A stretch of 64,000 bases of DNA from Niastella populi (GTDB lineage Bacteria > Bacteroidota > Bacteroidia > Chitinophagales > Chitinophagaceae), in contig NZ_LWBP01000199.1 of the NCBI RefSeq assembly GCF_002078015.1, positions 186,001 to 250,000 of the forward strand, written 5' to 3'. The notes below the pieces were generated by a model. The model made no database searches. It was not told where the DNA came from and saw nothing but the letters and a program-made list of their open reading frames with translations. This document shows, one piece after another, positions 1 through 64,000 of the stretch (positions are counted from its first letter, which is position 1; each line of letters begins with the position of its first letter). Made by a program: the position numbers and the translations under genes.

Positions 1-341
1 ATATCTTTTTTATCAAACAGCCAGCTCATTCCTATTACCGCGGCAAATGGCTCGTCGGTCAATGAAAAGTTAGTGGGTTTAGACTTTTTTATATAGTTAT
101 ATATCCAGACCATGGCCCGTTCAAAATTCGTCCACCCTTCGGCCGTTCTGTTATTCAGTACAAAATTATTAGCCGGGGCCAGCAAGGTCTTTCCAATTTC
201 AAAAGTCAGTTCGTCAACAAGGGCTTCCTTATCATCTTCATCTTCTATATTCTCTATTTTTTCCTGTTCATAAGCTGCTATATCCGTTGGTGCATCTAAA
301 AAAAACTGCATCTTCTTTTTCAGTATCTGATTTGGCTTCAT
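1..341 (-). CDS. Putative immunity protein for the Rhs toxin (partial, runs off the window)
   Basis: An uninterrupted frame starts at the ATG at 341 and stays open for 113 codons to the left edge, so the C-terminus is missing. It begins MKPNQILKKKMQFF and has a strongly acidic stretch at about residues 25-43 (EKIENIEDEDDKEALVDEL). It starts 10 bp after the stop of the Rhs gene in the same direction, which is the usual place for the cognate immunity gene of a polymorphic toxin. The acidic N-terminal half would complement the very basic end of the Rhs toxin domain, as in many nuclease-immunity pairs. I do not recognise the family; the immunity role is inferred from position and charge. Confidence 0.6.
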   Translation of the reverse strand, partial: MKPNQILKKKMQFFLDAPTDIAAYEQEKIENIEDEDDKEALVDELTFEIGKTLLAPANNFVLNNRTAEGWTNFERAMVWIYNYIKKSKPTNFSLTDEPFAAVIGMSWLFDKKD

Positions 342-351
342 AAAAAATATA

Positions 352-3300
352 TTATGGACATTTTACCCATTTTTTGACACCCCGCTTTCTGGGTTTCAGC
401 GTTACCACATATTTACCTCTTACCTTTTTCACTTTATACCTCACCACATACCGCCTCATGCCATGTTTATCTATTTCTCTCAATATCTGGCGGGCGGCCC
501 TGCTGGTACCCGGCGGCGTTTGTTTACCACATATAGTTCCAAAATCCCTCGCTTCGGTTAACCGGTCTGCAATATATTTTTCAGGATCTTTTTGCAGATC
601 CGACAACCGCGATGTATTCGCTTTTACTTCAAACACATATACCTTATTATTTTTGGGATGCTGCGCCACGATATCCAACCCGTTCTCGCTACCATTTTTA
701 ATGTCGGGAAATACTTTCCATTTGTGTTTATTAAGCACCGCCCTTAAATGATTCTCTGCCGCATCACCAATGGGTGTATTATTGGCCAGCCCCCATGCAT
801 CTATCCACGAATTGGGATCATGCGCATACGAATATACATTAAACCCACCCAGTACCGACATCGGGTCTTTGCTTATATAAAGCCCTTCGCCGGGATTGTA
901 ATACCTGTACCTGTTATAATACAAACCCGTTTCCTCATCTTCGTACTGCCCCTGAAACCGGAAAGGTATAAAATTTTTACTTCCATTGATCATCGATGCC
1001 CGTCCATAAATATCCAATACGCATTCCCAAACTTTTTTCCCGGTATCATCATACGCTTCTACCGGAGTGCCGAGGTGATCGGTGATGATGCTGTACGTAT
1101 TACCACCTTGTATTTTTGCACAGGGAACAAAGCTGTCGTCATCAAAGATCCAGGTAATGCCTTCGCCCGACAATTTATTTTGCGGGTTTGGTTCTTCTTT
1201 ATCAAAGGTCATTTCACCCCATTCGTTCACTATTGCGCGGGGTCTTTCCTGTTCATTGTAACTCCACTCATGCAGGGGCACATTGGCATGCCACACCCAC
1301 CGGGTAAGCACTCCGTTACAACTTTTTGCGATCCGCCTGCCCAATGCATCGTATGTAAATTGTATTGTTTTCCCATCGGGGCGAATCACCTTTTTCAACA
1401 TGCCGTTAGCATACCAGGTATAGCGGGTTTTCTTATGCGTAACCTTATCGGTTTTACTTACCAGGAAGCCTTCTTCATCATATTTGTAAATATATTTCCT
1501 GCTCTCCAGTGGTGCGCCGGCACTGTTATAACTGCGGTCGCTTTTGTCGGTTGTTTCATAAATATTACCCGTAGCATCAGCCGTTCTGTGGAGTATGCTG
1601 TTGTTGGCATACTGGGCAAATACAAGGTTACCCAACTGGTCGTGTTTGAAATGGGTGTTACCCTGGCTCAGGGCATCAAAAATATCGGTAAGCCGGGTAT
1701 CCGAATCCCAGGTATATTTTTTCCAGCTTTGCACCACGCCTTTCCTGCTTACCTTCAGTTCGCCGGGCCTTCCGCCCTGGTCATACTTCCATTCACTGCA
1801 CAGGCCGCCGGGTAATATCCTTTCTATTTCAGCGCCTTCGCGGTTATATTTCATCTGTGCCTGCCAGTCATCGATCTGCATACTGGTTACGGCTCCCGTT
1901 TCATTTCGCGTCATAAGCATATCGGCGCCCAAACTGCTGGTAAGCCGTATACGGTTGCCCCATTTGTCATATGTGCTTTCTACCTTATATCCATCCTGGT
2001 CTTCACAAATGATGAGCCCGCGCTTGTTGCGGGTAAACCTTACCGCACTGTGCTCATTAATGGCTTCGCGCAGATCGCCGTTTTTATCATAGTTGAATAA
2101 TTCCCAGCTGCCGTCGTGGTATTCTATTCTTGTGATATTACCATTCACATCGTATTCATAATTGGTAGTACGGGCGCCGGGCCTTATTGCCCTGGTTATA
2201 CGACCGATAACATCACGCTCATAGTGCGACTGTATACCATCGAAACCGGTTTCACTGATAATTTCGCCCCGTTTATTATATCCCAGCCTGTAATGCCGGC
2301 CCGATTCATTTATTACAGCGCATAACCGTTCTTCCGTATCGAATAAAAATTGCATTTCGGCATTACCCTGTTTGCGCTTCTTTACGTTACCGAGCGGCGT
2401 GTACTCAAACTGCACGCTGGTATGTTTATCCGTGGCGAGCACTATATCTTCATACGCATTATACTGCAGCCTGATGGTATTGCCATCGGGTAAATGCATT
2501 GTTTGAATGCGGTCCAGTTCATCATAGGCAATATGACGTACCTGGCCATTGGGGTTTACCGATTGTATGCAACGTCCAAGCGCATCGTATTTCCATTGTG
2601 CATTTGTGCCGTCGGGCAACTGCACGTTCGAGAGGTTTCCATCCTCATCATACTTCAGCTGTGTTTTGAGCCTGCCATTTTCCACAATGCATTCTACCTG
2701 GCCGGTTGTATTGTACTGTAAGGTGATGCTTCTTCCGTTGGGATGGTTTATGAAACATAACCGGCGCAGGTTATCGTAACCAAAGGTTTGGCTGGTACCA
2801 TCGGGATGCACGATCAACACAGGCTGATTAAAATCGTTATAATGATACTTTGTACTGCTGCCATCGGGCGAAATATTTTCTATGAGCCTCGATCTTTCAT
2901 CATATGCATACCCTTCGATATTACCGGCCTCATCTATATCGCGGTATATTTCAATATTATCGGTGTATTCGGTATACCTGTGATTGCCGTAATGATCTGT
3001 TTCCTGGATGCATAAGTTATTTTCATCGTAATGGTAAATGGTGGTTTCACCCAGTGAATTGGTTACTTCGTTATACCCCTTCCGGTATTGTATGTAACCT
3101 TCCAGTACACCGCCGTCGCCCCAGGTATGAATACAACGGCGTTTACTGTCATATTCCCAGTAAAAGCTTTGGCCGTTCCGGTCGGTTTTCCTTATCATCA
3201 GGTGATAACGGTATTCGATAGTGGTAACCTGGTGCAGGGCATCGGCAATACTTACTAGGTCGCCATGCTCATTATACTCATAGCTTACAAGTATTTTACT

Positions 3301-4464
3301 CATATCGCGGTGCTTTACCTCAACCTGCGTAATGCGATATTGTTTATCCAGTGTAAAAAGCAATTGCCGGCCAACGCTATCGGTTATCGCCTGCAGGTGT
3401 TTGCCGCTATAATGTAATTGAACCCGGCTCCCGTTGCAATCCTCTATAAAAGACAACTGCCACCGCCCCTGATCCACATCATGGTTGAAGTGATAATAAC
3501 AGGAGTCGTTGTAATCCTCCAGTAAAAAATGACCGTTCTGTTTGCGGCGGAGCATTAATTTCTCCTGCGGATGATAAAAGCTTTCGCCATGATACAGCAA
3601 TGGAAATACCGCCTGGCGGCCATCGGCCAGCATTACCGACAAACATCCTTCATCAGACCAGAGTTGAATATAACGGTCGTACGACAGTTGTACGCCATGA
3701 CCAAGGGGGCCGCTGATGCGGGAGTCGCTGTCCCAGCTTCTTTCCCATTTAACAGGGATAGCGCCAGGCAATTCAAAATCGGTGTATTCATAATTTACCC
3801 GGCCGGTGACAAGGTCTACCGGCTCAAACCCCATTTTACAGAATGCCTTGCTGAGCTTTGCGGTGGCCGGTGATTTCTTAAGCACTTTATGATTCAGTGC
3901 TTTCAATAGTTTGCTGCCCAGTTTGCCAAATATTTTCAGGAAAGAACCGAAAGCAAAAGCCTTTAACAACGCCATCAGGCTGAAATGCGGCACCATTGGG
4001 CCGCCCACCACCACGGGTTTTCCCCATTGCAGCGGAATGCAAAACGAGGTAGGCAGGTATAAGGAAGGGATCGGTTTGAATTTTTTACCGGGACTAAATG
4101 ACAACGGCAACCCGATATCATTACAGGTCATGAGTACATAACCGGCGCCGCTCATGGGGGCTCCGTCGATCTGTACCGTTTTGCTGCCAAAGAAGTTCTG
4201 GCTGTCGTGCCCGATCATGGGCACCAGGCTGAACCCAACGCCAAAGGGTATATGAATAAAGGTGATGATCATGCCGCCGGTATCGGTATTGCCCCGCGGC
4301 ACATTATTTACCGAAACCGTGGCGCTGATAAATGGAATATAATCGAACGGATCGATCACCAGTCCGATGTATGGATGCGGGAGAGGGATAAAAGGAATAG
4401 GCGTATTCACAAAGTGAATATCGATGCCGATCACCGGTTTCAGGTGCGTGTTGGCTACGTACAT
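352..4464 (-). CDS. PAAR-like/Rhs T6SS effector with C-terminal PD-(D/E)XK-type nuclease domain
   Basis: 1370 aa. Residues 1 to about 165 are a Pro/Gly/His-rich PAAR-like region that would cap the VgrG spike. A basic hydrophobic linker follows. The Rhs entry domain starts near residue 215 (PVDLVTGRVNYEYTDFELP), and a long run of YD repeats forms the Rhs cage to about 1185. The conserved Rhs core end (GLYYNRYRYYNPGEGLYI, then WIDAWGLA) ends at residue 1227; in known Rhs proteins this motif marks the autocleavage site. The variable tail, 1228-1370, is basic and has E1237, D1264 (NGLDIVA) and E1279-x-K1281 (FEVKA), a PD-(D/E)XK nuclease pattern. The product is therefore probably a DNase effector delivered by the T6SS encoded upstream. 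The fold assignment is by motif only. Two unknown genes and vgrG lie just upstream. Confidence 0.88.
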   Translation of the reverse strand: MYVANTHLKPVIGIDIHFVNTPIPFIPLPHPYIGLVIDPFDYIPFISATVSVNNVPRGNTDTGGMIITFIHIPFGVGFSLVPMIGHDSQNFFGSKTVQIDGAPMSGAGYVLMTCNDIGLPLSFSPGKKFKPIPSLYLPTSFCIPLQWGKPVVVGGPMVPHFSLMALLKAFAFGSFLKIFGKLGSKLLKALNHKVLKKSPATAKLSKAFCKMGFEPVDLVTGRVNYEYTDFELPGAIPVKWERSWDSDSRISGPLGHGVQLSYDRYIQLWSDEGCLSVMLADGRQAVFPLLYHGESFYHPQEKLMLRRKQNGHFLLEDYNDSCYYHFNHDVDQGRWQLSFIEDCNGSRVQLHYSGKHLQAITDSVGRQLLFTLDKQYRITQVEVKHRDMSKILVSYEYNEHGDLVSIADALHQVTTIEYRYHLMIRKTDRNGQSFYWEYDSKRRCIHTWGDGGVLEGYIQYRKGYNEVTNSLGETTIYHYDENNLCIQETDHYGNHRYTEYTDNIEIYRDIDEAGNIEGYAYDERSRLIENISPDGSSTKYHYNDFNQPVLIVHPDGTSQTFGYDNLRRLCFINHPNGRSITLQYNTTGQVECIVENGRLKTQLKYDEDGNLSNVQLPDGTNAQWKYDALGRCIQSVNPNGQVRHIAYDELDRIQTMHLPDGNTIRLQYNAYEDIVLATDKHTSVQFEYTPLGNVKKRKQGNAEMQFLFDTEERLCAVINESGRHYRLGYNKRGEIISETGFDGIQSHYERDVIGRITRAIRPGARTTNYEYDVNGNITRIEYHDGSWELFNYDKNGDLREAINEHSAVRFTRNKRGLIICEDQDGYKVESTYDKWGNRIRLTSSLGADMLMTRNETGAVTSMQIDDWQAQMKYNREGAEIERILPGGLCSEWKYDQGGRPGELKVSRKGVVQSWKKYTWDSDTRLTDIFDALSQGNTHFKHDQLGNLVFAQYANNSILHRTADATGNIYETTDKSDRSYNSAGAPLESRKYIYKYDEEGFLVSKTDKVTHKKTRYTWYANGMLKKVIRPDGKTIQFTYDALGRRIAKSCNGVLTRWVWHANVPLHEWSYNEQERPRAIVNEWGEMTFDKEEPNPQNKLSGEGITWIFDDDSFVPCAKIQGGNTYSIITDHLGTPVEAYDDTGKKVWECVLDIYGRASMINGSKNFIPFRFQGQYEDEETGLYYNRYRYYNPGEGLYISKDPMSVLGGFNVYSYAHDPNSWIDAWGLANNTPIGDAAENHLRAVLNKHKWKVFPDIKNGSENGLDIVAQHPKNNKVYVFEVKANTSRLSDLQKDPEKYIADRLTEARDFGTICGKQTPPGTSRAARQILREIDKHGMRRYVVRYKVKKVRGKYVVTLKPRKRGVKKWVKCP

Positions 4465-4540
4465 AGAATAAGTTTTCTTTGTATCTAAACCTGGTTTTAA
4501 TTAGTGCAGTATAGCAACTGTCTCAATGTGCAATTGCCTG

Positions 4541-5110
4541 CTATTTCCCGAAGGGAACCGATTGTTCAACGGTATTCTGAAATAAGGACTTAACGGAATG
4601 GTTGCCGTATTTTATTTCATCGGATGCATACTTAAGCAGGTGTTGTAAAATGGGCCTGATGTCGACCCTGCCCGATTCACAAAAGCGTATAAGATCGCCG
4701 AAGTAAACCATTTCGTCCCGGGCATCGGGGTCCATATTCCTTACCATAAACAACACCAGGCTAAGGGCAATGTATTCATGGCTGCCGGCCTGCAGGTTGG
4801 CTTCCAGTTCGTCGAACGTCGGCGTTATGTAGTTCTTTAAGCGCTGTGTGTCTTCAAGCAGGGCTGCCATGGCAGCCATATCTTTGAAATTATTACCGGC
4901 CAGCAGCTCCCCTATTGTTCGCCTGATATAAGCCAGTTCGGGTTCAATCGATCTTCGGTACTCCGATTCAATGGCCCGCATTTCTTCAACCCAGCCATCT
5001 TTGGTAAAATCGATCCGGCTTTCTTTTGCCCTTAACCCGTCGGCATATTTGTGAGTGATCTCTTCATCGATCAGCTCTATTTTCGATTTTACGGTGGTAA
5101 TGTTTTCCAT
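4541..5110 (-). CDS. Hypothetical helical protein between vgrG and rhs
   Basis: 189 aa from the preferred ATG at 5110 (MENITTVKSKIELIDEE). An in-frame ATG at 5158 would add 16 residues and overlap the upstream gene by 20 bp. The product is soluble, Glu-rich and apparently all helical, without signal peptide or membrane segment. I do not recognise a family. It lies between the TPR-like gene and rhs in one direction, 76 bp before rhs, so it is probably co-transcribed with them. By analogy with Eag/Tec adaptors of Proteobacteria, which are unrelated in sequence, it may be a chaperone or adaptor for the Rhs cargo. That role is inference from position only. Confidence 0.7.
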   Translation of the reverse strand: MENITTVKSKIELIDEEITHKYADGLRAKESRIDFTKDGWVEEMRAIESEYRRSIEPELAYIRRTIGELLAGNNFKDMAAMAALLEDTQRLKNYITPTFDELEANLQAGSHEYIALSLVLFMVRNMDPDARDEMVYFGDLIRFCESGRVDIRPILQHLLKYASDEIKYGNHSVKSLFQNTVEQSVPFGK

Positions 5111-5138
5111 AGTGGTTTTTGATTGTTCTGTTATATCG

Positions 5139-6500
5139 TTAAGCCGGCTCGCCTGCATTTGCTTCCCTGATCTTTTTCTTCGTATAGTTTTGTTTCAGGT
5201 CTTCAACCGTTTTCTTCCAGCCGGCCCCATACGCAGCCGTCATTTTATCTGAAACAAGAGCGGCCAGTTCATCTTCTTCCTGTTGTTTGTATTGCACATA
5301 CTCATAGGCCATAAAAGGATATTCAGATGCCTGGATCTCTTCTTCAGTAAGGCGGGCGGTGAGTTGTAATGCCTGGCGGCAGGCGTGTATCTTTTCTTCC
5401 TGCCAGTTTTTGTAGCTGGCAAACACCCAGGCTTTATAATAGGCAGAAACAGCCTGGTTGGTTAAACCAAACGCTACCGCTTCATCGCCGGCTTTCATAA
5501 ACCATTGCAATGCCTCTTTTCTTTCTTTTTGGATCTGGCAGTCGGCTCCCTTATATGTATAATATTGCAGCAACATTGGCTTCAACGATTCATTACCGCC
5601 GGCAATTTCCTGTTTGCACAACCTGATGCCCGTATCGAGCAGTTCATTGATGCGTTCATGATCCCTGAAGTTGAACAGCATGCCGGCATAGGTGATATAA
5701 GCGGTGGCAAGCAGGCTTTTATCGCCTGTTTTCTTACCACTTTCAACGGCTTTATCGCCCCACTCGCCCAGTAATGATCTATTCTTTTTGTTGGCGGCCT
5801 CGCCCATTTCGAACATACATTTTCTGAAAAATGCGTAGGGATCGGTTGCAGCGCCGGCCGTAGCGATCTGCCTGATGGCCTCCTGCATGCGCAGGTCATG
5901 TGTAAGCGTTACGGTGTAATCATTGTACTGCTCAAACACATTACCCCAGAAGTTGCCATTTACATGATCGAATACCAACAGCCGGGCAGCCGGTGGTTTT
6001 ATCAGTTCCATCCATTGCTGCAGCCATTGGTGAAACTGCACCGGGCTGCTCATTTGTTTTGGCAATACGCTGAAAACAAATTCGGCATCGGGCCGGTCAA
6101 CGAATTGTTTGTAGGATTGTATCATTGCCGGCAAAAGCTCGTCGCATAACTTATAATCATTCTCTTCTACCGCTTTTCTGAATACCTGTACATCCCAGGT
6201 ATTATTTATGCCGGCGCCAGCCAGCAATTTTTGTTGCTGCGGATCATCATATTCATGCAGCCAGTTTTGGAGTAATGCATGGCTATACGTTTTCACATTG
6301 CTGAACGGCGTATAAAAGAATACAAAAAGGTTATCGAGTTTTCCGTGCGGCGACGCTTCCAGCCGGCAGAACCCTTCGTACATGCGATGGTCTTCGGGTT
6401 TCAGCATCCAGCGGATAAGCGTATGGTGCGGCTGTACATTCTTTTTCCAAACCTGCACCATTTCATCGAGCCGAACGGTTATGGGATTGTGTTCATTCAT
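5139..6500 (-). CDS. Hypothetical TPR-like protein, candidate Rhs-loading adaptor
   Basis: 453 aa from the ATG at 6500 (MNEHNPITVRLDEMVQVWKK). A longer frame reaches 6602, but its first 34 residues come from a low-complexity spacer and are unlikely to be translated. The N-terminal half (about 1-230) has no family I recognise. The C-terminal half has several helix pairs typical of TPR repeats, with Ala/Gly/Tyr spacing such as LLATAYITYAGMLF and ALQWFMKAGDEAVAFG. No signal peptide or membrane helix is present. The gene lies between vgrG and the Rhs gene, the position that adaptor genes take in other T6SS loci. I infer a role in recruiting or folding the PAAR-Rhs effector; a non-T6SS role cannot be excluded. 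Confidence 0.75.
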   Translation of the reverse strand: MNEHNPITVRLDEMVQVWKKNVQPHHTLIRWMLKPEDHRMYEGFCRLEASPHGKLDNLFVFFYTPFSNVKTYSHALLQNWLHEYDDPQQQKLLAGAGINNTWDVQVFRKAVEENDYKLCDELLPAMIQSYKQFVDRPDAEFVFSVLPKQMSSPVQFHQWLQQWMELIKPPAARLLVFDHVNGNFWGNVFEQYNDYTVTLTHDLRMQEAIRQIATAGAATDPYAFFRKCMFEMGEAANKKNRSLLGEWGDKAVESGKKTGDKSLLATAYITYAGMLFNFRDHERINELLDTGIRLCKQEIAGGNESLKPMLLQYYTYKGADCQIQKERKEALQWFMKAGDEAVAFGLTNQAVSAYYKAWVFASYKNWQEEKIHACRQALQLTARLTEEEIQASEYPFMAYEYVQYKQQEEDELAALVSDKMTAAYGAGWKKTVEDLKQNYTKKKIREANAGEPA

Positions 6501-6695
6501 TTTTAGATTGCTGAATTTTGTGACTCTAAATACGTGAAACGGCAAACCCCGGCTTCGTCGGGGCAGGCTGTGAAAAGCTGATATTTCATGGCTCGCTCTC
6601 AAACTTTACTCCCTGCTTTCCTCACTTCTCTCCTTTTCACCTTTATAAACGCTATCAACTTTTCAACTTTCCCTGTTAACCAGTCAACTCGTTAA

Positions 6696-8516
6696 CTAAC
6701 AATTCAGCTTCAGTTGTCCGCCCACAATGGTGGTCATCATTTTACCATTCGCTTCCATGGCGCCTTCCGATGCCATGCCTACTTTGGTTTTACCATATAC
6801 ATCCACTTCTACCGATGCGGCAACTGAAACCTTATTATCTGATGTTACATTAACCGCCGACTGGGAACCGACGTTCATTTCATTTGTACCGTACAGCGTA
6901 GCGGTTTCGGTAAATTGTCCATCGAGTACTTTTGAATTCATCGTTATCTGATCAACGGCTTCCATCGAGATCAGCTTCGTTTTGAACGTGATCTGGTTGG
7001 TAGCGTCGATAGTTACGGTATCGTTTGATTTTACAGTGATGTTTCCTGCGCCGTCGATAAGAATACTGTTGCCTCCTTTGTCTTCAATGAACACACTGCC
7101 ATCCTTATCGTTCATAATTAATTTAGTACCGCTGCGGGTTTGCAGGGCTTTTACATCATTACCGGCATTGGCGAAGCTGTTGCTGGCTTTGCTGTTATAT
7201 ACACTGCCTATCATATAAGGCTTGGTGGCACTGCCGCCTTCAAAGCCAATGATCACTTCCTCTCCTACTTCAGGCATAAAGTACATGCCTTTATCCTGGC
7301 CGCCATGCGCACTGGTAACCCTGATCCACGGTGTTTTCTCGGCGCCGTTCATCCAGTGAAATTTAACCCTGATGCGGCCTAACCCTTTGGGATCGAAATT
7401 ATCGGTAACAACGGCGCTTTGCGTTTCTGAAAAAGGCATTCCCGGTGATTTTACAGGCGGCATTTTTATACCTGCCGGAACTGCCGTAAAGTCGTTATTG
7501 TAATTGCCATGTCCGTCGAAATAATGGCTCACGGAAAGCACCGTATACTCGCCATAATTTTCACCTGCCAGGCTGTACAGGTTATTGCCCTGTACATTGA
7601 TGGTGCCGCCTATTTTTACTCCCGGATGAGCGCTGCTGCCCGAGAAACGCACGGTATTACTGCTTTGCATAGCCGTGCGGATGTTGATAGCGTCGTCAAC
7701 CTGTTTTTTATTACTTACAAAATTGTTGTTCCAGTATTTGGGCTGGGTGGCATATACATCATTGCCGGCCTGAAAAACATGTTTGCCCAGGTCGTTGAGA
7801 CCGGCCCTGCCTTCTATGCCTTGCGGCGTACTGTTGTATACTTCGGTATTGAGGTAATCGTAAGCCATCATCTGGCCGCTGGCGGGTTGTGCCTGAAGTG
7901 CCATACTGAAACGGCTGATATTGCTGCCGAAAGTAAGGGCGGTAGCTTCTGAAGATTTAAGCGCGCCAATCTGCAACTGGTTGCCATCATAAAACAACCA
8001 CTCGCCATAGCTGGCGCAAAGGAAGTTGAGGAACTGCCAGGCGGTTTGTTTGTATTGCACCGTATAGGCCAGCGTTTCAGGGTATGATGGCGCTACCTGC
8101 GCCTGCAACAGGTTTTGCGGAAAGTGTTTCAACACATCCTGTGCAATGTTCTTGATGGCTTTTTTCTCCCAGCTTTTGCTGTGGGGGCCATTATCGAGCA
8201 CGATGGTGGGACTGGTTCCTGAAATGACGATATTACCGGTATGACCACTGAAGCGGTCGGCTTCAATCTGCATCACAATGCCCCTGAATTGTAAACCGTT
8301 TCCTGAAACGGGCGTATTGAATGATGCCTGGAGAATACCACCGATCAGGTTGCGTGAGGAGGTGAGCATGCCGCCGTCCATTCCTTCGAGCGCTTCGGCC
8401 GGACAAACCAGCCGGAAGTAGTGGTGGTCAAAAATATTTTGGGTTAGCTGAAAAGAGGTGATCTGTTTTATAGGAGTTCCGGCAATGGTTATATTGCTAC
8501 TAATTAGTTGGGCCAT
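6696..8516 (-). CDS. tssI: T6SS spike protein VgrG (TssI)
   Basis: 606 aa. The trimeric VgrG spike sits on the Hcp tube and carries PAAR-tipped effectors. Residues 1 to about 350 correspond to the gp27-like base domain (MAQLISSNITIAGTPIKQIT). Residues about 360-445 form the gp5-like OB fold, with the family pattern DNFDPKGLGRIRVKFHW followed by WIRVTSAHGGQDKGMYFMPE and GEEVIIGFEGG. From about 455 the sequence is a beta-repeat needle (GSVFIEDKGGNSILIDGAGN). It ends without an extra effector domain, so cargo is probably attached through the PAAR-Rhs protein encoded two genes downstream. The stop codon (TAG at 6696-6698) lies at the edge of a low-complexity spacer repeat. Confidence 0.95.
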   Translation of the reverse strand: MAQLISSNITIAGTPIKQITSFQLTQNIFDHHYFRLVCPAEALEGMDGGMLTSSRNLIGGILQASFNTPVSGNGLQFRGIVMQIEADRFSGHTGNIVISGTSPTIVLDNGPHSKSWEKKAIKNIAQDVLKHFPQNLLQAQVAPSYPETLAYTVQYKQTAWQFLNFLCASYGEWLFYDGNQLQIGALKSSEATALTFGSNISRFSMALQAQPASGQMMAYDYLNTEVYNSTPQGIEGRAGLNDLGKHVFQAGNDVYATQPKYWNNNFVSNKKQVDDAINIRTAMQSSNTVRFSGSSAHPGVKIGGTINVQGNNLYSLAGENYGEYTVLSVSHYFDGHGNYNNDFTAVPAGIKMPPVKSPGMPFSETQSAVVTDNFDPKGLGRIRVKFHWMNGAEKTPWIRVTSAHGGQDKGMYFMPEVGEEVIIGFEGGSATKPYMIGSVYNSKASNSFANAGNDVKALQTRSGTKLIMNDKDGSVFIEDKGGNSILIDGAGNITVKSNDTVTIDATNQITFKTKLISMEAVDQITMNSKVLDGQFTETATLYGTNEMNVGSQSAVNVTSDNKVSVAASVEVDVYGKTKVGMASEGAMEANGKMMTTIVGGQLKLNC

Positions 8517-8668
8517 AAAAAATGTTATGTCGTTTATGGTTGAAAATCGTGAAACGGGAAACGGGAATACAGCTGCCTACTTCACGCTGCAAGCTGCAAG
8601 CAAACACTATGAGTGCTATGCTTTATATCCTTTTTCATTTCTCTGTTTTTCATTTTTAATTTCTCATT

Positions 8669-9058
8669 TTACTGCGGCCAGTTGTTTTTGAACTTTGATT
8701 CATTCAGTTTTACTTCTTTGGCGCTGAGAATTATCTGCACCTGCATAGGACTTTCACTGTTGTGATCATAGGTTTCATAATAATCAACACAGTGCGCATC
8801 GCTAAAATTGAGCGTTTTTAATTTACTCATATTATCACGGCGATAAAAGGTGATGGTGCCGCTCTTGGTTTGGGTGGGACTAACCATCCAATCGAAGAGG
8901 CCGGTAGTGCCATTACTTTCAACCACCAGTGTAACAGCGCCGCCTTGCGGAATGGCAGTTGGCTTGCCTGTTCCGTCAGTGGCCTGTGAAAAGCGAAATG
9001 CACAATGCAGAATATTCATTTCTTCGCCATCTAAAGAAAGTTTTGCTATAAATGACAT
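8669..9058 (-). CDS. tssD: T6SS tube protein TssD (Hcp), paralogue 1
   Basis: 129 aa, MSFIAKLSLDGEEMNILHCAF. The Bacteroidota TssD/Hcp family forms hexameric rings that stack into the inner tube of the T6SS. Length and layout match, including the shared N-terminal MSFxAKL, the central QGGAVTLVVES and FDWM segments, and the C-terminal ILSAKEVKLNES. A second, diverged copy lies 117 bp upstream (9176-9562); both are on the minus strand, between tssC and vgrG. This copy is the closer one to vgrG. It might form the main tube or serve as a specialised carrier for small effectors in the ring lumen. The sequence does not decide which. Confidence 0.9.
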   Translation of the reverse strand: MSFIAKLSLDGEEMNILHCAFRFSQATDGTGKPTAIPQGGAVTLVVESNGTTGLFDWMVSPTQTKSGTITFYRRDNMSKLKTLNFSDAHCVDYYETYDHNSESPMQVQIILSAKEVKLNESKFKNNWPQ

Positions 9059-9107
9059 GGAATATTTGATTAGTATTTAATGATTGACATGGCGCTTAAA
9101 TGTATAA

Positions 9108-9156
9108 AGGGGAGCCACCCCGGTCCTTACCGGAACCGGGATGCCCCTCCCTTTAA
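9108..9156 (-). terminator. GC-rich hairpin after tssD paralogue 2
   Basis: An imperfect inverted repeat pairs an arm around 9110-9124 (ggggagccaccccgg) with one around 9134-9152 (aaccgggatgcccctccc). It lies 20 bp beyond the tssD stop at 9176. There is no strong T-run, so it may be a partial terminator or an mRNA 3'-end stabiliser that lets the tube gene be made in excess over vgrG. Confidence 0.4.
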
Positions 9157-9175
9157 ACAAAATAATGATGAGATA

Positions 9176-9562
9176 TTATACCCATTCATTTTCATGTTTG
9201 CCGGTGCCCAGTTCAATTGACTTGGCGCTCAGCGTAAATGATTCTGTAACGGGGCTATCGTTTGCGCCGTCGAAATTTTCACGATACTCAACGAGGTAAG
9301 CTTCACCGAATTTCAGTTCTTTCAAAGTGGCGTTGTCGTCACGTTTGACGAACACAATGGAGCCGTCTTTACGCTCGAAGTTGTTGGTCATCCACTCGAA
9401 GAAGGTAGTATCGCCTGTAGATTCAACTGTTAGTTGAATCTTGCCGCCACGAGTGATAGATGAAGGACGACCGGTTGCATCGGTTTCCTGTTTCAGTGCG
9501 TAAGAACATGCAAGAACATTCACATCCTTGCCAGCCACTTTAAGTTTTGCCTTAAATGACAT
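9176..9562 (-). CDS. tssD: T6SS tube protein TssD (Hcp), paralogue 2
   Basis: 128 aa from the ATG at 9562 (MSFKAKLKVAGKDVNVLACSYA). The frame extends upstream to 9724, but that part reads like spacer DNA and the family starts at MSF. It shares with the neighbouring copy the MSFxAKL start, the GG-x-I/V-TLVVES/QLTVESTGDT segment, the FEWM/FDWM motif and the SFTLSAKSIELG end. It is expected to form the T6SS inner tube. Its position directly downstream of tssB-tssC and the GC-rich hairpin behind it suggest this is the structural Hcp. The 284 bp between it and tssC hold no other gene and could carry its own promoter, though I see no clear consensus there. Confidence 0.92.
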   Translation of the reverse strand: MSFKAKLKVAGKDVNVLACSYALKQETDATGRPSSITRGGKIQLTVESTGDTTFFEWMTNNFERKDGSIVFVKRDDNATLKELKFGEAYLVEYRENFDGANDSPVTESFTLSAKSIELGTGKHENEWV

Positions 9563-9846
9563 AATTAATGGTTTTGAAATGATTAAAAAATGGTATATAG
9601 ACCTAAATAATAAAAAACGGATCCTGGTGGCAACACATCGGGGCATTGCCATAATACTAATTGCTAATGTGGTATTGATCCCTGGAGTTAAACGGTATTG
9701 CAAAACACTCCTGTTCAGCGTCATTGATATGATGCTGTCAATTGCTACTACAGATGGGTTATCCGTTGAATTTAATCAGGGACGCGGGGGTGCCGTTTGG
9801 GGTGTGATATGGATTTTAAGCGGGTTTTTAGCAGTGTGTGCAAAGA

Positions 9847-11223
9847 CTATTTATCCTGCTCGTATTTGGACGACCATTCAGTTTTATCGGCATCGTCTCC
9901 TTTCTGCCCTTCCAACTTGATCATAAAAGTTTTTGCGGGGAAATACGGTTTCAGATGAATGTCGAGGTAAATGCGGTCTTTTTGATTGGGATCCTGTTCA
10001 AACCGCTTTATAGTAAAGTTTTCAATCAATTTATTGGGACCGGTAATGCCATCGAGAAATTTAACGATCTGGCCATTCAGCTCCTTACGGGTCGATGCGT
10101 TAAAGTTTTCAAAAGCACGACGGTTAAGGAAGTCCATCATAACTTTTGTAACGTAATCAAACACCCGCACAACCGAATAGGTTTGCAAACCCAGGTTGTC
10201 GCCATTGAACAATGTTTTGGCAGAGAATGCCATCACCTTGCCATACTCTTTCACCATGGGAATAAGCCCCAATTTCTCGAGGCTGGCTATTTCGCTTTTC
10301 TTCAGATCGAAACGAACGCCATCCACTTCATTGATGCCGCCGAATTTTTTACCGGCTGTTACCTGTGACATCAGGGTTTGATAGATCTTTCCGGCCAGTG
10401 CTGCAGACGGCGGAACCAGCAGATCGTCTTCTTCATCAATTTCTGCAAAACGCCCGCGGCCTACCAGCCAGTTACAGGCCATGATCACATTGGAGCGATA
10501 AGGATCGCCGCCGGTGAGATTGGCTGCTTCGAACAATTCCATAACATCATCGGGTGAATCAAGGTCTTCGAAATCGGTTACCAGCATCACCTTATTTTCG
10601 TAGGCGATCTTTGCCCATTTCTCTACTACCTTATTGCTGCCGAGATAGCCGGGTAATATCAATATGCTATAGTTATTCCGTAAGTCGAGCCTGTCGTAAT
10701 TATCAACCAGTTCGTTGTGAATTGCGTCGATAAAACGGGTATTGTCGAGGTCGCGGATCTGATCGGGATCAGCATTCATTACCGATACGTTTTTGACCCT
10801 AAGGCTTTCCGTGTTTTTGAAGAAGAGGGCTACCGAGCGGTATGATCTTTCCAATTGTTCGGTTTCTTTAACCGCCGCTTTCAGGTTCTTTTTCAAAACC
10901 TGGCCGGCCTGTTCTGAACGCAGATTACAGGTTTCGATCATTTGTGCGGGATCATCGGAACTTTGCAGTACATCGAGCCAGAGTTTCAATGTTTTTTTAA
11001 GTGCAGTACGTTCTTCTTTTTTACTGCTCTCTTCGAGGAAGATCTTCTTGCGGGCCTTTCTTTCTGGATTTATATTCTGCACGGCATCGATAGCTGATTC
11101 AAGCAGATCAAATCCTCCGAACTTCGCAAGTCCCTGCACACTGTTTTCCAGTTGTTCAGCTGGCTGCAACGCCTCTTTCAGCGCCGCCTCCTGAGAAAGG
11201 GGTTTAATGGATTCAGTACTCAT
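9847..11223 (-). CDS. tssC: T6SS contractile sheath large subunit TssC
   Basis: 458 aa. TssC forms the sheath with TssB; contraction of the sheath drives the Hcp tube out of the cell. The length and the order of conserved blocks fit the Bacteroidota TssC family: the helical N-terminus, ENFTIKRFEQDP, and the C-terminal beta part (IYLDIHLKPYFPAKTFMIKLEGQ). It has no signal peptide and is cytoplasmic. The gene starts 33 bp after tssB, so the two are surely one operon. Confidence 0.93.
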   Translation of the reverse strand: MSTESIKPLSQEAALKEALQPAEQLENSVQGLAKFGGFDLLESAIDAVQNINPERKARKKIFLEESSKKEERTALKKTLKLWLDVLQSSDDPAQMIETCNLRSEQAGQVLKKNLKAAVKETEQLERSYRSVALFFKNTESLRVKNVSVMNADPDQIRDLDNTRFIDAIHNELVDNYDRLDLRNNYSILILPGYLGSNKVVEKWAKIAYENKVMLVTDFEDLDSPDDVMELFEAANLTGGDPYRSNVIMACNWLVGRGRFAEIDEEDDLLVPPSAALAGKIYQTLMSQVTAGKKFGGINEVDGVRFDLKKSEIASLEKLGLIPMVKEYGKVMAFSAKTLFNGDNLGLQTYSVVRVFDYVTKVMMDFLNRRAFENFNASTRKELNGQIVKFLDGITGPNKLIENFTIKRFEQDPNQKDRIYLDIHLKPYFPAKTFMIKLEGQKGDDADKTEWSSKYEQDK

Positions 11224-11256
11224 GATAACGTTTTAATGATAAATGATTAATGGATG

Positions 11257-11709
11257 TTACCTGGCTGATTCAAGTTCCTGTATAAGTGATTGTAAAGCTT
11301 TAATGATACTTTCCTTTGTGTCAGCATTGGCGAGCGCCTGTTTCAGCAGTTTGTTTGTCTTTAGCTGCCTGATGATCTTTTGATACTGCAATTGCTGCAT
11401 GTTCACATCGCCCAGGTATTCGCTTTGTGCAATAATACCTTTTGCGCCAAAATCGGCCAGACCTTTAAAATGAAGGGTTTCGCGGCGTATGGCGCCATCC
11501 TCGGTTTCAAAGGTCATGTCTACCTTAGGTTTGAAGTTTTCAAACACATCGTCAATGCCTGTAAGGCCCTCTACTATCTGAGGTTTAACCGGTGGGTCGT
11601 GCGTGAGTTTTTCTGCGAGCAATACTCGATTTTGTGGAATGTCTGCAAAGGCTTCGAAGGCATCCGTTTTTACTTCCGTGCCGCCTATTCCGTAAGGCTG
11701 AATGCTCAT
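11257..11709 (-). CDS. tssB: T6SS contractile sheath small subunit TssB
   Basis: 150 aa, MSIQPYGIGGTEVKTDAFE. TssB pairs with TssC to build the contractile sheath. The conserved core FENFKPKVDMTFETEDG and the segment LHFKGLADFGAKGI are typical of TssB, and the C-terminus is a long helix (LQYQKIIRQLKTNKLLKQAL). It is the first gene of the tssB-tssC-tssD unit, preceded by 417 bp without a gene that probably holds the promoter. Confidence 0.93.
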   Translation of the reverse strand: MSIQPYGIGGTEVKTDAFEAFADIPQNRVLLAEKLTHDPPVKPQIVEGLTGIDDVFENFKPKVDMTFETEDGAIRRETLHFKGLADFGAKGIIAQSEYLGDVNMQQLQYQKIIRQLKTNKLLKQALANADTKESIIKALQSLIQELESAR

Positions 11710-12126
11710 GATAGATATTTTTGGTTTTCAGAATAAGTCCTGCTCTCTGTAACGAGTAATCGAATATAATTTACGAATAAAATGGTTTGACGGATTGGAT
11801 ATCAGACAAAAAATCAAAAAAGGATTTGGCAAATTTCATTCCCAAAAAACAATGAATCAACATTAATGATCAAAAATCCCCAGTAACCCTTTCGTAAAAC
11901 CACTCGTTGAACTCATTTTCTATCTGCCGGTAACAATGCAAAATAAATTTGCATATTTACGTTAGACCGTATGACAATTCATATAAAGTTAATGTTGCAT
12001 TCTGTTGATAATTTGAGAGGGGGCATTACAGTTAGTTATTCACATTTTCATCGACACCATATCTTCACGCACTTTCCGTTGGTACATGTGTTAACTATGT
12101 TCAGGATATTTTCATACCCACTCACC
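11710..12126. other. Gene-free spacer between tssH and tssB
   Basis: 417 bp between the end of tssH and the start of tssB. It is AT-rich with A/T runs around 11805-11850. A small open frame near 11971-12174 overlaps the tssH end and looks random. This is the likely promoter region of the tssB-C-D unit, but I could not find a clean TTTG / TAnnTTTG pair on the minus strand. Confidence 0.5.
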
Positions 12127-14598
12127 TTAATTGCCCCATACAAATTCACCGTTCGCATCTACATCCAATGTTAAGGCAGTTGCGCCGTTTACGCCTGCTT
12201 CGCCGCTGATGATCTTGCGCGATAAAGGCCGCCGCAGGTTATTCCTGATAACACCCGCCAATGGCCTTGCTCCATATTGTGGTGCAAAGCCCAGCGTTGC
12301 TAATAACTTTTTAGCACTATCGGTGAGCTGCAGGGTAATACCCTGTTTATCGAGCGAACCGTACAGGCTGCGCAATTGAATATTAAGTATGCGTTCCACC
12401 ATGTCGTTCGTCATGGGGGCGAACGGACAGATCTCCGTTAACCTTCCCAGGAACTCGGGCCTGAAATTGCTGCTCATGATCTCCATCAATTGTGTTGAAG
12501 TAGGCACCTGTTGTTTACTAAAGGAGTCAACTACAAACTGGCTGCCGATGTTGGAGGTGAAAATGATGAGCGCATTGGAGAAATCTCCCTCCTTTCCCAG
12601 TTTATCGTGCAGTTTGCCTTCATCCATGATCTGTAGAAAGATATCGAACACCGACTGATGCGCTTTTTCAATTTCATCGAACAGCACAACCGAATATGGC
12701 TGCTGCCTGATCTTGTTGATCAGTAATCCGCCTTCTTCATACCCTACATAACCCGGAGGCGCACCGTATAATAAAGCGGCCGAATGTTCTTCCTTGAACT
12801 CCGACATATCGAAGCGGATCATAGAGGCTTCATCCTGGAAAAGAAAATCGGCCAGCGCTTTGGCCAGTTCCGTTTTACCCGTACCCGTAGGCCCCAGGAA
12901 GAAAAACGAACCAATGGGTTGACCAGGTTTTCCAAGACCCGCCCTTGATTCAAGTATCGCTTCACTAACAGACCGGATGGCATGGTCCTGCCCTATTACC
13001 CTTTGTTTCAGCATCTCTTCCATTTTCAACAGGCGCTCTTTTTCCTGCGCCTGTACCTTGCCAATAGGAATGCCTGTTTTATGGGCAACGATGGCTGCTA
13101 CATCCGACTGGCTGAGCGTTTGCCGGTCATCAGCCGCCATTGTGGATAATGCGTCATATGCCGCGTTTAAATAACCGATGAGCGCTTTCGTTTCGCTCAT
13201 TTGCATGGGGTCGGCTTCCGATCGTACTGCCGCCCATAAGATGGGACTGACCTTGTTCCGCAACTGGCTGTAATGCCATTTCCAGTCTTCTTCCGTATGT
13301 TTCCCTTCTTCATTTTTCATTTCATCATATGCGGCCTTCATTTCCGTCACTACCTGCATACCGGTATCTCTCGCAAGCCGCAGGGCTGCCATGGAATGAT
13401 CGGCCAGGTCAATGGCGGCATCGGGCAGGCGGCGGTCTTTTACATATCGTTTGGCAAGGCGAATAGCATCCTGCAGGGTTTCATTATCTACCTCAATAGC
13501 ATGGTGTTTGCTGTAATGCGGCATGATCATTTGCATCATGCGGAAGGTAGTGGCCACATCCGGCTCTTCTACCTGTATCACATCGAAGCGCCGTGCAAAC
13601 GCTTCATCTTTTTCAATATGTTTACGGTATTCTTCGAGCGTGGTGGCGCCTATAACGGTGAGTTCACCACGCGCCAGTTCCGGTTTCAACAGGTTGGCTG
13701 CCCCGGCCATGGCGCCCTGTTTATCCATCAGCACATGCATTTCATCGATGAACAGGATGGCTTTATCAAATTGCTTTATTTCCTGTATGATATTCTTTAA
13801 CCGCTCCTCCACTTCGCCTTTATACGAAGCGCCGGCGGCCAGTGCGCCATTATCGAGTTCAAATACCTGTGCGGTTGCCAGGAAGCGCGGTACTTTCTTT
13901 TCTTCTATAGCCAGTGTAAACCCGTCAACCAGGGCCGACTTCCCAACACCGGGCTCACCAATGATGAGCACATTGGGTTTCGACCGGCGGCCAAGGATCT
14001 CCGCCATCGCCCTTATTTCCTTATCGCGGCCGGTGACAGGATCTATTTTACCGGCTTTTGCTCTTGCATTCTTATGAGTACAGTATTTCAACAAAGCCTG
14101 GCTGCCGCCCTGCTTTGGCGCACCATTGCTATTCCCGGTAATGTTATTTAAGGTGGTTTCTGCTACGCTTTGCTGCAGCAGTTCATGCCGCTGAACGGGA
14201 AAGGTTTTCAACTGCTCATAACTGAACCCAACACCGGGTGTACTCAATGCTGCCAGTACATGCACTGCCTCCAGTTCATCGCTGCCGCTTATAACCCGTA
14301 TGGTATCGGCTTCTTCCATCACGGCTTTTACCGGTTCATCGGCTGTGAGCGTATCATCGAGGCGGGTGGCTTTGGGTAATGTTTCCATCCGTACATCGGC
14401 CCACTCTTCCAGGTAATAAATGTCTTTGTCAAGTTGCTTCAACAGGGTTTGCAGTCCCGCATCTTTATGTAGTAATGCTTTTAATAAGTGAGGCGGTGCT
14501 ATATGCGGATGCATATTTTCCCGGGCAATAGCCTGCGCTATGTGGTTCATTCGCTTGAACGAGTCGGATATGGTGGCGCCTAAAAGTTGGTCAGTCAT
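12127..14598 (-). CDS. tssH: T6SS sheath-recycling AAA+ ATPase TssH (ClpV)
   Basis: 823 aa. ClpV disassembles contracted TssB/C sheaths with ATP so that the system can fire again. Residues about 1-150 are the Clp N domain. The first AAA+ module has Walker A GEPGVGKS at 214-221 and Walker B ILFIDEMHVL. A coiled-coil middle region follows, then a second AAA+ module with GPTGTGKT at about 567-574 and VVLFDEIEKAH, and finally a ClpB_D2-small domain. It is shorter than ClpB (about 860-870 aa), mostly in the middle domain, which fits ClpV. The genomic place among tss genes separates it from the housekeeping ClpB. Confidence 0.95.
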   Translation of the reverse strand: MTDQLLGATISDSFKRMNHIAQAIARENMHPHIAPPHLLKALLHKDAGLQTLLKQLDKDIYYLEEWADVRMETLPKATRLDDTLTADEPVKAVMEEADTIRVISGSDELEAVHVLAALSTPGVGFSYEQLKTFPVQRHELLQQSVAETTLNNITGNSNGAPKQGGSQALLKYCTHKNARAKAGKIDPVTGRDKEIRAMAEILGRRSKPNVLIIGEPGVGKSALVDGFTLAIEEKKVPRFLATAQVFELDNGALAAGASYKGEVEERLKNIIQEIKQFDKAILFIDEMHVLMDKQGAMAGAANLLKPELARGELTVIGATTLEEYRKHIEKDEAFARRFDVIQVEEPDVATTFRMMQMIMPHYSKHHAIEVDNETLQDAIRLAKRYVKDRRLPDAAIDLADHSMAALRLARDTGMQVVTEMKAAYDEMKNEEGKHTEEDWKWHYSQLRNKVSPILWAAVRSEADPMQMSETKALIGYLNAAYDALSTMAADDRQTLSQSDVAAIVAHKTGIPIGKVQAQEKERLLKMEEMLKQRVIGQDHAIRSVSEAILESRAGLGKPGQPIGSFFFLGPTGTGKTELAKALADFLFQDEASMIRFDMSEFKEEHSAALLYGAPPGYVGYEEGGLLINKIRQQPYSVVLFDEIEKAHQSVFDIFLQIMDEGKLHDKLGKEGDFSNALIIFTSNIGSQFVVDSFSKQQVPTSTQLMEIMSSNFRPEFLGRLTEICPFAPMTNDMVERILNIQLRSLYGSLDKQGITLQLTDSAKKLLATLGFAPQYGARPLAGVIRNNLRRPLSRKIISGEAGVNGATALTLDVDANGEFVWGN

Positions 14599-14624
14599 TA
14601 TTATTTATTGAAATTAACTATTAT

Positions 14625-14741
14625 TGATTTCTGATTTCGAGATTTAGTGATTTCGTGATTTACTTTAATGCCAGGTTTGCTATGAATGTATGTCTATGTA
14701 TTTCCAAATCTCAAAATCTAAAAATCCCGACATCTCAAAAT
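14625..14741. repeat. Inverted low-complexity spacer repeat ('gattt' word)
   Basis: The left arm at 14625-14662 (reiterated gattt-ctgattt-cgagattt) is the approximate reverse complement of the right arm at 14704-14741 (aaatctcaaaatctaaaaa). The TGA stop of the PKD gene (14735-14737) lies inside the right arm. The same word family recurs at about 22450-22530, 23264-23325 and 35770-35870. Confidence 0.6.
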
Positions 14742-15781
14742 ATACCCAGGAACCCCTGTTTCATTTTAAGACTTACATTCAACCCGATCAAACAATTGGT
14801 TTCACTGCTCTTTATTTGCTGCACGTTCAGTTGTTTGATCTTTTTGTCTGCCTTGATGGAGCTGAGCTTATTACAGAACTGGGTAAAAGTTATTTCCGTT
14901 CCATTCAAACTAACAGGCACATTCAGGTTATTACAGAAGTACGGACCAAAATTCTCTGCCGTCAGGTAATTATTCACTACGCCCCGCAGCTTGCTTTCCA
15001 GTTCCTGTTTGCTGATGGTTACACCCTGTGGTTTGGCCGGTTCCGCAACGGCAGGCTGCGGGTGGCTTTGTTCTTCAAGAGTTGGGCTTTGCGGTTTGGC
15101 CGGCACTACGATAAAGGCCGGTTGCTGGCGGGCCGGTACACGCGCATTCGACCTGGAAGGCGCCACGGTTTTATCGTTCACATACACTTTACATACACCC
15201 AGTTGTTTGGGATCGCCGTTAAGCACCAGTGAGATCGTTTTCAAACCGGGCGTTTTGTATACATAACTGGCGGTTGACGATGTGGCGTCTATACTGGCTG
15301 TTTCGCCAAAACGCCACTCCCAGCTATGAGCGCCGGCGGTTGTATCCTGGAAAGTTACCGTTTTGCCTACCTCGGCCACCTGCGGACAAACGAACCGTGG
15401 CATCAGCATGGGATTGTCGAGCCTGGGCGCTTTGGTAATGTAAATGGTCTTATACTCGGTGCATTTGCCGTTCACCGTTAAGGCTACGGTATATTCGCCC
15501 GGCTGGTTATAGGCATGCACTACCGAACTGATGTTTGTCTGGCTGCTTTCATTATCGCCAAAATCCCACTCGAAGTCTTTTGAATAAAGCGCGTCCGTTT
15601 CGAACCGGATGGGCTCATCGGTGCGAAAGAAATTTGCTTTTGCCTTTATATGAAAATCGAAACAATGTTCGTAATTCTTGTATTTGAACCCGGTTATCAC
15701 CAGGCCCAGCAAAGCCGTAATGATCATGGCGAGAATGACCTTTTCGTCAATATAAGCCAGCGGTAATTTTTTATTTTCCAT
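14735..15781 (-). CDS. PKD-domain inner-membrane protein, probable T6SS-iii membrane-complex component (TssP-like)
   Basis: 348 aa. A short cytoplasmic start is followed by one membrane helix at about 14-31 (VILAMIITALLGLVITGF). Two PKD-type beta domains lie in the periplasm: about 45-117 (WDFGDN at 72-77, YNQPGEYTVALTV) and about 128-205 (WEWRFGE). A Pro-rich linker spans about 206-255, and a C-terminal domain of about 90 aa completes it. T6SS-iii uses TssN, TssO, TssP, TssQ and TssR in place of TssJLM. This gene lies between tssH and tssO and has the topology expected of a periplasm-spanning part. I call it TssP-like by position and architecture, without certainty about the family. Confidence 0.75.
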   Translation of the reverse strand: MENKKLPLAYIDEKVILAMIITALLGLVITGFKYKNYEHCFDFHIKAKANFFRTDEPIRFETDALYSKDFEWDFGDNESSQTNISSVVHAYNQPGEYTVALTVNGKCTEYKTIYITKAPRLDNPMLMPRFVCPQVAEVGKTVTFQDTTAGAHSWEWRFGETASIDATSSTASYVYKTPGLKTISLVLNGDPKQLGVCKVYVNDKTVAPSRSNARVPARQQPAFIVVPAKPQSPTLEEQSHPQPAVAEPAKPQGVTISKQELESKLRGVVNNYLTAENFGPYFCNNLNVPVSLNGTEITFTQFCNKLSSIKADKKIKQLNVQQIKSSETNCLIGLNVSLKMKQGFLGIF

Positions 15782-15945
15782 AATTTTACTTTTGCATACA
15801 CGTTTATGGCAGTCGTGAAACGTGAAACGGTCCCGCCTGACGCGGAATGAAAGGCTCGCTGGTTGTAAGATTAATTTACGACCCTTGCACTATCCGAAAT
15901 GTTTGCCGATTGCCGTACTCATTGTAAACTGTATTTAGAAATACT

Positions 15946-16581
15946 ATGAAACGATTATCTTTTTTATCATATGGTTTTGGTTTTTTTCTGTTGATGCTGG
16001 CATCGTGCTCGGGCTCGCGTAAAACTACCAACCAGTACGAAACCATTGTAGTGAAACCTGCCGATCCGGCGCCCAATGCCAGGGCTGAAACGAAACTGAT
16101 GGCCAAATACGCGGCCTGGTTAAAAGTGTCGCCCGACAGCCTTTCCAATGTGGTGCTGTACGCCTTTATCGACAAGTGGCTGAAAACCCCTTACAAATAC
16201 GGCGGTATCGATGAAAAGGGGATCGACTGTTCGGGCTTTATCCAACGCCTTTTGAATGATGTGTACAACATTCAGGTGCCCCGCACATCGGCGCAACAGT
16301 TCTTTACAAAAAATGTGGAGGCGTTCCATGATAAAACTTATTTTTCTGAAGGCGACCTGGTTTTCTTTTGCACAGTGCCCGGCAATCCCATTTCTCACGT
16401 TGGCATGTATCTGAAGAACCGGTATTTCATCAATGCTTCCACTTCCAGCGGCGTAAGCCTTGCCAACCTCGATGATCCTTACTGGAAGAAACGTTTTGTG
16501 GCTGCCGGCCGGGTTCGTATAGTGAACAAACCTGCGGCCACTAATAAGAATCAACATCAAACAAAGAGCGCCAGACAATAG
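15946..16581 (+). CDS. NlpC/P60 peptidoglycan hydrolase lipoprotein inside the T6SS cluster
   Basis: 211 aa. A signal peptide ends in a lipobox (LASC, Cys21), so the protein is a lipoprotein. The NlpC/P60 domain covers about 65-195, with catalytic Cys95 in GIDCSGF, His151 in PISHVGMYL and a likely third residue Asn163 in FINAS. Family members cleave the D-Glu/diamino-acid bond in peptidoglycan stem peptides. It is the only plus-strand gene within the T6SS locus, convergent with tssO and divergent from the PKD gene. It could open the wall for the T6SS membrane complex, replace a missing lipoprotein such as TssQ, or be unrelated. Its TAG stop lies inside the adjacent repeat. Confidence 0.85.
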   Translation: MKRLSFLSYGFGFFLLMLASCSGSRKTTNQYETIVVKPADPAPNARAETKLMAKYAAWLKVSPDSLSNVVLYAFIDKWLKTPYKYGGIDEKGIDCSGFIQRLLNDVYNIQVPRTSAQQFFTKNVEAFHDKTYFSEGDLVFFCTVPGNPISHVGMYLKNRYFINASTSSGVSLANLDDPYWKKRFVAAGRVRIVNKPAATNKNQHQTKSARQ

Positions 16582-16682
16582 GCAATGGCAAATAAGCAAT
16601 AGGCAAATTGGAAGCTCGCGAATAATTGTAAAGTCTGAAGTCCGGCAACCCTTGCCAATAGGCAATTGCATATTGCCTATTG
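16577..16682. repeat. Inverted 'ggcaatag' spacer repeat between convergent genes
   Basis: Left arm from 16577 (aataggcaatggcaaataagc); right part contains a perfect 10-bp hairpin, caataggcaa at 16656-16665 with ttgcctattg at 16673-16682. Between the arms is agctcgcg, the core seen in other spacer repeats of this window. The left arm supplies the nlpC-type stop (TAG 16579-16581) and the right arm ends 2 bp before the tssO stop. Confidence 0.65.
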
Positions 16683-16684
16683 AC

Positions 16685-17206
16685 TTAAAACCCGGCTGCA
16701 TTACTTGCTCTTCTCAACAGGTCGATATCACGGCGGGCCTGATCAAGATCGCGCTGGGTTTGTTCATACTTCGATTTATAATCATCCAGCTGTTTGGGTA
16801 AATCGCCCATACTTACCACTTTATTGGTAGCATCCTGGTAACGCAGGTACAGGTCGAGCACATTTTTATTCATCCTGCTGTACATACTGCTGTCCTTGTA
16901 TTGCAGGTCAGTGAGCTCTCGCAGTTTGGCCGCTATCTGCTGGTTCAGGTACATGCTGTTAACGCCCGGTTGCTTCAGCGAATCGATCAGCACTTTTGCC
17001 TGGTCCATGCTGGTAACAAATCTTTCCTGCGCAATACTCTGATTGCGGTAACGGGTCACCTGCTCGCGCAGTACATCATTCTCTTTGAAAGGAATGCGCA
17101 TATCGAAATAAATAGCTCCTACAATGAGCCAGACGGATATAATGAAAAAGAACAAAAACTTCAAAAATGCACGGTTCCTTTCCCTGTGGTTTAATACGGT
17201 TGGCAT
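16685..17206 (-). CDS. tssO: T6SS-iii membrane-complex protein TssO
   Basis: 173 aa. A short basic N-terminus precedes a single membrane helix at about 14-34 (AFLKFLFFFIISVWLIVGAI), followed by a long helical, coiled-coil-prone periplasmic part with a C-terminal EQTQRDLDQARRDIDLLRR. TssO is one of the proteins that anchor T6SS-iii in the envelope in place of TssJLM. It sits 30 bp downstream of tssK in the same direction. Length and topology match the TssO family; the sequence itself is low in distinctive motifs. Confidence 0.85.
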   Translation of the reverse strand: MPTVLNHRERNRAFLKFLFFFIISVWLIVGAIYFDMRIPFKENDVLREQVTRYRNQSIAQERFVTSMDQAKVLIDSLKQPGVNSMYLNQQIAAKLRELTDLQYKDSSMYSRMNKNVLDLYLRYQDATNKVVSMGDLPKQLDDYKSKYEQTQRDLDQARRDIDLLRRASNAAGF

Positions 17207-17236
17207 TTTCTATTGGTTTAAATATTGTTTCGGTTA

Positions 17237-18418
17237 TTAATCTGCAAGAAAACTTCTTCTTTTCTTTACCGGCGTTGCTTCGGTTTGCGGTACCAGCACC
17301 TGTTCTTTTACGAATATGCCGCTCTCCTTTTTCTTTCCAATGTATTCGAGTCGTGCAAGGCTGGCGAACAGCAAAGAAATGATCTGGGTGAACCGCAATA
17401 CCTTATCAAGCGCATCATTGATGTCTAAATGATTGTATTGATAGCTGCATAGCGTGGTAATGGCCGATTCCAGTTCGCCCTGGCTTACGCCGCACCATTC
17501 GGTACAATAGCTGATCAGTTCATCTTTGCTGGTGCCGGTATAAAAATCAATGGTGTTCTTTATCAGCCGGGCCATACCGGTTACCGCGGTGATCATAAAC
17601 ACGGGCGGCTGATAGATATAGGCCAGTTTGAAATTGCTGTTCTGGGTTGCCGTGAACAGGCTCAGGTTCTCGCATATTTTGTAAATAGCATCGGCCAGCT
17701 CGTTCTGCTGTTTTTTCTGTAAGATCTTTTGAATGATCTGCAGGGCGTATAATTCCATTTGTCCAAAGAACTGCTCCAGGCCGGCGTGTACTTCCAGCAA
17801 TTCAAAATGGCTGTTCACGGCCGTACAGGGCGGAATGTAGTTATCGACCAACCTTACTACCTGGTCATCGATCGTCACCTTCCCTACCGGCACCTGGAAT
17901 TCGCCCAGCGAAACAGCGCTGGTTTCCTGTGCAGGCAACAATGTGAGATGATATACAGGCATGGTGAACGGCATGCGTGGCGGCGTTTCTTTTGGGTCGG
18001 CTGTTCCAAACGGTACGCGCTCATACGGGTCAACGCTTAACACCACATAGTAACTGGCCGAGCGGTCTTTCAGTTCACTGAATGGCACCTGTAAACCCGG
18101 TATACCGGCCGACAACTGCTGACCGGTCAATGAAGTATCGGTATCGAACTCCATTACATAACCGCCGCGGGAAATTGCCCGGCAGCGTTGTATGCGCAGG
18201 TGTACGGTTTGTTCATTATCTAACGACAAAAATAATTTGGCAGAGGTATGATGCCGGTCGATCACAGGCAGCAACCCATAATTGTGTTCGTTCAGAAAAC
18301 TGCTTACGGTATGGGCCTGGCGGTAAGTGAATGCATTGTCCTGGGCAATAAAATGTGTTTTATTGATCTTCATTCCATCAACCCAATTCACCGGTAAATA
18401 TTCACGACTTGACTGCAT
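17237..18418 (-). CDS. tssK: T6SS baseplate protein TssK
   Basis: 393 aa, beginning MQSSREYLPVNWVDGMKINK. TssK trimers link the baseplate wedges to the membrane complex. The N-terminal pattern VNWVDGMKINKTHFIAQDNA is the Bacteroidota counterpart of the proteobacterial TssK start (W-x-G/E-GM-x-L-x-P-x-H-F). A beta-rich shell domain covers about 40-200, and helical middle and C-terminal domains cover about 200-390, the latter expected to bind the membrane complex. It lies 27 bp downstream of tssN and 30 bp upstream of tssO, a tight operon. Confidence 0.93.
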   Translation of the reverse strand: MQSSREYLPVNWVDGMKINKTHFIAQDNAFTYRQAHTVSSFLNEHNYGLLPVIDRHHTSAKLFLSLDNEQTVHLRIQRCRAISRGGYVMEFDTDTSLTGQQLSAGIPGLQVPFSELKDRSASYYVVLSVDPYERVPFGTADPKETPPRMPFTMPVYHLTLLPAQETSAVSLGEFQVPVGKVTIDDQVVRLVDNYIPPCTAVNSHFELLEVHAGLEQFFGQMELYALQIIQKILQKKQQNELADAIYKICENLSLFTATQNSNFKLAYIYQPPVFMITAVTGMARLIKNTIDFYTGTSKDELISYCTEWCGVSQGELESAITTLCSYQYNHLDINDALDKVLRFTQIISLLFASLARLEYIGKKKESGIFVKEQVLVPQTEATPVKKRRSFLAD

Positions 18419-18445
18419 GCTTAATTATTTTATTTGGTTCTAATC

Positions 18446-19315
18446 TCAATTTTCTACAATGCGGCTGCAAACAATGACATCATTTTCCCTGATGCGGTTC
18501 AGGTAAATAGTTTTATCTGCATCCATGTAAGTGGTTAGTATGGTATACCATTTGGGTTTTTTATAGAACATCCAGCCATGGGGTTTGCCTGTGCCATTGG
18601 AGAACATGATCTGTCCCTGCGGATGCCGTTCATTGTAATCGTTTATAAAGTAATAGAACAGTTCGCCCAGCTCCATATCAACCGGGGCCTTGGCCCTGAA
18701 GTTGGTGAAGAAGCTGTCGTTCCCGTTTTTCTGAAATTCAAAACTGATGAGCAGCATATTCTTCAGTTTGCTTTCTTCAGGATCTTCCATGGGCTCATGT
18801 ACCGGGTAATACCATTGGTTAAATACTTTGGGCGGAATGGCCAGCGCGGTAAGAAAGGTATGCCATACAAACAATGGAATAATAAAGAACAGGGCCGAGA
18901 ACATCATCGGGATCTCCAGTCCTTCGCGGTTCTGCCAGCGGTAGGTGAGCATATAACAAATGGAACCTGCAAGCAGGATGACAATGGTAAAAATGAAATC
19001 GGGCAGAAATGATTGTTTATCCTTACCCCAGGGCATTTTTCGTTCCATCATATAAACATGCAGACTGCCGTATAAGAGAAACAATACCTGGAAGAAGATA
19101 AAATACCGGTTATAACTTGCAAAGAAACCGGCTGCAATGAACAGGCCTGTAAGGGCAAAAACTGCCACAGAAATCAACAGATACCAGATAGCTTTTTTGC
19201 TGAATGGTTTAAAACTGTTACGGATCTTCCTGGCAAAAACACTGATGAGCGCTGAAAAGCTGATCAGGCCTATTCCCAAATAAAGTAACAATCTGTTCAA
19301 TTCCGGTGATAACAT
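18446..19315 (-). CDS. tssN: T6SS-iii membrane protein TssN
   Basis: 289 aa. Five membrane helices are clear: about 9-28, 42-66, 71-90, 106-126 and 136-160. A cytoplasmic C-terminal domain of about 125 aa follows (NMLLISFEFQKNGNDSFFTNF; LGELFYYFINDYNERHP). In Bacteroidota TssN connects the envelope complex to the baseplate, and the soluble C-terminal domain is the natural candidate for that contact. It lies between tssG and tssK; the 28-bp gap to tssK shows co-transcription. Confidence 0.9.
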   Translation of the reverse strand: MLSPELNRLLLYLGIGLISFSALISVFARKIRNSFKPFSKKAIWYLLISVAVFALTGLFIAAGFFASYNRYFIFFQVLFLLYGSLHVYMMERKMPWGKDKQSFLPDFIFTIVILLAGSICYMLTYRWQNREGLEIPMMFSALFFIIPLFVWHTFLTALAIPPKVFNQWYYPVHEPMEDPEESKLKNMLLISFEFQKNGNDSFFTNFRAKAPVDMELGELFYYFINDYNERHPQGQIMFSNGTGKPHGWMFYKKPKWYTILTTYMDADKTIYLNRIRENDVIVCSRIVEN

Positions 19316-19316
19316 A

Positions 19317-19440
19317 AGGTTAATTTGATTAATGTGCTAATTTGATAATGTGATAATGGAATACAAATACAAAAAACAAATGAAATACAAACGCAAATAA
19401 AAATTCAAATACAAATTCATACAACAAATACTATACGACT
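19317..19440. repeat. Low-complexity spacer repeat ('gataat' and 'aatacaaa' words)
   Basis: Between tssG and tssN. The first half reiterates taatttgataatgtgataatg and the second half reiterates caaatacaaa-type words up to the tssG stop at 19439. The gataat word recurs after tssF (20380-20415) and at 45095-45178; the gtatttgtattcgc word recurs at 52240-52320. Confidence 0.55.
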
Positions 19441-20374
19441 ATAAAACGGCGTAACCGAGTATCGGGCTTTCATCCTGGCTCAATTCAACAGGCGCCCGTG
19501 AACGGTCGACCTCTACCTCAATTAGTATATCTGCTTCAAATGGTGCGAAATAATTATTGAATACATTCAGCAACAGGTCATTGTCGCCCCCGGTTACATA
19601 GTCAACCGGTTTTGAATGTTGCAGGGGCCCGATGACGTATTGCAGGCAGGGATAGTCTTCATTGAAAGTGTGGCCGCACACCATGTCATTACCCAGCTCG
19701 CCCATACCCAGTTCACTGGCAGTTGCGGGGGCTTCGCAAGCCGGTGGCTGCACTATCGAGATGGTCACACTTTCCTGCAGCAGTATTTGCAGGCAATCCT
19801 GCATCAACGAAAGATCGCCCGCAATGGCATGCGCATAGGGCAATAACAATACCAGCAACATGGCCGACGTCTTATTCAGCTCCGCGGGAAATTCCCAGAA
19901 AGTGAAAAAGTAATCGTTCAGCAATCCGTTGTTTATACCGGCCAGGATGTTCTCTTCCTGCTGTTCTATCATCACCTGCTGCCTGAAAAAACTATTCTCT
20001 ATCGGCTGAAAAAATTTCCTGGCTGCCTGTTCTTTCTTTTTGTCTATACGGCTTTGAGCCGCCAATTCCGTTGCAGCGCTACCGGGTTTTGCCGTATATG
20101 ACTGATGGAACAGCCCTTCAGGCACCAGGTCGTACAGGCCTGAACGTGATAACCGTAATTGAAGCAACTGAAACAGGTGGGAATCTTCTATCTTGTTTAC
20201 ATCGTACAGGTCGGGACGGTATTCACGAACAAAACGCCCGTCGTGCATGGCTACAAAATCTTCTGTATGCAGGTGGTTCTGTAATGCCTGGTTTACCAGC
20301 GTTTCGGCCTTTATATCGTACAGGCGGGCCGACAGTTCGTTATAAAAATTCTCTATAGCAACTTTCCGGGTCAT
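19439..20374 (-). CDS. tssG: T6SS baseplate protein TssG
   Basis: 311 aa. TssG forms the TssF2-TssG heterotrimer of the T6SS baseplate wedge. The placement directly downstream of tssF, the length, and a central aromatic-rich helical segment (NDYFFTFWEFPAELNKTSAML) followed by a beta-rich C-terminus agree with the Bacteroidota TssG family. The protein lacks a signal peptide or membrane segment and should be cytoplasmic. Bacteroidota TssG is very diverged from the proteobacterial one, so the name rests on order and size as well as sequence. Confidence 0.83.
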   Translation of the reverse strand: MTRKVAIENFYNELSARLYDIKAETLVNQALQNHLHTEDFVAMHDGRFVREYRPDLYDVNKIEDSHLFQLLQLRLSRSGLYDLVPEGLFHQSYTAKPGSAATELAAQSRIDKKKEQAARKFFQPIENSFFRQQVMIEQQEENILAGINNGLLNDYFFTFWEFPAELNKTSAMLLVLLLPYAHAIAGDLSLMQDCLQILLQESVTISIVQPPACEAPATASELGMGELGNDMVCGHTFNEDYPCLQYVIGPLQHSKPVDYVTGGDNDLLLNVFNNYFAPFEADILIEVEVDRSRAPVELSQDESPILGYAVL

Positions 20375-20521
20375 TTGTTAATGTGATAATTCGATAATGT
20401 GATAATTTGACAATGAATACAGTTCGTGCCGTACGCTTTCTTTCCTTTTTTAATTTCTCATTCTTCCTTTTTAATTTTTCATTTCCTTTCACTTCGACAT
20501 TCAATATTCGATATTCAACAT
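20375..20521. repeat. Low-complexity spacer repeat between tssF and tssG
   Basis: Starts with the gataat word (tgtgataattcgataatgtgataat), passes through reiterated tttttaatttctcatt and ends with cattcaatattcgatattcaacattc, which runs straight into the TGA stop of tssF at 20522. Confidence 0.5.
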
Positions 20522-22384
20522 TCAGATCTCCTGTTCAATAAAAACCCTGAACGGCGTTAGTCCTGCAGACTTCCGGGACAACTTCAACACCAGGCTGTCT
20601 TTCCAGTACTGTAACTGGTTTTTCTCCCGGGCTTCCATATACTCTTTGCGGTTCAGCTTTATGATTACATCAATGGTGCGGGTAAAACCCTGCGATGTTT
20701 GCCGGGGCACCATTACGCCCTTGCTCACTTCAATATGCCGGGCAATATCACCCAGCTGAAGGCGGCAGAATATTTTGATGTCCTCGAGGCTTACAAGGCG
20801 CTCACGCGATAACAAAGCCGATTTATAAGCCGTGATGCTTTCAGAAGCGCTTAACCGGTTGCGGCCGCCAATGGTCGTTGTTACCAATGAACAATGGGTC
20901 TGGTACAATTCGCTGGTATTATAGGTTTGCAGCGAGGTGCCGGCCTTTATATCATTACCCTGCTCGCCGTTGGTGCTCCACCAGGCAACGGTAAGGTTAC
21001 TGAAATACTCATCTTTTTCCTTGCGTACTACCAGGAAGGGCGTATACTCGCGGTTCAGTTCCCGGGTGATCATTTGCTGCTCGAGTTTATAAATGGTCTG
21101 TTGCAACTGTTTCAATTCGCTTGAAAGAAAATCGCGCCCCAAAATTGAAAAAGCCGCGCTTTCATCACTTAACAGCTGAACTATGTTCTCGATGATCATG
21201 GTGGCGTCGCGTTCGTCGAACCGGCCAATTCCTCCCTGCCGCAGGATCACCGTAAGTTTTTCCTGTGCGTTCTTTTCGATGTCCCGTATATTGTATACGT
21301 TACCATCCGAATCGGAGATTTCCTGCAGGTCAAAAAATATGTCGTCTGAATACATAGGAATAATATTCAACATATCGCGCATGGAGTGCACCTTTTCATT
21401 CAGCTCGCAGTTCAGCACCGGAAAACAGTTCACATGGCAAACAACATCCTGCAGTACCGCGGTGGAAATATTCTCCGGGAACCGGATCTTTACCCAGTGC
21501 ACATTATCAGCCTGTAATGCCTGCAATTCTTTTTTATCGAATGCCTGCAACAGTTCAGCAGGCCAGCCGCTGTTTTCGGTTATGGCGGAACCGGTATGCC
21601 GTAGGGTGACAAACTTCGGTTTATAGTAGGCGTTCACAAATTCCTTCAGTTTCCAGGCCGCAGTATTTTTTCTTATAAGGAGCTGCTCTATATTGAGGTA
21701 CTCACCGCTGATGTTATCCTGGTTGTAGCCTGGTACTACCTGCAATTCCTGCGGGCCGTAAAACCAGCGGGTTTGGGAAAGGTTTTGATAGAACAGTTCT
21801 TTGTGTACTTCATTTTTTATTTCAAAAAAGAATTGGCTGTTATCGAGGCTGAAACGCTGGCCTGCCAACCCGATCCATAATACCCGTTGTTCCAGTTCCT
21901 TACCGGGAAGGCAATGGGTGATCACTTCTTTCGAGGTCATTTCGCGGTACCGGAACAGTTGATGCCCGGTTGCCAGGTAATTGACGGCGGTTGTATTTAA
22001 TTGAAATGAGCCGGTAGGTGCGAAGAAAATGTCTTTATAGCCTGTGCCGGTAGATTCATACGATACCCCGGTTCTTTGTGAACAGAAGAACTGATCGCTT
22101 TCCTTAAGCCAGGCAATATCTTCTACCGTTTTGGCATGGATCACCGCATGTGCAGGCAGGGGGCCGCACAATACTTCGGGTGATAATAACTGCACCATGC
22201 GTTCGAGTAAGCGCGCGCGCGATGCATGTATTTCGTTGGAGATCTTTTCGAGTTCCAGGGCACAGGCCGAAAAAAGTACATTCACCAGCGGGTCGAACGA
22301 TGATTCCGTTTCATCTTCCGGGTATCCCCACAGGCGTGCAGCCGTTTTCATCATCCGGTTCTTTATCTGCTCCCGATTTTCCAT
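20522..22384 (-). CDS. tssF: T6SS baseplate protein TssF
   Basis: 620 aa, MENREQIKNRMMKTAARLWG. TssF is the main wedge protein of the T6SS baseplate and works with TssG, TssE and TssK. The N-terminal half shows the family layout: SSFDPLVNVLFSACALELEK, then LLERMVQLLSPEVLCGPLPAHAVIHA. The C-terminal part includes SLEDIKIFCRLQLGDIARHI and the LNRKEYMEAREKNQLQYW stretch near the end. It is cytoplasmic. It lies between tssE and tssG. The segment between tssE and tssF carries another low-complexity repeat. Confidence 0.92.
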   Translation of the reverse strand: MENREQIKNRMMKTAARLWGYPEDETESSFDPLVNVLFSACALELEKISNEIHASRARLLERMVQLLSPEVLCGPLPAHAVIHAKTVEDIAWLKESDQFFCSQRTGVSYESTGTGYKDIFFAPTGSFQLNTTAVNYLATGHQLFRYREMTSKEVITHCLPGKELEQRVLWIGLAGQRFSLDNSQFFFEIKNEVHKELFYQNLSQTRWFYGPQELQVVPGYNQDNISGEYLNIEQLLIRKNTAAWKLKEFVNAYYKPKFVTLRHTGSAITENSGWPAELLQAFDKKELQALQADNVHWVKIRFPENISTAVLQDVVCHVNCFPVLNCELNEKVHSMRDMLNIIPMYSDDIFFDLQEISDSDGNVYNIRDIEKNAQEKLTVILRQGGIGRFDERDATMIIENIVQLLSDESAAFSILGRDFLSSELKQLQQTIYKLEQQMITRELNREYTPFLVVRKEKDEYFSNLTVAWWSTNGEQGNDIKAGTSLQTYNTSELYQTHCSLVTTTIGGRNRLSASESITAYKSALLSRERLVSLEDIKIFCRLQLGDIARHIEVSKGVMVPRQTSQGFTRTIDVIIKLNRKEYMEAREKNQLQYWKDSLVLKLSRKSAGLTPFRVFIEQEI

Positions 22385-22449
22385 ATATAATTTTATTCGC
22401 TATTTTTTTGCCTCATGCCTAATGGCGAAGGGCTGAGTTTCCTATTTCT

Positions 22450-22530
22450 GATTTTGAGATTTAGGGATTTTGAGATTTCATATAGTTCAGCATGCAGACA
22501 AATCCCAAAATCTAAAAAATCACAAAACCC
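22450..22530. repeat. Inverted 'gattttgagattt' spacer repeat
   Basis: Left arm 22450-22479 (gattttgagatttagggat and on) and right arm 22500-22524 (aaatcccaaaatctaaaaaa) are near reverse complements, separated by about 20 bp. It lies between tssE and tssF, and shares its word with 14625-14741 and 23264-23325. Confidence 0.6.
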
Positions 22531-22597
22531 CGAAATACGTAAACGTTAATGTTTATGCTAATTAATCACGCTACTAAAAAGGCCGGTTAAGTATACA

Positions 22598-23032
22598 CTA
22601 ACTGTATGATAGCGGGCTCACAAAAAAGCTGTCGCGGAAAGTAATGTCTTCGCTGGTAGCAGTGAGTCGGCCGGTTATATTAATGTCGAGGCGTTTTTTT
22701 ACACGCCGTTCCGTTGAAATGGCGTTCACTTCTTCCTGTTTAACCAATACATCAACTTTGATCCCATCCAGTCTTTTTTCATGTTTGCGAATGGCCTTTA
22801 ACAGCGATTCTTTCATCCATTCCTGTTGGCGGGTGCGGGAAGTAAGATTATCAAAATCATGGTCCCAGATGGAGTTGCCATAATCGGCATCGCTTTGCAT
22901 TTCACCAAAGGCGGTGGTAATGATCAGGTGCAGATGATGACCTACGGATTGCTTCAATGTACAACCCGGATGCTCTTTCTTTTGCATCAGTAATTCCGGG
23001 TCCAGTGGTAATGTGTAATACTTAAGCCGCAT
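22598..23032 (-). CDS. tssE: T6SS baseplate protein TssE (gp25-like)
   Basis: 144 aa. TssE is the gp25/lysozyme-like wedge subunit where sheath assembly starts. The segment GHHLHLIITTAFGEMQSDADYGNSIWDHDF matches the gp25 layout in which the protein docks an N-terminal helix onto a beta sheet, with the LDGIKVDVLVKQEE strand and RLDINITGRLTA strand later on. It has the length expected of the family. It is the first gene of the minus-strand baseplate operon (tssE-F-G-N-K-O) and diverges from the lipase-like gene at 23367. Confidence 0.9.
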   Translation of the reverse strand: MRLKYYTLPLDPELLMQKKEHPGCTLKQSVGHHLHLIITTAFGEMQSDADYGNSIWDHDFDNLTSRTRQQEWMKESLLKAIRKHEKRLDGIKVDVLVKQEEVNAISTERRVKKRLDINITGRLTATSEDITFRDSFFVSPLSYS

Positions 23033-23366
23033 GATCTGATAAATTAATGTAACGTAACGGGTAAGACGAGTTTACGCAACCAGTGAAGCGTGTCAAAAGG
23101 GGAATGTCTTGATCATGCTCTCAGTGCAGCAAAACGAAATTAATACAAAATAATATTCCTGCGAATATATTTTATTACCAATTTACGTGCCGTTTGGATG
23201 AACGGATGTTTAAATTAAAATAAAAAATTGAAATTGGTGTAAAATTTGTTGCCAACCAGGTGTTGATTTCTGATTTTGAGATTTCATCAGGGTTGTAGCC
23301 TTCTCACAAATCCCGAAATCGTAAATCTGCGTTAATACCCACTTACCATAATCAAAACCTTTCTCT
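23033..23366. other. Divergent spacer upstream of tssE and the lipase-like gene
   Basis: 334 bp without a gene, expected to hold promoters for both directions. AT-rich around 23140-23240. It also contains a short gattttgagattt / aaatcccgaaatcgtaaat inverted repeat at about 23264-23325. A frame on the minus strand across 23210-23449 runs through the start of the next gene and looks random. Confidence 0.5.
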
Positions 23367-24293
23367 ATGAACCATAAGTATATTGTAGTAGGTATAGACG
23401 GCACGGGCTCCCGTGAATGGATGTACCAGGATGGAAGCAACAGCAGCACTTTTAAATTTATCAGGGATGTACACTACGGCGCTATGGATATAGACCGCCG
23501 CTGGTTCCATGGCCCTTCCAATACGGTAACGGGCAGCGATAACATACCCATTTTACAGGAAGCGCTTGCATTCATTTACCAACGTATCAATATGTTGTTC
23601 CCCGCCACCCGCACGCGCTCCGTTAAACCGCTCGAACTGTTCGATGTAAACAGCTGTATGCAAAACCAGGAGCGTTCAAAATCGTACCAGATGGAACGCC
23701 GGGGTTTTCACTCCCCTGCCCGCGTACCAGTCCTCGTTACCGAAAACATGCTGTTGAATCAGCCGCTTACTACCGATGACGTACGCGTGGTATTGATAGG
23801 CCACAGTCGCGGTGGTTTGGCCGTTACCGCACTGGCAAGGATGTTGAGCCCGCTTGTGCGGGTTTATTTTATGGGTTTATATGATTCGGTCGACCGGCAG
23901 AATTGCCTCGATGGCATGAAGGTGGAGAATGTAAAATTCGTGGCGCATGCACGGCGGCATCCCGAAGTCAGATCACGCACTTATTTCAGTAATACCTCAC
24001 TTAAATACATAGGTGTAGACCACGCTGAAGAACGTTTCTTCTATACTTCGCATGGCGGTATCGGCGGCTCGTTTATTACCGATAAAAAAGAAATGTCATT
24101 CTTTGGCGATTCTTCCTGCCTGGCCACCATTACCGCCCCCACAGAAGATGGCGGCACCATGGAAATGATCAACAATCCGAAACTGGTTAAAAAGCTGGGT
24201 AAGAAAATGGATCAGATCTGTACCGATGGCAGTTCGGATGCGGACGAATTCATTCGCGCACAGGCCCGGAAGTACGGGATCCCTGTCGCTTAG
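23367..24293 (+). CDS. Tle1/DUF2235-like alpha/beta-hydrolase, candidate T6SS phospholipase effector
   Basis: 308 aa. It begins with VVGIDGTGS (residues 7-15), like the N-terminal DGTGN motif of the DUF2235/Tle1 lipases. The nucleophile elbow is GHSRGG with Ser147. Asp173 lies in GLYDSVD, matching the family F-D-T/S-V motif, and His229 lies in SHGGIGGS, matching the H-x-D-x-GG end motif. The three form a plausible catalytic triad. Tle proteins are T6SS effectors that hydrolyse membrane phospholipids. This one has no signal peptide and starts 334 bp from divergent tssE. No lipoprotein immunity gene follows. It could instead be a resident serine hydrolase. The effector role is inference. Confidence 0.7.
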   Translation: MNHKYIVVGIDGTGSREWMYQDGSNSSTFKFIRDVHYGAMDIDRRWFHGPSNTVTGSDNIPILQEALAFIYQRINMLFPATRTRSVKPLELFDVNSCMQNQERSKSYQMERRGFHSPARVPVLVTENMLLNQPLTTDDVRVVLIGHSRGGLAVTALARMLSPLVRVYFMGLYDSVDRQNCLDGMKVENVKFVAHARRHPEVRSRTYFSNTSLKYIGVDHAEERFFYTSHGGIGGSFITDKKEMSFFGDSSCLATITAPTEDGGTMEMINNPKLVKKLGKKMDQICTDGSSDADEFIRAQARKYGIPVA

Positions 24294-24430
24294 TGTATCT
24301 AGGTCAGAAGACCGTTCAATTCAATTACATACCCACACAAACGTTATCCGGAGAACCGGCCTACCACCTTTGTGTAAACCGGCACACGTACCTTTTTCCG
24401 AATCAGGTATATTTGTTGAAACCTATCGGC

Positions 24431-25066
24431 ATGTTACCCATCAACGACCTCCTGCTTTTCGCCCTCGCTGCATTCGGACTGGTAATTAGTCCGGGCCCCA
24501 ATATGATCTATCTTATTTCTCGTTCCATTACCCAGGGACGAAAAGCCGGCTTGATATCACTGGCCGGTGTTATTTGTGGTTTCCTCTTTCATATCATTAT
24601 GGTATCGTTTAGCCTCACAGCCGTGCTGTTCACTATACCCTATGCCTATACTATTTTAAAAACGGCCGGAGTAATTTACCTGCTGTACCTCGCCTGGCAG
24701 GCTATAAAACCCGGCGGCAAAAATGTGTTCGAGCCGCGTACCGATCTCAAACCCGATGCGCCCGGAAAATTATTTCGTATGGGATTTTTTACCAATGTGC
24801 TCAATCCCAAAGTGGCTGTTTTCTATTTAAGCTTCTTCCCCCAATTTATAAAACCAGCTTATGGCGATGTGTTCACCCAAAGTTTTAGCCTCGGTATCGT
24901 TCAGATCATGGTAAGTTTTACCATCAATTTCATTATCGTGCTGCTGGCTGCCCGTGCAGCCCGCTGGTTCTCGGCCAACCCCAAATGGGTGCGCATTCAG
25001 AAATGGTTTATGGCCGGCGTGCTTACGGGACTGGCCGCAAAGATGGCGCTTGATAAAGCAAAATAG
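24431..25066 (+). CDS. LysE/RhtB family amino-acid exporter
   Basis: 211 aa from the ATG at 24431 (MLPINDLLLFALAAFGLVIS); a longer frame from 24293 has no sensible N-terminus. The hallmark SPGPNMIYLISRSITQGRKAGL follows the first membrane helix, and about six membrane helices can be seen, ending with WFMAGVLTGLAAKMAL. Family members export amino acids or related compounds across the inner membrane. It is 137 bp downstream of the lipase-like gene on the same strand. A link to the T6SS is not supported. Confidence 0.88.
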   Translation: MLPINDLLLFALAAFGLVISPGPNMIYLISRSITQGRKAGLISLAGVICGFLFHIIMVSFSLTAVLFTIPYAYTILKTAGVIYLLYLAWQAIKPGGKNVFEPRTDLKPDAPGKLFRMGFFTNVLNPKVAVFYLSFFPQFIKPAYGDVFTQSFSLGIVQIMVSFTINFIIVLLAARAARWFSANPKWVRIQKWFMAGVLTGLAAKMALDKAK

Positions 25067-25114
25067 GTGCTCATAATCACGACTCATAACTATCTTCTGA
25101 ATTCCTCAAATTTC

Positions 25115-25256
25115 AGGTTATTCAATTATTAAGCTATTAAGTTCATAAGTCATGAGTTCGCGGATAGCCGCGAGTTTAACTGAACAACTGAATAACTAAA
25201 CAACTGAATAACTAAACAACTGAATAACTGAACAACTGAATAACTGAACAACTGAA
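25115..25256. repeat. Octamer spacer repeat with core hairpin ('ctgaacaa' word)
   Basis: Right arm 25180-25256: nine octamers of the form ctgaacaa, ctgaataa or ctaaacaa plus a partial one. The left arm around 25118-25150 (ggttattcaattattaagc) is its degenerate reverse complement. A perfect core hairpin sits between them: tcgcgg at 25158-25163 and ccgcga at 25168-25173. The same octamer occurs at 41409-41575 and 55871-55917. Confidence 0.75.
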
Positions 25257-25350
25257 TTTACTCAAGTGTTAAAATCAATCTAAAGTAATATAATTGCTTT
25301 TCGGCTCATGCAATAACAGTGTACTTTAAGGGTATTAACCCCGGAACCGC

Positions 25351-27831
25351 ATGACCCGAACTTTACTCCTGATCTGCCTTATCGGTTTTTCCTTTTCTAA
25401 CGCCTCGGGGCAATCTCTTAAAATTTATGGCAAGATAACCAACCCGCGCATGGAGCCGCTGGCTTTTGCCACCGTGCAGGTAAAGGAATGGAAACACGGC
25501 GTTGTGTCGAAAGAGGATGGCACATACGAATTAAAGGTGGAAGAAGGAAAGTACGACCTGGTGATCAGTATGGTGGGTTATAAATCGCAACTGATCACTA
25601 TCGTTGTACAAAAGGGCAATTACTTACAAAATATAATCATGGAGCCTGATGGCGCTAAAGATCTTTCAGAAGTGATTGTAAAAGGAAAAGTGCGCGATCG
25701 GTCGGAAGAGATCATCAGGCATGTGATCCACAGAAAAGATTTGATTCAAAAAGCGGCCGGCCCTTACACCTGCATGGTATACATAAAGGCGGTGCAGGAA
25801 GATTCGCTGAAATTGAAATTAAAGAAAAAGAAAAAACCGAAACCCGACACCCTCGCTGCCGGCATTCCATCCGCTATCGATAAAGAGCTGGAAAAAATGG
25901 CGATGGCCGAAATTGTACTGCAGCTCGATAAAGCGCCGCAGGGCGCTAAAGAGGAAAGACTGGGAGTAACCAAACGGGGCAATACCGAAGGACTGTTCTA
26001 TTTATCAACTACCCAGGGCGATTTCAATTTCTATAACAACCTGGTAAAAACCCCGGCCATATCGGAAACGCCGTTTTTGTCACCCGTTAGTTACAGTGGT
26101 TTACTGGCTTATCGTTTCAGGATATTGAGAACCGAAAAACAGAACGGCCGCAAAGTATTTGTTATTGGGGTAAAACCGCGCCAGGTAAGCAATGCAACGG
26201 TAGAAGGGGAAATAACCATTGCCGATAGTTTATGGGTGATATTGCATACCCGGCTTAAAATGCCTTCCTATCACTTACCTGAATACGATTTTTTTGAGGT
26301 GGAGCAGCATTATGAGCTTATTGCCGGAACCGCCTGGATGATCACCCGCCAGCAGTTCACCTACTACAGTAAAAGTAATAAGGCAAAAAAATCGGGCATA
26401 ACAGTGGCAACCTACAGGAACTTTGAGCTGCAAAAACAATTCCCTAAAAAATATTTCGGTACAGAAGTGAGCGCCACCGCACAGGAAGCGTATCATAAGG
26501 ACAGTGCTTTCTGGCAAAGCAACCGCACCGAGCCGCTCACCGAAAAAGAACTGCGGTTCATTCATTATAAAGACAGTATTTATCGCGCTACGCATACCAA
26601 AGCATATCTCGACTCAATAGATCGTATAACGAACAGGGTAACCTGGAAGAAGTGGCTGTGGAGCGGCCAGGAATTCAACGATCATGAAAAGGAACGGCAC
26701 TGGTCGATACCGCCCCTGCCGCAATTATACCAGCCGTTCAATTTTGGGGGCACCCGCATTATGGCTCAAATTCAATACAGTAAACGATTTCCTTCACGCC
26801 AGGGTATCTGGATCAATCCAAACCTGAGTTACGGTATTCGCAACCGCGATATCAACGGCAGTCTTTCTGTAAGGTATTTGTATAATCCATTCAACAGGGG
26901 TATCCTTAAAGTATCGGCAGGCCGGGAGTTTGCAGCCATTTTCTCAGGCGATGCATGGATCAACCAGATAAAGCGCAGCAACGTGTACCTCGATAATGCA
27001 TTTGGCGTGGGGCATGAACTCGAACTGGTAAATGGGTTATTCCTGTACACCGATTTTGATATCTCATTCCGGCGATCGGTAAGCGGTTATAAAACCAATG
27101 CACGGGTTGACAGTATCTTCGGCGATGTGCTTGACAATAACCAGGCGGTTGATTTTGAAGCGTACAATGCCAGCTATGGAAAGCTCAGGCTGGCTTATAC
27201 GCCAAGGCAAAAATTTATCAGGGAACCCAGGGAAAAGATCATTCTCGGTTCGGCCTGGCCAACCTTTTATGTGAGCCTGCGTAAAGGCATTCCCAACCTG
27301 TTTCAAAGCAAAGTGAATTTCGATTACCTTGAATTTGGTATAGAACATGAACTTAAACTCGGTTTGGTGGGTATATCAACCTACAGTATCAGAACCGGCA
27401 GTTTCTTAAATACAAAAGACCTGCGGCTGGTTGATTATAAATGGCAGCGCCGCGGCGATCCGCTGCTGTTCATGAACCCGCATGAAGCCTTTCAGTCGCT
27501 CGATTCCACATTCGCCGTATTCAAACGGTTTTACCAGGGGCATTATATGCATGAGTTCAATGGCGCGCTGATCAATAAAATTCCTATCCTTAAAAAACTG
27601 CAGTTGCGCGAAGTGGCCGGCGGCGGTTTCCTTATCGCTCCGGAACGTTCGCTCCGGTATGTGGAAGCCTTTGCCGGGATAGAACGGGTGTTCAAATGGC
27701 CCTTCAACCCGTTGAGTAAATTCAAACTGGGCGTGTATGTGGTTGGTTCTGCCGCCAACAGGTTCAATAACCCGGTGCAATTCAAGATCGGCATCACCAG
27801 TTGGGACAGGAGAACGAATAAGTGGAGATGA
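25351..27831 (+). CDS. DUF5686 / carboxypeptidase-regulatory-like outer-membrane protein
   Basis: 826 aa. A signal peptide (about 1-20) is followed by a CarboxypepD_reg-like beta domain (about 23-105; IYGKITNPRMEPLAFATVQV, GYKSQLITIVV). The rest is the DUF5686 region, which ends in a beta-barrel-like part with many alternating aromatic strands (LSVRYLYNPFNRGILKVSAG; FKLGVYVVGSAANRFNNPVQ). Such proteins are common in Bacteroidota outer membranes, but their function is not established. Start at 25351 gives a good signal peptide. It is monocistronic as far as can be seen. Confidence 0.85.
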   Translation: MTRTLLLICLIGFSFSNASGQSLKIYGKITNPRMEPLAFATVQVKEWKHGVVSKEDGTYELKVEEGKYDLVISMVGYKSQLITIVVQKGNYLQNIIMEPDGAKDLSEVIVKGKVRDRSEEIIRHVIHRKDLIQKAAGPYTCMVYIKAVQEDSLKLKLKKKKKPKPDTLAAGIPSAIDKELEKMAMAEIVLQLDKAPQGAKEERLGVTKRGNTEGLFYLSTTQGDFNFYNNLVKTPAISETPFLSPVSYSGLLAYRFRILRTEKQNGRKVFVIGVKPRQVSNATVEGEITIADSLWVILHTRLKMPSYHLPEYDFFEVEQHYELIAGTAWMITRQQFTYYSKSNKAKKSGITVATYRNFELQKQFPKKYFGTEVSATAQEAYHKDSAFWQSNRTEPLTEKELRFIHYKDSIYRATHTKAYLDSIDRITNRVTWKKWLWSGQEFNDHEKERHWSIPPLPQLYQPFNFGGTRIMAQIQYSKRFPSRQGIWINPNLSYGIRNRDINGSLSVRYLYNPFNRGILKVSAGREFAAIFSGDAWINQIKRSNVYLDNAFGVGHELELVNGLFLYTDFDISFRRSVSGYKTNARVDSIFGDVLDNNQAVDFEAYNASYGKLRLAYTPRQKFIREPREKIILGSAWPTFYVSLRKGIPNLFQSKVNFDYLEFGIEHELKLGLVGISTYSIRTGSFLNTKDLRLVDYKWQRRGDPLLFMNPHEAFQSLDSTFAVFKRFYQGHYMHEFNGALINKIPILKKLQLREVAGGGFLIAPERSLRYVEAFAGIERVFKWPFNPLSKFKLGVYVVGSAANRFNNPVQFKIGITSWDRRTNKWR

Positions 27832-27886
27832 TTCTTCGAAAGGGACTTTGCAGTAAAAGTTGCAACTCCTGCTTCCTGATTTGATT

Positions 27887-27894
27887 TACATTTG
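27887..27894 (+). promoter_or_regulatory. Probable -7 box of the K+ channel gene
   Basis: tacatttg matches the Bacteroidota -7 consensus TAnnTTTG and lies 18 bp before the ATG at 27913. I see no good TTTG -33 box at the right spacing. It overlaps a TTG that could be misread as an upstream start codon. Confidence 0.4.
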
Positions 27895-27912
27895 CCGGGA
27901 AAAACAAGCACC

Positions 27913-28860
27913 ATGCCCGTAAAAGAAATAAATCCGGTTCCCAAAGTAAACAACGATACCGGTTTCAGCACAACCGGTGTGATCAATGGCAGCCGGTTCA
28001 TCAATCGCGACGGCACCTTTAACCTGCACAAAAAAGGATGGCCCTTTTGGGAACGCTTCAGTATCTTTTATACCATGCTATCATTGCCTTTATGGCAATT
28101 TATAGTCATCATTATACTTTTCTTTTTCTCTATCAACCTGGCATATACAGTCATTTACTGGCTCATAGGCGCTGACCAGTTTATGGGTTTTGTGGCCACT
28201 ACACCGGTTGGTATTTTTAAAGAGCTATACTTCTTTAGTACTGAAACTTTTACTACGGTAGGTTATGGCCGGGTAAACCCGGTGGGCGATGCAGCCAACC
28301 TGGTAGCCGCTATTGAAGCCATGAGCGGTTTTCTGTCCTTTGCGCTCGCAACGGGTCTTATCTATGGCCGTTTTGCCCGCCCCCGTGCGCACCTGGCCTT
28401 TAGCGATGATGCACTTATTGCCCCGTATCGCAATAAAATGGCGCTGATGTTCCGTTTTGTATGTTACAAGCAAAACCATGCACTCACCGACGTTACCGTG
28501 CTGGTGACCCTGGCCATGCTAATAAACGAGGACGGGAAACCGGTGTACAAATATTACAACCTGCCGCTGGAACGCAGCAAGATCGAAAATATGCCCATGA
28601 ACTGGACGGTGGTGCACCCCATCGATGAGAATAGTCCGCTCTATGGCTTTACCAAAGAAGACCTGGCAACCACCGATATGGAAGTATATGTGCTGGTGCG
28701 GGGCTTTAATGAAGTATACGGCAATACGGTACAGCAAAGAACCTCCTACACCTACCATGAAATTGCCTATAACCGCAAATTCATCTCCATGTTCCACGAA
28801 ACCGCCGGGGGTACCGTGCTGGAATTACATAAGCTAAGCAAACATGAAGAGGTTATATAA
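27913..28860 (+). CDS. Inward-rectifier K+ channel (KirBac type)
   Basis: 315 aa from the ATG at 27913; an in-frame TTG at 27892 lies in a probable promoter box and is less likely. Two membrane helices at about 60-83 and 128-153 flank a pore loop with the K+ selectivity filter TTVGYG at 114-119. The cytoplasmic C-terminal half is the immunoglobulin-like IRK domain (HLAFSDDALIAPYRNKMALM at about 160; TDVTVLVTLAM). The slide-helix region KKGWPFWERFSIFYTML precedes TM1. The tetramer would conduct K+ across the inner membrane. Confidence 0.92.
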   Translation: MPVKEINPVPKVNNDTGFSTTGVINGSRFINRDGTFNLHKKGWPFWERFSIFYTMLSLPLWQFIVIIILFFFSINLAYTVIYWLIGADQFMGFVATTPVGIFKELYFFSTETFTTVGYGRVNPVGDAANLVAAIEAMSGFLSFALATGLIYGRFARPRAHLAFSDDALIAPYRNKMALMFRFVCYKQNHALTDVTVLVTLAMLINEDGKPVYKYYNLPLERSKIENMPMNWTVVHPIDENSPLYGFTKEDLATTDMEVYVLVRGFNEVYGNTVQQRTSYTYHEIAYNRKFISMFHETAGGTVLELHKLSKHEEVI

Positions 28861-29007
28861 AAACTATTTGTAAATGCAGGGGTTAGTCATATTCATTAAG
28901 TTATATATCATATTGGCAGATTTATTGCTTATGAGCAGGGACCAGATAATACATAACCAGATGAGCAGGACGCGCCGGTCCTGTGCATCAACCTAACCGT
29001 ACAAATA

Positions 29008-29664
29008 ATGATAAAACAGGAAGCATTAACGCTGGCAAAAAAATTATGGAACTATCATCAGCTGCAACATAAGCTCGAAATATCGGATTGTATTCTGGTT
29101 TTGGGAAGTGTTGATACCCGTACAGCCGAACGGGGTGCAGAGATCTATCTGCAGGGTTATGCGCCTATCATTATTTTTTCAGGAGGGCTGGGTAAACTTA
29201 CCAAAGATCTATGGCAGGGAACGGAGGCCGAACTGTTTGCTACCATTGCCCTCGACAAAGGCGTACCCCGCGAAGCCATCTTTATTGAAAACAAAAGCAC
29301 CAATACGGGCGAGAATATACTGTTCACGCAACAATTATTACAGGAGAAGAACCTGAACATGGAAAGCTTTATAGTGGTGCAGAAGCCCTATATGGAACGA
29401 CGCAGTTATGCCACTTTCAAAAAGCACTGGCCCAACAAAAAACTCCTCGTCACTTCTCCCCTGCTTTCGTTTGAAGAATATCCCAATGACACTATTTCTG
29501 TTGAAAAGCTCATCAACATGATGGTGGGTGATCTGCAGCGGATAAAATTATATCCCGAAAAAGGCTTCCAGGTTTACCAGGAGATCCCTGATGAAGTGTG
29601 GCAGGCGTATGAGGAGTTGGTTCAAATGGGATTTAACCAGCAATTGGTTAAAGGGGATTCTTGA
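29008..29664 (+). CDS. YdcF family (DUF218) protein
   Basis: 218 aa, soluble and without membrane helix. The DUF218 pattern is clear: CILVLGSVDTRTAERGAEIY near 28-47, PIIIFSGGLG, TEAELFATIALDKGVP, IFIENKSTNTGENI and a later VVQKPYMERRSYATFKK. Related proteins include YdcF, SanA and ElyC, which are linked to envelope or nucleotide-related functions, but the reaction of this soluble group is not known. It is convergent with purU. Confidence 0.85.
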   Translation: MIKQEALTLAKKLWNYHQLQHKLEISDCILVLGSVDTRTAERGAEIYLQGYAPIIIFSGGLGKLTKDLWQGTEAELFATIALDKGVPREAIFIENKSTNTGENILFTQQLLQEKNLNMESFIVVQKPYMERRSYATFKKHWPNKKLLVTSPLLSFEEYPNDTISVEKLINMMVGDLQRIKLYPEKGFQVYQEIPDEVWQAYEELVQMGFNQQLVKGDS

Positions 29665-29675
29665 CTGAATATAGG

Positions 29676-29853
29676 TATATGAAGTAAGAAGTAAGAGGTA
29701 GGAAATACGAAGTACGAAGCTCGCGAAATTCCGGCCTGTTGCTTTTGTTTAAGGCCTTGAAATAAGCGAAACCTGTATTCCTCTATCAACTCCATCACCT
29801 TTATCAACCTGTAAACTTGTTAACTTGTCAACTCCTTGTCAACCTGTCAACTT
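29676..29853. repeat. Two adjacent low-complexity spacer repeats between convergent genes
   Basis: The first (about 29678-29735) reiterates gaagtaagaagtaagaggta and ends with the core gaagctcgcgaaattccgg. The second (about 29807-29856) reiterates aacttgttaacttgtcaact and runs into the purU stop at 29854. The first word recurs at 47435-47505 and the second at 6670-6696, 40620-40645 and 57488-57540. Confidence 0.55.
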
Positions 29854-30681
29854 CTACTCAAACACCACGGTCTTATTCTTATACACCAGCACCCTGTCCT
29901 CAAACACCAGGTGCAGCGCCTTCGCCAGCACGGCGGTTTCAATTTCCTTACCGGCTTTCATCATATCGCCCGATGTATGCGAGTGTGTTACGGGAATGAT
30001 CTGTTGCGCGATAATAGGCCCTTCATCCAGCTCATTGGTAACGAAATGGGCCGTTGCACCTATCAGTTTAACACCACGCTCAAAAGCCTGTTTGTACGGA
30101 CTGGCGCCTACAAAGGCCGGCAAAAACGAATGGTGAATATTGATAATACTGCCGCTATACTTTGCCACGAAACCGGGCGACAGAATTCGCATGAACTTGG
30201 CCAGCACAATATAATCGGGCGCATATTTGTCTATCAGGCCTGCGATCTGTGCTTCAAATTCAGCTTTATCTTTTTGCTCATGCGATACCTGGTAAAAGGG
30301 TATATCGAACCGCTGGCTGATATTCTGCAGTGTATCGTAATTGCCTATCACGCATTGTACCCGTGCGCCCAGCGTTTTAAAATGATTGCGGATGAGGATA
30401 TCGGCCAGGCAATGGTACTCTTTGGTTACCAGCACAACTACTTTCTTCTCGGGCTGCGGGTTCACTTTTATGATCGCATCGGGCGGCAGTACCGCTTTCA
30501 GTTTTTGCTCCAACGCCTCCGAACCGGTTTCCTGTTCAATATGCACCCGTATAAAAAAGCGGTTCTCTATTTTGTCAACATGCTCGCGCAGTGAAACTAT
30601 GTTCAGCTGTTCCTTAGCCAAAACGCCGGTAATACCGGCAACAAGCCCAACCTGGTCTTTACTTTGAATAACAACGATCAT
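29854..30681 (-). CDS. purU: Formyltetrahydrofolate deformylase PurU
   Basis: 275 aa. It hydrolyses 10-formyl-THF to THF and formate, balancing one-carbon pools and supplying formate for purine synthesis. Residues 1 to about 80 are an ACT domain (QSKDQVGLVAGITGVLAKEQ). The formyltransferase-like domain follows, with the catalytic triad Asn181, His183 (NIHHSFLPAF) and Asp219 (NELDEGPIIAQ). Length is usual for the family. It stands alone, convergent with the YdcF gene. Confidence 0.94.
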   Translation of the reverse strand: MIVVIQSKDQVGLVAGITGVLAKEQLNIVSLREHVDKIENRFFIRVHIEQETGSEALEQKLKAVLPPDAIIKVNPQPEKKVVVLVTKEYHCLADILIRNHFKTLGARVQCVIGNYDTLQNISQRFDIPFYQVSHEQKDKAEFEAQIAGLIDKYAPDYIVLAKFMRILSPGFVAKYSGSIINIHHSFLPAFVGASPYKQAFERGVKLIGATAHFVTNELDEGPIIAQQIIPVTHSHTSGDMMKAGKEIETAVLAKALHLVFEDRVLVYKNKTVVFE

Positions 30682-30787
30682 ACAGAATCAATATGCAGGC
30701 AAGATAATTCATTTCTGCCTTTATATAAAAGGCAAACCCACCGCAGATGCAATGGGTTTGTCCTGTATTTTCTCATGTGACCACGTG

Positions 30788-33700
30788 TTAAAAACTGGCC
30801 GAAAGACTGATATAGTAATAACCGCCGTTCATCCCGAACTGGGTGGCATTGCGGCTGTACACAAAACGCCCGTCGGAAGTATTGGCATAATACGTATTGC
30901 TTTTATCGCCATTGCCATCCCGGAACCATTTCAGTTTATCGGGATAAACGTCGAACAGGTTATTAGCACCGATGGTTACCCGAACCTGGGGCAGGATACT
31001 ATAACTGACGCTGGCGTCGGTAATCACTTTGGCCTCATATGTTTCATCGAGCTGCGGGTTCAGGTTCCAGGAAGAAACCGCCCCAAAACGCGTGGCACGA
31101 ACCATGGCGCCAATTTTTTTGTACTGGTAACTGGCTGCCGCCGATATTTTATTTTTCGGATTGGCCAGCTCTACCCGCGATTGTTCGGCGCGGTCGAAAA
31201 AGAAATAATTGCCGGCCGCATCGGGTACCGCCGGTATATTATCGGTGCCCTTTACTTTTTCGATCTTTGTTTCATTGAAGTTAGCCGCCAATGTAAGGTC
31301 GAGGCTGCCCTTGCTTAACTGCGGACTAACTGAAAAGATCACATCCACGCCCTGAGTTTTGGTATCTATGAAGTTGGCGAACGCCTGTACCACCTGTACG
31401 TCGCTGGAAATGCCGTTGCGGTCTAGCACCTCGGCTACTATTGAACCCGCCGTTCTTCTGAAGGGACCGGCCAGCAATATGCGGTCCCTGATATCGATGC
31501 GATACGCATCTACAGTAAGAGATACATTTCTGCCAGGCTTTGAGGTAATACCCAGGCTGTAATTCACCGATGTTTCTTCCTTCAGATCAGGAATACCCAA
31601 TGCCTTTGCAATTTTATCATTGTTGCGTACCGTTAAAGTATTGCTGGGCGATAAAGTGCCGTTGATGATCTGGAACTGCGTACTGGTATTATTGAAATAA
31701 TACTGGTGAATGGAAGGCGCTCTGAACCCGTTGCTGATAGCCCCGCGAATTGACAATGCATCGACGATCTTATAACGTAACGCCAGTTTACCGGCCAGGG
31801 CATTGCCAAAATCGCTGTACCGTTCAAAACGGCCGGCTACATTTACCAGAAATTTTTCAGTGATGTCCGACTCCACATCAACATAAGCACTGATCACATT
31901 GCGGCTTTCATCAACTTCGTTCGCAGGCTGGAACCCCGGGAATACCTGTGCGCCGCCTACCTTGCTTTGATCATAATTACGCCACGACTCTTCCTGCCCC
32001 GCTTCGATCTTAAACATATCGAAACGCATTTCTGCACCAACCGCTACGTTGAACGATGTTAGTTTGAGCTGTGAACCGAAGTCTTTCGAAAAGTCGACAT
32101 TGGTAGTGCTTTGATTAAAGCCCAGTTTACCGCAATCAAATTCAGTGGGCGACGCGGCGCCCATACTGGCATTGTTTGAATTGGTTACCTCAAAGCTGAA
32201 CTGGTTGCCGCCGTATACGGTGCTTACATCCCAGTTCCAGGCATTGGCGGTTTTACCTTTAATGCCGGCCATTATCGACCGGTCGTTTATATCGGAACCG
32301 ATGTAAGGCAGAAAACCACGGGGATACAACTGAGCCACTACCTGCGTAGTTTGTTTGGGATAGCGGTAAAAACCGGCCGCTTTCCCTTTCCGGTAACTGT
32401 ACATGCCCATTGCATAGATCCTCGTATTTGCTGTAACGGGCAGCTCAAGGTTGGCTTCGCCATAAGCATTCAGCTGTTTTGAATTGCCGATATACATGTT
32501 GTTCTTTCTGTCCCAGCCGCCGTTCTGCGCAATCAACTGTTCGTCCTGCGCTACATTGCTGGTATAAACTGTGCCCAGGAAATCGCCGGCGCGGTTGGTT
32601 GGCTGCCGGTGTCTTACTTCGCCGGTGATGTTCAGCACCCCGTTTTTGCCCAGTTTGAAACCATGATTAAGCCCGAACTGTAAATTGGCGCCATCGCCTT
32701 CATATTGTTGTCCGGCATGAGCAAATACCTGCGTACCGGTTTTCTTTTTCAGCACAACGTTTATAACGCCGGCAATAGCGTCTGAGCCATATTGTGATGC
32801 GGCGCCATCGCGCAACACTTCGATGCGTTCAATACTGCTGGCGGGAATGGCGTTCAGGTCGGTGCCAACCGAGCCCTTCCCTACCGTACCGTTGATATTT
32901 ACCAATGCCGTATTGTACCGGCGTTTGCCATTTACCAGTACCAGCACCTGGTCGGGACCAAGCCCCCGCAATGAAGCCGGATCGATATGATCGGTGCCAT
33001 CGGCAACGGTTTGCCGGTTCGATACAAATGACGGGGCCGTGAACTGGATCTGTTGAGCAGGTTCAATTTGCCCGGTTGCCAGCAGGTCTTTGGAAGAAAT
33101 AACATCAACCGGTACCGGCGATTCAACATTTGTCCGCGGTCTTAAAGACCGCGAGCCCACTACCACCGTAGTGAGCTCCGCCACTGCTTCTTCGAGACTG
33201 ATACTAATTTCATGCTGGGTGCCTACAGTTACTTCCTTTGTTTTGAAACCAATGATTGAAACAACCAGTATATCACCTTCATTGGCTTCGATATTAAAAA
33301 CACCGTTGGCATTGGTAGAGGTACCGCCGGGTTTATTCTTTACCACGATGCTTACACCTGATAAAGGTTCACCTTTGGCATTGGTGATCTTACCGGTGAT
33401 GGGAACCGGGGCAATTTCAGGTGAGGCTTCCGGTTCTGTTCTGTCTTTATCGGCCAGTTGCCGTTTCAGCAACACCTTATCGCCTATTACTTCATATTCA
33501 AGATTGAGCTGCCCGGCAATTTCATTCAGTACAACCGATAACTTTTCCTTTGATTTGGAAATGGTAACCAGCCGGTTGCTCTGTATCAGTTTCGGACTGA
33601 AGACAAACATCACTTTTGTTTGTTCCTCGATTTTGGTCAATACATACTCCAGCTTTTTTTCTTTGATGTTGAGGGTAACTTCACGATCGAGCACACCCTG

Positions 33701-33820
33701 TGTATGGCCTGGTTCGGCATAACCGATAACGGCGAAAACCAGGGCCATTACCAGTTGCAGGGCGGTATGTTTGATTGTGTTTACACAAAAAGACAGCCTG
33801 AGCAAAGGGATATTTCTCAT
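30788..33820 (-). CDS. TonB-dependent receptor with N-terminal STN and CarboxypepD_reg domains
   Basis: 1010 aa. After an N-terminal export signal (to about 41) come an STN domain (48-120), a CarboxypepD_reg-like domain (141-215), a plug (about 218-355; DLNAIPASSIERIEVLRDGA, SDAIAGVINVVLKK) and a 22-strand-type barrel ending in YYISLSASF with a terminal aromatic residue. STN domains occur in transducing receptors that signal through FecR to an ECF sigma factor, and those two genes lie directly upstream in the same direction. There is no SusD partner, so a siderophore- or small-ligand-type receptor is more likely than a SusC glycan importer. The ligand is unknown. Confidence 0.92.
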   Translation of the reverse strand: MRNIPLLRLSFCVNTIKHTALQLVMALVFAVIGYAEPGHTQGVLDREVTLNIKEKKLEYVLTKIEEQTKVMFVFSPKLIQSNRLVTISKSKEKLSVVLNEIAGQLNLEYEVIGDKVLLKRQLADKDRTEPEASPEIAPVPITGKITNAKGEPLSGVSIVVKNKPGGTSTNANGVFNIEANEGDILVVSIIGFKTKEVTVGTQHEISISLEEAVAELTTVVVGSRSLRPRTNVESPVPVDVISSKDLLATGQIEPAQQIQFTAPSFVSNRQTVADGTDHIDPASLRGLGPDQVLVLVNGKRRYNTALVNINGTVGKGSVGTDLNAIPASSIERIEVLRDGAASQYGSDAIAGVINVVLKKKTGTQVFAHAGQQYEGDGANLQFGLNHGFKLGKNGVLNITGEVRHRQPTNRAGDFLGTVYTSNVAQDEQLIAQNGGWDRKNNMYIGNSKQLNAYGEANLELPVTANTRIYAMGMYSYRKGKAAGFYRYPKQTTQVVAQLYPRGFLPYIGSDINDRSIMAGIKGKTANAWNWDVSTVYGGNQFSFEVTNSNNASMGAASPTEFDCGKLGFNQSTTNVDFSKDFGSQLKLTSFNVAVGAEMRFDMFKIEAGQEESWRNYDQSKVGGAQVFPGFQPANEVDESRNVISAYVDVESDITEKFLVNVAGRFERYSDFGNALAGKLALRYKIVDALSIRGAISNGFRAPSIHQYYFNNTSTQFQIINGTLSPSNTLTVRNNDKIAKALGIPDLKEETSVNYSLGITSKPGRNVSLTVDAYRIDIRDRILLAGPFRRTAGSIVAEVLDRNGISSDVQVVQAFANFIDTKTQGVDVIFSVSPQLSKGSLDLTLAANFNETKIEKVKGTDNIPAVPDAAGNYFFFDRAEQSRVELANPKNKISAAASYQYKKIGAMVRATRFGAVSSWNLNPQLDETYEAKVITDASVSYSILPQVRVTIGANNLFDVYPDKLKWFRDGNGDKSNTYYANTSDGRFVYSRNATQFGMNGGYYYISLSASF

Positions 33821-33911
33821 ACCTTTGAGCGTTTTTGGTTAATAAGTTAGATCAAAAGCAATCCCGGCTCCTTTGCAAAAAGAAGCTATTAACACAACGG
33901 GATATTTACTG

Positions 33912-33946
33912 GCCGGTGATGTAGCAGCATCGCCGGCTTTTTATTT
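33912..33946 (+). terminator. Orphan terminator-like hairpin on the plus strand
   Basis: gccggtgatg (33912-33921) pairs with catcgccggc (33928-33937) around the loop tagcag and is followed by ctttttattt. It reads as a Rho-independent terminator on the plus strand, but no plus-strand gene ends here. It lies in the leader of the TonB receptor gene. Confidence 0.4.
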
Positions 33947-34080
33947 AAGCGCCATCCGCATGCCGCTGAAGCTTTAGCGGAAGCGCAAGCCCTGCCGAAG
34001 GTGGATGCCTGAGCGATCCGGGGCGGAATCGAAAGGCTTACGTTGAGTCATGCATTGGTAATGTATTATTTAATTAGTAT

Positions 34081-35097
34081 TTATTGCTCACAATCATGAC
34101 CTGTTATGATCACCTGCCCGTCGGCCTGTTCGTAAGTGGCCTCGATGGCTTTGCATACCAGGTTAATCCGTTCAAAAAAAGATTCATTGGTAAATACGCC
34201 GGTGAAGGAGCAATGGCTCATCAGCTCTTCATCAAACACAATGGAGATGCCATAGGCCCTTTGAATTGCCATAAAAACCGTTGAGGCCGGCGCATCGGCA
34301 AATACGGCCTGTTCGTTCCCTTTTGTATTACTGATATTAACCACCAGTGGTTGTGCGGCAATAGACCTTACGATGTTTGCCTGCTGCCGGTTATACAGCA
34401 CCTGCTGGTTGGGGGTAATGATGGCGGCCTGGGCTTTTGCCATTTCCTGTTCGCCCTGATCTTTCCTGCGCTGGTATACAGTTACCTTACCGGTATGCAC
34501 CAATACCTTAATGGTATTATCGTGCGGAAATGCGCGAACATCGAAGCTGGTGCCCAATACTTTTGTCACCAGTTCATTGGTATAAACGTAAAATGGCCGG
34601 GCCGGATCTTTGGTTACCTGGAAAAATGCTTCGCCTTCAAGGTAGATCTCCCGTTTGGCCGAATCGAACCGGGAGTAAGCAATTTTTGAAGCAGGCTGCA
34701 GTATTACATAACTGCCATCATTCAGGGTAATACGTTGCGGGGCGGATGTATTATTGATGCTTTCGGTTAATTTGTTTTGTTGCCGGCTTTGCTCGTATGA
34801 AAATGACCTGGGAACGGTATTGAACAAAACGGAGGAGATCACTATCAAACCCGCCACCACAGCAGCGGCGGCAATATAGTATATCCGTTTCCTGCCACCG
34901 GCCCGTTCCATATTCCCTTCCATTTCTATATGGGCCCACATTTCCCGTTCAACACTGTCAAGCTCTTCCTGTTTTAATGCAGGCAGTTGGTGATCGTACA
35001 ACAATTCATACCAGTGATCTACCAGCGCCTTTTCTTCCGGCGCGGCGGTTCCGTTAACATACCTTAGAAGCAGTTCCCTGAAAGCAATGCGGTTCAT
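34081..35097 (-). CDS. FecR family anti-sigma factor
   Basis: 338 aa. A cytoplasmic N-terminal part of about 70 aa (binds the sigma factor in known members) is followed by one membrane helix at about 72-92 (IYYIAAAAVVAGLIVISSVLF). The periplasmic FecR domain shows the usual blocks: ITLNDGSYVILQPASKIAYS, REIYLEGEAFFQVTKDPARP and VLGTSFDVRAFPHD. The DUF4974-like C-terminus (FADAPASTVFMAIQRAYGIS) is typical of Bacteroidota. It lies 90 bp after the sigma gene and 260 bp before the receptor gene, a standard surface-signalling unit. Confidence 0.93.
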   Translation of the reverse strand: MNRIAFRELLLRYVNGTAAPEEKALVDHWYELLYDHQLPALKQEELDSVEREMWAHIEMEGNMERAGGRKRIYYIAAAAVVAGLIVISSVLFNTVPRSFSYEQSRQQNKLTESINNTSAPQRITLNDGSYVILQPASKIAYSRFDSAKREIYLEGEAFFQVTKDPARPFYVYTNELVTKVLGTSFDVRAFPHDNTIKVLVHTGKVTVYQRRKDQGEQEMAKAQAAIITPNQQVLYNRQQANIVRSIAAQPLVVNISNTKGNEQAVFADAPASTVFMAIQRAYGISIVFDEELMSHCSFTGVFTNESFFERINLVCKAIEATYEQADGQVIITGHDCEQ

Positions 35098-35187
35098 AAA
35101 CTTATATTTACCATAACTCAGTATATTACCAGACAGACAGGTGAAGCCATACCCTAAACGGCCCGAAAAAAAATGATGCAGAAAAAA

Positions 35188-35748
35188 CTATAATGCGGGA
35201 TCAAGGTAATCTTTCAGGTAAAAGCGCAGTGTTTTCAACGACCGGGTGATGTGGTATTCAACGGCTTTTTCCGAAATATTCATACTGGCGGCAATTTCCC
35301 TTATAGAAAGCTGGTCGAAGCGGCTGAGCCGGAACACATGCCTTGTTTTTTCGGGCAGCATGTCGATCGCTTTTTCTATTGCCTGTGACAGCTCGTGAAA
35401 ATTGACGGTTGCCTGTGTGCTGTTACAGAAACCTGCAGAGGAGTCAATAACGTGCTGCTGGTATTTCTTATGTACAAGCGTTGATTCAAGGTAATTGATG
35501 ATGCTGTTCCTGACCGAAGTTTGCAGGTAGGCGGCAAGATGTTGTATTTGAATGGAGTGCCGTTTTTCCCAGATGCGCAGAAATATGGTTTGAACCAGTT
35601 CTTTGGCCACCTCTTTATTGGCGAGCCGGTAATAGGCTGCCTCGAATATGGGTTTCCAGTGGCGGGTATAGATCTCTTTAAAAGCCTTGTCGTTATCGGC
35701 TTTTAGTAGTTGCAGCAGTATCTCATCAGTTAGTACCCGCAGGTCCAT
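35188..35748 (-). CDS. RNA polymerase sigma-70 factor, ECF type
   Basis: 186 aa from the ATG at 35748 (MDLRVLTDEILLQLLKADND). A longer frame to 35838 reads through a low-complexity repeat and is unlikely. Region 2 is at about 25-90 (FKEIYTRHWKPIFEAAYYRL, VQTIFLRIWEKRH) and region 4 at about 120-175 (LPEKTRHVFRLSRFDQLSI, IREIAASMNISEKAVEYHI). It matches the Bacteroidota FecI-like family. It is expected to be held by the FecR protein encoded downstream and to switch on the TonB receptor gene when the ligand is bound. Confidence 0.93.
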   Translation of the reverse strand: MDLRVLTDEILLQLLKADNDKAFKEIYTRHWKPIFEAAYYRLANKEVAKELVQTIFLRIWEKRHSIQIQHLAAYLQTSVRNSIINYLESTLVHKKYQQHVIDSSAGFCNSTQATVNFHELSQAIEKAIDMLPEKTRHVFRLSRFDQLSIREIAASMNISEKAVEYHITRSLKTLRFYLKDYLDPAL

Positions 35749-36600
35749 AGCTGAAGTTAACGAGAAATTTCTGATTTCGGGATGTAGAGCATTAGAGATT
35801 TGGCGACCTTCTGAAAAAACAAAATCAATAAATTTCAAAATAAATAAATCTCAAAATCAGAAATCTAAAAACCGATTGCTTACCTATAGTGCCCTTACTG
35901 GACAGAAAAGGCAGTACGGGCAAGCCACTGTTAAAAACCTTCTATAATAGATCAAGAAAGGCCAATTAGTAAAAAGTTGATTCCGTATATTAAATGAATC
36001 CGGGAGCCGGCAATGCCGGGGTTATAATCCTGGTCATTGGGAGAAAGCCGGGAGCGACTCGTCTTTCATCCCCGCAAAATAAGGGCAGGTGTAAATCATT
36101 GACCCTCCTGCAAAATATCGTTCCACCTTACCCGTTGTAATGCCACCGGCCCCGGATCATCATTCTATAGCCCAAAATGTTAAGATCTTCACAGGTTTCC
36201 GACTTAGTGCAATTGCAATCTATCATGCCTGTTATATAATATAAGAGTACGAATCAAATACACGGGCGTCAGTAGTGTAGCGGGGTACATATGGCCTGTT
36301 TAGCATTATTGTTGTCGAATAACGCTTTGAGGGCTTATGCATCAGAGCACCCAATAAGTTTGTACCGCCGCTAACACTTTCCGACTATGTATGTATTAAA
36401 AACCGTCCTTTCAAATATCTAATGCAATATACAACACATCATTTCTTTTATTTGCACAATTTCGATTTTTATTTTCACATTTTCACCTGTTCCATACTGT
36501 TAGTGTTATGTAAACATTAAACTCATCATTTGTATGGCAAAAGAAATATCGCCAAAGTGATTTCACTTTGCATGACAAGGTTTATATGTTCACTACGCCT
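35749..36600. other. Gene-free stretch upstream of the sigma factor gene
   Basis: About 850 bp. A gattt-word inverted repeat lies at 35770-35870 (ctgatttcgggatg side and aaatctcaaaatcagaaatc side), next to the sigma gene start. The rest shows no coding frame, tRNA or obvious structure that I can support. Confidence 0.5.
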
Positions 36601-36942
36601 TTAACCGTGAAGCCCGCTTCGCCATTCGGAGGGCGATTTGCTATATATTTTTTTGAACATTGTACTAAAACTACCCATGCTTTTATATCCTACCAGCGTC
36701 GATATTTCCTTTACGCTTTTTTCCGTTTGTTCCAGCAACTCTTTCGCTTTTTCCATTCGCAGCAATATCCGGTAATCGTCAATGCTTATCCCAAACAACT
36801 GCTTGAATCCATACTGCAGTTTCGTTCTGTTGAGTTGTGTTTGCTGACTTAAATCGTTGATCGTTATATGATATCTTCTGTTCTTTGTTAATAATTCCCT
36901 CGCAAGCCTGATCCTTTCAATATCCTCTTTTTTCAATTTCAT
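36601..36942 (-). CDS. AraC-type HTH transcriptional regulator (DNA-binding domain only)
   Basis: 113 aa from the ATG at 36942 (MKLKKEDIERIRLARELL). The frame could start at 37029, but the extra 29 residues are Cys-rich and unlike the family. The AraC double helix-turn-helix fills nearly the whole protein: HITINDLSQQTQLNRTKLQY, GFKQLFGISIDDYRILLRME and VKEISTLVGYKSMGSFSTMF. No ligand domain is present, so it is either a minimal regulator or the remaining C-terminal end of a longer one. It lies alone in a gene-poor stretch, and its target is unknown. Confidence 0.8.
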   Translation of the reverse strand: MKLKKEDIERIRLARELLTKNRRYHITINDLSQQTQLNRTKLQYGFKQLFGISIDDYRILLRMEKAKELLEQTEKSVKEISTLVGYKSMGSFSTMFKKIYSKSPSEWRSGLHG

Positions 36943-37190
36943 AAGAAAAGGTTTATTGCAAATAACAATAGCAGTTGATCCGCAAACTTCGTATTGCCAC
37001 TTGCCGGGCAAAATGCACGTGCACGCCATCAGGTATCGGTTACCTTACTGAAATAACATAGGTTACTATTAAACTGTAAATAAGAATGCGATGGCCCTGC
37101 TTGTTGAAGGCAGTACCATAGTCTGATGAGGAGTTGTTGCTATCCGTTTTATTGCTGTTTCATATGACTGCCTGGTATCATCCACCGTTG

Positions 37191-37481
37191 CTATGCGGTT
37201 CTGCTGTACCGTGACGACAGGAACCATTCCGGCACATATTCAGTACAACGTACGATCATCCTGAACCGGTTGGGAAGAACCGCCGGCTGCAGATCGGTAA
37301 ACAAATGACGTTGATTGAACAATTTCGTTGAAACCTGCCAGTTGTACGGATTGACTATAAATGCAAAATATGAGAAGGCACACCAAAAATGCCCGCAGGC
37401 ATATGAGATAATAAATAGAGATAAAAAGAGAAGAAATGGCGTAATGTGTTGAATCCGGTCCATCAGATAAGGTTTGTGCAT
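37191..37481 (-). pseudogene. Doubtful ORF or gene remnant with lipoprotein-like signal
   Basis: 96 codons. Residues 13-30 (TPFLLFLSLFIISYACG) look like a signal peptide with a lipobox. The remaining 66 residues are rich in Phe, Trp and Arg and do not look like a folded lipoprotein. A frame shifted by one base downstream is also open. It may be a decayed gene or chance. Confidence 0.2.
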
Positions 37482-37857
37482 CGGCTACATTGCTCGTCTC
37501 ACCAGTTCTTGCTCACTTTCGCTGATTAGTGTTGCCAAAACAAAGATAAGGAGGTCTTTTCGATTGTGTGTTTCGAAAAATAAAATTTTTAGACACGCCG
37601 GGTGACGCCGCATACAGGTTAACCATTAATGATAGATTGTCATTTCGGTGCCGCCGGAATACTATGGACTATCATTTAATAAATTATCATTTATTGGTTT
37701 CTGTTATATATCCTGAAAAATAAATATCGATAATTTATAAAGGTGAAATGGGCATTGAAAAGTTAAAACGACAAATGCGCAAAAGGCGCGCGTAGCGAAA
37801 GGTGAACGATCTGTGAACAGTCAACTATTTGCGGCCTGCCATCAACAGGCAACAAAA

Positions 37858-37882
37858 AAGTCGCTCCGGGTGGAAGCGACTT
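37858..37882 (-). terminator. Rho-independent terminator of the 84-aa gene
   Basis: aagtcgctcc (37858-37867) pairs with ggaagcgactt (37872-37882) with a single bulge. Read on the minus strand it is followed by tttttt. It lies 22 bp beyond the stop of the small gene at 37905. Confidence 0.75.
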
Positions 37883-37904
37883 GCTGTGATTATTTAAAAC
37901 AAAA

Positions 37905-38159
37905 TTAGTTGGCGATCGGTCGAAAATAAAAGCCTTCTTCACTTAAGACATGTGAATTGGGCACAAAACTCATTAATGACTGGCGTACCATATCTTCCGC
38001 TGCCATCTGATACCTTGTTCCTACTTCTGGATTCTTAACGGCAAACTTCCAGCTTTGAATTTTCAGAAGAGCTATCTTACTGGCGTGGGCGATATGATAT
38101 TCCAAAATCATAAATTTCTCGGCCAGGTAATCCGTTTCGTTTTGGATGTACGGGGTCAT
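37905..38159 (-). CDS. Small hypothetical protein
   Basis: 84 aa, MTPYIQNETDYLAEKFMILE. It is soluble, with a helical N-terminal half (KFMILEYHIAHASKIALLKI) and no signal peptide. I do not recognise a family. A good terminator right behind its stop codon supports a real transcribed gene. Upstream lie about 700 bp of AT-rich DNA without another gene, so it is transcribed alone. Confidence 0.6.
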   Translation of the reverse strand: MTPYIQNETDYLAEKFMILEYHIAHASKIALLKIQSWKFAVKNPEVGTRYQMAAEDMVRQSLMSFVPNSHVLSEEGFYFRPIAN

Positions 38160-38876
38160 AGGGATATGTGATTATAGGTTTTTACAGAATAAAAGGACAT
38201 CAATACAACGATTTTATAGTAGTAAAATTGCGTGTTTAAAACATAATTTCTGCAATTTTTGCGCTCCATTTTTTTACAAATAAGGGTTTATCTATATATT
38301 CCTATACTGAAACTGCAACTAAAAAGTAATTCTTTGAATAATATAAAACAAAAGGTATATTATAGTGAATAATTTTCAAAAATAGCCCCCTGTAAGTGTA
38401 CTAGTTACATTAAACATCCCCGCTCCTCTTCCTGCCACAATCTATATAACCCTGCCTCCAGTTCCGGCCTATCATGTACCTGTTACTCCGGTCAAAAACC
38501 TGCCCCGGCCGGCGGTTTTTACTTCCACCCGCAGCCCGCCATTCGCCGGCCGGCACTTTGCGCCGTTTATCCTGCGCTCCTTTCAACACGGCCCTTCGGG
38601 TATTTCTTCCACCTGGTTATTTTGTTACCGCCGTAAAACCCGGTACAAAATTCCTTGCGCCGGTGACCGAACGTAATGTGTGACGCTGCATTTTTATGCG
38701 GGGCACGTTGAACCGGTTCAATGCTTTGTAAACGACCTGTTAATGTTTTCTTATCTTAACCCGTTACTACCTAAACCACACATAAAAAATACATTATAAA
38801 AAATTGGAAAGGACTGCTAAAACTTTACATTTATGCCTCTAAACCAATCGTCAATTTTAAAAACTTTCTCACTCTT
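38160..38876. other. Gene-free AT-rich stretch upstream of the GMC oxidoreductase
   Basis: About 717 bp. It is AT-rich up to about 38400 and GC-richer from 38460 to 38690. A 69-codon plus-strand frame at 38474-38683 is Pro/Arg-rich and looks random. No RNA gene or clear repeat was seen. Confidence 0.45.
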
Positions 38877-40622
38877 ATGGGGGATCTTCAGGTAAAAAAG
38901 AATGCAAAGCAGTATGATGCCATCATCGTAGGCTCCGGCGCCGGTGGCGGCATGGCAGCTTACGTATTGTCGAAGGCTGGGTTGAAAGTATGTTTGATTG
39001 AGGCCGGACCAATGTACGATCCAAGGACAAATGTAACGCAATTAAAAAATCCATGGGAATCGCCACGTCGTGGTGCAAGCACCAAGTTCAGGCCATTTGG
39101 TGATTTTGACGCCTGTTATCATGGTTGGGAAATTGATGGCGAGCCCTATACACGTGCCGATGATACCAAATTTGAATGGTGGCGCGCCCGCATGATCGGC
39201 GGCCGTACCAATCACTGGGGACGTATCTCATTACGTTTTGGACCCAAAGATTTTAAACGCCGTAGTATCGATGGGTTGGGTGACGACTGGCCAATTGGCT
39301 ATGACGACATAAAACCTTATTACGATAAAGTTGATAGGCTGATCGGGGTGTTTGGCAGCAACGAAGGACTGGAAGATCATCCTGATGGAATTTTCCTTCC
39401 GCCGCCCAAACCCCGCCTGCACGAGCTCATGATCAAGAAAGCGGCCACCGGTATCGGCATTCCCGTAATTCCTTCCCGCCTTTCTATTCTTACCAAAAAG
39501 ATCAACGACTCACGTGGGGAATGTATCTTTTGCGGACAATGTAACCGCGCCTGCTCTTACGCTTATGCCGATTTCTCCTCTTCTTCTGTATTGATAAACC
39601 CTGCTATTGAAACAGGCAATATCGATGTGCTCACCAATGCCATGGCGCGGGAAGTGCTCACCAATAACGAAGGACAGGCTACCGGCGTATCATACGTAAA
39701 CAAAACCGATCTGCAGGAATACCAGGTAATGGGCCGCACAGTGATCCTGGCTGCCAGCGCCTGCGAATCTGCCCGCCTGCTGCTGAATTCGAAATCGCCC
39801 CGCTATCCGAACGGGCTGTCGAACAACAGCGGTGTGGTTGGTAAATACCTGCACGATTCAACCGGCGCCGATATGGGCGGTGTTATTCCCGAACTGTTCG
39901 GCCGCAAACGCTACAATGAAGACGGCGTGGGCGGCGCACACATATATTCTCCGTGGTGGGGCGACAACAAAAAACTCGATTTCCCCCGCGGTTACCACAT
40001 TGAATACTGGGGCGGTTTTGGCCAGCCGGCTTATGGTTTTGGCGGCGGCATGCAGGAAATGAATGGCAGGTGGCTGGTAAACGGACAGAAAAAAGAGGCC
40101 GGCGGTTATGGTAAATCATTGAAAGAAGATTACCGTTACTTCTACGGCGCGCGCGTGGGAATGGCCGGCCGTGGCGAAGCCCTTTCGGTTGAAAGCAATT
40201 ACTGCGAAATAGATCCGATGGTGGTTGACAAATACGGCATCCCGGTTTTACGCTTCAATGTAAAACCAACCGAATACGATATCAAACAGGCCAAACACAT
40301 GAAAGAAACCTTTAAGGAGATCATGCATGCAATGGGCGCTGTTATTACCTGGGGCGGCGATGATGATGAAAAGAACAATTATGGTTTGCATGAGCCGGGG
40401 GTTATCATTCATGAAGCAGGTACGGTACGGATGGGCAACGATCCCAAACGTTCTGCATTGAACAAATGGGCCCAGGGCCATGAATGTAAAAACCTGTTCT
40501 GCGTCGATGGCGGTCCGTTCGTTTCACAGGCCGATAAAAATATCACCTGGACCATCCTCGCTTTATCGATGCGCACTTCCGAGTATATCATCGATGAAAT
40601 GAAGAAAAGGAATATTAGTTAA
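38877..40622 (+). CDS. GMC family oxidoreductase
   Basis: 581 aa. FAD-dependent glucose-methanol-choline oxidoreductase. The Rossmann FAD-binding motif is GSGAGGG at 19-25, ending in CLIEAG. RMIGGRTNHWGRISLRF at about 105-121 is the second FAD motif. A Cys cluster at 216, 219, 222 and 226 (CIFCGQCNRAC) resembles that of gluconate/sorbitol dehydrogenase-type members. Near the C-terminus are the active-site IHEAGTVRMG and NLFCVDGGPFVSQADKN. It has no signal peptide. The following gene encodes a gluconate-2-dehydrogenase subunit-3-like protein, the usual partner. Substrate unknown, probably a sugar or sugar alcohol. The stop TAA lies at the start of a gttaacgagttgac repeat. Confidence 0.93.
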   Translation: MGDLQVKKNAKQYDAIIVGSGAGGGMAAYVLSKAGLKVCLIEAGPMYDPRTNVTQLKNPWESPRRGASTKFRPFGDFDACYHGWEIDGEPYTRADDTKFEWWRARMIGGRTNHWGRISLRFGPKDFKRRSIDGLGDDWPIGYDDIKPYYDKVDRLIGVFGSNEGLEDHPDGIFLPPPKPRLHELMIKKAATGIGIPVIPSRLSILTKKINDSRGECIFCGQCNRACSYAYADFSSSSVLINPAIETGNIDVLTNAMAREVLTNNEGQATGVSYVNKTDLQEYQVMGRTVILAASACESARLLLNSKSPRYPNGLSNNSGVVGKYLHDSTGADMGGVIPELFGRKRYNEDGVGGAHIYSPWWGDNKKLDFPRGYHIEYWGGFGQPAYGFGGGMQEMNGRWLVNGQKKEAGGYGKSLKEDYRYFYGARVGMAGRGEALSVESNYCEIDPMVVDKYGIPVLRFNVKPTEYDIKQAKHMKETFKEIMHAMGAVITWGGDDDEKNNYGLHEPGVIIHEAGTVRMGNDPKRSALNKWAQGHECKNLFCVDGGPFVSQADKNITWTILALSMRTSEYIIDEMKKRNIS

Positions 40623-40681
40623 CGAGTTGACGGGTTAACAAGTAGATTAAAAACGTAGAAATTCATAACTTAGAACTCATT

Positions 40682-41347
40682 ATGGATAGAAGAAAATCCC
40701 TGAAAGCAATTGCATTAGGTACCCTGTCGGCCGGTGTGCTGCTCGATGCCTGCAAATCGGATGATAAAAAAGGCGGCGACGGCAAGGCCGCCGGAACTGG
40801 CAACAGCGAGTTCACATTAGACCGCGCCGAAGAAGAAAAGATTCGTGAGCGAGAATTATTGTCAACCACTTTCTTTACGCCGCACGAAATGGCTACCATC
40901 ACCGTGCTGGCCGATATCATCATTCCGCGTGATGAAATAAGCGGCAGTGCGTCTGACGCCAAAGTGCCCGACTTCATCGAATTCATGGTGAAAGACAGGC
41001 CCGAGAACCAGATCCCTATGCGGGGCGGTTTGCGCTGGCTCGATGTACAAAGCCTGAAACGCTTCAATAAATCGTTTGTCGACGCAAGCGAACAGGAACG
41101 GATGTCGCTGGTTGATGAAATTGCCTGGCCTAAAAAAGCCAAACCCGACATGGCGCAGGGCGTTGCCTTCTTTAACCTGATGCGCGACTTTACCGCTTCC
41201 GGTTTTTATACCAGCGAAATCGGGGTGAAAGACCTGGGTTATGCCGGAAATACGCCAAACAAATGGAACGGGGTGCCCGACGATGTGCTGAAACAGTATG
41301 GCCTGGCTTATAGTGAAAGAGAGTTGAAGGAGTGTGCGAAATATTAA
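40682..41347 (+). CDS. Gluconate 2-dehydrogenase subunit 3 family protein
   Basis: 221 aa. The N-terminus MDRRKSLKAIALGTLSAGVL has a Tat-like start and ends in LLDAC, a possible lipobox. The domain follows with TPHEMATITVLADIIIPRDE, the hallmark of the family, and LDVQSLKRFNKSFVDASEQE and QGVAFFNLMRDFTASGFYTS. Such small subunits partner with GMC flavoproteins and can assist their export or membrane attachment. It lies 59 bp after the GMC gene and before a terminator, so the two form an operon. No cytochrome c subunit is encoded nearby. Confidence 0.9.
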   Translation: MDRRKSLKAIALGTLSAGVLLDACKSDDKKGGDGKAAGTGNSEFTLDRAEEEKIRERELLSTTFFTPHEMATITVLADIIIPRDEISGSASDAKVPDFIEFMVKDRPENQIPMRGGLRWLDVQSLKRFNKSFVDASEQERMSLVDEIAWPKKAKPDMAQGVAFFNLMRDFTASGFYTSEIGVKDLGYAGNTPNKWNGVPDDVLKQYGLAYSERELKECAKY

Positions 41348-41372
41348 ATGTGTAAATAAGTAATATAAAAAT

Positions 41373-41402
41373 GGCCTCCCCATAAAGGAGGCTATTTTAT
41401 TT
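41373..41402 (+). terminator. Terminator after the GMC / subunit-3 operon
   Basis: gcctcc (41374-41379) pairs with ggaggc (41387-41392) and is followed by tattttattt. An A-run on the other side could make it work in both directions. It lies 26 bp after the stop. Confidence 0.75.
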
Positions 41403-41408
41403 GAATAA

Positions 41409-41575
41409 GTTGTTCAGTTATTCAGTTGCAAGTTCGTGACTTCATGAATATCATACACTCGCAATTAGTAGCGAGTCTGAACAACTGAACAACTGAACAA
41501 CTGAACAACTGAACAACTGAACAACTGAACAACTGAACAACTGAACAACTGAACAACTGAACAACTGAACAACTG
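41409..41575. repeat. Octamer tandem repeat with inverted arm and core hairpin, extending into the kinase gene
   Basis: Twelve perfect copies of ctgaacaa fill 41477-41572, plus a partial ctg. A shorter opposite arm lies at 41409-41428 (gttgttcagttattcagttg). The core between them has a perfect hairpin, actcgc at 41457-41462 with gcgagt at 41471-41476, directly abutting the octamers. The octamers encode the C-terminus of the neighbouring histidine kinase. Confidence 0.9.
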
Positions 41576-44500
41576 TTTAACCGGTATGTAAAAATAGAAC
41601 GTAGCCCCCTGCCCCGGTAAACTTTCCGCCCGCATAAAACCATGATGGTTCTCTACGATCTTTTTACAAATGGCCAGCCCAATACCCGAACCGGTATATT
41701 CATTACGGCCATGCAGCCGCTGAAACAGTTCAAAGATCTTCTCCGCATATTCCTGTTCAAATCCGATACCGTTATCGGCTACTGAGAACTGAAAATAATC
41801 CTTACCCGGCAGGGCGCCTTTTGCATTCAGGTCTTTTGCTTTTATATAATCTGCTTTTATTTCAATAACCGGCGTTACCCCTTCCCTTGAATACTTCAGC
41901 GAATTACTGATCAGGTTCGACAGCAATTGCCTGAACTGAAACGGGATAATGGTCAGTGTAGGTAAATGCGCCGTTTCTATCACCGCCTTTTTTTCTTCAA
42001 TGCGGAGCCCCAGTTCCTTCCTTACTTCATCGAGCAATACATTCAGATCGGTATTTTCAAAATTCTTCCGCGCGGTTGTGGTACGGGAGAATTCCAGTAA
42101 GGAGTCGATGAGGTTTTGCATGCGAACGGCCGCTTTAACCATGCGCTCGAAATAATCCTTGCTGGTATCGCTTAAATTGGCAACGTCGCGTTGTTGTATG
42201 AGGTTACCGAATGCCTGGATCTTTCGCAATGGCTCCTGCAGGTCGTGACTGGCCACGTAACTGAATGACGACAATTCACTATTGCTGCGTTCCAGTTCGC
42301 GGTTCTTTTGCTCCAGCTGCTCGGCATACATTTTCAGGCGGTCTTCTGCAAGCTTGCGTTGCGTAAGATCGCGCGTCACTTTTGAAAAGCCGATGATGTC
42401 GTTCCTGTCGTTATGCAATGCGGTGATCACCGTATATGCCCAAAAAGTTGACCCATCCTTACGAACACGCCAGCCTTCAAATGTTGATTTGCCATGCCTA
42501 ACGGCTTCTTCAATCAGTCTTTCCGCCAGGCCGTGCTGCTGATCGGCGTGGTTATAAAAGATCCTGAAGTGCCTGCCGATGATCTCATCGGCTGTATACC
42601 CTTTTATTTTTTCGGCGCCCTTATTCCAGTTCTCGATATAACCATCCCTGCTCAACAGGATGATGGCATAATCTTCCACTTCATTGGTCATACGTAAATA
42701 CCGTTCTTCGCTCTGGCGCAGTTGCTCATGGCGTTGCTGCAGTTGCTGGTTGATCTCTTTCAGTTCACGGGTTGTTTCTTCCAGCGCCTGGTTCTTCTGG
42801 TATAATTCATGTGTTCTTTCCGCTACCCGGTTTTCCAGTTCGATCCTGATCGTTTTACGTTCATGGATATCGATGCTTGAACCGATATAACCGAGAAAAG
42901 TGCCGTCGTACGAAAACCGCGGAATGCCCTGGCACACGATCCAGCGGTAATGGCCGTCATGCCGTTGAAGGCGGAATTCCACTTCAAAGTCGCTCCTGTT
43001 TTCATACGCCTGATTATAAATCTCCAATCCGTTATTGAGGTCATCTTCAAAGATGCCTTCCTTCCAGCCATCCCATAACTCCTGCTCCATCGTGCGGCCG
43101 GTAAATTCGAGCCACCGTTTATTGAAGAAGGTAAAGCGCTTTTGCGCATCCGACATCCATACCATTACCGGCGCCGAGTTCACCACTACCCTGAACCGCT
43201 CTTCGCTTTCGCGCAGGGTGTGCTCTATCCGTTTTACGTCATCAATATCGGTACAGGTTCCATACCATTTAATGATGTGGCCATGTTCATTTGTAATAGG
43301 CCTGGCGCGTACCAGGAACCAGCTATATGCATCTATGGGCGCTTTTACCTTGAACCGGAATTCACCTTCATATGGTTCACCCGACTTCACTACCTCATGC
43401 CAGCTGGATAAACACCGTTCATAGTCGTCGGGGTGAACATGAGCCATGAAGCTTTCATCTCCGTACTGGTTCTCTTCCCCTATCAGCAGGTACCATTGTT
43501 TGTTATAATAATCTACATAGCCATCGGCTGCGGCCGTCCATACGATCTGTGGCATTGAATCGGCAAGCTGCCGGAATTGTGCTTCCCTGAGCCGCACGGC
43601 ATTTTCGGCCTGTTTACGCTTATCGATATTGATCACCGAACCGATAAACCCTTCAAACGCGCCCTGTTTGTCAAAAACAGGCGAACCGGAGTCGAGGATC
43701 CAGCGGTATACCCCATCTGACCCTTTTATGCGGTATTCAAGATTGAAAGGCGCCTGCCGGGCATTGGCTTCCTGAAAAGCGGTTGTCATTTGATCCACAT
43801 CATCAGGATGAACGACAGATAACCATCGCCGCCCCAGCGTTTCTTCCTGCGGCTGCCCTGTATAGTCGTACCATTTCTGGTTTACATATGTGCAATGTCC
43901 GTCGGGCCGGGTAATCCAAAGCATTACCGGAACGGTGTCGGCCAGCCTGCGGAAATAGTGCTCGCTGTTTTCCATCCGTTTTCTTTCCACTTCAAAATCG
44001 GTTACTTCGCGGGCAACCAGCATAACGCCCGTAGTACCCGTGGCTTCCTGAACCGGAAAGAACAGTATATTGAAATAAGATTCTACCAACCGGCCGTTTT
44101 GCATTACCTGGAACGCCATTCCGTTCTCGATATGCGATTGCCCGGTTTCCATAACCTGGTCGATCAGCTTTTTAAAATGTAGTGCCTCCGGTTCGGGTGA
44201 TCGCTCGAAGATCGAATGCCCGGCCAGGTCGTTGACAGCCCTGCCCGTCATTTTTAAATAGGCCTCATTGGCCAGTTCAACCACATAGTCCTGCTTTCTT
44301 AAAACAAGTATTCCAATAGGAAGCTGCAATAATACCTCATAGATTTTTTTATGCCGGGCCGAAAGGCGGGTGTTGTTTTCGCTGGCGGTAACCAGTACGC
44401 CGCCTGTTTCTCCTGTTTCGGTTACGAGCGGAATGCACGAGAAGGTATAGGCCGCTGTTTCGGAATTGCCATGCCGGCTGGTAACGATCGTGATATCGGG

Positions 44501-44842
44501 TATTGTTGAAGGCCGCCCCTGCAGGGCCTGCTCAAAGGCCGGGGACAGGATATTCCATTGTTCGGCAAATACGGTTTGAACCGGCTGGCCCATAGCCTCG
44601 CCGGGAAATGCCGCTATCAGCGGCCGGCACGCATCGTTATACATTAAAGCGCCTGCCGGGCCCCAGGCGACGAACATGGGTACGTGCGAATGCAATATGA
44701 TACTGATGGTAGTGTGCAGTAGTTGCGGCCACGTTGCCGGTACTCCCGCCGGGCTGGCCGACCAGTTGGTCGACCTCATCAGTTGCCCTGCTTCACCGCC
44801 ACCTGATATAAATTCTGGTTTATCCAAGGCGTTCACCTCCAT
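41465..44842 (-). CDS. Multi-PAS sensor histidine kinase with repeat-encoded C-terminal tail
   Basis: 1125 aa. An N-terminal PAS-like domain is followed by about five more PAS/PAC units over about 150-830, recognisable from repeated blocks such as WYDYTGQPQEETLGRRWLSV and GYTADEIIGRHFRIFY. HisKA has the phospho-acceptor His at about 864 (SYVASHDLQEPLRKIQAFGN). HATPase has NLISNSLKYS, DNGIGF and GSGIGLAICKKIVENH. There is no membrane helix, so it is a cytoplasmic sensor, and no response regulator is adjacent. The catalytic domain ends at FYFYIPVK (1089). The last 36 residues are four copies of QLFSCSVV plus QTRY, encoded by the octamer repeat, and are probably not functional sequence. Confidence 0.92.
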   Translation of the reverse strand: MEVNALDKPEFISGGGEAGQLMRSTNWSASPAGVPATWPQLLHTTISIILHSHVPMFVAWGPAGALMYNDACRPLIAAFPGEAMGQPVQTVFAEQWNILSPAFEQALQGRPSTIPDITIVTSRHGNSETAAYTFSCIPLVTETGETGGVLVTASENNTRLSARHKKIYEVLLQLPIGILVLRKQDYVVELANEAYLKMTGRAVNDLAGHSIFERSPEPEALHFKKLIDQVMETGQSHIENGMAFQVMQNGRLVESYFNILFFPVQEATGTTGVMLVAREVTDFEVERKRMENSEHYFRRLADTVPVMLWITRPDGHCTYVNQKWYDYTGQPQEETLGRRWLSVVHPDDVDQMTTAFQEANARQAPFNLEYRIKGSDGVYRWILDSGSPVFDKQGAFEGFIGSVINIDKRKQAENAVRLREAQFRQLADSMPQIVWTAAADGYVDYYNKQWYLLIGEENQYGDESFMAHVHPDDYERCLSSWHEVVKSGEPYEGEFRFKVKAPIDAYSWFLVRARPITNEHGHIIKWYGTCTDIDDVKRIEHTLRESEERFRVVVNSAPVMVWMSDAQKRFTFFNKRWLEFTGRTMEQELWDGWKEGIFEDDLNNGLEIYNQAYENRSDFEVEFRLQRHDGHYRWIVCQGIPRFSYDGTFLGYIGSSIDIHERKTIRIELENRVAERTHELYQKNQALEETTRELKEINQQLQQRHEQLRQSEERYLRMTNEVEDYAIILLSRDGYIENWNKGAEKIKGYTADEIIGRHFRIFYNHADQQHGLAERLIEEAVRHGKSTFEGWRVRKDGSTFWAYTVITALHNDRNDIIGFSKVTRDLTQRKLAEDRLKMYAEQLEQKNRELERSNSELSSFSYVASHDLQEPLRKIQAFGNLIQQRDVANLSDTSKDYFERMVKAAVRMQNLIDSLLEFSRTTTARKNFENTDLNVLLDEVRKELGLRIEEKKAVIETAHLPTLTIIPFQFRQLLSNLISNSLKYSREGVTPVIEIKADYIKAKDLNAKGALPGKDYFQFSVADNGIGFEQEYAEKIFELFQRLHGRNEYTGSGIGLAICKKIVENHHGFMRAESLPGQGATFYFYIPVKQLFSCSVVQLFSCSVVQLFSCSVVQLFSCSVVQTRY

Positions 44843-45178
44843 ACAAAAAATGATTTGTGCACAGGGCGCTGACCGGCTTTACATTCGTTTTTTAGGTTAT
44901 AACAGCGTTCAGGGCCCTTTTCCATTACTCATTGAAAATAGCAGATATTCATGAATTCAGGTAAAATTTTTAATAACCTGCATGGGCAACGCTTACAAAA
45001 GCACATCGATGTTTTTATTGGAAAGAAAATAGCCACCCGGAGGTAGCTATTATTTATACTAGGGCCAGGTTGGTTCAAAAAGTCAATGTGCTGATTTGCT
45101 AATGTGCTAATGAGATGAAATCGCCAACCGCCATCTGCCATCTGTATTCAATTAGCACATTATCACATTAGCAAATTA
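44843..45178. other. Spacer between the kinase and the EF-G-like gene
   Basis: 336 bp. It holds the hairpin at 45028-45052 and an inverted low-complexity repeat at 45088-45178: gtgctgatttgctaatgtgc on the left, and aattagcacattatcacatt on the right, around a cgccatctgccatctg core. The right arm runs into the stop of the EF-G-like gene. Confidence 0.6.
45028..45056 (-). terminator. Terminator-like hairpin downstream of the EF-G-like gene
   Basis: aatagccacc pairs with ggtagctatt (one mismatch) at 45028-45052, with A/T-rich flanks on both sides. It lies about 125 bp after the EF-G-like stop and close to the kinase start, so it can insulate the two. Confidence 0.55.
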
Positions 45179-47314
45179 TTACACCAGTTCTTCCTTCGCC
45201 GTTTTTGAGTAATCGTCTATCAGCCTGCGCTGCTCATCGAACGGCACGGCAACATAGTCGTAAAACCTCATAGTGAACTTGGCGCGGCCCTGGGTTATCG
45301 ACCTCAGGGATGAGGAATACCCGTCCATTTCGGCCAGCGGCACCTTGGCGATCACTTTCTGGAAATGGCCCTGGGTATCGATACCTTCCACTATGGCCCG
45401 CCGGCTTTGCAGATCGCCCATAACGGCGCCGGTCAAATCGTCGGGACATAACACATCAACCTGGTACACGGGTTCCAGTATCTGCGGGTCGGCCTGCTGA
45501 AAAGCCTGTTTAAAGGCCATTAAACCGGCTATTTTGAAAGAAATATCATTACTATCAACCGGGTGCATTTTGCCGTCGTAAACCGATACCCGAACGTCAC
45601 GAACATACGACCCGGTCAGCGGGCCTGTGTGCATTTTCTCCATAACACCTTTTAAGATCGAAGGCTGGAAGCGATTGTCGATCGCGCCGCCCACAATACA
45701 GTTAAAATAAACGAGTTTACCGCCCCAGTCAAGATCATGCACATCGCGGCCGCGAACGGTCAATCCGTGCGGATCGGGCATGCCTTCATGCCAGGGCTCT
45801 ATCCGCAGGAACACTTCGCCAAACTGGCCGGCGCCCCCGCTCTGCTTTTTATGGCGGTAGTTGGCTTCGGCCATGCGGCGAATGGTTTCGCGGTATGGGA
45901 TGCGTGGTTTTACGAATTTTACTTCTACTTTATGTAAATGCTCTATTTTCCATTTGGCCACCGCAAGGTGCATATCGCCCTGGCAATGGATCAGCGTTTG
46001 TTTTAGTTCCTGCGATACTTCCACTATCAGTGTGGGATCTTCTTCCTTCAACTGGTGCAATGCCTGTGACAGTTTTTCCTCTTCCCCTTTCTTCAGCGTT
46101 TCTATGGCCACCGACATATTGGGTGGTGGAAATTCAATGGCAGGCAGTTCGTAATTCTTTCCCTTTACATGCAGGGTATTGTTAACATGCGTGTTTTTAA
46201 GTTTAAGCGTGGCGCCTATATCGCCGGCAACCAGTTCGCTGATGTTCGTGCGTTTATTTCCTTCTACCGAAAACAACTGGTTCAGCTTTTCTGTAACGCC
46301 GGTTGATTCGTTCTCCAGTTCCATACCGCTTTGAACGGTGCCTGAGTATACTTTAAAGAACGACAATTCGCCAACGTGCGGCTCACTGATGGTCTTGAAA
46401 ATAAAGATGCAGGCCGGACCGCCGGCTTCGCAGGGCAATGGTTGTCCGCCCTGTGTTTTTTGCGCCGGCATTTCATTGGCGCTGGGACAAACGTTATCTA
46501 TAAATCCCATCAGGCGGCCACTGCCCATATTCCTTTCTGCCGAAAGACAGAATACGGGGAACAGATCGTGATTGATCATGGCTTTTTTCAAACCGCTTTT
46601 CATTTCATCTTCATCCAGCTCGCCCTTGTCGAAGTATTTTTCCATCAGCGTTTCGTCGTTGCTGGCCACCGCTTCAATAAGTTCCTTGTGCAGTTCATCG
46701 GCGCGTTCCCGTTCATCGTCGGGTATGGGCAGTTTTTCGGGTTTACCGCCCGTGTCTTTGAATTTATACATGGTCATGCGAAGCACATCGATGATCTCGT
46801 GAAAGCCGGCGCCCTGTTGCCGCGGATATTGCACCACAGCCACCTTGCCGCCAAAATGGGCTTTGGCTTCGCGAATGGTTTTTTCGAAATCGGCATTGTC
46901 TTCATCGAGCTTATTCACCGCAAAGATCATGGGCGTTTTAAACTGTTCGGTGTAATCCCAGATGATGTCGGTGCCCACTTCAACACCCATAACGGCATTG
47001 AGCAGCATAACGCCGGTATCGGCTACCCTGAGGGCCGAGATCACTTCGCCAACGAAATCGTCGTAACCGGGTGTGTCAATGATGTTGATCTTATAACCCC
47101 GCCATTTGGTGTGCATTAATTTGGAGAAGATGGAGTTACCGCGTTCCTGTTCCAGTTCGTGGTAATCACCGATGGTGTTTCTTTCGGCAATGGAGCCGCG
47201 GCGGGTAATGAGGCCTGCTTCATATAGCATGCATTCCGCCAACGTGGTCTTGCCGCAGCCGGCGTGGCCCAGCAAGACTACATTCTTTACGTGTGAGGTA
47301 TCAAATTCAGCCAT
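45179..47314 (-). CDS. Elongation factor G-like GTPase
   Basis: 711 aa from the ATG at 47314 (MAEFDTSHVKNVVLLGHAGC); an in-frame ATG lies 3 codons earlier. GTPase motifs: G1 GHAGCGKT (16-23), G3 DTPGYDD and G4 NKLD. Domain II (HVGELSFFKVYSGTVQSG), domain III, domain IV (YRETIRRMAEANYRHKKQSG) and domain V follow as in EF-G. The sequence belongs to the EF-G-like (FusA2-type) group, which coexists with the true EF-G and is not normally next to rpsL-rpsG. The precise role of this group is unsettled: ribosome rescue, recycling or translation under stress have been proposed for relatives. Confidence 0.9.
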   Translation of the reverse strand: MAEFDTSHVKNVVLLGHAGCGKTTLAECMLYEAGLITRRGSIAERNTIGDYHELEQERGNSIFSKLMHTKWRGYKINIIDTPGYDDFVGEVISALRVADTGVMLLNAVMGVEVGTDIIWDYTEQFKTPMIFAVNKLDEDNADFEKTIREAKAHFGGKVAVVQYPRQQGAGFHEIIDVLRMTMYKFKDTGGKPEKLPIPDDERERADELHKELIEAVASNDETLMEKYFDKGELDEDEMKSGLKKAMINHDLFPVFCLSAERNMGSGRLMGFIDNVCPSANEMPAQKTQGGQPLPCEAGGPACIFIFKTISEPHVGELSFFKVYSGTVQSGMELENESTGVTEKLNQLFSVEGNKRTNISELVAGDIGATLKLKNTHVNNTLHVKGKNYELPAIEFPPPNMSVAIETLKKGEEEKLSQALHQLKEEDPTLIVEVSQELKQTLIHCQGDMHLAVAKWKIEHLHKVEVKFVKPRIPYRETIRRMAEANYRHKKQSGGAGQFGEVFLRIEPWHEGMPDPHGLTVRGRDVHDLDWGGKLVYFNCIVGGAIDNRFQPSILKGVMEKMHTGPLTGSYVRDVRVSVYDGKMHPVDSNDISFKIAGLMAFKQAFQQADPQILEPVYQVDVLCPDDLTGAVMGDLQSRRAIVEGIDTQGHFQKVIAKVPLAEMDGYSSSLRSITQGRAKFTMRFYDYVAVPFDEQRRLIDDYSKTAKEELV

Positions 47315-47565
47315 AGCAAACAATTTTTTAAAATGAAGAATAGGTAGTTTTAAAAGGTATGGATGCGGTCCTTCAACTACGCAAGGACTTTTCGGCTGTA
47401 TTCAGGGGAATGAGAAAAAACGGTATTACGTCTGTGAGGTACGAGGTTAGAAGTATGGGGTAAGAAGTTTGTGAGTTTTCCTGCTTCCTACTTCGTACTT
47501 CTCTTGCATAACTATTCATAGCCTGCTTCAGAACGAAAGCAGGTTTACATTATTTACTCTACTTT

Positions 47566-47946
47566 TTAGGCTATATGGCTCGCAAAGTGCGAGAACTCCT
47601 GCTTTACATCGTGCAGGGTATTTTCCAGTTGCTGATAATCGTTGAATAATTTTTCGTGATCGGAGGTCGTGTCGTCTGCCAGTTGCCCATTTGTTTCAGC
47701 CATTTCCGTGTTGAGCTTACGGTGGTGATGTTTGATGGCTTGCTTGAGGTCGTGAATGTTAATGAGCTGAATGTGGAACTGATTGTCGAGGTGTTCAATT
47801 TCCAGGAGGATGTCTCTGTTGGTTTGGTGCCCGGCAAGATCCTGGAGGCGATGTTTAAGTTGACCGAATTCATCTCGGTAAGAACGCAATGTCTCCCTCC
47901 AGGCATTGCATTCTCTTGATAGCTGTGCGATATCAGTAGTTACCAT
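47566..47946 (-). CDS. Hypothetical coiled-coil protein
   Basis: 126 aa, MVTTDIAQLSRECNAWRETL. Almost entirely helical with heptad-like spacing (LKHRLQDLAGHQTNRDILLE, LDNQFHIQLINIHDLKQAIK), so probably a small cytoplasmic coiled coil. I do not recognise a family. The last codons contain tctcgcactttgcgag, an inverted sequence resembling the core of the spacer repeats. Transcribed alone on the minus strand. Confidence 0.7.
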   Translation of the reverse strand: MVTTDIAQLSRECNAWRETLRSYRDEFGQLKHRLQDLAGHQTNRDILLEIEHLDNQFHIQLINIHDLKQAIKHHHRKLNTEMAETNGQLADDTTSDHEKLFNDYQQLENTLHDVKQEFSHFASHIA

Positions 47947-48212
47947 GGGAGAAAATTTATAAATGAAGAAATAAAAGAGCTTCTATTATAGTTGGTCGGT
48001 AAGGTGTACGACGGAGTGGTAATCTAATTTAAGAAACATTTGCCGAATAAAATGGGGAAAGGACATAAAAATTATAAACCGGTTGTTAACGGCGGGGAAC
48101 CGGTTTCTGCTCTTTATTTTTAGCCATGGCGCTAAAGAATATATACAAATTTCTGAAATTCACCAGGTTGCCGGGGGGTAAGTTTTTGAGGATCTCAAGG
48201 CTTTGTATGCTG

Positions 48213-48815
48213 TTAAGGGTTGCACGGCAGGCTTTGGCCCGATTGAATATCCTTTTCAAGTTTTGACAGCTTTTCGATGGTATTCAGTTTTTTTTTATAC
48301 CTGCCAATACCTAATTTAATTGAAAGTGTGGCCACCAGCCTGAGAAAAAAAATATAAACCCTGAACCGGCAAAAAGGTATTGCTTTGAAAAGCGTTAAAT
48401 AACATTCTTTGATCTTCTCTTTATACTGGCCAGGTATGGAACCATTTTGAGGATCTGACGTTAACTTTTCTGAAGTGTATAACAATTTTGACGGCAGGCT
48501 TCTAACAGTACTGAATTTTATAAGTTCGGGATGGAGGAGATCGAAATATTTGATAATGGCATTTAAACTCATTAAGAACTGCTGATACTTTATGGCTTCT
48601 TCAAATGAAAGCTGTGTTTTAACATTGGCAGAAAGAAATATTGCCACCTCGGTTCGTAACTCGCGGAATTTATGTATTGACTGGCCTACGTAATAAACCC
48701 TGATAAAAGTAACGTACTGATAAATAAAGAATACGGTAAGGATAATTAATATGCTTATGAATAACCACATAGAATACTGTTTTAGTTTATTTCTTACGGT
48801 ACCCGATTTCTTCAC
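48213..48815 (-). CDS. Hypothetical membrane protein
   Basis: 200 aa from a GTG at 48815 (MKKSGTVRNKLKQYSMWLFI); an ATG at 48770 is the alternative. The GTG start overlaps the end of the upstream 79-aa gene by 29 bp, which suggests translational coupling. One membrane helix at about 15-38 (MWLFISILIILTVFFIYQYV) is followed by a mostly helical, basic region and a second, weaker hydrophobic patch at about 150-165. Family and function not recognised. Confidence 0.6.
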   Translation of the reverse strand: MKKSGTVRNKLKQYSMWLFISILIILTVFFIYQYVTFIRVYYVGQSIHKFRELRTEVAIFLSANVKTQLSFEEAIKYQQFLMSLNAIIKYFDLLHPELIKFSTVRSLPSKLLYTSEKLTSDPQNGSIPGQYKEKIKECYLTLFKAIPFCRFRVYIFFLRLVATLSIKLGIGRYKKKLNTIEKLSKLEKDIQSGQSLPCNP

Positions 48816-49026
48816 TGATCATGAATATAAACCTGTCAGAAAGCTTCTGTTCCCTGTCGACAAGCCTTTTTATTTCTTCATTTTTCGCTTTCAGCACTTT
48901 CCTAAACCACAGGAACTGCAGGATCAATGTTGCAATTACGAGGGTTAATACCAGGCCGATATAAGGCCCGTAATAGTGAACGATTTCAGATAAGGTTGGC
49001 AACCTCGCACTTAATCCTTCCTTCAT
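48787..49026 (-). CDS. Small single-span membrane protein with coiled-coil tail
   Basis: 79 aa. A membrane helix at about 20-43 (YIGLVLTLVIATLILQFLWF) is followed by a charged helical segment (KVLKAKNEEIKRLVDREQKL). No family recognised. The 29-bp overlap with the next gene indicates that the two products are made together, perhaps as a pair. A TATGTTTG -7-like box lies just upstream on the minus strand (49034-49041), only 8 bp from the ATG, so the mRNA could have almost no leader. Confidence 0.6.
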   Translation of the reverse strand: MKEGLSARLPTLSEIVHYYGPYIGLVLTLVIATLILQFLWFRKVLKAKNEEIKRLVDREQKLSDRFIFMISEEIGYRKK

Positions 49027-49121
49027 TTTTACCCAAACATATTATTTTTTTTAATGCCTCTTTCCCTCATCCTCCATTTCTTGTCCAACATCAATTTCCA
49101 AATTATTAAATTTGCCAATCA

Positions 49122-51131
49122 ATGATCAGTCAGCAAACCATACAGCAGATTTTAAGCCGCATAGATATAATTGAAATTGTAGGCGGTTTTATAAAATTGA
49201 AGAAGAGAGGCGCTAATTACCTGGGGCTTTGCCCGTTCCATGGTGAAAAAACACCTTCTTTCACCGTTTCTCCGGCCAAGGAGATCTATAAGTGTTTTGG
49301 CTGCGGCCGCAGCGGTAATACCATCAGCTTCATTATGGAGCATGAGAAGTATTCCTATGTGGAAGCCCTGCGCTGGCTTGCTGCAAAGTATAATGTTGAA
49401 GTGGAGGAAACAGCCGTCAGCCCCGAAGTTAAGCAACAGCAGATGGTGGCCGACAGCCTTTTCATCCTGAATAATTTCGCCCGGCAGTACTTCTCTAAAA
49501 ACCTGTTCGAAAGCGAGGAAGGCCAGGCCATTGGTTTAAGCTACCTCAAAGAACGTGGTTTCAGGGAAGAGATCATGGAGCGCTTTCAACTGGGGTATTG
49601 TTTGCAAACCCGCGATTCCTTTGCGCAAACCGCGCTTGCCGCCCAGTACAGTATCGAGAACCTGCAAAAGAGCGGATTGGTAGTGGTGCGTGACGATAAA
49701 CCGCTGGATAATTACCGCGGCCGTATCATTTTCCCGGTGCATAACCAAACGGGCAAGGTGATCGGTTTTGGGGCCCGCATCATTGGTAAAAGCGACCGGG
49801 CGCCCAAATACATCAACACGCCTGAGAACGAAGTATATATAAAGAGCAAGATCCTGTACGGAACATACTTTGCCCGGCAGGCCATCGATAAGTTCGATGA
49901 ATGTTTACTGGTTGAAGGGTATACCGATGTGCTTTCACTGCACCAGGCCGGCATAGAGAACGTAGTGGCTTCGGGCGGTACTTCGCTTACCATGGACCAG
50001 CTGCGGCTTATAAAGAAGTACACCAATAACCTCACCATCATTTATGACGGCGATGCCGCCGGCGTAAAAGCCGCCCTGCGTGGTTTGGATATGGCCCTCG
50101 AAGAAGGCCTGAATGTAAAGCTGGTATTGATCCCCGATAAGGAAGACCCCGATAGTTATGTAAATAAAGTGGGCGCAGCCAGCTTCCGCGATTTTATCGA
50201 TAAGAATAAAAAAGACTTCATCTTATTTCAACTCGAAGTACAGATGAAGGATGTGGGCAACGATGCCAGTAAAAAAGCAGCGGTAGTGACCCACGTAGCC
50301 GAAACCATTGCCAAGATCAACAAGCTCGAAGATTTTACCAAACAGCAGGATTATATCAAAAAGTGCGCTGAACTATTGCGTATAGAAGAGGGCGGACTGG
50401 TTAACCTGGTGAATAAATTCATCAGGGAAAAAGTGGCTAAGGACGAAGCGAAACATCAACAGCAACCTGCAGATTTCGGCCAGTATTATGAAGATAATGC
50501 AATGCAGGGCGAAGCTGGCAATTACAGTGATGAAAGCTTCAATCTCATCTTCAAACATGAAATGCAGGAAAAGGCGCTTTTGAAAATTTTGCTTGAACAT
50601 GGCATGACGCCCTGGGACCATCAGCAAAAAATAGCCGAGTATATCTTCAATGAGGCCATCGTTGAAGAAATGCTGGAGAATCAAACGATCGCAAAGATCA
50701 TGAAGATGTATAAGGATATGATGGCCAGTAACCAGGAGCCAACCGATAAAGACTTTATATTCTCCCAGGAAAATGATATCAGTACGCTGGTGGTAAGTTT
50801 ATTGAACTCACCATATGAATTAAGCGAACGCTGGCAGGCTGAAGCGCAGCAATTCTCTTCACTGGAACAGGGCTTTAGAAAATACCTGAACATGGAATAC
50901 AAGCACAAGCCCCTGACGAAAGAGGAGAAAACGTATAAAGATGATGTAATATCCACCTTGCAGCACCTGAAGCTGAAAAAGATAAAACACCTGATGGAAC
51001 AAAACCTCGGCGACCTGGAAGCCAATAATTCTTACGAGAAGTTTCTGGAATTATTACCACCGCATCTGCACATCAAGGAAATGGAAATGGAGATCACGAA
51101 GATGACGGGTATAGTATTTAAAAAGCTTTAA
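49122..51131 (+). CDS. dnaG: DNA primase DnaG
   Basis: 669 aa. It makes RNA primers for DNA replication. The CHC2 zinc ribbon has Cys37, His40, Cys58 and Cys61 (LCPFHGEKTP, KCFGCGRSG). The RNA polymerase/Toprim core follows, with GFGARIIG, the catalytic LLVEGYTDVLSLHQAG and the metal-binding IIYDGDAAG. The C-terminal DnaB-binding part is divergent, as usual in Bacteroidota. A taaatttg box (49107-49114) matches the -7 consensus and ends 7 bp before the ATG, so a leaderless or nearly leaderless mRNA is possible. Confidence 0.95.
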   Translation: MISQQTIQQILSRIDIIEIVGGFIKLKKRGANYLGLCPFHGEKTPSFTVSPAKEIYKCFGCGRSGNTISFIMEHEKYSYVEALRWLAAKYNVEVEETAVSPEVKQQQMVADSLFILNNFARQYFSKNLFESEEGQAIGLSYLKERGFREEIMERFQLGYCLQTRDSFAQTALAAQYSIENLQKSGLVVVRDDKPLDNYRGRIIFPVHNQTGKVIGFGARIIGKSDRAPKYINTPENEVYIKSKILYGTYFARQAIDKFDECLLVEGYTDVLSLHQAGIENVVASGGTSLTMDQLRLIKKYTNNLTIIYDGDAAGVKAALRGLDMALEEGLNVKLVLIPDKEDPDSYVNKVGAASFRDFIDKNKKDFILFQLEVQMKDVGNDASKKAAVVTHVAETIAKINKLEDFTKQQDYIKKCAELLRIEEGGLVNLVNKFIREKVAKDEAKHQQQPADFGQYYEDNAMQGEAGNYSDESFNLIFKHEMQEKALLKILLEHGMTPWDHQQKIAEYIFNEAIVEEMLENQTIAKIMKMYKDMMASNQEPTDKDFIFSQENDISTLVVSLLNSPYELSERWQAEAQQFSSLEQGFRKYLNMEYKHKPLTKEEKTYKDDVISTLQHLKLKKIKHLMEQNLGDLEANNSYEKFLELLPPHLHIKEMEMEITKMTGIVFKKL

Positions 51132-51235
51132 AGGCAAAAGAGAGATAGAAAGCCTGAAATTAATCAGCGACTCCGGATTTTAGCCATTTGCGTGTAGCGT
51201 TAAGCGTTCGGCGTTGAGCCCTCCCTTTTAACGAA

Positions 51236-51271
51236 TTAACCCCGCTCCGGACTTCATCCTGGCGGGGTTAA
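51236..51271. terminator. Terminator between dnaG and the DUF3052-like gene
   Basis: ttaaccccgc (51236-51245) pairs perfectly with gcggggttaa (51262-51271), with a 16-nt loop. It lies between two converging genes and may serve both; the T-run is weak on either side. Confidence 0.6.
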
Positions 51272-51344
51272 AAATTAATTTAATTTGCTGTCGTGATGAG
51301 ACAGTTTACATGCTTAGTTAAAAATGCACGGGAAAATGTTGATC

Positions 51345-51797
51345 TTAATTTACCATTGCAGGCGCAGGAGCAACTGATCTCTTTCTGCCACCAGCACTGG
51401 CTTTTACTGTGGGGGTGGCCCTGTTGAACCGGACAGCGGTCCATACATGGTCTAAAGCCACTTCACCAGCGTTATCAAAGCCGGCGTTTTTTACGCCATC
51501 CCAACTGCATCCCCTGCTGAGGTCGGTAGCAATTTTTGAAGTGCTTTTTGGATAAGCAATCCAGAACTTGCTTTCTTCCTGGAGGGCGGGAAGAACATCC
51601 CTTAAAATGCAGTTTAATTGATTTTCGTTTACTGCGAACACCAGAGCAAAGTCAATCTTACGGGTTTTTAACAGTGGTGTTACATTTTTGGCAAACGATA
51701 ATTTGGCAAATTGCTTCTCAATAGAGGAAGGCAAACCCTGAATTAAAACGTTCTTTTCTTCCTGTAATTGAAGCTTTTCTAACAAATTTTGCGACAT
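51345..51797 (-). CDS. DUF3052-like protein
   Basis: 150 aa. LLKTRKIDFALVFAVNENQL, LQEESKFWIAYPKSTSKIAT and GEVALDHVWTAVRFN match the layout of small DUF3052-type proteins, with a Rossmann-like alternation of strands and helices. Function unknown. The C-terminus (KASAGGRKRSVAPAPAMVN) is disordered. A tacctttg -7-like box lies 53 bp upstream. Transcribed alone, convergent with dnaG. Confidence 0.75.
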   Translation of the reverse strand: MSQNLLEKLQLQEEKNVLIQGLPSSIEKQFAKLSFAKNVTPLLKTRKIDFALVFAVNENQLNCILRDVLPALQEESKFWIAYPKSTSKIATDLSRGCSWDGVKNAGFDNAGEVALDHVWTAVRFNRATPTVKASAGGRKRSVAPAPAMVN

Positions 51798-52428
51798 GCC
51801 GAAGGTTTTTGTAATAAGCTTTTCAGGTTATAAAAAATAGACGGGATTGCAAAGGTATGAAATGTTGTTCACGGGATAAAAAAAAAATAACAACATTGGT
51901 GCAGCGTATTAAAATCTGCACCAAATGCTGTTAAAATTTATAGGATGGGTTTAATCTAAAACCGTCAGCCTCAGGCTGCAAGCCGTTATCGCCTGCAAAT
52001 ACCGAGGTTATAAAAAATATTGGTGAACAGGTGTAGCTAAAGTGTTTTGCCACTCAAAAAAACCGCTAAACCCCTTCATATAATGAATTGTATTATGTGT
52101 ACTAATGACAAAAATGACATTCCATCAGCTTGCAACACCGCCTGAACTTAAAGCTGTATACTTCATCTCGCCTCAGGCTTTAAACTTTAACCTTTAGCCT
52201 GCATTGTATTAGCGTGCGGCGTGCAGCTGTATTTCCCTGTATTTGTATTCGCTTTAGGCTTTGGGCTTTCTCCTTTCGCCTGTATTTGTATTCGCGTGCA
52301 GCTTGCAGCCGTATTTGTATTCACTTAGAACTTTAAACTAAGAACTGCGAACTATGAACTATAAACTGCGAACTGCGAACTATGAACTATAAACTGCGAA
52401 CTGCGAACTATGAACTGTGAACTATGAA
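51798..52428. repeat. Spacer with several low-complexity repeats
   Basis: 631 bp without a gene. From about 52200 it becomes repetitive: ctgtatttgtattcgc recurs three times at 52240-52320. Two exact 28-bp tandem units (52345-52372 and 52373-52400) built from the word gaactatgaactataaactg follow, and then a partial third. The repeat runs into the stop of the amidase gene (52429). A caaaggta box at 51850-51857 is the likely -7 element of the DUF3052-like gene (minus strand). Confidence 0.7.
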
Positions 52429-54231
52429 CTATTCCAGATTTATCTTCCTGAAACGGTGACTATCATTATCGGTAACATTGGTGTTCACTGCAAATAATGT
52501 CCATTGCTGACGGCTTTTGCCTGTATAACCGGTTTGCAATACTGCCGCGCCATTGTTAGCCGAACCGGCAAATACGTCAAGCACTTTGCCGCTTGCTTTA
52601 TTAACCAGTTTGCATTCGCCTTTATTACCAACTTCGATTAATCGCCACAGTTGGCTGTCATTCTCTTTTGTATCTTTTAAACAGATCTGAACATGTTCTT
52701 TGGTTCCGCCCGGCACATCGAGGGCGCGACCGCTTACCATACTGGTGATGCGGTACCACCCCTCCCCTGCATAATCGAAACGCCAGCACTGACAGTTCAA
52801 CCCGCTCCAGGCCGTTTGGGTAACCTTAGCCAGTTGATTGCCCGAGCAATTGCGGGTGTTCAATACTTTTTTACTGCTCACATTGGTAATGCGGTAAACG
52901 CCATTGGCAACGGTCATGAATTTTATTTCCTTTCCATCCTCTATCGTTTCTTTCTGCATAACGAAGTCGGCATACTTGTGCCAGTTCCAGTATTTACCGG
53001 GGTCTGTATGGGTTTGACCATTGAAATGCTGATGTCCTTTTATACTGAAAGCTGCCGACAGCAGGTGGGCCCCGGCCGAAGCAGCGCCGCGGTAACAGGT
53101 TGTTTCATCGATGGAACGCCGGGCACAGATATCACGCACCAATGCAGCCGAAGAGCGGTATAGTTTGTCTGTGTACCATTTATTACCGTTCTGAATATAT
53201 CCTTCATGTTCGATCCCTATTGTATAAGCATTGGCATTTTGTGCATGCAATGCCATATCGCCTTCTTTCACCATTTGCGTTATTTGTCCATCGCCCGACC
53301 GTACAATGTAATGCGATGATCGGTGTGCGCCGCTATTCCTGAACCAGGAAATAGTGGCGGCATAACTTCCCTGCGTAGTATGAATGGTTACATGGGTGAT
53401 CTTGCTGCCATTGCGCCCGCTTTGGTAATTGCTGTTGTTTGCTTTTACGTACAGCGCCGGCTTATAATCTGCCTCCGTTACTACAGCCTCATGAGTGCTG
53501 ACTGCAGTTTCTACATGCGTAGCCGGGATGATAGCGGTGGTAAAGGGTTGCACCGTTTTGTTATTGCCGTATGCAATGCTGTCCTTCTCTACGTTGATCT
53601 CGATGGCCGGTGATCGTAGTTTTTTCAATAAAGGCGCCGGGAAGATCTGTTCCATCCCGATCTTAACCGGCGCTCTTTTCAGCGAAGCGGTAGTAAACCC
53701 GTTTCGCAAGTGATCATATATATCATATTTGTACAGGGCCAATGCATACCTGTTGATCACCGAACTGTCGTTGGGAAACTCAGCCAGTTTATCAAATATC
53801 TCCGCAAACGCTTCCGGGCTGAGCTTTACATCAATTTGTTTGAAGCTGGCTTCACGGCTCAGGAACTTGGCTACCGCAAGGATCTGTAACCGAACATCTT
53901 TGTTGTATTGCTCAGGTGTAATGTTGCTGCTGTTGCAAACCGTTAGCAGGTTGTTTTTGAAATAACCGCGGCCGTTCTCAACAAGTGCGAACAACCCATA
54001 CCGTTGTGGCATCCCGGTGCAGTTACCGGCATCGGTTGCAGACGGCTGCAGGTTCGTCATGCGTGAGGCAGAATAAGCTGCCGCTTCCAGTACGCCGTTC
54101 GGAATGTTTGGATAGCGCCAGTAAGCCTCTTCAAAATATGTTTCCAAACCTAAAATGGTTTGTTGTGCCTGTACCAGCAAATGAAACATGATTCCCACGG
54201 TAGTTAGTGCAAGCAATTTCAGCTTTCTCAT
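52429..54231 (-). CDS. N-acetylmuramoyl-L-alanine amidase with C-terminal ricin-type lectin domain
   Basis: 600 aa. A signal peptide (1-22) leads to an extracytoplasmic protein. The N-terminal part (about 25-190) is helical, begins LGLETYFEEAYWRYPNIPNG and contains a short YGLFALVENG segment; I do not recognise it. An Amidase_2 domain lies at about 275-410 with zinc-ligand His residues (THVTIHTTQG, IEHEGY, IKGHQHFNGQTHTDPGKYWN). A ricin B-type domain follows at about 434-580, with the QxW-like repeats CQCWRFDYAG, SQLWRLIEVG and RQQWTLFAV. It would cleave peptidoglycan between MurNAc and the stem peptide, possibly on bound wall sugars. Confidence 0.9.
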   Translation of the reverse strand: MRKLKLLALTTVGIMFHLLVQAQQTILGLETYFEEAYWRYPNIPNGVLEAAAYSASRMTNLQPSATDAGNCTGMPQRYGLFALVENGRGYFKNNLLTVCNSSNITPEQYNKDVRLQILAVAKFLSREASFKQIDVKLSPEAFAEIFDKLAEFPNDSSVINRYALALYKYDIYDHLRNGFTTASLKRAPVKIGMEQIFPAPLLKKLRSPAIEINVEKDSIAYGNNKTVQPFTTAIIPATHVETAVSTHEAVVTEADYKPALYVKANNSNYQSGRNGSKITHVTIHTTQGSYAATISWFRNSGAHRSSHYIVRSGDGQITQMVKEGDMALHAQNANAYTIGIEHEGYIQNGNKWYTDKLYRSSAALVRDICARRSIDETTCYRGAASAGAHLLSAAFSIKGHQHFNGQTHTDPGKYWNWHKYADFVMQKETIEDGKEIKFMTVANGVYRITNVSSKKVLNTRNCSGNQLAKVTQTAWSGLNCQCWRFDYAGEGWYRITSMVSGRALDVPGGTKEHVQICLKDTKENDSQLWRLIEVGNKGECKLVNKASGKVLDVFAGSANNGAAVLQTGYTGKSRQQWTLFAVNTNVTDNDSHRFRKINLE

Positions 54232-54805
54232 AAATACACGGGTTTATTTTATACTAAGTTTTAAGTAAACTTTCCTGCTTTATAGATGATGGTTTGGTTA
54301 CACTTTTATAACGGCGGTGTGCCGCAATCGCCCTTAACGAATGCAAGATCTTACTGCAAACTGTTGGCATTGCCAATAGCAGACCCGGTAATCATTGCCG
54401 ATTAACGATTGACGATTTACGATATAGCGGATATATGGACCTTTCCGACGGTGCTGTTATTCTAAGATCCGGTGTGGGGTAAACGTACCGGTAGTGTAAA
54501 ACGGGTAAGATAAATCAGACGATAACCGCGTATACATATAACAGCTTGTTCAGGCTAAGATGCTGTTGCGAAATTACAGGGGGGTAGAAAACAAGCTATG
54601 TGCCACTTTTATGATTACAAATCATAAAAAAGGTTAGAAAGCAGTTAGATTATGCACATTCAGATAAACTGTATGCGATTATTACGGAAAACCATAGTAA
54701 ATATACCCGGCAGACCCATTCATAAGAAAACTTGCAGTATTTTTTCGGAACATAAAAAAAGCGCTCCCACAAAGTGGAGCGCCCTGGTAATATTATAAAA
54801 AACCA
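54232..54805. other. Gene-free spacer upstream of the amidase gene
   Basis: 574 bp. Apart from a short word repeat at 54393-54427 (gattaacgattgacgattta) and the M48 terminator at its left end I see no structure, RNA gene or coding frame. Confidence 0.5.
54753..54784 (-). terminator. Terminator of the M48 protease gene
   Basis: gcgctccca (54761-54769) pairs with tggagcgc (54775-54782); on the minus strand it is followed by ttttttt. It lies 21 bp after the stop at 54806. Confidence 0.8.
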
Positions 54806-55627
54806 CTATTTGCCAACAGGTTTGTAGTATTTCATAGCTTCAGGCATCAATTCACGCAGCCTGGCTATACGGGTATCTTCGGCCGGGTGGGTGCTCAGGA
54901 ACTCTGGTGGTTTAGACCCTCCTGAGGCGGCCTTCATTCTTTCCCATAAAGGAATAGCTTCCTGTGGATTGTAACCGGCCATTGCCGAGAATATAAGGCC
55001 ATAGCGGTCGGCTTCCAGCTCCTGTTTACGGGAAAAAGGCAATAAGGCGCCTACATTGCTGCCGATACCATAGGCGCTCAGCAGAATGTTCTGCGCAGCG
55101 GCGCTTTTATTGGCAATGGCAGTTTGTAAGGCCACACCGCCCAACTGCTGCAGCGAAGCCTGGCTCATTCTTTCATTACCGTGTTTGGCAAGGGCGTGGG
55201 CAATTTCATGGCCAACCACCACCGCCAGCGCGGCTTCGTTCTGTGTAATGGGCAATAAACCGGTATATACTACGATCTTACCGCCGGGCATACACCAGGC
55301 ATTCACTTCTTTCGAATCAACCAGGTTGTATTCCCATTTATAGCCCTCCAGTTCTTTTGTCAGGCCTTTCTGGGAATAATACCGATTGATGGCCTGTACA
55401 AGCCTGGCGCCTACCCTGCGCACCATTTCAGCGTCTTTATTGGCGCTGGCGCTTACTACTTTATTCTCGGTTAAAAACTGCTGGTATTGCTGGGCGGCCA
55501 TTGACTGAATGTCGGCTTCATTGTACAACGATAATTGATTCCTGCCTGTAATTGAGTTCTGCGAGCAGGAAGCTATGCCTGTTGCCAAAACAGCGGCAAA
55601 CATAACTTTATACATGACTTGTTTCAT
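54806..55627 (-). CDS. M48 family metallopeptidase lipoprotein
   Basis: 273 aa. A signal peptide ends in lipobox IASC (Cys21). The zinc-binding HEIAH lies at 140-144 (VVVGHEIAHALAKHG), with the third ligand Glu in KQELEADRYGLIF. The pattern AWCMPGGKIVVYTGLL before the active site and FLSTHPAEDTRIARL at the end are typical of LoiP/YcaL-like M48 proteases. It probably degrades damaged envelope proteins in the periplasm. It has its own promoter and terminator and is monocistronic. Confidence 0.93.
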   Translation of the reverse strand: MKQVMYKVMFAAVLATGIASCSQNSITGRNQLSLYNEADIQSMAAQQYQQFLTENKVVSASANKDAEMVRRVGARLVQAINRYYSQKGLTKELEGYKWEYNLVDSKEVNAWCMPGGKIVVYTGLLPITQNEAALAVVVGHEIAHALAKHGNERMSQASLQQLGGVALQTAIANKSAAAQNILLSAYGIGSNVGALLPFSRKQELEADRYGLIFSAMAGYNPQEAIPLWERMKAASGGSKPPEFLSTHPAEDTRIARLRELMPEAMKYYKPVGK

Positions 55628-55731
55628 TTCCTTGTGTATTTACTTCATTTTATTTAAACAATCCTTATACCAACCTGTTCGGTGAAACAACAAATTCCTG
55701 TGTTGACCGCAGAATGTAACTCATTCTTTTA

Positions 55732-55763
55732 CAAACTTATAAAATCAAAGCAATACCATCAAA
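55732..55763 (-). promoter_or_regulatory. Promoter of the M48 protease gene
   Basis: On the minus strand, TTTG (55760-55763) and TAAGTTTG (55732-55739) are separated by 20 bp, matching the Bacteroidota -33 TTTG / -7 TAnnTTTG consensus. The leader would be about 100 nt. Confidence 0.6.
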
Positions 55764-55870
55764 TTAAGAAAATCAACAAGGTTATTTTTAAATAATAACA
55801 ATTATTGATGTGTAGGTGGGAATTAATTGCCACAAATAGCCTACCGCCCGCTTACCGTGTAACGGCAAAC

Positions 55871-55917
55871 TGAACAACTGAACAACTGAACAACTGAACA
55901 CTGAACAACTGAACAAC
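55871..55917. repeat. Octamer tandem repeat ('ctgaacaa')
   Basis: About six copies of ctgaacaa, with one deletion to ctgaaca in the fourth. Same word as at 25180-25256 and 41477-41575. It lies upstream of the M48 gene and about 20 bp downstream of the plsY stop. Confidence 0.8.
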
Positions 55918-55940
55918 TCAGGAATGCCTATGAATTATGT

Positions 55941-56594
55941 CTATTTACTGCGTCTCCGTTCTTTACGGCGATCGCGGTACTTTAAGATAGGCACTTTGCT
56001 TTCGCTGCCGCGCAATAAACGGGTGATGTTCTTTTGATGAGTGAGCACTACCAGCAGGGCCACAGCAATGGCAAAAGCCCTGTACAATGGTTCTTTTTCA
56101 TTGAAGATGACGAGAATGAAAACCGCGAAGGCTATGCTGGCTAAAATAGAGCTGAGTGATACAAACCGGGTAAGGTACAATACCACCAGGAAAATGCCCA
56201 CACACAGTACAGCCACCAGGGGCTGAATGGCGAGGATCATTCCAAACAGGGTGGCAACTCCTTTTCCGCCCCGGAAATCGGCCCAGATAGGGAATATATG
56301 ACCCACTACGGCGGCCAAACCAAGACCAACCATAAAGTTGGTTCTTTCCAACTCGCTGTGCGTATAATATGGGAGAAGAATGTATAAACTGGTAGCGGCT
56401 ACGCCCTTGAGCATGTCAATGATCATGACAAATGTGCCCCAGCGGGAGCCTAAAACACGGAAAGTATTGGTAGCACCGGCATTTCCACTGCCGTAATCAC
56501 GGATATCGATTCCAAAAAATGCTTTACTAACCCAAACTGCTGTTGGAATAGAGCCGATCAAATATGCTATTACAATGAGTAAAGCTTCTTTCAT
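55941..56594 (-). CDS. plsY: Acyl-phosphate:glycerol-3-phosphate acyltransferase PlsY
   Basis: 217 aa inner-membrane protein. It adds the first acyl chain to glycerol-3-phosphate in phospholipid synthesis. Family motifs are present: YLIGSIPTAVWVSK at the start, GSGNAGATNTFRVLG at about 36-50, and the phosphate-binding FRGGKGVATLFG at about 107-118. About five membrane helices are visible. The basic C-terminus (KYRDRRKERRRSK) is an extension. It lies 79 bp downstream of prmA in the same direction. Confidence 0.95.
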   Translation of the reverse strand: MKEALLIVIAYLIGSIPTAVWVSKAFFGIDIRDYGSGNAGATNTFRVLGSRWGTFVMIIDMLKGVAATSLYILLPYYTHSELERTNFMVGLGLAAVVGHIFPIWADFRGGKGVATLFGMILAIQPLVAVLCVGIFLVVLYLTRFVSLSSILASIAFAVFILVIFNEKEPLYRAFAIAVALLVVLTHQKNITRLLRGSESKVPILKYRDRRKERRRSK

Positions 56595-56673
56595 TGAATA
56601 GTTGGTTGAAGTTAGATAACGAAAATATGGAAAAAAAGTTAATTAATTGATAACTATAAGGTTCCCGGAGTTA

Positions 56674-57489
56674 TTATTTTTTAAACAGCAGGCACATCCA
56701 GTCGCCTTTTGCCTTATAATCAATCACTCTCAATCCATTGTCTTTTGCGCACTTTTCAATATCAGGCCTGTCACCCGTTAAAAGTCCACTCATAATTACA
56801 ACGCCACCCAGTGTTAAATGTTGTTTAATTCCGCCCATATTTGCCAGTAAAACATGTTTATTGATATTGGCCAATATGATGTCGAATTCGGTAGGCATTT
56901 GTAAGCTGTCTGCCCGTGAAAGTGCAATGTTCGAACAGTGATTAAGCGCTATATTTTCTTCGGCATTGGTGATGCTCCATTCGTCGTTGTCGATAGCTGT
57001 AACACTGCCGGCACCCAGCCGTTCGGCCAGTATTGCCAGTACGCCGGTGCCGGTTCCGAAATCAAGTACGTTCTTTCCCTTAAAATCGTATTGCTGCATG
57101 TTTTGGATCATCAGGTGCGTGGTGGCGTGATGACCGGTACCGAAGCTCATTTTAGGCGTAATGATAATTTCATGCTGCACCTTTTCCAGCGGCGCATGAA
57201 AATGGGCGCGGATACCACAAAAATCATCGATGACCACCGGTTGAAAATGCTGCTCCCACTCCGCATTCCAGTTCCTCGGCGCTATCACCTCTTTGGTTAT
57301 GGCCGTACCGGTACCTGCAACCAGTTGGTAAGTGTCTGCTTCGTTGTATTGGTCGTCAGGGATATAGGCAGAAATATGATTCACGCCTTCTTCAAAACCT
57401 TCGTAATTAAGTTCTGTAAGTTGCGCCAACAGTATCTCCTGTTGTTCCTTTGTTACCGGTTGAAATTTGATATGAATATAGTTCTGCAT
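56674..57489 (-). CDS. prmA: Ribosomal protein L11 methyltransferase PrmA
   Basis: 271 aa. It methylates ribosomal protein L11 with S-adenosylmethionine. The SAM-binding motif DFGTGTG is at 143-149, preceded by TPKMSFGTGHHATTHLMIQ, and the NINKHVL motif after ILA replaces the NPP-type one. The N-terminal ferredoxin-like domain (about 1-60) binds L11 in known members. The gene follows pnp on the minus strand, but a terminator and a palindromic repeat in between suggest its own transcript. Confidence 0.94.
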   Translation of the reverse strand: MQNYIHIKFQPVTKEQQEILLAQLTELNYEGFEEGVNHISAYIPDDQYNEADTYQLVAGTGTAITKEVIAPRNWNAEWEQHFQPVVIDDFCGIRAHFHAPLEKVQHEIIITPKMSFGTGHHATTHLMIQNMQQYDFKGKNVLDFGTGTGVLAILAERLGAGSVTAIDNDEWSITNAEENIALNHCSNIALSRADSLQMPTEFDIILANINKHVLLANMGGIKQHLTLGGVVIMSGLLTGDRPDIEKCAKDNGLRVIDYKAKGDWMCLLFKK

Positions 57490-57542
57490 TTACGTTAACT
57501 CGTTGACAAGTTAACTAGTTAACGGGTTAACTCGTCAACTAG
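57488..57542. repeat. Palindromic 'gttaac/gtcaac' repeat upstream of prmA
   Basis: From acgttaactcgttgac to gggttaactcgtcaactag, the sequence is close to its own reverse complement around agttaactagttaac. The word also occurs at 6670-6696, 29807-29856 and 40620-40645. Here it lies within 10 bp of the prmA start. Confidence 0.7.
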
Positions 57543-57550
57543 CTTAAATA

Positions 57551-57585
57551 AAAGAAGGTCTGCATTTTCATTACAGACCTTCTTT
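57551..57585 (-). terminator. Terminator of pnp
   Basis: A perfect 12-bp stem: aaagaaggtctg (57551-57562) with cagaccttcttt (57574-57585) around an 11-nt loop, 22 bp after the pnp stop. Confidence 0.85.
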
Positions 57586-57606
57586 ATATTTCAATAGTTT
57601 GAATTA

Positions 57607-59754
57607 CTATGCTGTCGGCCCTTCCGGTTTCTTTCCTTCAGGTTTTGGCATCAGGATCTTACGGCTCAGTTTGAACTTGCCGGTCTTGTGATCGATACCG
57701 ATCAGTTTCACTTTCACCTTCTCGCCTTCTTTCAGCACACCTTCCATTGTTTCCAGGCGTTTCCAGCTTATTTCACTGATGTGTAACAAACCTTGTTTGC
57801 CAGGCAGGAATTCAACGAATGCGCCGAACTCTTTAATGCCTTTAACAGTGGCTTCGTATACCGAACCTACTTCAGGAACGGCAACAATGCCTTTGATCCA
57901 GGCAACAGCTTTGTCAAGCCCTTCTTTGGCCGGACTAAAGATGCTGACCTCGCCGTAGTTACCAACTTCTTCAATGTTGATGGTAGCGCCGGTTTCGCGT
58001 TGAATTTCCTGAATGATCTTGCCCTGGGGCCCTATCACCGCACCAATGAATTCCTTGTCGATAAACAATTTCTCCATTCTCGGTGCATGAGGTTTCACCT
58101 CGCTTCTGGCTTCGCCGATGCTCTCATACATCGCTTCAACGATGTGCAGGCGGCCTTTACGGGCCTGCTCCAGCGCTTCACGCATAGTGTTCATGCTTAA
58201 GCCATCGATCTTGATATCCATTTGCACCCCGCAAATACCATCGCGGGTACCGGTTACTTTAAAGTCCATATCACCAAGGTGATCTTCATCGCCAAGGATG
58301 TCGGTAAGAATGGCGTATTTGCCATCGCTTGCGCGGGTGATCAATCCCATAGCCACACCACTTACGTGTTTTGGAATGGGTACACCGGCATCCATCAACG
58401 CCAGTGAACCGGCGCAAACAGTGGCCATGGAAGAAGAACCATTCGATTCAAGAATATCGCTCACGATACGAACCGTGTAAGGATACTCATTGCCGGGCAT
58501 CATTTTCTTCAGCGAACGCATGGCCAGGTTACCGTGACCAACTTCGCGGCGGCCGGGGGCGCGCATCATTTTCACTTCACCGGTTGAGAATGGCGGGAAG
58601 TTATAGTGTAAAATGAATTTTGTGTAATCAGACACAGCCGCGCTCTCTACCAGCAGTTCATCCAAAGGCGTACCTAAGGTAACAGTGGTCAGCGACTGCG
58701 TTTCGCCACGGGTGAACAGCGCAGAACCGTGTGGTGAAGGCAGAACGTCTACTTCCATGTTGAGCGGACGAACCTGGTCGAGCTGACGGCCATCCAAACG
58801 GATACGGTCGTCGAGGATCATGTTACGAACCACTTCCCATTGCAGATCGTCGAAATATTTTTTAGCCAGCTTTTTCACATTGTCTTCCACTTCTTCGCCG
58901 AGGCTGGTGATCAGTTCATCTTTCAATGCATCGATAGCATCGCTTCTTTCGTGTTTTGCAGAAGCAGAGCGGCTGATCTGGTAGATCTTATCCTTTGCAA
59001 AGTCGGCCACTTTTTGTTGCAGCTCGGCATCCTGCTCGGGTTTTGTATATTCCCTTTTGCCGGTTACCCCTTTTTTAGCCCGCAGTTCTTCCTGTGCTTT
59101 GATCTGAACGCGGATGGCGTCGTGAGCAATTTCCAGGGCCTTTACCAGGTCTTCTTCGGCACATTCTTCGGCTTCACCTTCCACCATCATCAGGTTTTTG
59201 TCGGTAGCGCCAATGATGAAATCCATATCGGCCTTTGCCAGCTCGGTACGGCTGGGGTTAACTACGAACTGACCCTCGATGCGGGCAATACGCACTTCAG
59301 AAATGATCTCCTTAATGGGAACATCTGAAACGGCAAGCGCCGCAGAAGCAGCCAGGCACGCGAGTGCATCGGGCATTACTTCCTTATCGCTTGAAACAAG
59401 TGTAATCAATACCTGAACATCGCATAAATAATCTTCAGGGAAAAGCGGGCGTAAAGCACGGTCGATCAAACGGCTTACCAGTACTTCATAATCGCTCAGT
59501 TTACCTTCGCGTTTGAAGAACGAACCGGGAATACGGCCGGCAGAAGCAAATTTTTCATTGTAATCAACTACCAGGGGAAAGAAAGATTGTCCTTCTTTAG
59601 GCTCTTTGTTGGCAACAACAGTGGCCAGAATTATACAATTGCCCTGGCGAACTGTAACGGCTCCGTCGGCCTGACGGGCCAGGCGGCCGGTTTCAATAGA
59701 AACCTCGCGTCCGCCCCCTATATCAAAAGTTACGCTAATTGGTTGAGAGAGCAT
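57607..59754 (-). CDS. pnp: Polyribonucleotide nucleotidyltransferase (PNPase)
   Basis: 715 aa. PNPase degrades RNA 3' to 5' with phosphate. Two RNase PH domains are seen (about 15-230 and 310-540), with PLVVDYNEKFASAGRIPGSF in the first, and RAPGRREVGHGNLAMRSL and DILGDEDHLGDMDFKVTGT in the second. KH (GPQGKIIQEIQRETGATINI) and S1 (KGIKEFGAFVEFLPGKQGLL) RNA-binding domains complete it. The C-terminal tail is short (KPEGKKPEGPTA). It follows rpsO, the conserved rpsO-pnp order of bacteria. Confidence 0.97.
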   Translation of the reverse strand: MLSQPISVTFDIGGGREVSIETGRLARQADGAVTVRQGNCIILATVVANKEPKEGQSFFPLVVDYNEKFASAGRIPGSFFKREGKLSDYEVLVSRLIDRALRPLFPEDYLCDVQVLITLVSSDKEVMPDALACLAASAALAVSDVPIKEIISEVRIARIEGQFVVNPSRTELAKADMDFIIGATDKNLMMVEGEAEECAEEDLVKALEIAHDAIRVQIKAQEELRAKKGVTGKREYTKPEQDAELQQKVADFAKDKIYQISRSASAKHERSDAIDALKDELITSLGEEVEDNVKKLAKKYFDDLQWEVVRNMILDDRIRLDGRQLDQVRPLNMEVDVLPSPHGSALFTRGETQSLTTVTLGTPLDELLVESAAVSDYTKFILHYNFPPFSTGEVKMMRAPGRREVGHGNLAMRSLKKMMPGNEYPYTVRIVSDILESNGSSSMATVCAGSLALMDAGVPIPKHVSGVAMGLITRASDGKYAILTDILGDEDHLGDMDFKVTGTRDGICGVQMDIKIDGLSMNTMREALEQARKGRLHIVEAMYESIGEARSEVKPHAPRMEKLFIDKEFIGAVIGPQGKIIQEIQRETGATINIEEVGNYGEVSIFSPAKEGLDKAVAWIKGIVAVPEVGSVYEATVKGIKEFGAFVEFLPGKQGLLHISEISWKRLETMEGVLKEGEKVKVKLIGIDHKTGKFKLSRKILMPKPEGKKPEGPTA

Positions 59755-59870
59755 ACTAAAAATGTAGTTTAATGGTCGCTATTAAAGCCTGCAATAGGTG
59801 GGATGTAGCGCCGGCAATAAGCAGCAACCGGTTATTTAAAACAACAAGTTCAGAAAAAAAGTATAGCAAA

Positions 59871-59911
59871 AACAACTATTCCCAACCGGAAAACAGTTGG
59901 GAATAGTTGTT
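59871..59911 (-). terminator. Terminator of rpsO
   Basis: A perfect 16-bp stem: aacaactattcccaac (59871-59886) with gttgggaatagttgtt (59896-59911), 16 bp after the rpsO stop. Confidence 0.85.
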
Positions 59912-59926
59912 TATTATAATATAAAC

Positions 59927-60199
59927 TTATTTTCTGATTCCAAGTTTTTCGATTAAAGCACGGTAACCTTGCAGGTTATGTTTGCTCAGGTAAGTGAGCA
60001 GGCGCTTACGTTGACCCACCAGTTGCATTAAGCCACGGTGAGTAGAGAAATCCTTCTTATTTTGTTGAAGGTGTAAAGAAATACTGTTGATGCGTTCTGT
60101 CAACAACGCAATCTGGCCCTCAGTGGAACCTGTGTTTTTAGCATTGCCACCATATTGTGCAAATACGCTCGAAACTTTCTCTTTAGTTAAATAAGGCAT
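59927..60199 (-). CDS. rpsO: 30S ribosomal protein S15
   Basis: 90 aa. S15 binds 16S rRNA early in 30S assembly. The family signature GSTEGQIALLTERINSISLH and the HRGLMQLVGQRKRLLTYL segment are clear. Upstream of pnp, as in most bacteria. A strong terminator separates the two, so pnp may depend on partial read-through or its own promoter. Confidence 0.97.
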   Translation of the reverse strand: MPYLTKEKVSSVFAQYGGNAKNTGSTEGQIALLTERINSISLHLQQNKKDFSTHRGLMQLVGQRKRLLTYLSKHNLQGYRALIEKLGIRK

Positions 60200-60639
60200 C
60201 TCAATTTTTTTAAAAACATCCAGAAATTATCTTCTTAATTTGGCGGCAAAGGTATGTAAAAATTATAATTGAGTGGAATTTTTTAGAAAGAAAAACCTGT
60301 TTTTGCCTGTTTTACAGTACTGAAATCAAGCAGTTTGTGGTTTATGGTTTGTAGTTTCTGGTTGACTCCTCATTTTGAGGCTCGCCTTCAATTGTTTAGA
60401 CTCAAAAAATGATAAAACATAAACCGATTGCCTTATTTTGAGGCTCGAAATTACTCAGAGATCTGAAAGAAAGAACTACAAACAACAAACCACAAACAAT
60501 AAACAAGTGCTATTTTGAGGCCCGAAATTAGTTATACATTCCAAAATTGAACGAACCATAAACCATAAACTATAAACCATAAACGCTAACTAATTATCTG
60601 TCAGCTACATATAGTAAAAAAGTTACCCTTACAAACCCA
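60200..60639. repeat. Divergent spacer with large 'gttt' inverted repeat and three-fold core motif
   Basis: Left arm 60333-60357 (gtttgtggtttatggtttg) is a near-perfect reverse complement of 60474-60497 (aactacaaacaacaaaccac). A further copy of the word follows at 60550-60590. The loop and right flank contain ttttgaggctcg at 60373-60384 and 60436-60447, and ttttgaggcccg at 60513-60524. It sits between the divergent rpsO and glycosyltransferase genes. Confidence 0.8.
60247..60254 (-). promoter_or_regulatory. Probable -7 box of rpsO
   Basis: caaaggta, read on the minus strand as TACCTTTG, matches TAnnTTTG and lies 48 bp upstream of the rpsO start. The -33 box is not clear. The same octamer is found upstream of the DUF3052-like gene (51850-51857). 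Confidence 0.5.
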
Positions 60640-61725
60640 ATGAAACGGCTTGTTTTCGCAGTTACAAATGATCTTAATTACGATCAGCGGATGATTCGCA
60701 TTTGCACATCTCTGGCCGAAGCCGGTTATGCGGTAACCCTCATCGGCCGGCGATGGGGCAACACCCCGGCCCTGGTGCCCCGCCCTTTCGTTCAAAAGCG
60801 GCTGTTTTGTTTTACCCGCACCGGCAAATTAAGTTACCTCGAATACAACCTGCGGCTGTTTGTCTATTTATTGTTCAAAAAAGCAGACGCGGTTTGCGCC
60901 ATCGATCTCGATACCATTCTCCCCTTTTATTATATTTCCAAACTAAAACGCCTTCCCCGCGTTTATGATGCACACGAGCTGTTTTGCGAAATGAAGGAAG
61001 TGGTTACCCGGCCGGCGGTATACCGGGTTTGGAAATGGGTAGAAAAACATACCGTTCCTCATTTTAAATATGGCTATACCGTAAATGAGGCCATTGCCGC
61101 GGAATTTAACCGGTTATACCAGGTGCAATACGATGTGGTACGAAATGTGCCCGTGCTGCACCCGATCGCAATACCCGATAAACAGGAAAAATATATTTTG
61201 TACCAGGGAGCGGTGAACGAAGGCCGGAGTTTCGAAACGCTGATCCCCGCAATGAAATATGTAAATGCCCGGTTGATCATTTGTGGCGACGGCAATTTTA
61301 TGGAGAATGCCCGCCAACTGGTGCAGGAACATGGGTTACAGGAGAAGGTTATATTCAAGGGTAAAATATTACCTGCCCGGTTAAGACAATACACATTGAA
61401 TGCCTGGGCGGGGGTTACGTTGTTTGAAAATAACGGCATGAACAATTATCATTCACTTGGTAACCGGTTCTTCGATTACCTGCATGCCGGTTTGCCGCAA
61501 TTGTGTGTGAATTACCCGGCTTATTCAGCAATAAACAATCGGTACCAGATCGCTGTTCTTATTAATGATCTGTCGCCCGAAGCAATAGCCGGGGGACTAA
61601 ATGAATTATTAAATAACATAAAATTATATAACCAGTTGCAACAAAATTGCTTACAGGCCCGTGAAGCCATTAACTGGCAGCAGGAAGAAAAAAAGCTATT
61701 GGAGTTCTATAAAAACATATTCTAG
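60640..61725 (+). CDS. Glycosyltransferase, GT4-like, gene 1 of 2
   Basis: 361 aa, MKRLVFAVTNDLNYDQRMIR. GT-B fold layout with an N-terminal acceptor half (RICTSLAEAGYAVTLIGRRW, RVYDAHELFCEM) and a C-terminal nucleotide-sugar half (YQGAVNEGRSFETLIPAMKY, LIICGDGNFMENARQLV, LFENNGMNNYHSLGNRFFDYLHAG), as in GT4 enzymes. It has no membrane helix and is probably cytosolic or peripheral. It likely adds a sugar to a surface glycan or lipid; substrate unknown. The next gene starts 3 bp after its stop. Confidence 0.88.
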   Translation: MKRLVFAVTNDLNYDQRMIRICTSLAEAGYAVTLIGRRWGNTPALVPRPFVQKRLFCFTRTGKLSYLEYNLRLFVYLLFKKADAVCAIDLDTILPFYYISKLKRLPRVYDAHELFCEMKEVVTRPAVYRVWKWVEKHTVPHFKYGYTVNEAIAAEFNRLYQVQYDVVRNVPVLHPIAIPDKQEKYILYQGAVNEGRSFETLIPAMKYVNARLIICGDGNFMENARQLVQEHGLQEKVIFKGKILPARLRQYTLNAWAGVTLFENNGMNNYHSLGNRFFDYLHAGLPQLCVNYPAYSAINNRYQIAVLINDLSPEAIAGGLNELLNNIKLYNQLQQNCLQAREAINWQQEEKKLLEFYKNIF

Positions 61726-61728
61726 CCA

Positions 61729-62850
61729 GTGGAAAAGCATGTACATATCATTTCATTCGACGTACCCTACCCGGTTGATCATGGCGGCTATTTCGACCTT
61801 TTTTATAAACTGGTAGCGCTGTATCAGCAGGGCATCCGTATCCATTTACATTGTTTTGAACACAAACGCAGCCAGCAGGAGGAACTGGAGCAGTATTGCG
61901 CCGAAGTTTTTTATTATCCGCGTCAGTGCGGTCACAAAGGTTTCTCCCATAAACTGCCTTACATAGTAGCATCCCGCACCAATGCAGAACTGGAAGAAAG
62001 GTTACTGAAGGACAGTCACCCCATTTTGCTGGAAGGTGTACATTGTACCTACCTGTTACAGGACGAACGTTTCAACAGCCGCAAAATGGTGCTTCGCCTG
62101 CACAATGTGGAATATAAATACTACAAACAGTTATTCCATTCAAGCCATTCCCTCTTCAAAAAAATGTATTACCTGAATGAGAGCAGGCTGCTGAAACAAT
62201 ACGAAGAAAGTATTGCCAATAAAGCGCTGGTACTGGCCGTATCGGAACAGGATTCAAACACCTACCGGAAAGAATTTGGCGCAAAACAGGTAGCTACCCT
62301 GCCGGTTTTTTTACCATTTAGTGAAATTTCGGCGCCTGAAGGCGTAGGCTGCTTTTGTTTATACCATGGCAACCTGTCGGTAAACGAAAATGAAGAAGCG
62401 GCCATTTGGCTAATAAAGAAAGTGTTCAACGATCTGAAGATCCCACTGGTGATCGCAGGCAAGCATCCTTCACCCAGGTTACAGCGTATAGCCAATAAGT
62501 ATGGTAATGCCTGCCTGGTGGCAGATCCATCTGAACAGGAAATGCAGGATATGATCGGCAAGGCGCAGATAAACATACTGCCATCCTTCAACGTAACAGG
62601 AGTTAAGCTGAAATTGCTGAATGCCCTCTTCAACGGGCGGCATTGCCTGGTAAATGAAGCTACGGTACAAAGCACGGGACTTGAATCGGCCTGCCATATC
62701 GGAAACAATGCTACGGCTTTCAAAAGCCAGATCGTTCAGTTGTACCGGCAGCCATTTGCGGAAGAAGAGATCCGTTTGCGAAAAACGTTACTGCTTTCCA
62801 CATTCGACAATAAACGCAACGCACAACGGCTTATTCAATGGTTATTTTAG
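61729..62850 (+). CDS. Glycosyltransferase, GT4-like, gene 2 of 2 (GTG start)
   Basis: 373 aa from the GTG at 61729 (MEKHVHIISFDVPYPVDHGG), which is 3 bp after the previous stop and gives a full family N-terminus. Like its neighbour it has a GT-B layout: FDLFYKLVALYQQGIRIHLH early, CLYHGNLSVNENEEAAIWLI and QINILPSFNVTGVKLKLLNA late. It is not a close copy of the first gene. The two are an operon and probably act in the same glycan pathway. Its end overlaps the end of the convergent ftsE gene by 20 bp. Confidence 0.85.
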   Translation: MEKHVHIISFDVPYPVDHGGYFDLFYKLVALYQQGIRIHLHCFEHKRSQQEELEQYCAEVFYYPRQCGHKGFSHKLPYIVASRTNAELEERLLKDSHPILLEGVHCTYLLQDERFNSRKMVLRLHNVEYKYYKQLFHSSHSLFKKMYYLNESRLLKQYEESIANKALVLAVSEQDSNTYRKEFGAKQVATLPVFLPFSEISAPEGVGCFCLYHGNLSVNENEEAAIWLIKKVFNDLKIPLVIAGKHPSPRLQRIANKYGNACLVADPSEQEMQDMIGKAQINILPSFNVTGVKLKLLNALFNGRHCLVNEATVQSTGLESACHIGNNATAFKSQIVQLYRQPFAEEEIRLRKTLLLSTFDNKRNAQRLIQWLF

Positions 62851-63520
62851 CATTGTCAATAACCCGGCCTCTTTCGGTACGTACCGTACGGGCCGGGTAT
62901 TTATTGATAACGATGTAGTCGTGTGTAGCCATTACGATAGCGGTACCATAATCGCGGCTGATGTGGAACAACAGCTGCATGATCTCATCGGAAGTTTCGG
63001 GATCGAGGTTACCGGTAGGCTCATCGGCCAAAATCAGCTTGGGTGAATTGAGCAGGGCGCGGGCGATATCAACACGTTGTTGTTCGCCGCCGCTTAACTC
63101 GAATGGCATTTTAAAGCCTTTGGCTTTGAGGCCGACCTTATCGAGCACATCGAGGATCTTTTCATCCATCAGCTTTTCATCCTTCCAGCCGGTGGCGCGC
63201 AGCACAAAACGCAGGTTATCGTTTACATTACGATCGGTGAGCAACTGGAAATCCTGGAAAACCACGCCAAGGTTACGGCGAAGGAAAGGAACTTTTTTCC
63301 AGTCCATATCACGCAGGTTAAAACCTACCACGGTACCATCTCCTTCTTTCAGGCGCAGATCGCCATACATGGTCTTCAACAGGCTGCTTTTGCCGGTACC
63401 TGTTTTACCAACCAGGTAAACGAATTCCCCTTTTTGAACTTTAAAGTTTACATCCTGTAAAACAAGATTGTTCCCCTGATAGATATTTACGTGCTTTAGG
63501 TCAATGATGTTCTCCTGCAT
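62831..63520 (-). CDS. ftsE: Cell division ATP-binding protein FtsE
   Basis: 229 aa. FtsE is the ATPase of the FtsEX complex, which controls peptidoglycan hydrolases at the division site. Walker A GKTGTGKS (38-45), signature LSGGEQQRVDIARAL, Walker B LILADEPTGNLD and the switch His in ATHD are all present. The block between Walker A and the signature (GDGTVVGFNLRDMDWKKVPF, RRNLGVVFQDFQLL) is typical of FtsE. ftsX is not adjacent, which occurs in Bacteroidota. A LolD-type assignment is less likely but cannot be fully ruled out. Confidence 0.88.
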   Translation of the reverse strand: MQENIIDLKHVNIYQGNNLVLQDVNFKVQKGEFVYLVGKTGTGKSSLLKTMYGDLRLKEGDGTVVGFNLRDMDWKKVPFLRRNLGVVFQDFQLLTDRNVNDNLRFVLRATGWKDEKLMDEKILDVLDKVGLKAKGFKMPFELSGGEQQRVDIARALLNSPKLILADEPTGNLDPETSDEIMQLLFHISRDYGTAIVMATHDYIVINKYPARTVRTERGRVIDNAKITIE

Positions 63521-64000
63521 ACTGATCCGTTAAGTTGTAACAAAAATAAGCAATTCGGGCCAGTTACAAATTTTGGATTATACCACAATTGAAGGCCCCA
63601 ATGTGAATAAGCTCAGCGATTTAGAAATTTCAGCGTTTGCCCCACCCTAAGCGGGGTTTATGAGCACCGTCAGGCTCAGGTATTATCAGCGGATAAAATA
63701 CTGGTTAGCAATGACCGTAGAACCCCACTAATATATTGTTAATTCCCGATATAGACAAGGAGGAGTTGTAAGGTCGATAAGTTGACCAGGCGCCGGACAC
63801 CGTAACTTCCTTACAGTATCCGGCTTGATTTCGCAAAATAAGCCCGGCAGGGTTCCGCCCTTGCCAGGTGCGGCTTTCAGCGCAAATACATCCTGTCTTT
63901 CATAGGGAAGGTGAATAGATATCCCGGATATATTCCCGATATATTACGGAGATAAGCCCGGGATATTGCGGATTTATTTAAGGCTGAAATATCACCGGGA
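63521..64000. other. Gene-free stretch to the right edge
   Basis: 480 bp without a coding frame that I can support. Short reiterated words occur near the end (tatcccggatatattcccga at about 63919-63950). No tRNA or known structure seen. Confidence 0.45.
63541..63570 (-). promoter_or_regulatory. Promoter of ftsE
   Basis: On the minus strand, TTTG (63567-63570) and TATTTTTG (63541-63548) are 18 bp apart, close to the Bacteroidota consensus. The leader would be about 15 nt. Confidence 0.5.

Follow-up and report, generated by a model that had tools for sequence, protein, structure and literature searches.

Repeats with palindromic or inverted architecture are known from several systems. The REP, BIME and REPIN elements with their Y1 partners (TnpA-REP, RAYT) are extragenic, present in many copies and built on a palindromic core that forms inverted doublets. 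In Drosophila, the terminal inverted repeats of the foldback elements FB, Galileo and Tetris are long and themselves composed of short tandem units, and the transposase of Galileo is known. CRISPR arrays consist of 24-48 bp repeats with unique spacers of regular size. The REP/REPIN unit is described as a palindrome of 20-40 bp, one end of which carries a tag of GTAG or CGTC type (PMC3733652). Bacteroidetes Y1 genes of subclass 2.6 are reported to lie between 'atypical secondary structures' that have further copies in the same genome, and subclass 1.2 is described as generally lacking typical terminal structures (PMC6006769). Direct repeats of the heptamer TAACTGA are reported from Beggiatoaceae, Cyanobacteria and five Bacteroidetes; most of them immediately precede a start codon, and the main genome has one inverted case in 170 sets (PMC4679880). 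The BrickBuilt MITE of Porphyromonas gingivalis, a member of Bacteroidota, is described as intergenic; it contains a tandem repeat, and its inverted ends are small (PMC4596501).

The elements reported here are a real and unusual repeat family that extends genome-wide in a Niastella-group bacterium, and a search of the open-access literature found no description of them. Like REP, BIME and REPIN elements they are extragenic, occur in many copies, have a palindromic core and form inverted doublets in extragenic space, a REP/REPIN feature; unlike these, they have arms composed of 7-8 nt words in array, which vary from site to site and can be replaced, and most of the element is arm and not palindrome. 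Terminal inverted arms built of tandem short repeats, including those of the AAAC elements described below, are a foldback feature, but FB, Galileo and Tetris are eukaryotic and longer, whereas the elements here are small and bacterial, with 7-8 nt units and many alternative words. The TAACTGA repeats share the intergenic heptamer arrays and a patchy distribution, relatives with identical neighbouring genes lacking them, but are described as one word in direct orientation (PMC4679880), whereas here there are many words, inverted arms and a location at stop codons. Inverted partners and a core, though not at every array, likewise distinguish the family from heptamer arrays with direct repeats only. 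BrickBuilt is similar in phylum, intergenic location, MITE-like form and internal tandem repeat, but it has one 23-bp unit in its body where 7-8 nt words form the arms here, and its abstract mentions no word replacement such as is seen here (PMC4596501). A preliminary description of this DNA had set the elements apart from CRISPR, REP and MITE. CRISPR was indeed rejected as the identity of the arrays, which are contiguous 7-8 nt units with no spacers between them; REP and MITE are less clearly different than was claimed, since in architecture the elements come close to REP doublets and to foldback elements.

The window, a stretch of 64,000 nucleotides, is part of an 8.6 Mb genome, and the tests of arrays, arms and core motif were run on 1.25 Mb of that genome. 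The gene model gives 39 spacers of at least 30 nt in the window, 17 of which hold an array found by TRF (Table 1); TRF overlooks some short arrays visible by eye, for example between g21 and g22. A few of the 17 are A/T-rich and not word-like (e.g., 15782-15993 and 35098-35187). The tandem-word spacers of the preliminary description are real, with the eight named words found at or near their given places. Its cores were found at 25158-25173, 41457-41476, 16612-16622 and 60373-60447 but not at 29730-29740, where GCTCGCGA starts earlier, at 29719.

Table 1. Arms, cores and word tracts in the window (positions are those of the window).
Position	Feature	Context	Detection
14625-14661	arm, word GATTTCG/GAGATTT	27 nt upstream of start of ORF 12127-14598(-)	TRF
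14706-14741	inverted arm AAATCTCAAAATC	overlaps stop of gene 14735-15781(-)	TRF
16577-16608	arm, word CAATAGG	between convergent genes	TRF
16612-16622	core AAGCTCGCGAA		
16652-16683	inverted arm TTGCCAATAGG..TTGCCTATTGA	ends beside stop of gene 16685-17206(-)	
19321-19358	word tract AATGTGAT/AATTTGAT		TRF
20379-20415	word tract AATGTGAT		TRF
22450-22478	arm GATTTTGAGATTT		TRF
22500-22529	inverted arm AAATCCCAAAATCTAAAAAATC		
25158-25173	palindromic core TCGCGGATAGCCGCGA		
25178-25256	arm, word AACTGAAC/AACTGAAT, 9.9 octamers		TRF
29681-29719	arm, word GAAGTAA	17 nt behind stop of gene 29008-29664(+)	TRF
29718-29728	core AGCTCGCGAAA	preliminary description: 29730-29740	
29804-29852	second arm, different word GTCAACCT	ends beside stop of gene 29854-30681(-)	TRF
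41410-41429	arm TTGTTCAGTTATTCAGTTGC	behind separate intrinsic-terminator-like hairpin starting at 41373	
41457-41476	palindromic core ACTCGCAATTAGTAGCGAGT		
41477-41575	inverted arm, 12.4 perfect octamers CTGAACAA		TRF
45085-45112	arm AATGTGCT		TRF
45151-45183	inverted arm ATTAGCAC	runs into stop of gene 45179-47323(-)	TRF
52328-52432	about fifteen imperfect heptamers GAACTAT/GAACTGT	end at stop of gene 52429-54231(-)	TRF
55868-55918	word tract AACTGAAC		TRF
57494-57547	word tract GTTAACTC		TRF
60333-60363	arm GTTTGTGG, AAAC family		TRF
60373-60447	core region with two TTTTGAGGCTCG motifs		
60474-60506	inverted arm AACAACAAACC		TRF
60554-60584	further AAACCAT arm		TRF

Across the 1.25 Mb, 288 tandem word arrays were identified in 190 of 696 spacers, against 5-9 arrays in shuffled spacers, so that head-to-tail units of 7-8 nt exceed chance; the periods are mainly 7 or 8 or multiples of these. 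The shuffles, together with composition-matched 6-mers, rule out chance or low complexity as the source of the arrays. Known RNA families were rejected as their identity, as Rfam covariance models gave 0 matches in the window at the gathering threshold. The arrays are concentrated at gene ends: 96 array edges lie within 5 nt of a stop codon (overlaps included; 680 stop ends available) and 12 within 5 nt of a start codon (712 start ends available). In co-directional spacers, taken over their whole length, arrays favour the stop less strongly (111 lie closer to it, 70 to the start).

As had been noted for the window, the words differ by site, and about 17 word families recur over the whole genome (70 of the 288 arrays are without an assignment). 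Positions inside a word are either fixed or variable, two different words are mixed in some spacers, and what the two arms of an element have in common is the word and not the order of its variants. DGR-like, adenine-directed variation was considered and dropped because the variable positions are not limited to A. The reversed GTTRAC control pattern also matches (64 versus 312 in this genome, 23 versus 1 in G089), which counts against a clean vocabulary.

The arms are inverted beyond background, as proposed in the preliminary description. At a local score of at least 16, an inverted partner was found in the same spacer for 97 of 247 arrays (39.3%) and a direct partner for 38 (15.4%), compared with 6.2% when other array-bearing spacers were sampled (4940 draws, counted per draw); 150 arrays (about 60%) have no inverted partner at this score. 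The proposed core motif also exceeds background. Compared with array-less spacers, the 60 nt next to arrays show an 11-fold enrichment of CTCGCG, which ranks first of 60 6-mers of the same composition (median 1.2), TCGCGA ranks second of 102 in the corresponding comparison, and CTCGC/TCGCGA-type 6-mers are enriched next to arrays of 7-9 word families. A core-type motif lies within 60 nt in 37 of the 190 array-bearing spacers and in 18 of the 57 spacers with inverted arms. The idea of one element type goes too far: a core is near only those 37 spacers, and most arrays lack an inverted partner at a score of 16. A fixed core was looked for and not found in GAGATTT arrays, and none was seen by eye in AATGTGAT arrays among the spacers inspected; these arrays may therefore not be the same element as the core-bearing ones.

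RNA folding of spacers with inverted arms gave a median z of -3.78, with 27 of 35 below -2, versus 9 of 40 sampled arrays without a partner and 12 of 40 sampled array-less spacers. Arms of one site are in detail no more alike than same-family arms from elsewhere (0.695 versus 0.680, p = 0.64, 35 pairs), so pairing at variable positions is not maintained; base-by-base complementarity kept between arms was tested in this comparison and not found. With a fixed split of the spacer, 10 of 150 species-spacers (6.7%) have own halves that are complementary at a score of at least 18, and the remaining 140 show no strong pairing at this score. When halves of different species were paired at one site, 1.9% of 724 pairs reached the score, and of 726 pairs from other sites 0.6% did.

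Orthologous spacers were compared among seven syntenic species. Leaving out unassigned arrays, 44 of 109 species pairs have the same word family at a given spacer (null mean 8.9, maximum 24) and 65 have different ones, and whole-word replacement at one and the same site was observed between species. In the window, GAGATTT was assigned at the spacer of 14625-14661 in four of seven species, and at that of 19321-19358 the same word was assigned in five of seven, with traces by eye in the other two. At the spacer of 20379-20415, OAS944 and N. koreensis carry GTGAAAC-, GTTRAC- or GTTGATA-type words instead. The orthologous spacers of the inverted arm at 16652-16683 differ; those of 52328-52432 carry other words or none in other species, as do those of 55868-55918 in sister species. 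The element at 22450-22478 is present here and in L. luteola and absent in the other five species. The hairpin-T terminator adjoining 57494-57547 is found in all seven species, and the word element is not. Elements are present or absent between conserved flanks in the spacers g15-g16 and g39-g40, where no clear target-site duplication was seen by eye. Many word families also occur in six sister species, and the two sought in other genera of the family recur sparsely. The preliminary description had the arms diversifying by local duplication; with the same vocabulary shared across genome and species, and words replaced whole at one site, local duplication alone is insufficient. Local slippage may be the cause of the scrambled order of unit variants.

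In AAAC elements the junctions are fixed, and the centre and arms vary. With up to one mismatch, the 16-nt junction GCTGCCGCRCTTTGAG was located 24 times in the genome and its reversed-pattern control 0 times. Directly before the junction, 17 of the 24 places have at least three GTTTRTD words, six a truncated arm and one none. Nine places lie in one tandem cluster (the end of C196 and the start of C197), and two of these resemble an assembly overlap; outside the cluster, 14 of 15 places have full arms.

We give about an even chance to the reading that the elements are non-autonomous, foldback- or REPIN-like, short (about 80-250 bp), hairpin-forming 3'-end repeats with interchangeable heptamer or octamer arms. 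Directly supported are the architecture, the abutment on stop codons, the sharing of words across genome and genus, presence/absence and swap between species, and the fixed AAAC junctions. A typical complete element consists, in order, of the stop codon, an array of one 7-8 nt word, a central region (with a TCGCGA/CTCGCG motif in a minority of cases) and the same word inverted. New copies would arise at gene ends, persist and be lost, as REPINs or eukaryotic foldback elements do, and arms at occupied sites could be replaced by another word. Units within an array would be scrambled by slippage or unequal exchange, so that the word would persist and the order of variants would not. Dispersal would be transposition-like, with copying perhaps via single-stranded foldback DNA; arms might be swapped by element-to-element recombination at shared cores, and gene ends might be favoured because insertion there is harmless. 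More tentatively, and in our judgement improbably, the elements could be a bacterial 3'-end foldback class with arms from a limited 7-8 nt vocabulary, both arms being rewritten together when a word is exchanged. In such a modular element the position and the hairpin would be inherited and the sequence of the arms would be exchangeable. The copying process would then be reiterative, possibly involving an HUH endonuclease or snap-back synthesis; we know of no bacterium with such an arm-rewriting process.

Stop-codon abutment, the folding of inverted-arm spacers and the occupation of the same spacer by different words across species would also be expected of selected 3'-UTR structures, that is, stem-loops made by the host for the protection or processing of mRNA ends, an explanation we regard as possible but unlikely. 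Its stem-loops would originate as local slippage arrays, from which quasi-palindrome template switching would produce the other arm, and words would recur because few meet the pairing and composition constraints. It sits poorly with same-site arms being no more alike than same-family arms elsewhere, with the separate terminators that, by inspection, adjoin elements at g29-g30 and g39-g40, and with a vocabulary that is genus-wide and includes two words found in other genera too; the AAAC junctions are fixed, and therefore copying is needed. Alternatively, each word could be the binding unit of a DNA- or RNA-binding protein, with four or five fixed and two or three free bases, and a word swap would change the factor acting on the gene end. 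The fixed and variable word positions and the keeping of the word, but not of variant order, between arms agree with such recognition sites. Neighbouring array-bearing spacers, moreover, have a common family somewhat above chance (25 of 142; null mean 14.9, maximum 29 in 2000 shuffles), a weak signal of regional clustering. That many different words fill the same positional role argues against them, and we consider them decidedly improbable. Neutral slippage of heptamers and octamers, with no element involved and the arrays being long simple sequence repeats in 3' spacers under little constraint, would account for the dominance of periods 7, 8 and their multiples and for the majority of arrays without an inverted partner, and heptamer arrays are reported from bacteria (PMC4679880). 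It was already disfavoured by the excess of inverted partners over draws from other spacers; with the fixed AAAC junctions, the enriched core and the shared vocabulary also against it, we think it very unlikely.

One strong Y1/HUH gene is present in the genome. A word element flanks it only 5', which is no more than is seen at many other spacers. The Y1 protein conserved in Niastella matches the Y---Q--HH motif of subclass 1.2. The upstream element is filled in nine of ten genus genomes and empty in G009, and no word element was seen in the 60 nt 3' of the gene in these ten genomes. Striking as this occupancy looks, several other spacers are equally occupied. Y1 relatives (any subclass, E <= 1e-6) occur in 77 of 147 family genomes and, by hand count, in 14 of 19 with AAAC arrays and 63 of 128 without; the link between this gene, as cognate transposase, and the AAAC arrays is therefore weak. 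A transposase partner of the elements was looked for and none could be tied to them, nor was a general target-site duplication found; a TA...TA pair at the Y1 filled/empty site is a single case.

If the reading as mobile foldback-like repeats is right, a large share of Niastella spacers would be shaped by one modular repeat system placed exactly at gene ends, able to alter C-termini and 3' untranslated regions and rewriting its arms between species. It would be a natural case of inverted-repeat sequence being exchanged with place and fold kept, and it would make directly testable how heptamer arrays originated in Bacteroidota, Cyanobacteria and Beggiatoaceae. In the window, the reading frame of gene 41465-44842(-) takes in the arm at 41477-41575, which gives C-terminal LFSCSVVQ repeats, and in the best ortholog DNA matches of this gene homology ends at query positions 3267-3273, at about 41570-41576.

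The N. populi genome surveyed is an 8.6 Mb draft, in which the window is part of contig C198. TRF identified an array in 17 of the 39 window spacers of at least 30 nt, and direct reading of the window spacers bore out the words listed in the preliminary description. Arrays were counted in 1.25 Mb of the genome, with genes called by a simple codon-based model. This yielded 288 arrays with periods of 6 to 30, mostly 7, 8 and multiples thereof, spread over 190 of 696 spacers. Dinucleotide-shuffled versions of the 696 spacers gave 5 to 9 arrays and gene interiors (992 kb) gave 47. The words group into approximately 17 families, each with 4–5 constant nucleotides and 2–3 variable positions; 70 of the 288 arrays have no family label. 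The motif GAATACA/AATACAG (CTGTATT) is enriched next to arrays of eight word families and in places stands between adjoining arrays with different words. A separate repeat that belongs to none of the word families, a palindrome with GTGCCACACTT, occurs at positions 355031 and 399394 of N. populi contig C1, and in the spacer between window genes g39 and g40 in Longitalea luteola and L. arenae. Intergenic heptamer arrays (PMC4679880) and a MITE with an internal tandem repeat (PMC4596501) have already been published for Bacteroidetes/Bacteroidota; our search of the open-access literature turned up no report of word arms at stop codons that are inverted and interchangeable.

The arms had been described as often inverted, and this holds above background. 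For 247 arrays with a period of 7, 8 or multiples and enough remaining spacer, an inverted match (local score of at least 16) was found elsewhere in the same spacer for 97 (39.3%), compared with 6.2% across 4940 draws in which another array-bearing spacer took its place. Direct matches in the same spacer were found for 38 arrays (15.4%) at the same score. Predicted RNA folding of spacers with inverted arms gave z < -2 relative to their own shuffles in 27 of 35 (median z -3.78); this value was reached by 9 of 40 sampled spacers with partnerless arrays and 12 of 40 sampled array-less spacers. The order of word variants showed no excess likeness between arms of one site (0.695 for 35 same-family pairs, versus 0.680 for the same family at other sites, p = 0.64). 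The two arms of a site have their word in common without mirroring each other exactly.

A CTCGC core had also been proposed as a shared feature, and its frequency is indeed above background. The top-enriched 6-mers within 45 nt of arrays were CTCGCG, TCGCGG, GCTCGC, TCGCGA and ACTCGC, each found beside 7–9 word families. In 60-nt flanks, CTCGCG ranked first among 60 6-mers of the same composition (11-fold enrichment, median 1.2), and core-type motifs combined reached 2.79 per kb, compared with 0.43 in array-less spacers. Core-type motifs are nonetheless restricted to 37 of the 190 array-bearing spacers (60-nt flanks), and one of the five core positions first reported, 29730-29740, should be 29719; the other four are correct.

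The junction of the AAAC family (arms of AAACCAT-type or GTTTRTD words) is firmer than the core motif of array-bearing spacers generally. Allowing one mismatch, the genome has 24 copies of GCTGCCGCRCTTTGAG and none of its reversed control. The arm directly before it has at least three GTTTRTD words at 17 of these, is truncated at six and is missing at one. Nine copies form one tandem cluster, with spacings of 168, 168, 168, 168, 96 and 161 bp on C196; two of the C197 copies are identical to C196 copies over the stretch compared, which may reflect an assembly overlap. Of the 15 junction places outside the cluster, 14 have full arms. The opposite side of the element often reads CTCGCG..ATAAAKGAAC or similar, followed by AAAC words.

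Coordinates of the AAAC cluster and the Y1/HUH endonuclease gene (G000, N. populi genome; C, its contigs; L, loci examined)
Feature	Location	Remarks
AAAC tandem cluster	G000:C196:71768-72712 and start of C197 (L215-L223)	runs to contig end
Y1/HUH endonuclease gene	L238 (G000:C145, ~137.8 kb) and L289-L297	upstream site filled by a word element in nine genomes and empty in G009

Six species show synteny with the window (78–81% nucleotide identity to the window region), and their orthologous spacers keep their flanks while word elements are gained, lost or altered. In spacer 29665-29853, read by eye, the arms are GAAGTAA and GTCAACCT in N. populi, GTTGATAA and GAACTAT in Niastella sp. OAS944, GATTTTGA-type words on both sides in L. 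luteola, L. arenae and N. vici, and AGTAGTG-type words on both sides in N. caeni and N. koreensis. Where families were assigned, the same spacer had a common word family in 44 of 109 species pairs (mean 8.9 and maximum 24 in 2000 shuffles) and different families in 65, so the elements are partly inherited and partly replaced. When 150 species-spacers were split at a fixed midpoint, a species' own halves were complementary (score of at least 18) in 10 (6.7%), compared with 1.9% of 724 pairings of different species at the same site and 0.6% of 726 pairings of different sites. Although the numbers are small, this better fit within species is as expected if both arms change together. Spacers 35749-36600 and 36943-37904 are long and similar in length in sister species, the former containing almost identical segments in the six genomes displayed; neither matched any Rfam family, even at E <= 1, and they may possibly encode an undescribed structured RNA.

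An array edge was found 5 nt or less from a stop codon in 96 cases and from a start codon in 12 (arrays extending up to 20 nt into the gene included at both ends), although the spacers are bordered by 680 stop and 712 start ends. Over the whole length of co-directional spacers the bias is milder, with 111 arrays closer to the stop and 70 closer to the start. Of the 96 stop-adjacent cases, 56 have an array that extends into the final bases of the reading frame, and TAG is the stop at 32 of the 96 versus 171 of 897 overall, an excess expected if the words themselves provide the stop. The gene at 41465-44842 (reverse strand) runs into an octamer array that encodes four C-terminal LFSCSVVQ repeats. 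Its best ortholog DNA matches stop at query 3267-3273, the array onset, and lack these repeats; its nearest relatives in named genomes are from Niastella and Longitalea, with farther ones from Flavobacterium and others. Transcription could turn the elements into 3'-end hairpins, but at two spacers (g29 to g30 and g39 to g40) separate terminators adjoin them, so they do not merely serve as the terminators.

The preliminary description attributed the diversity of the arms to local duplication. Sites do carry distinct words, but the fixed junctions, shared vocabulary and presence/absence pattern argue against local slippage as the sole process and favour a dispersed, non-autonomous element whose word arms are inverted. 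One site, upstream of a Y1/HUH endonuclease gene, is filled in nine genomes, with two different words, and empty in a tenth. All 10 genomes of the genus have one strong copy of this gene, which in the loci read neighbours genes that we take to be DAHP-synthase-like and aroB-like. As a candidate for mobilising the dispersed element, the protein is suggestive at most, since relatives of it were identified in 77 of the 147 family genomes, and 63 of these 77 have no AAAC matches. It carries a Y---Q--HH motif, which PMC6006769 assigns to Y1 subclass 1.2; that study describes another Bacteroidetes subclass, 2.6, as adjoined by atypical repeated structures.

Two word-family patterns were searched in 147 genomes of the family Chitinophagaceae; AAAC-type arrays were found in 19 and GTTRAC-type arrays in eight. 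AAAC matches numbered 252 and 137 in the two same-genus genomes sampled, 176 in G115 and 44 in G119, and the reversed control gave at most one match per genome except in G060 (six). The reversed GTTRAC control was less clean (64 versus 312 forward matches in N. populi and 23 versus one in G089). In G119, CTAAAGAAC stands at the inner end of two of the six AAAC-type arrays displayed, with near variants at the rest; it resembles ATAAAAGAAC of N. populi, and the remaining core is different. AAACCAY arrays were also observed in 27 viral contig stretches (L262-L288), several of them shortly before an ATG.
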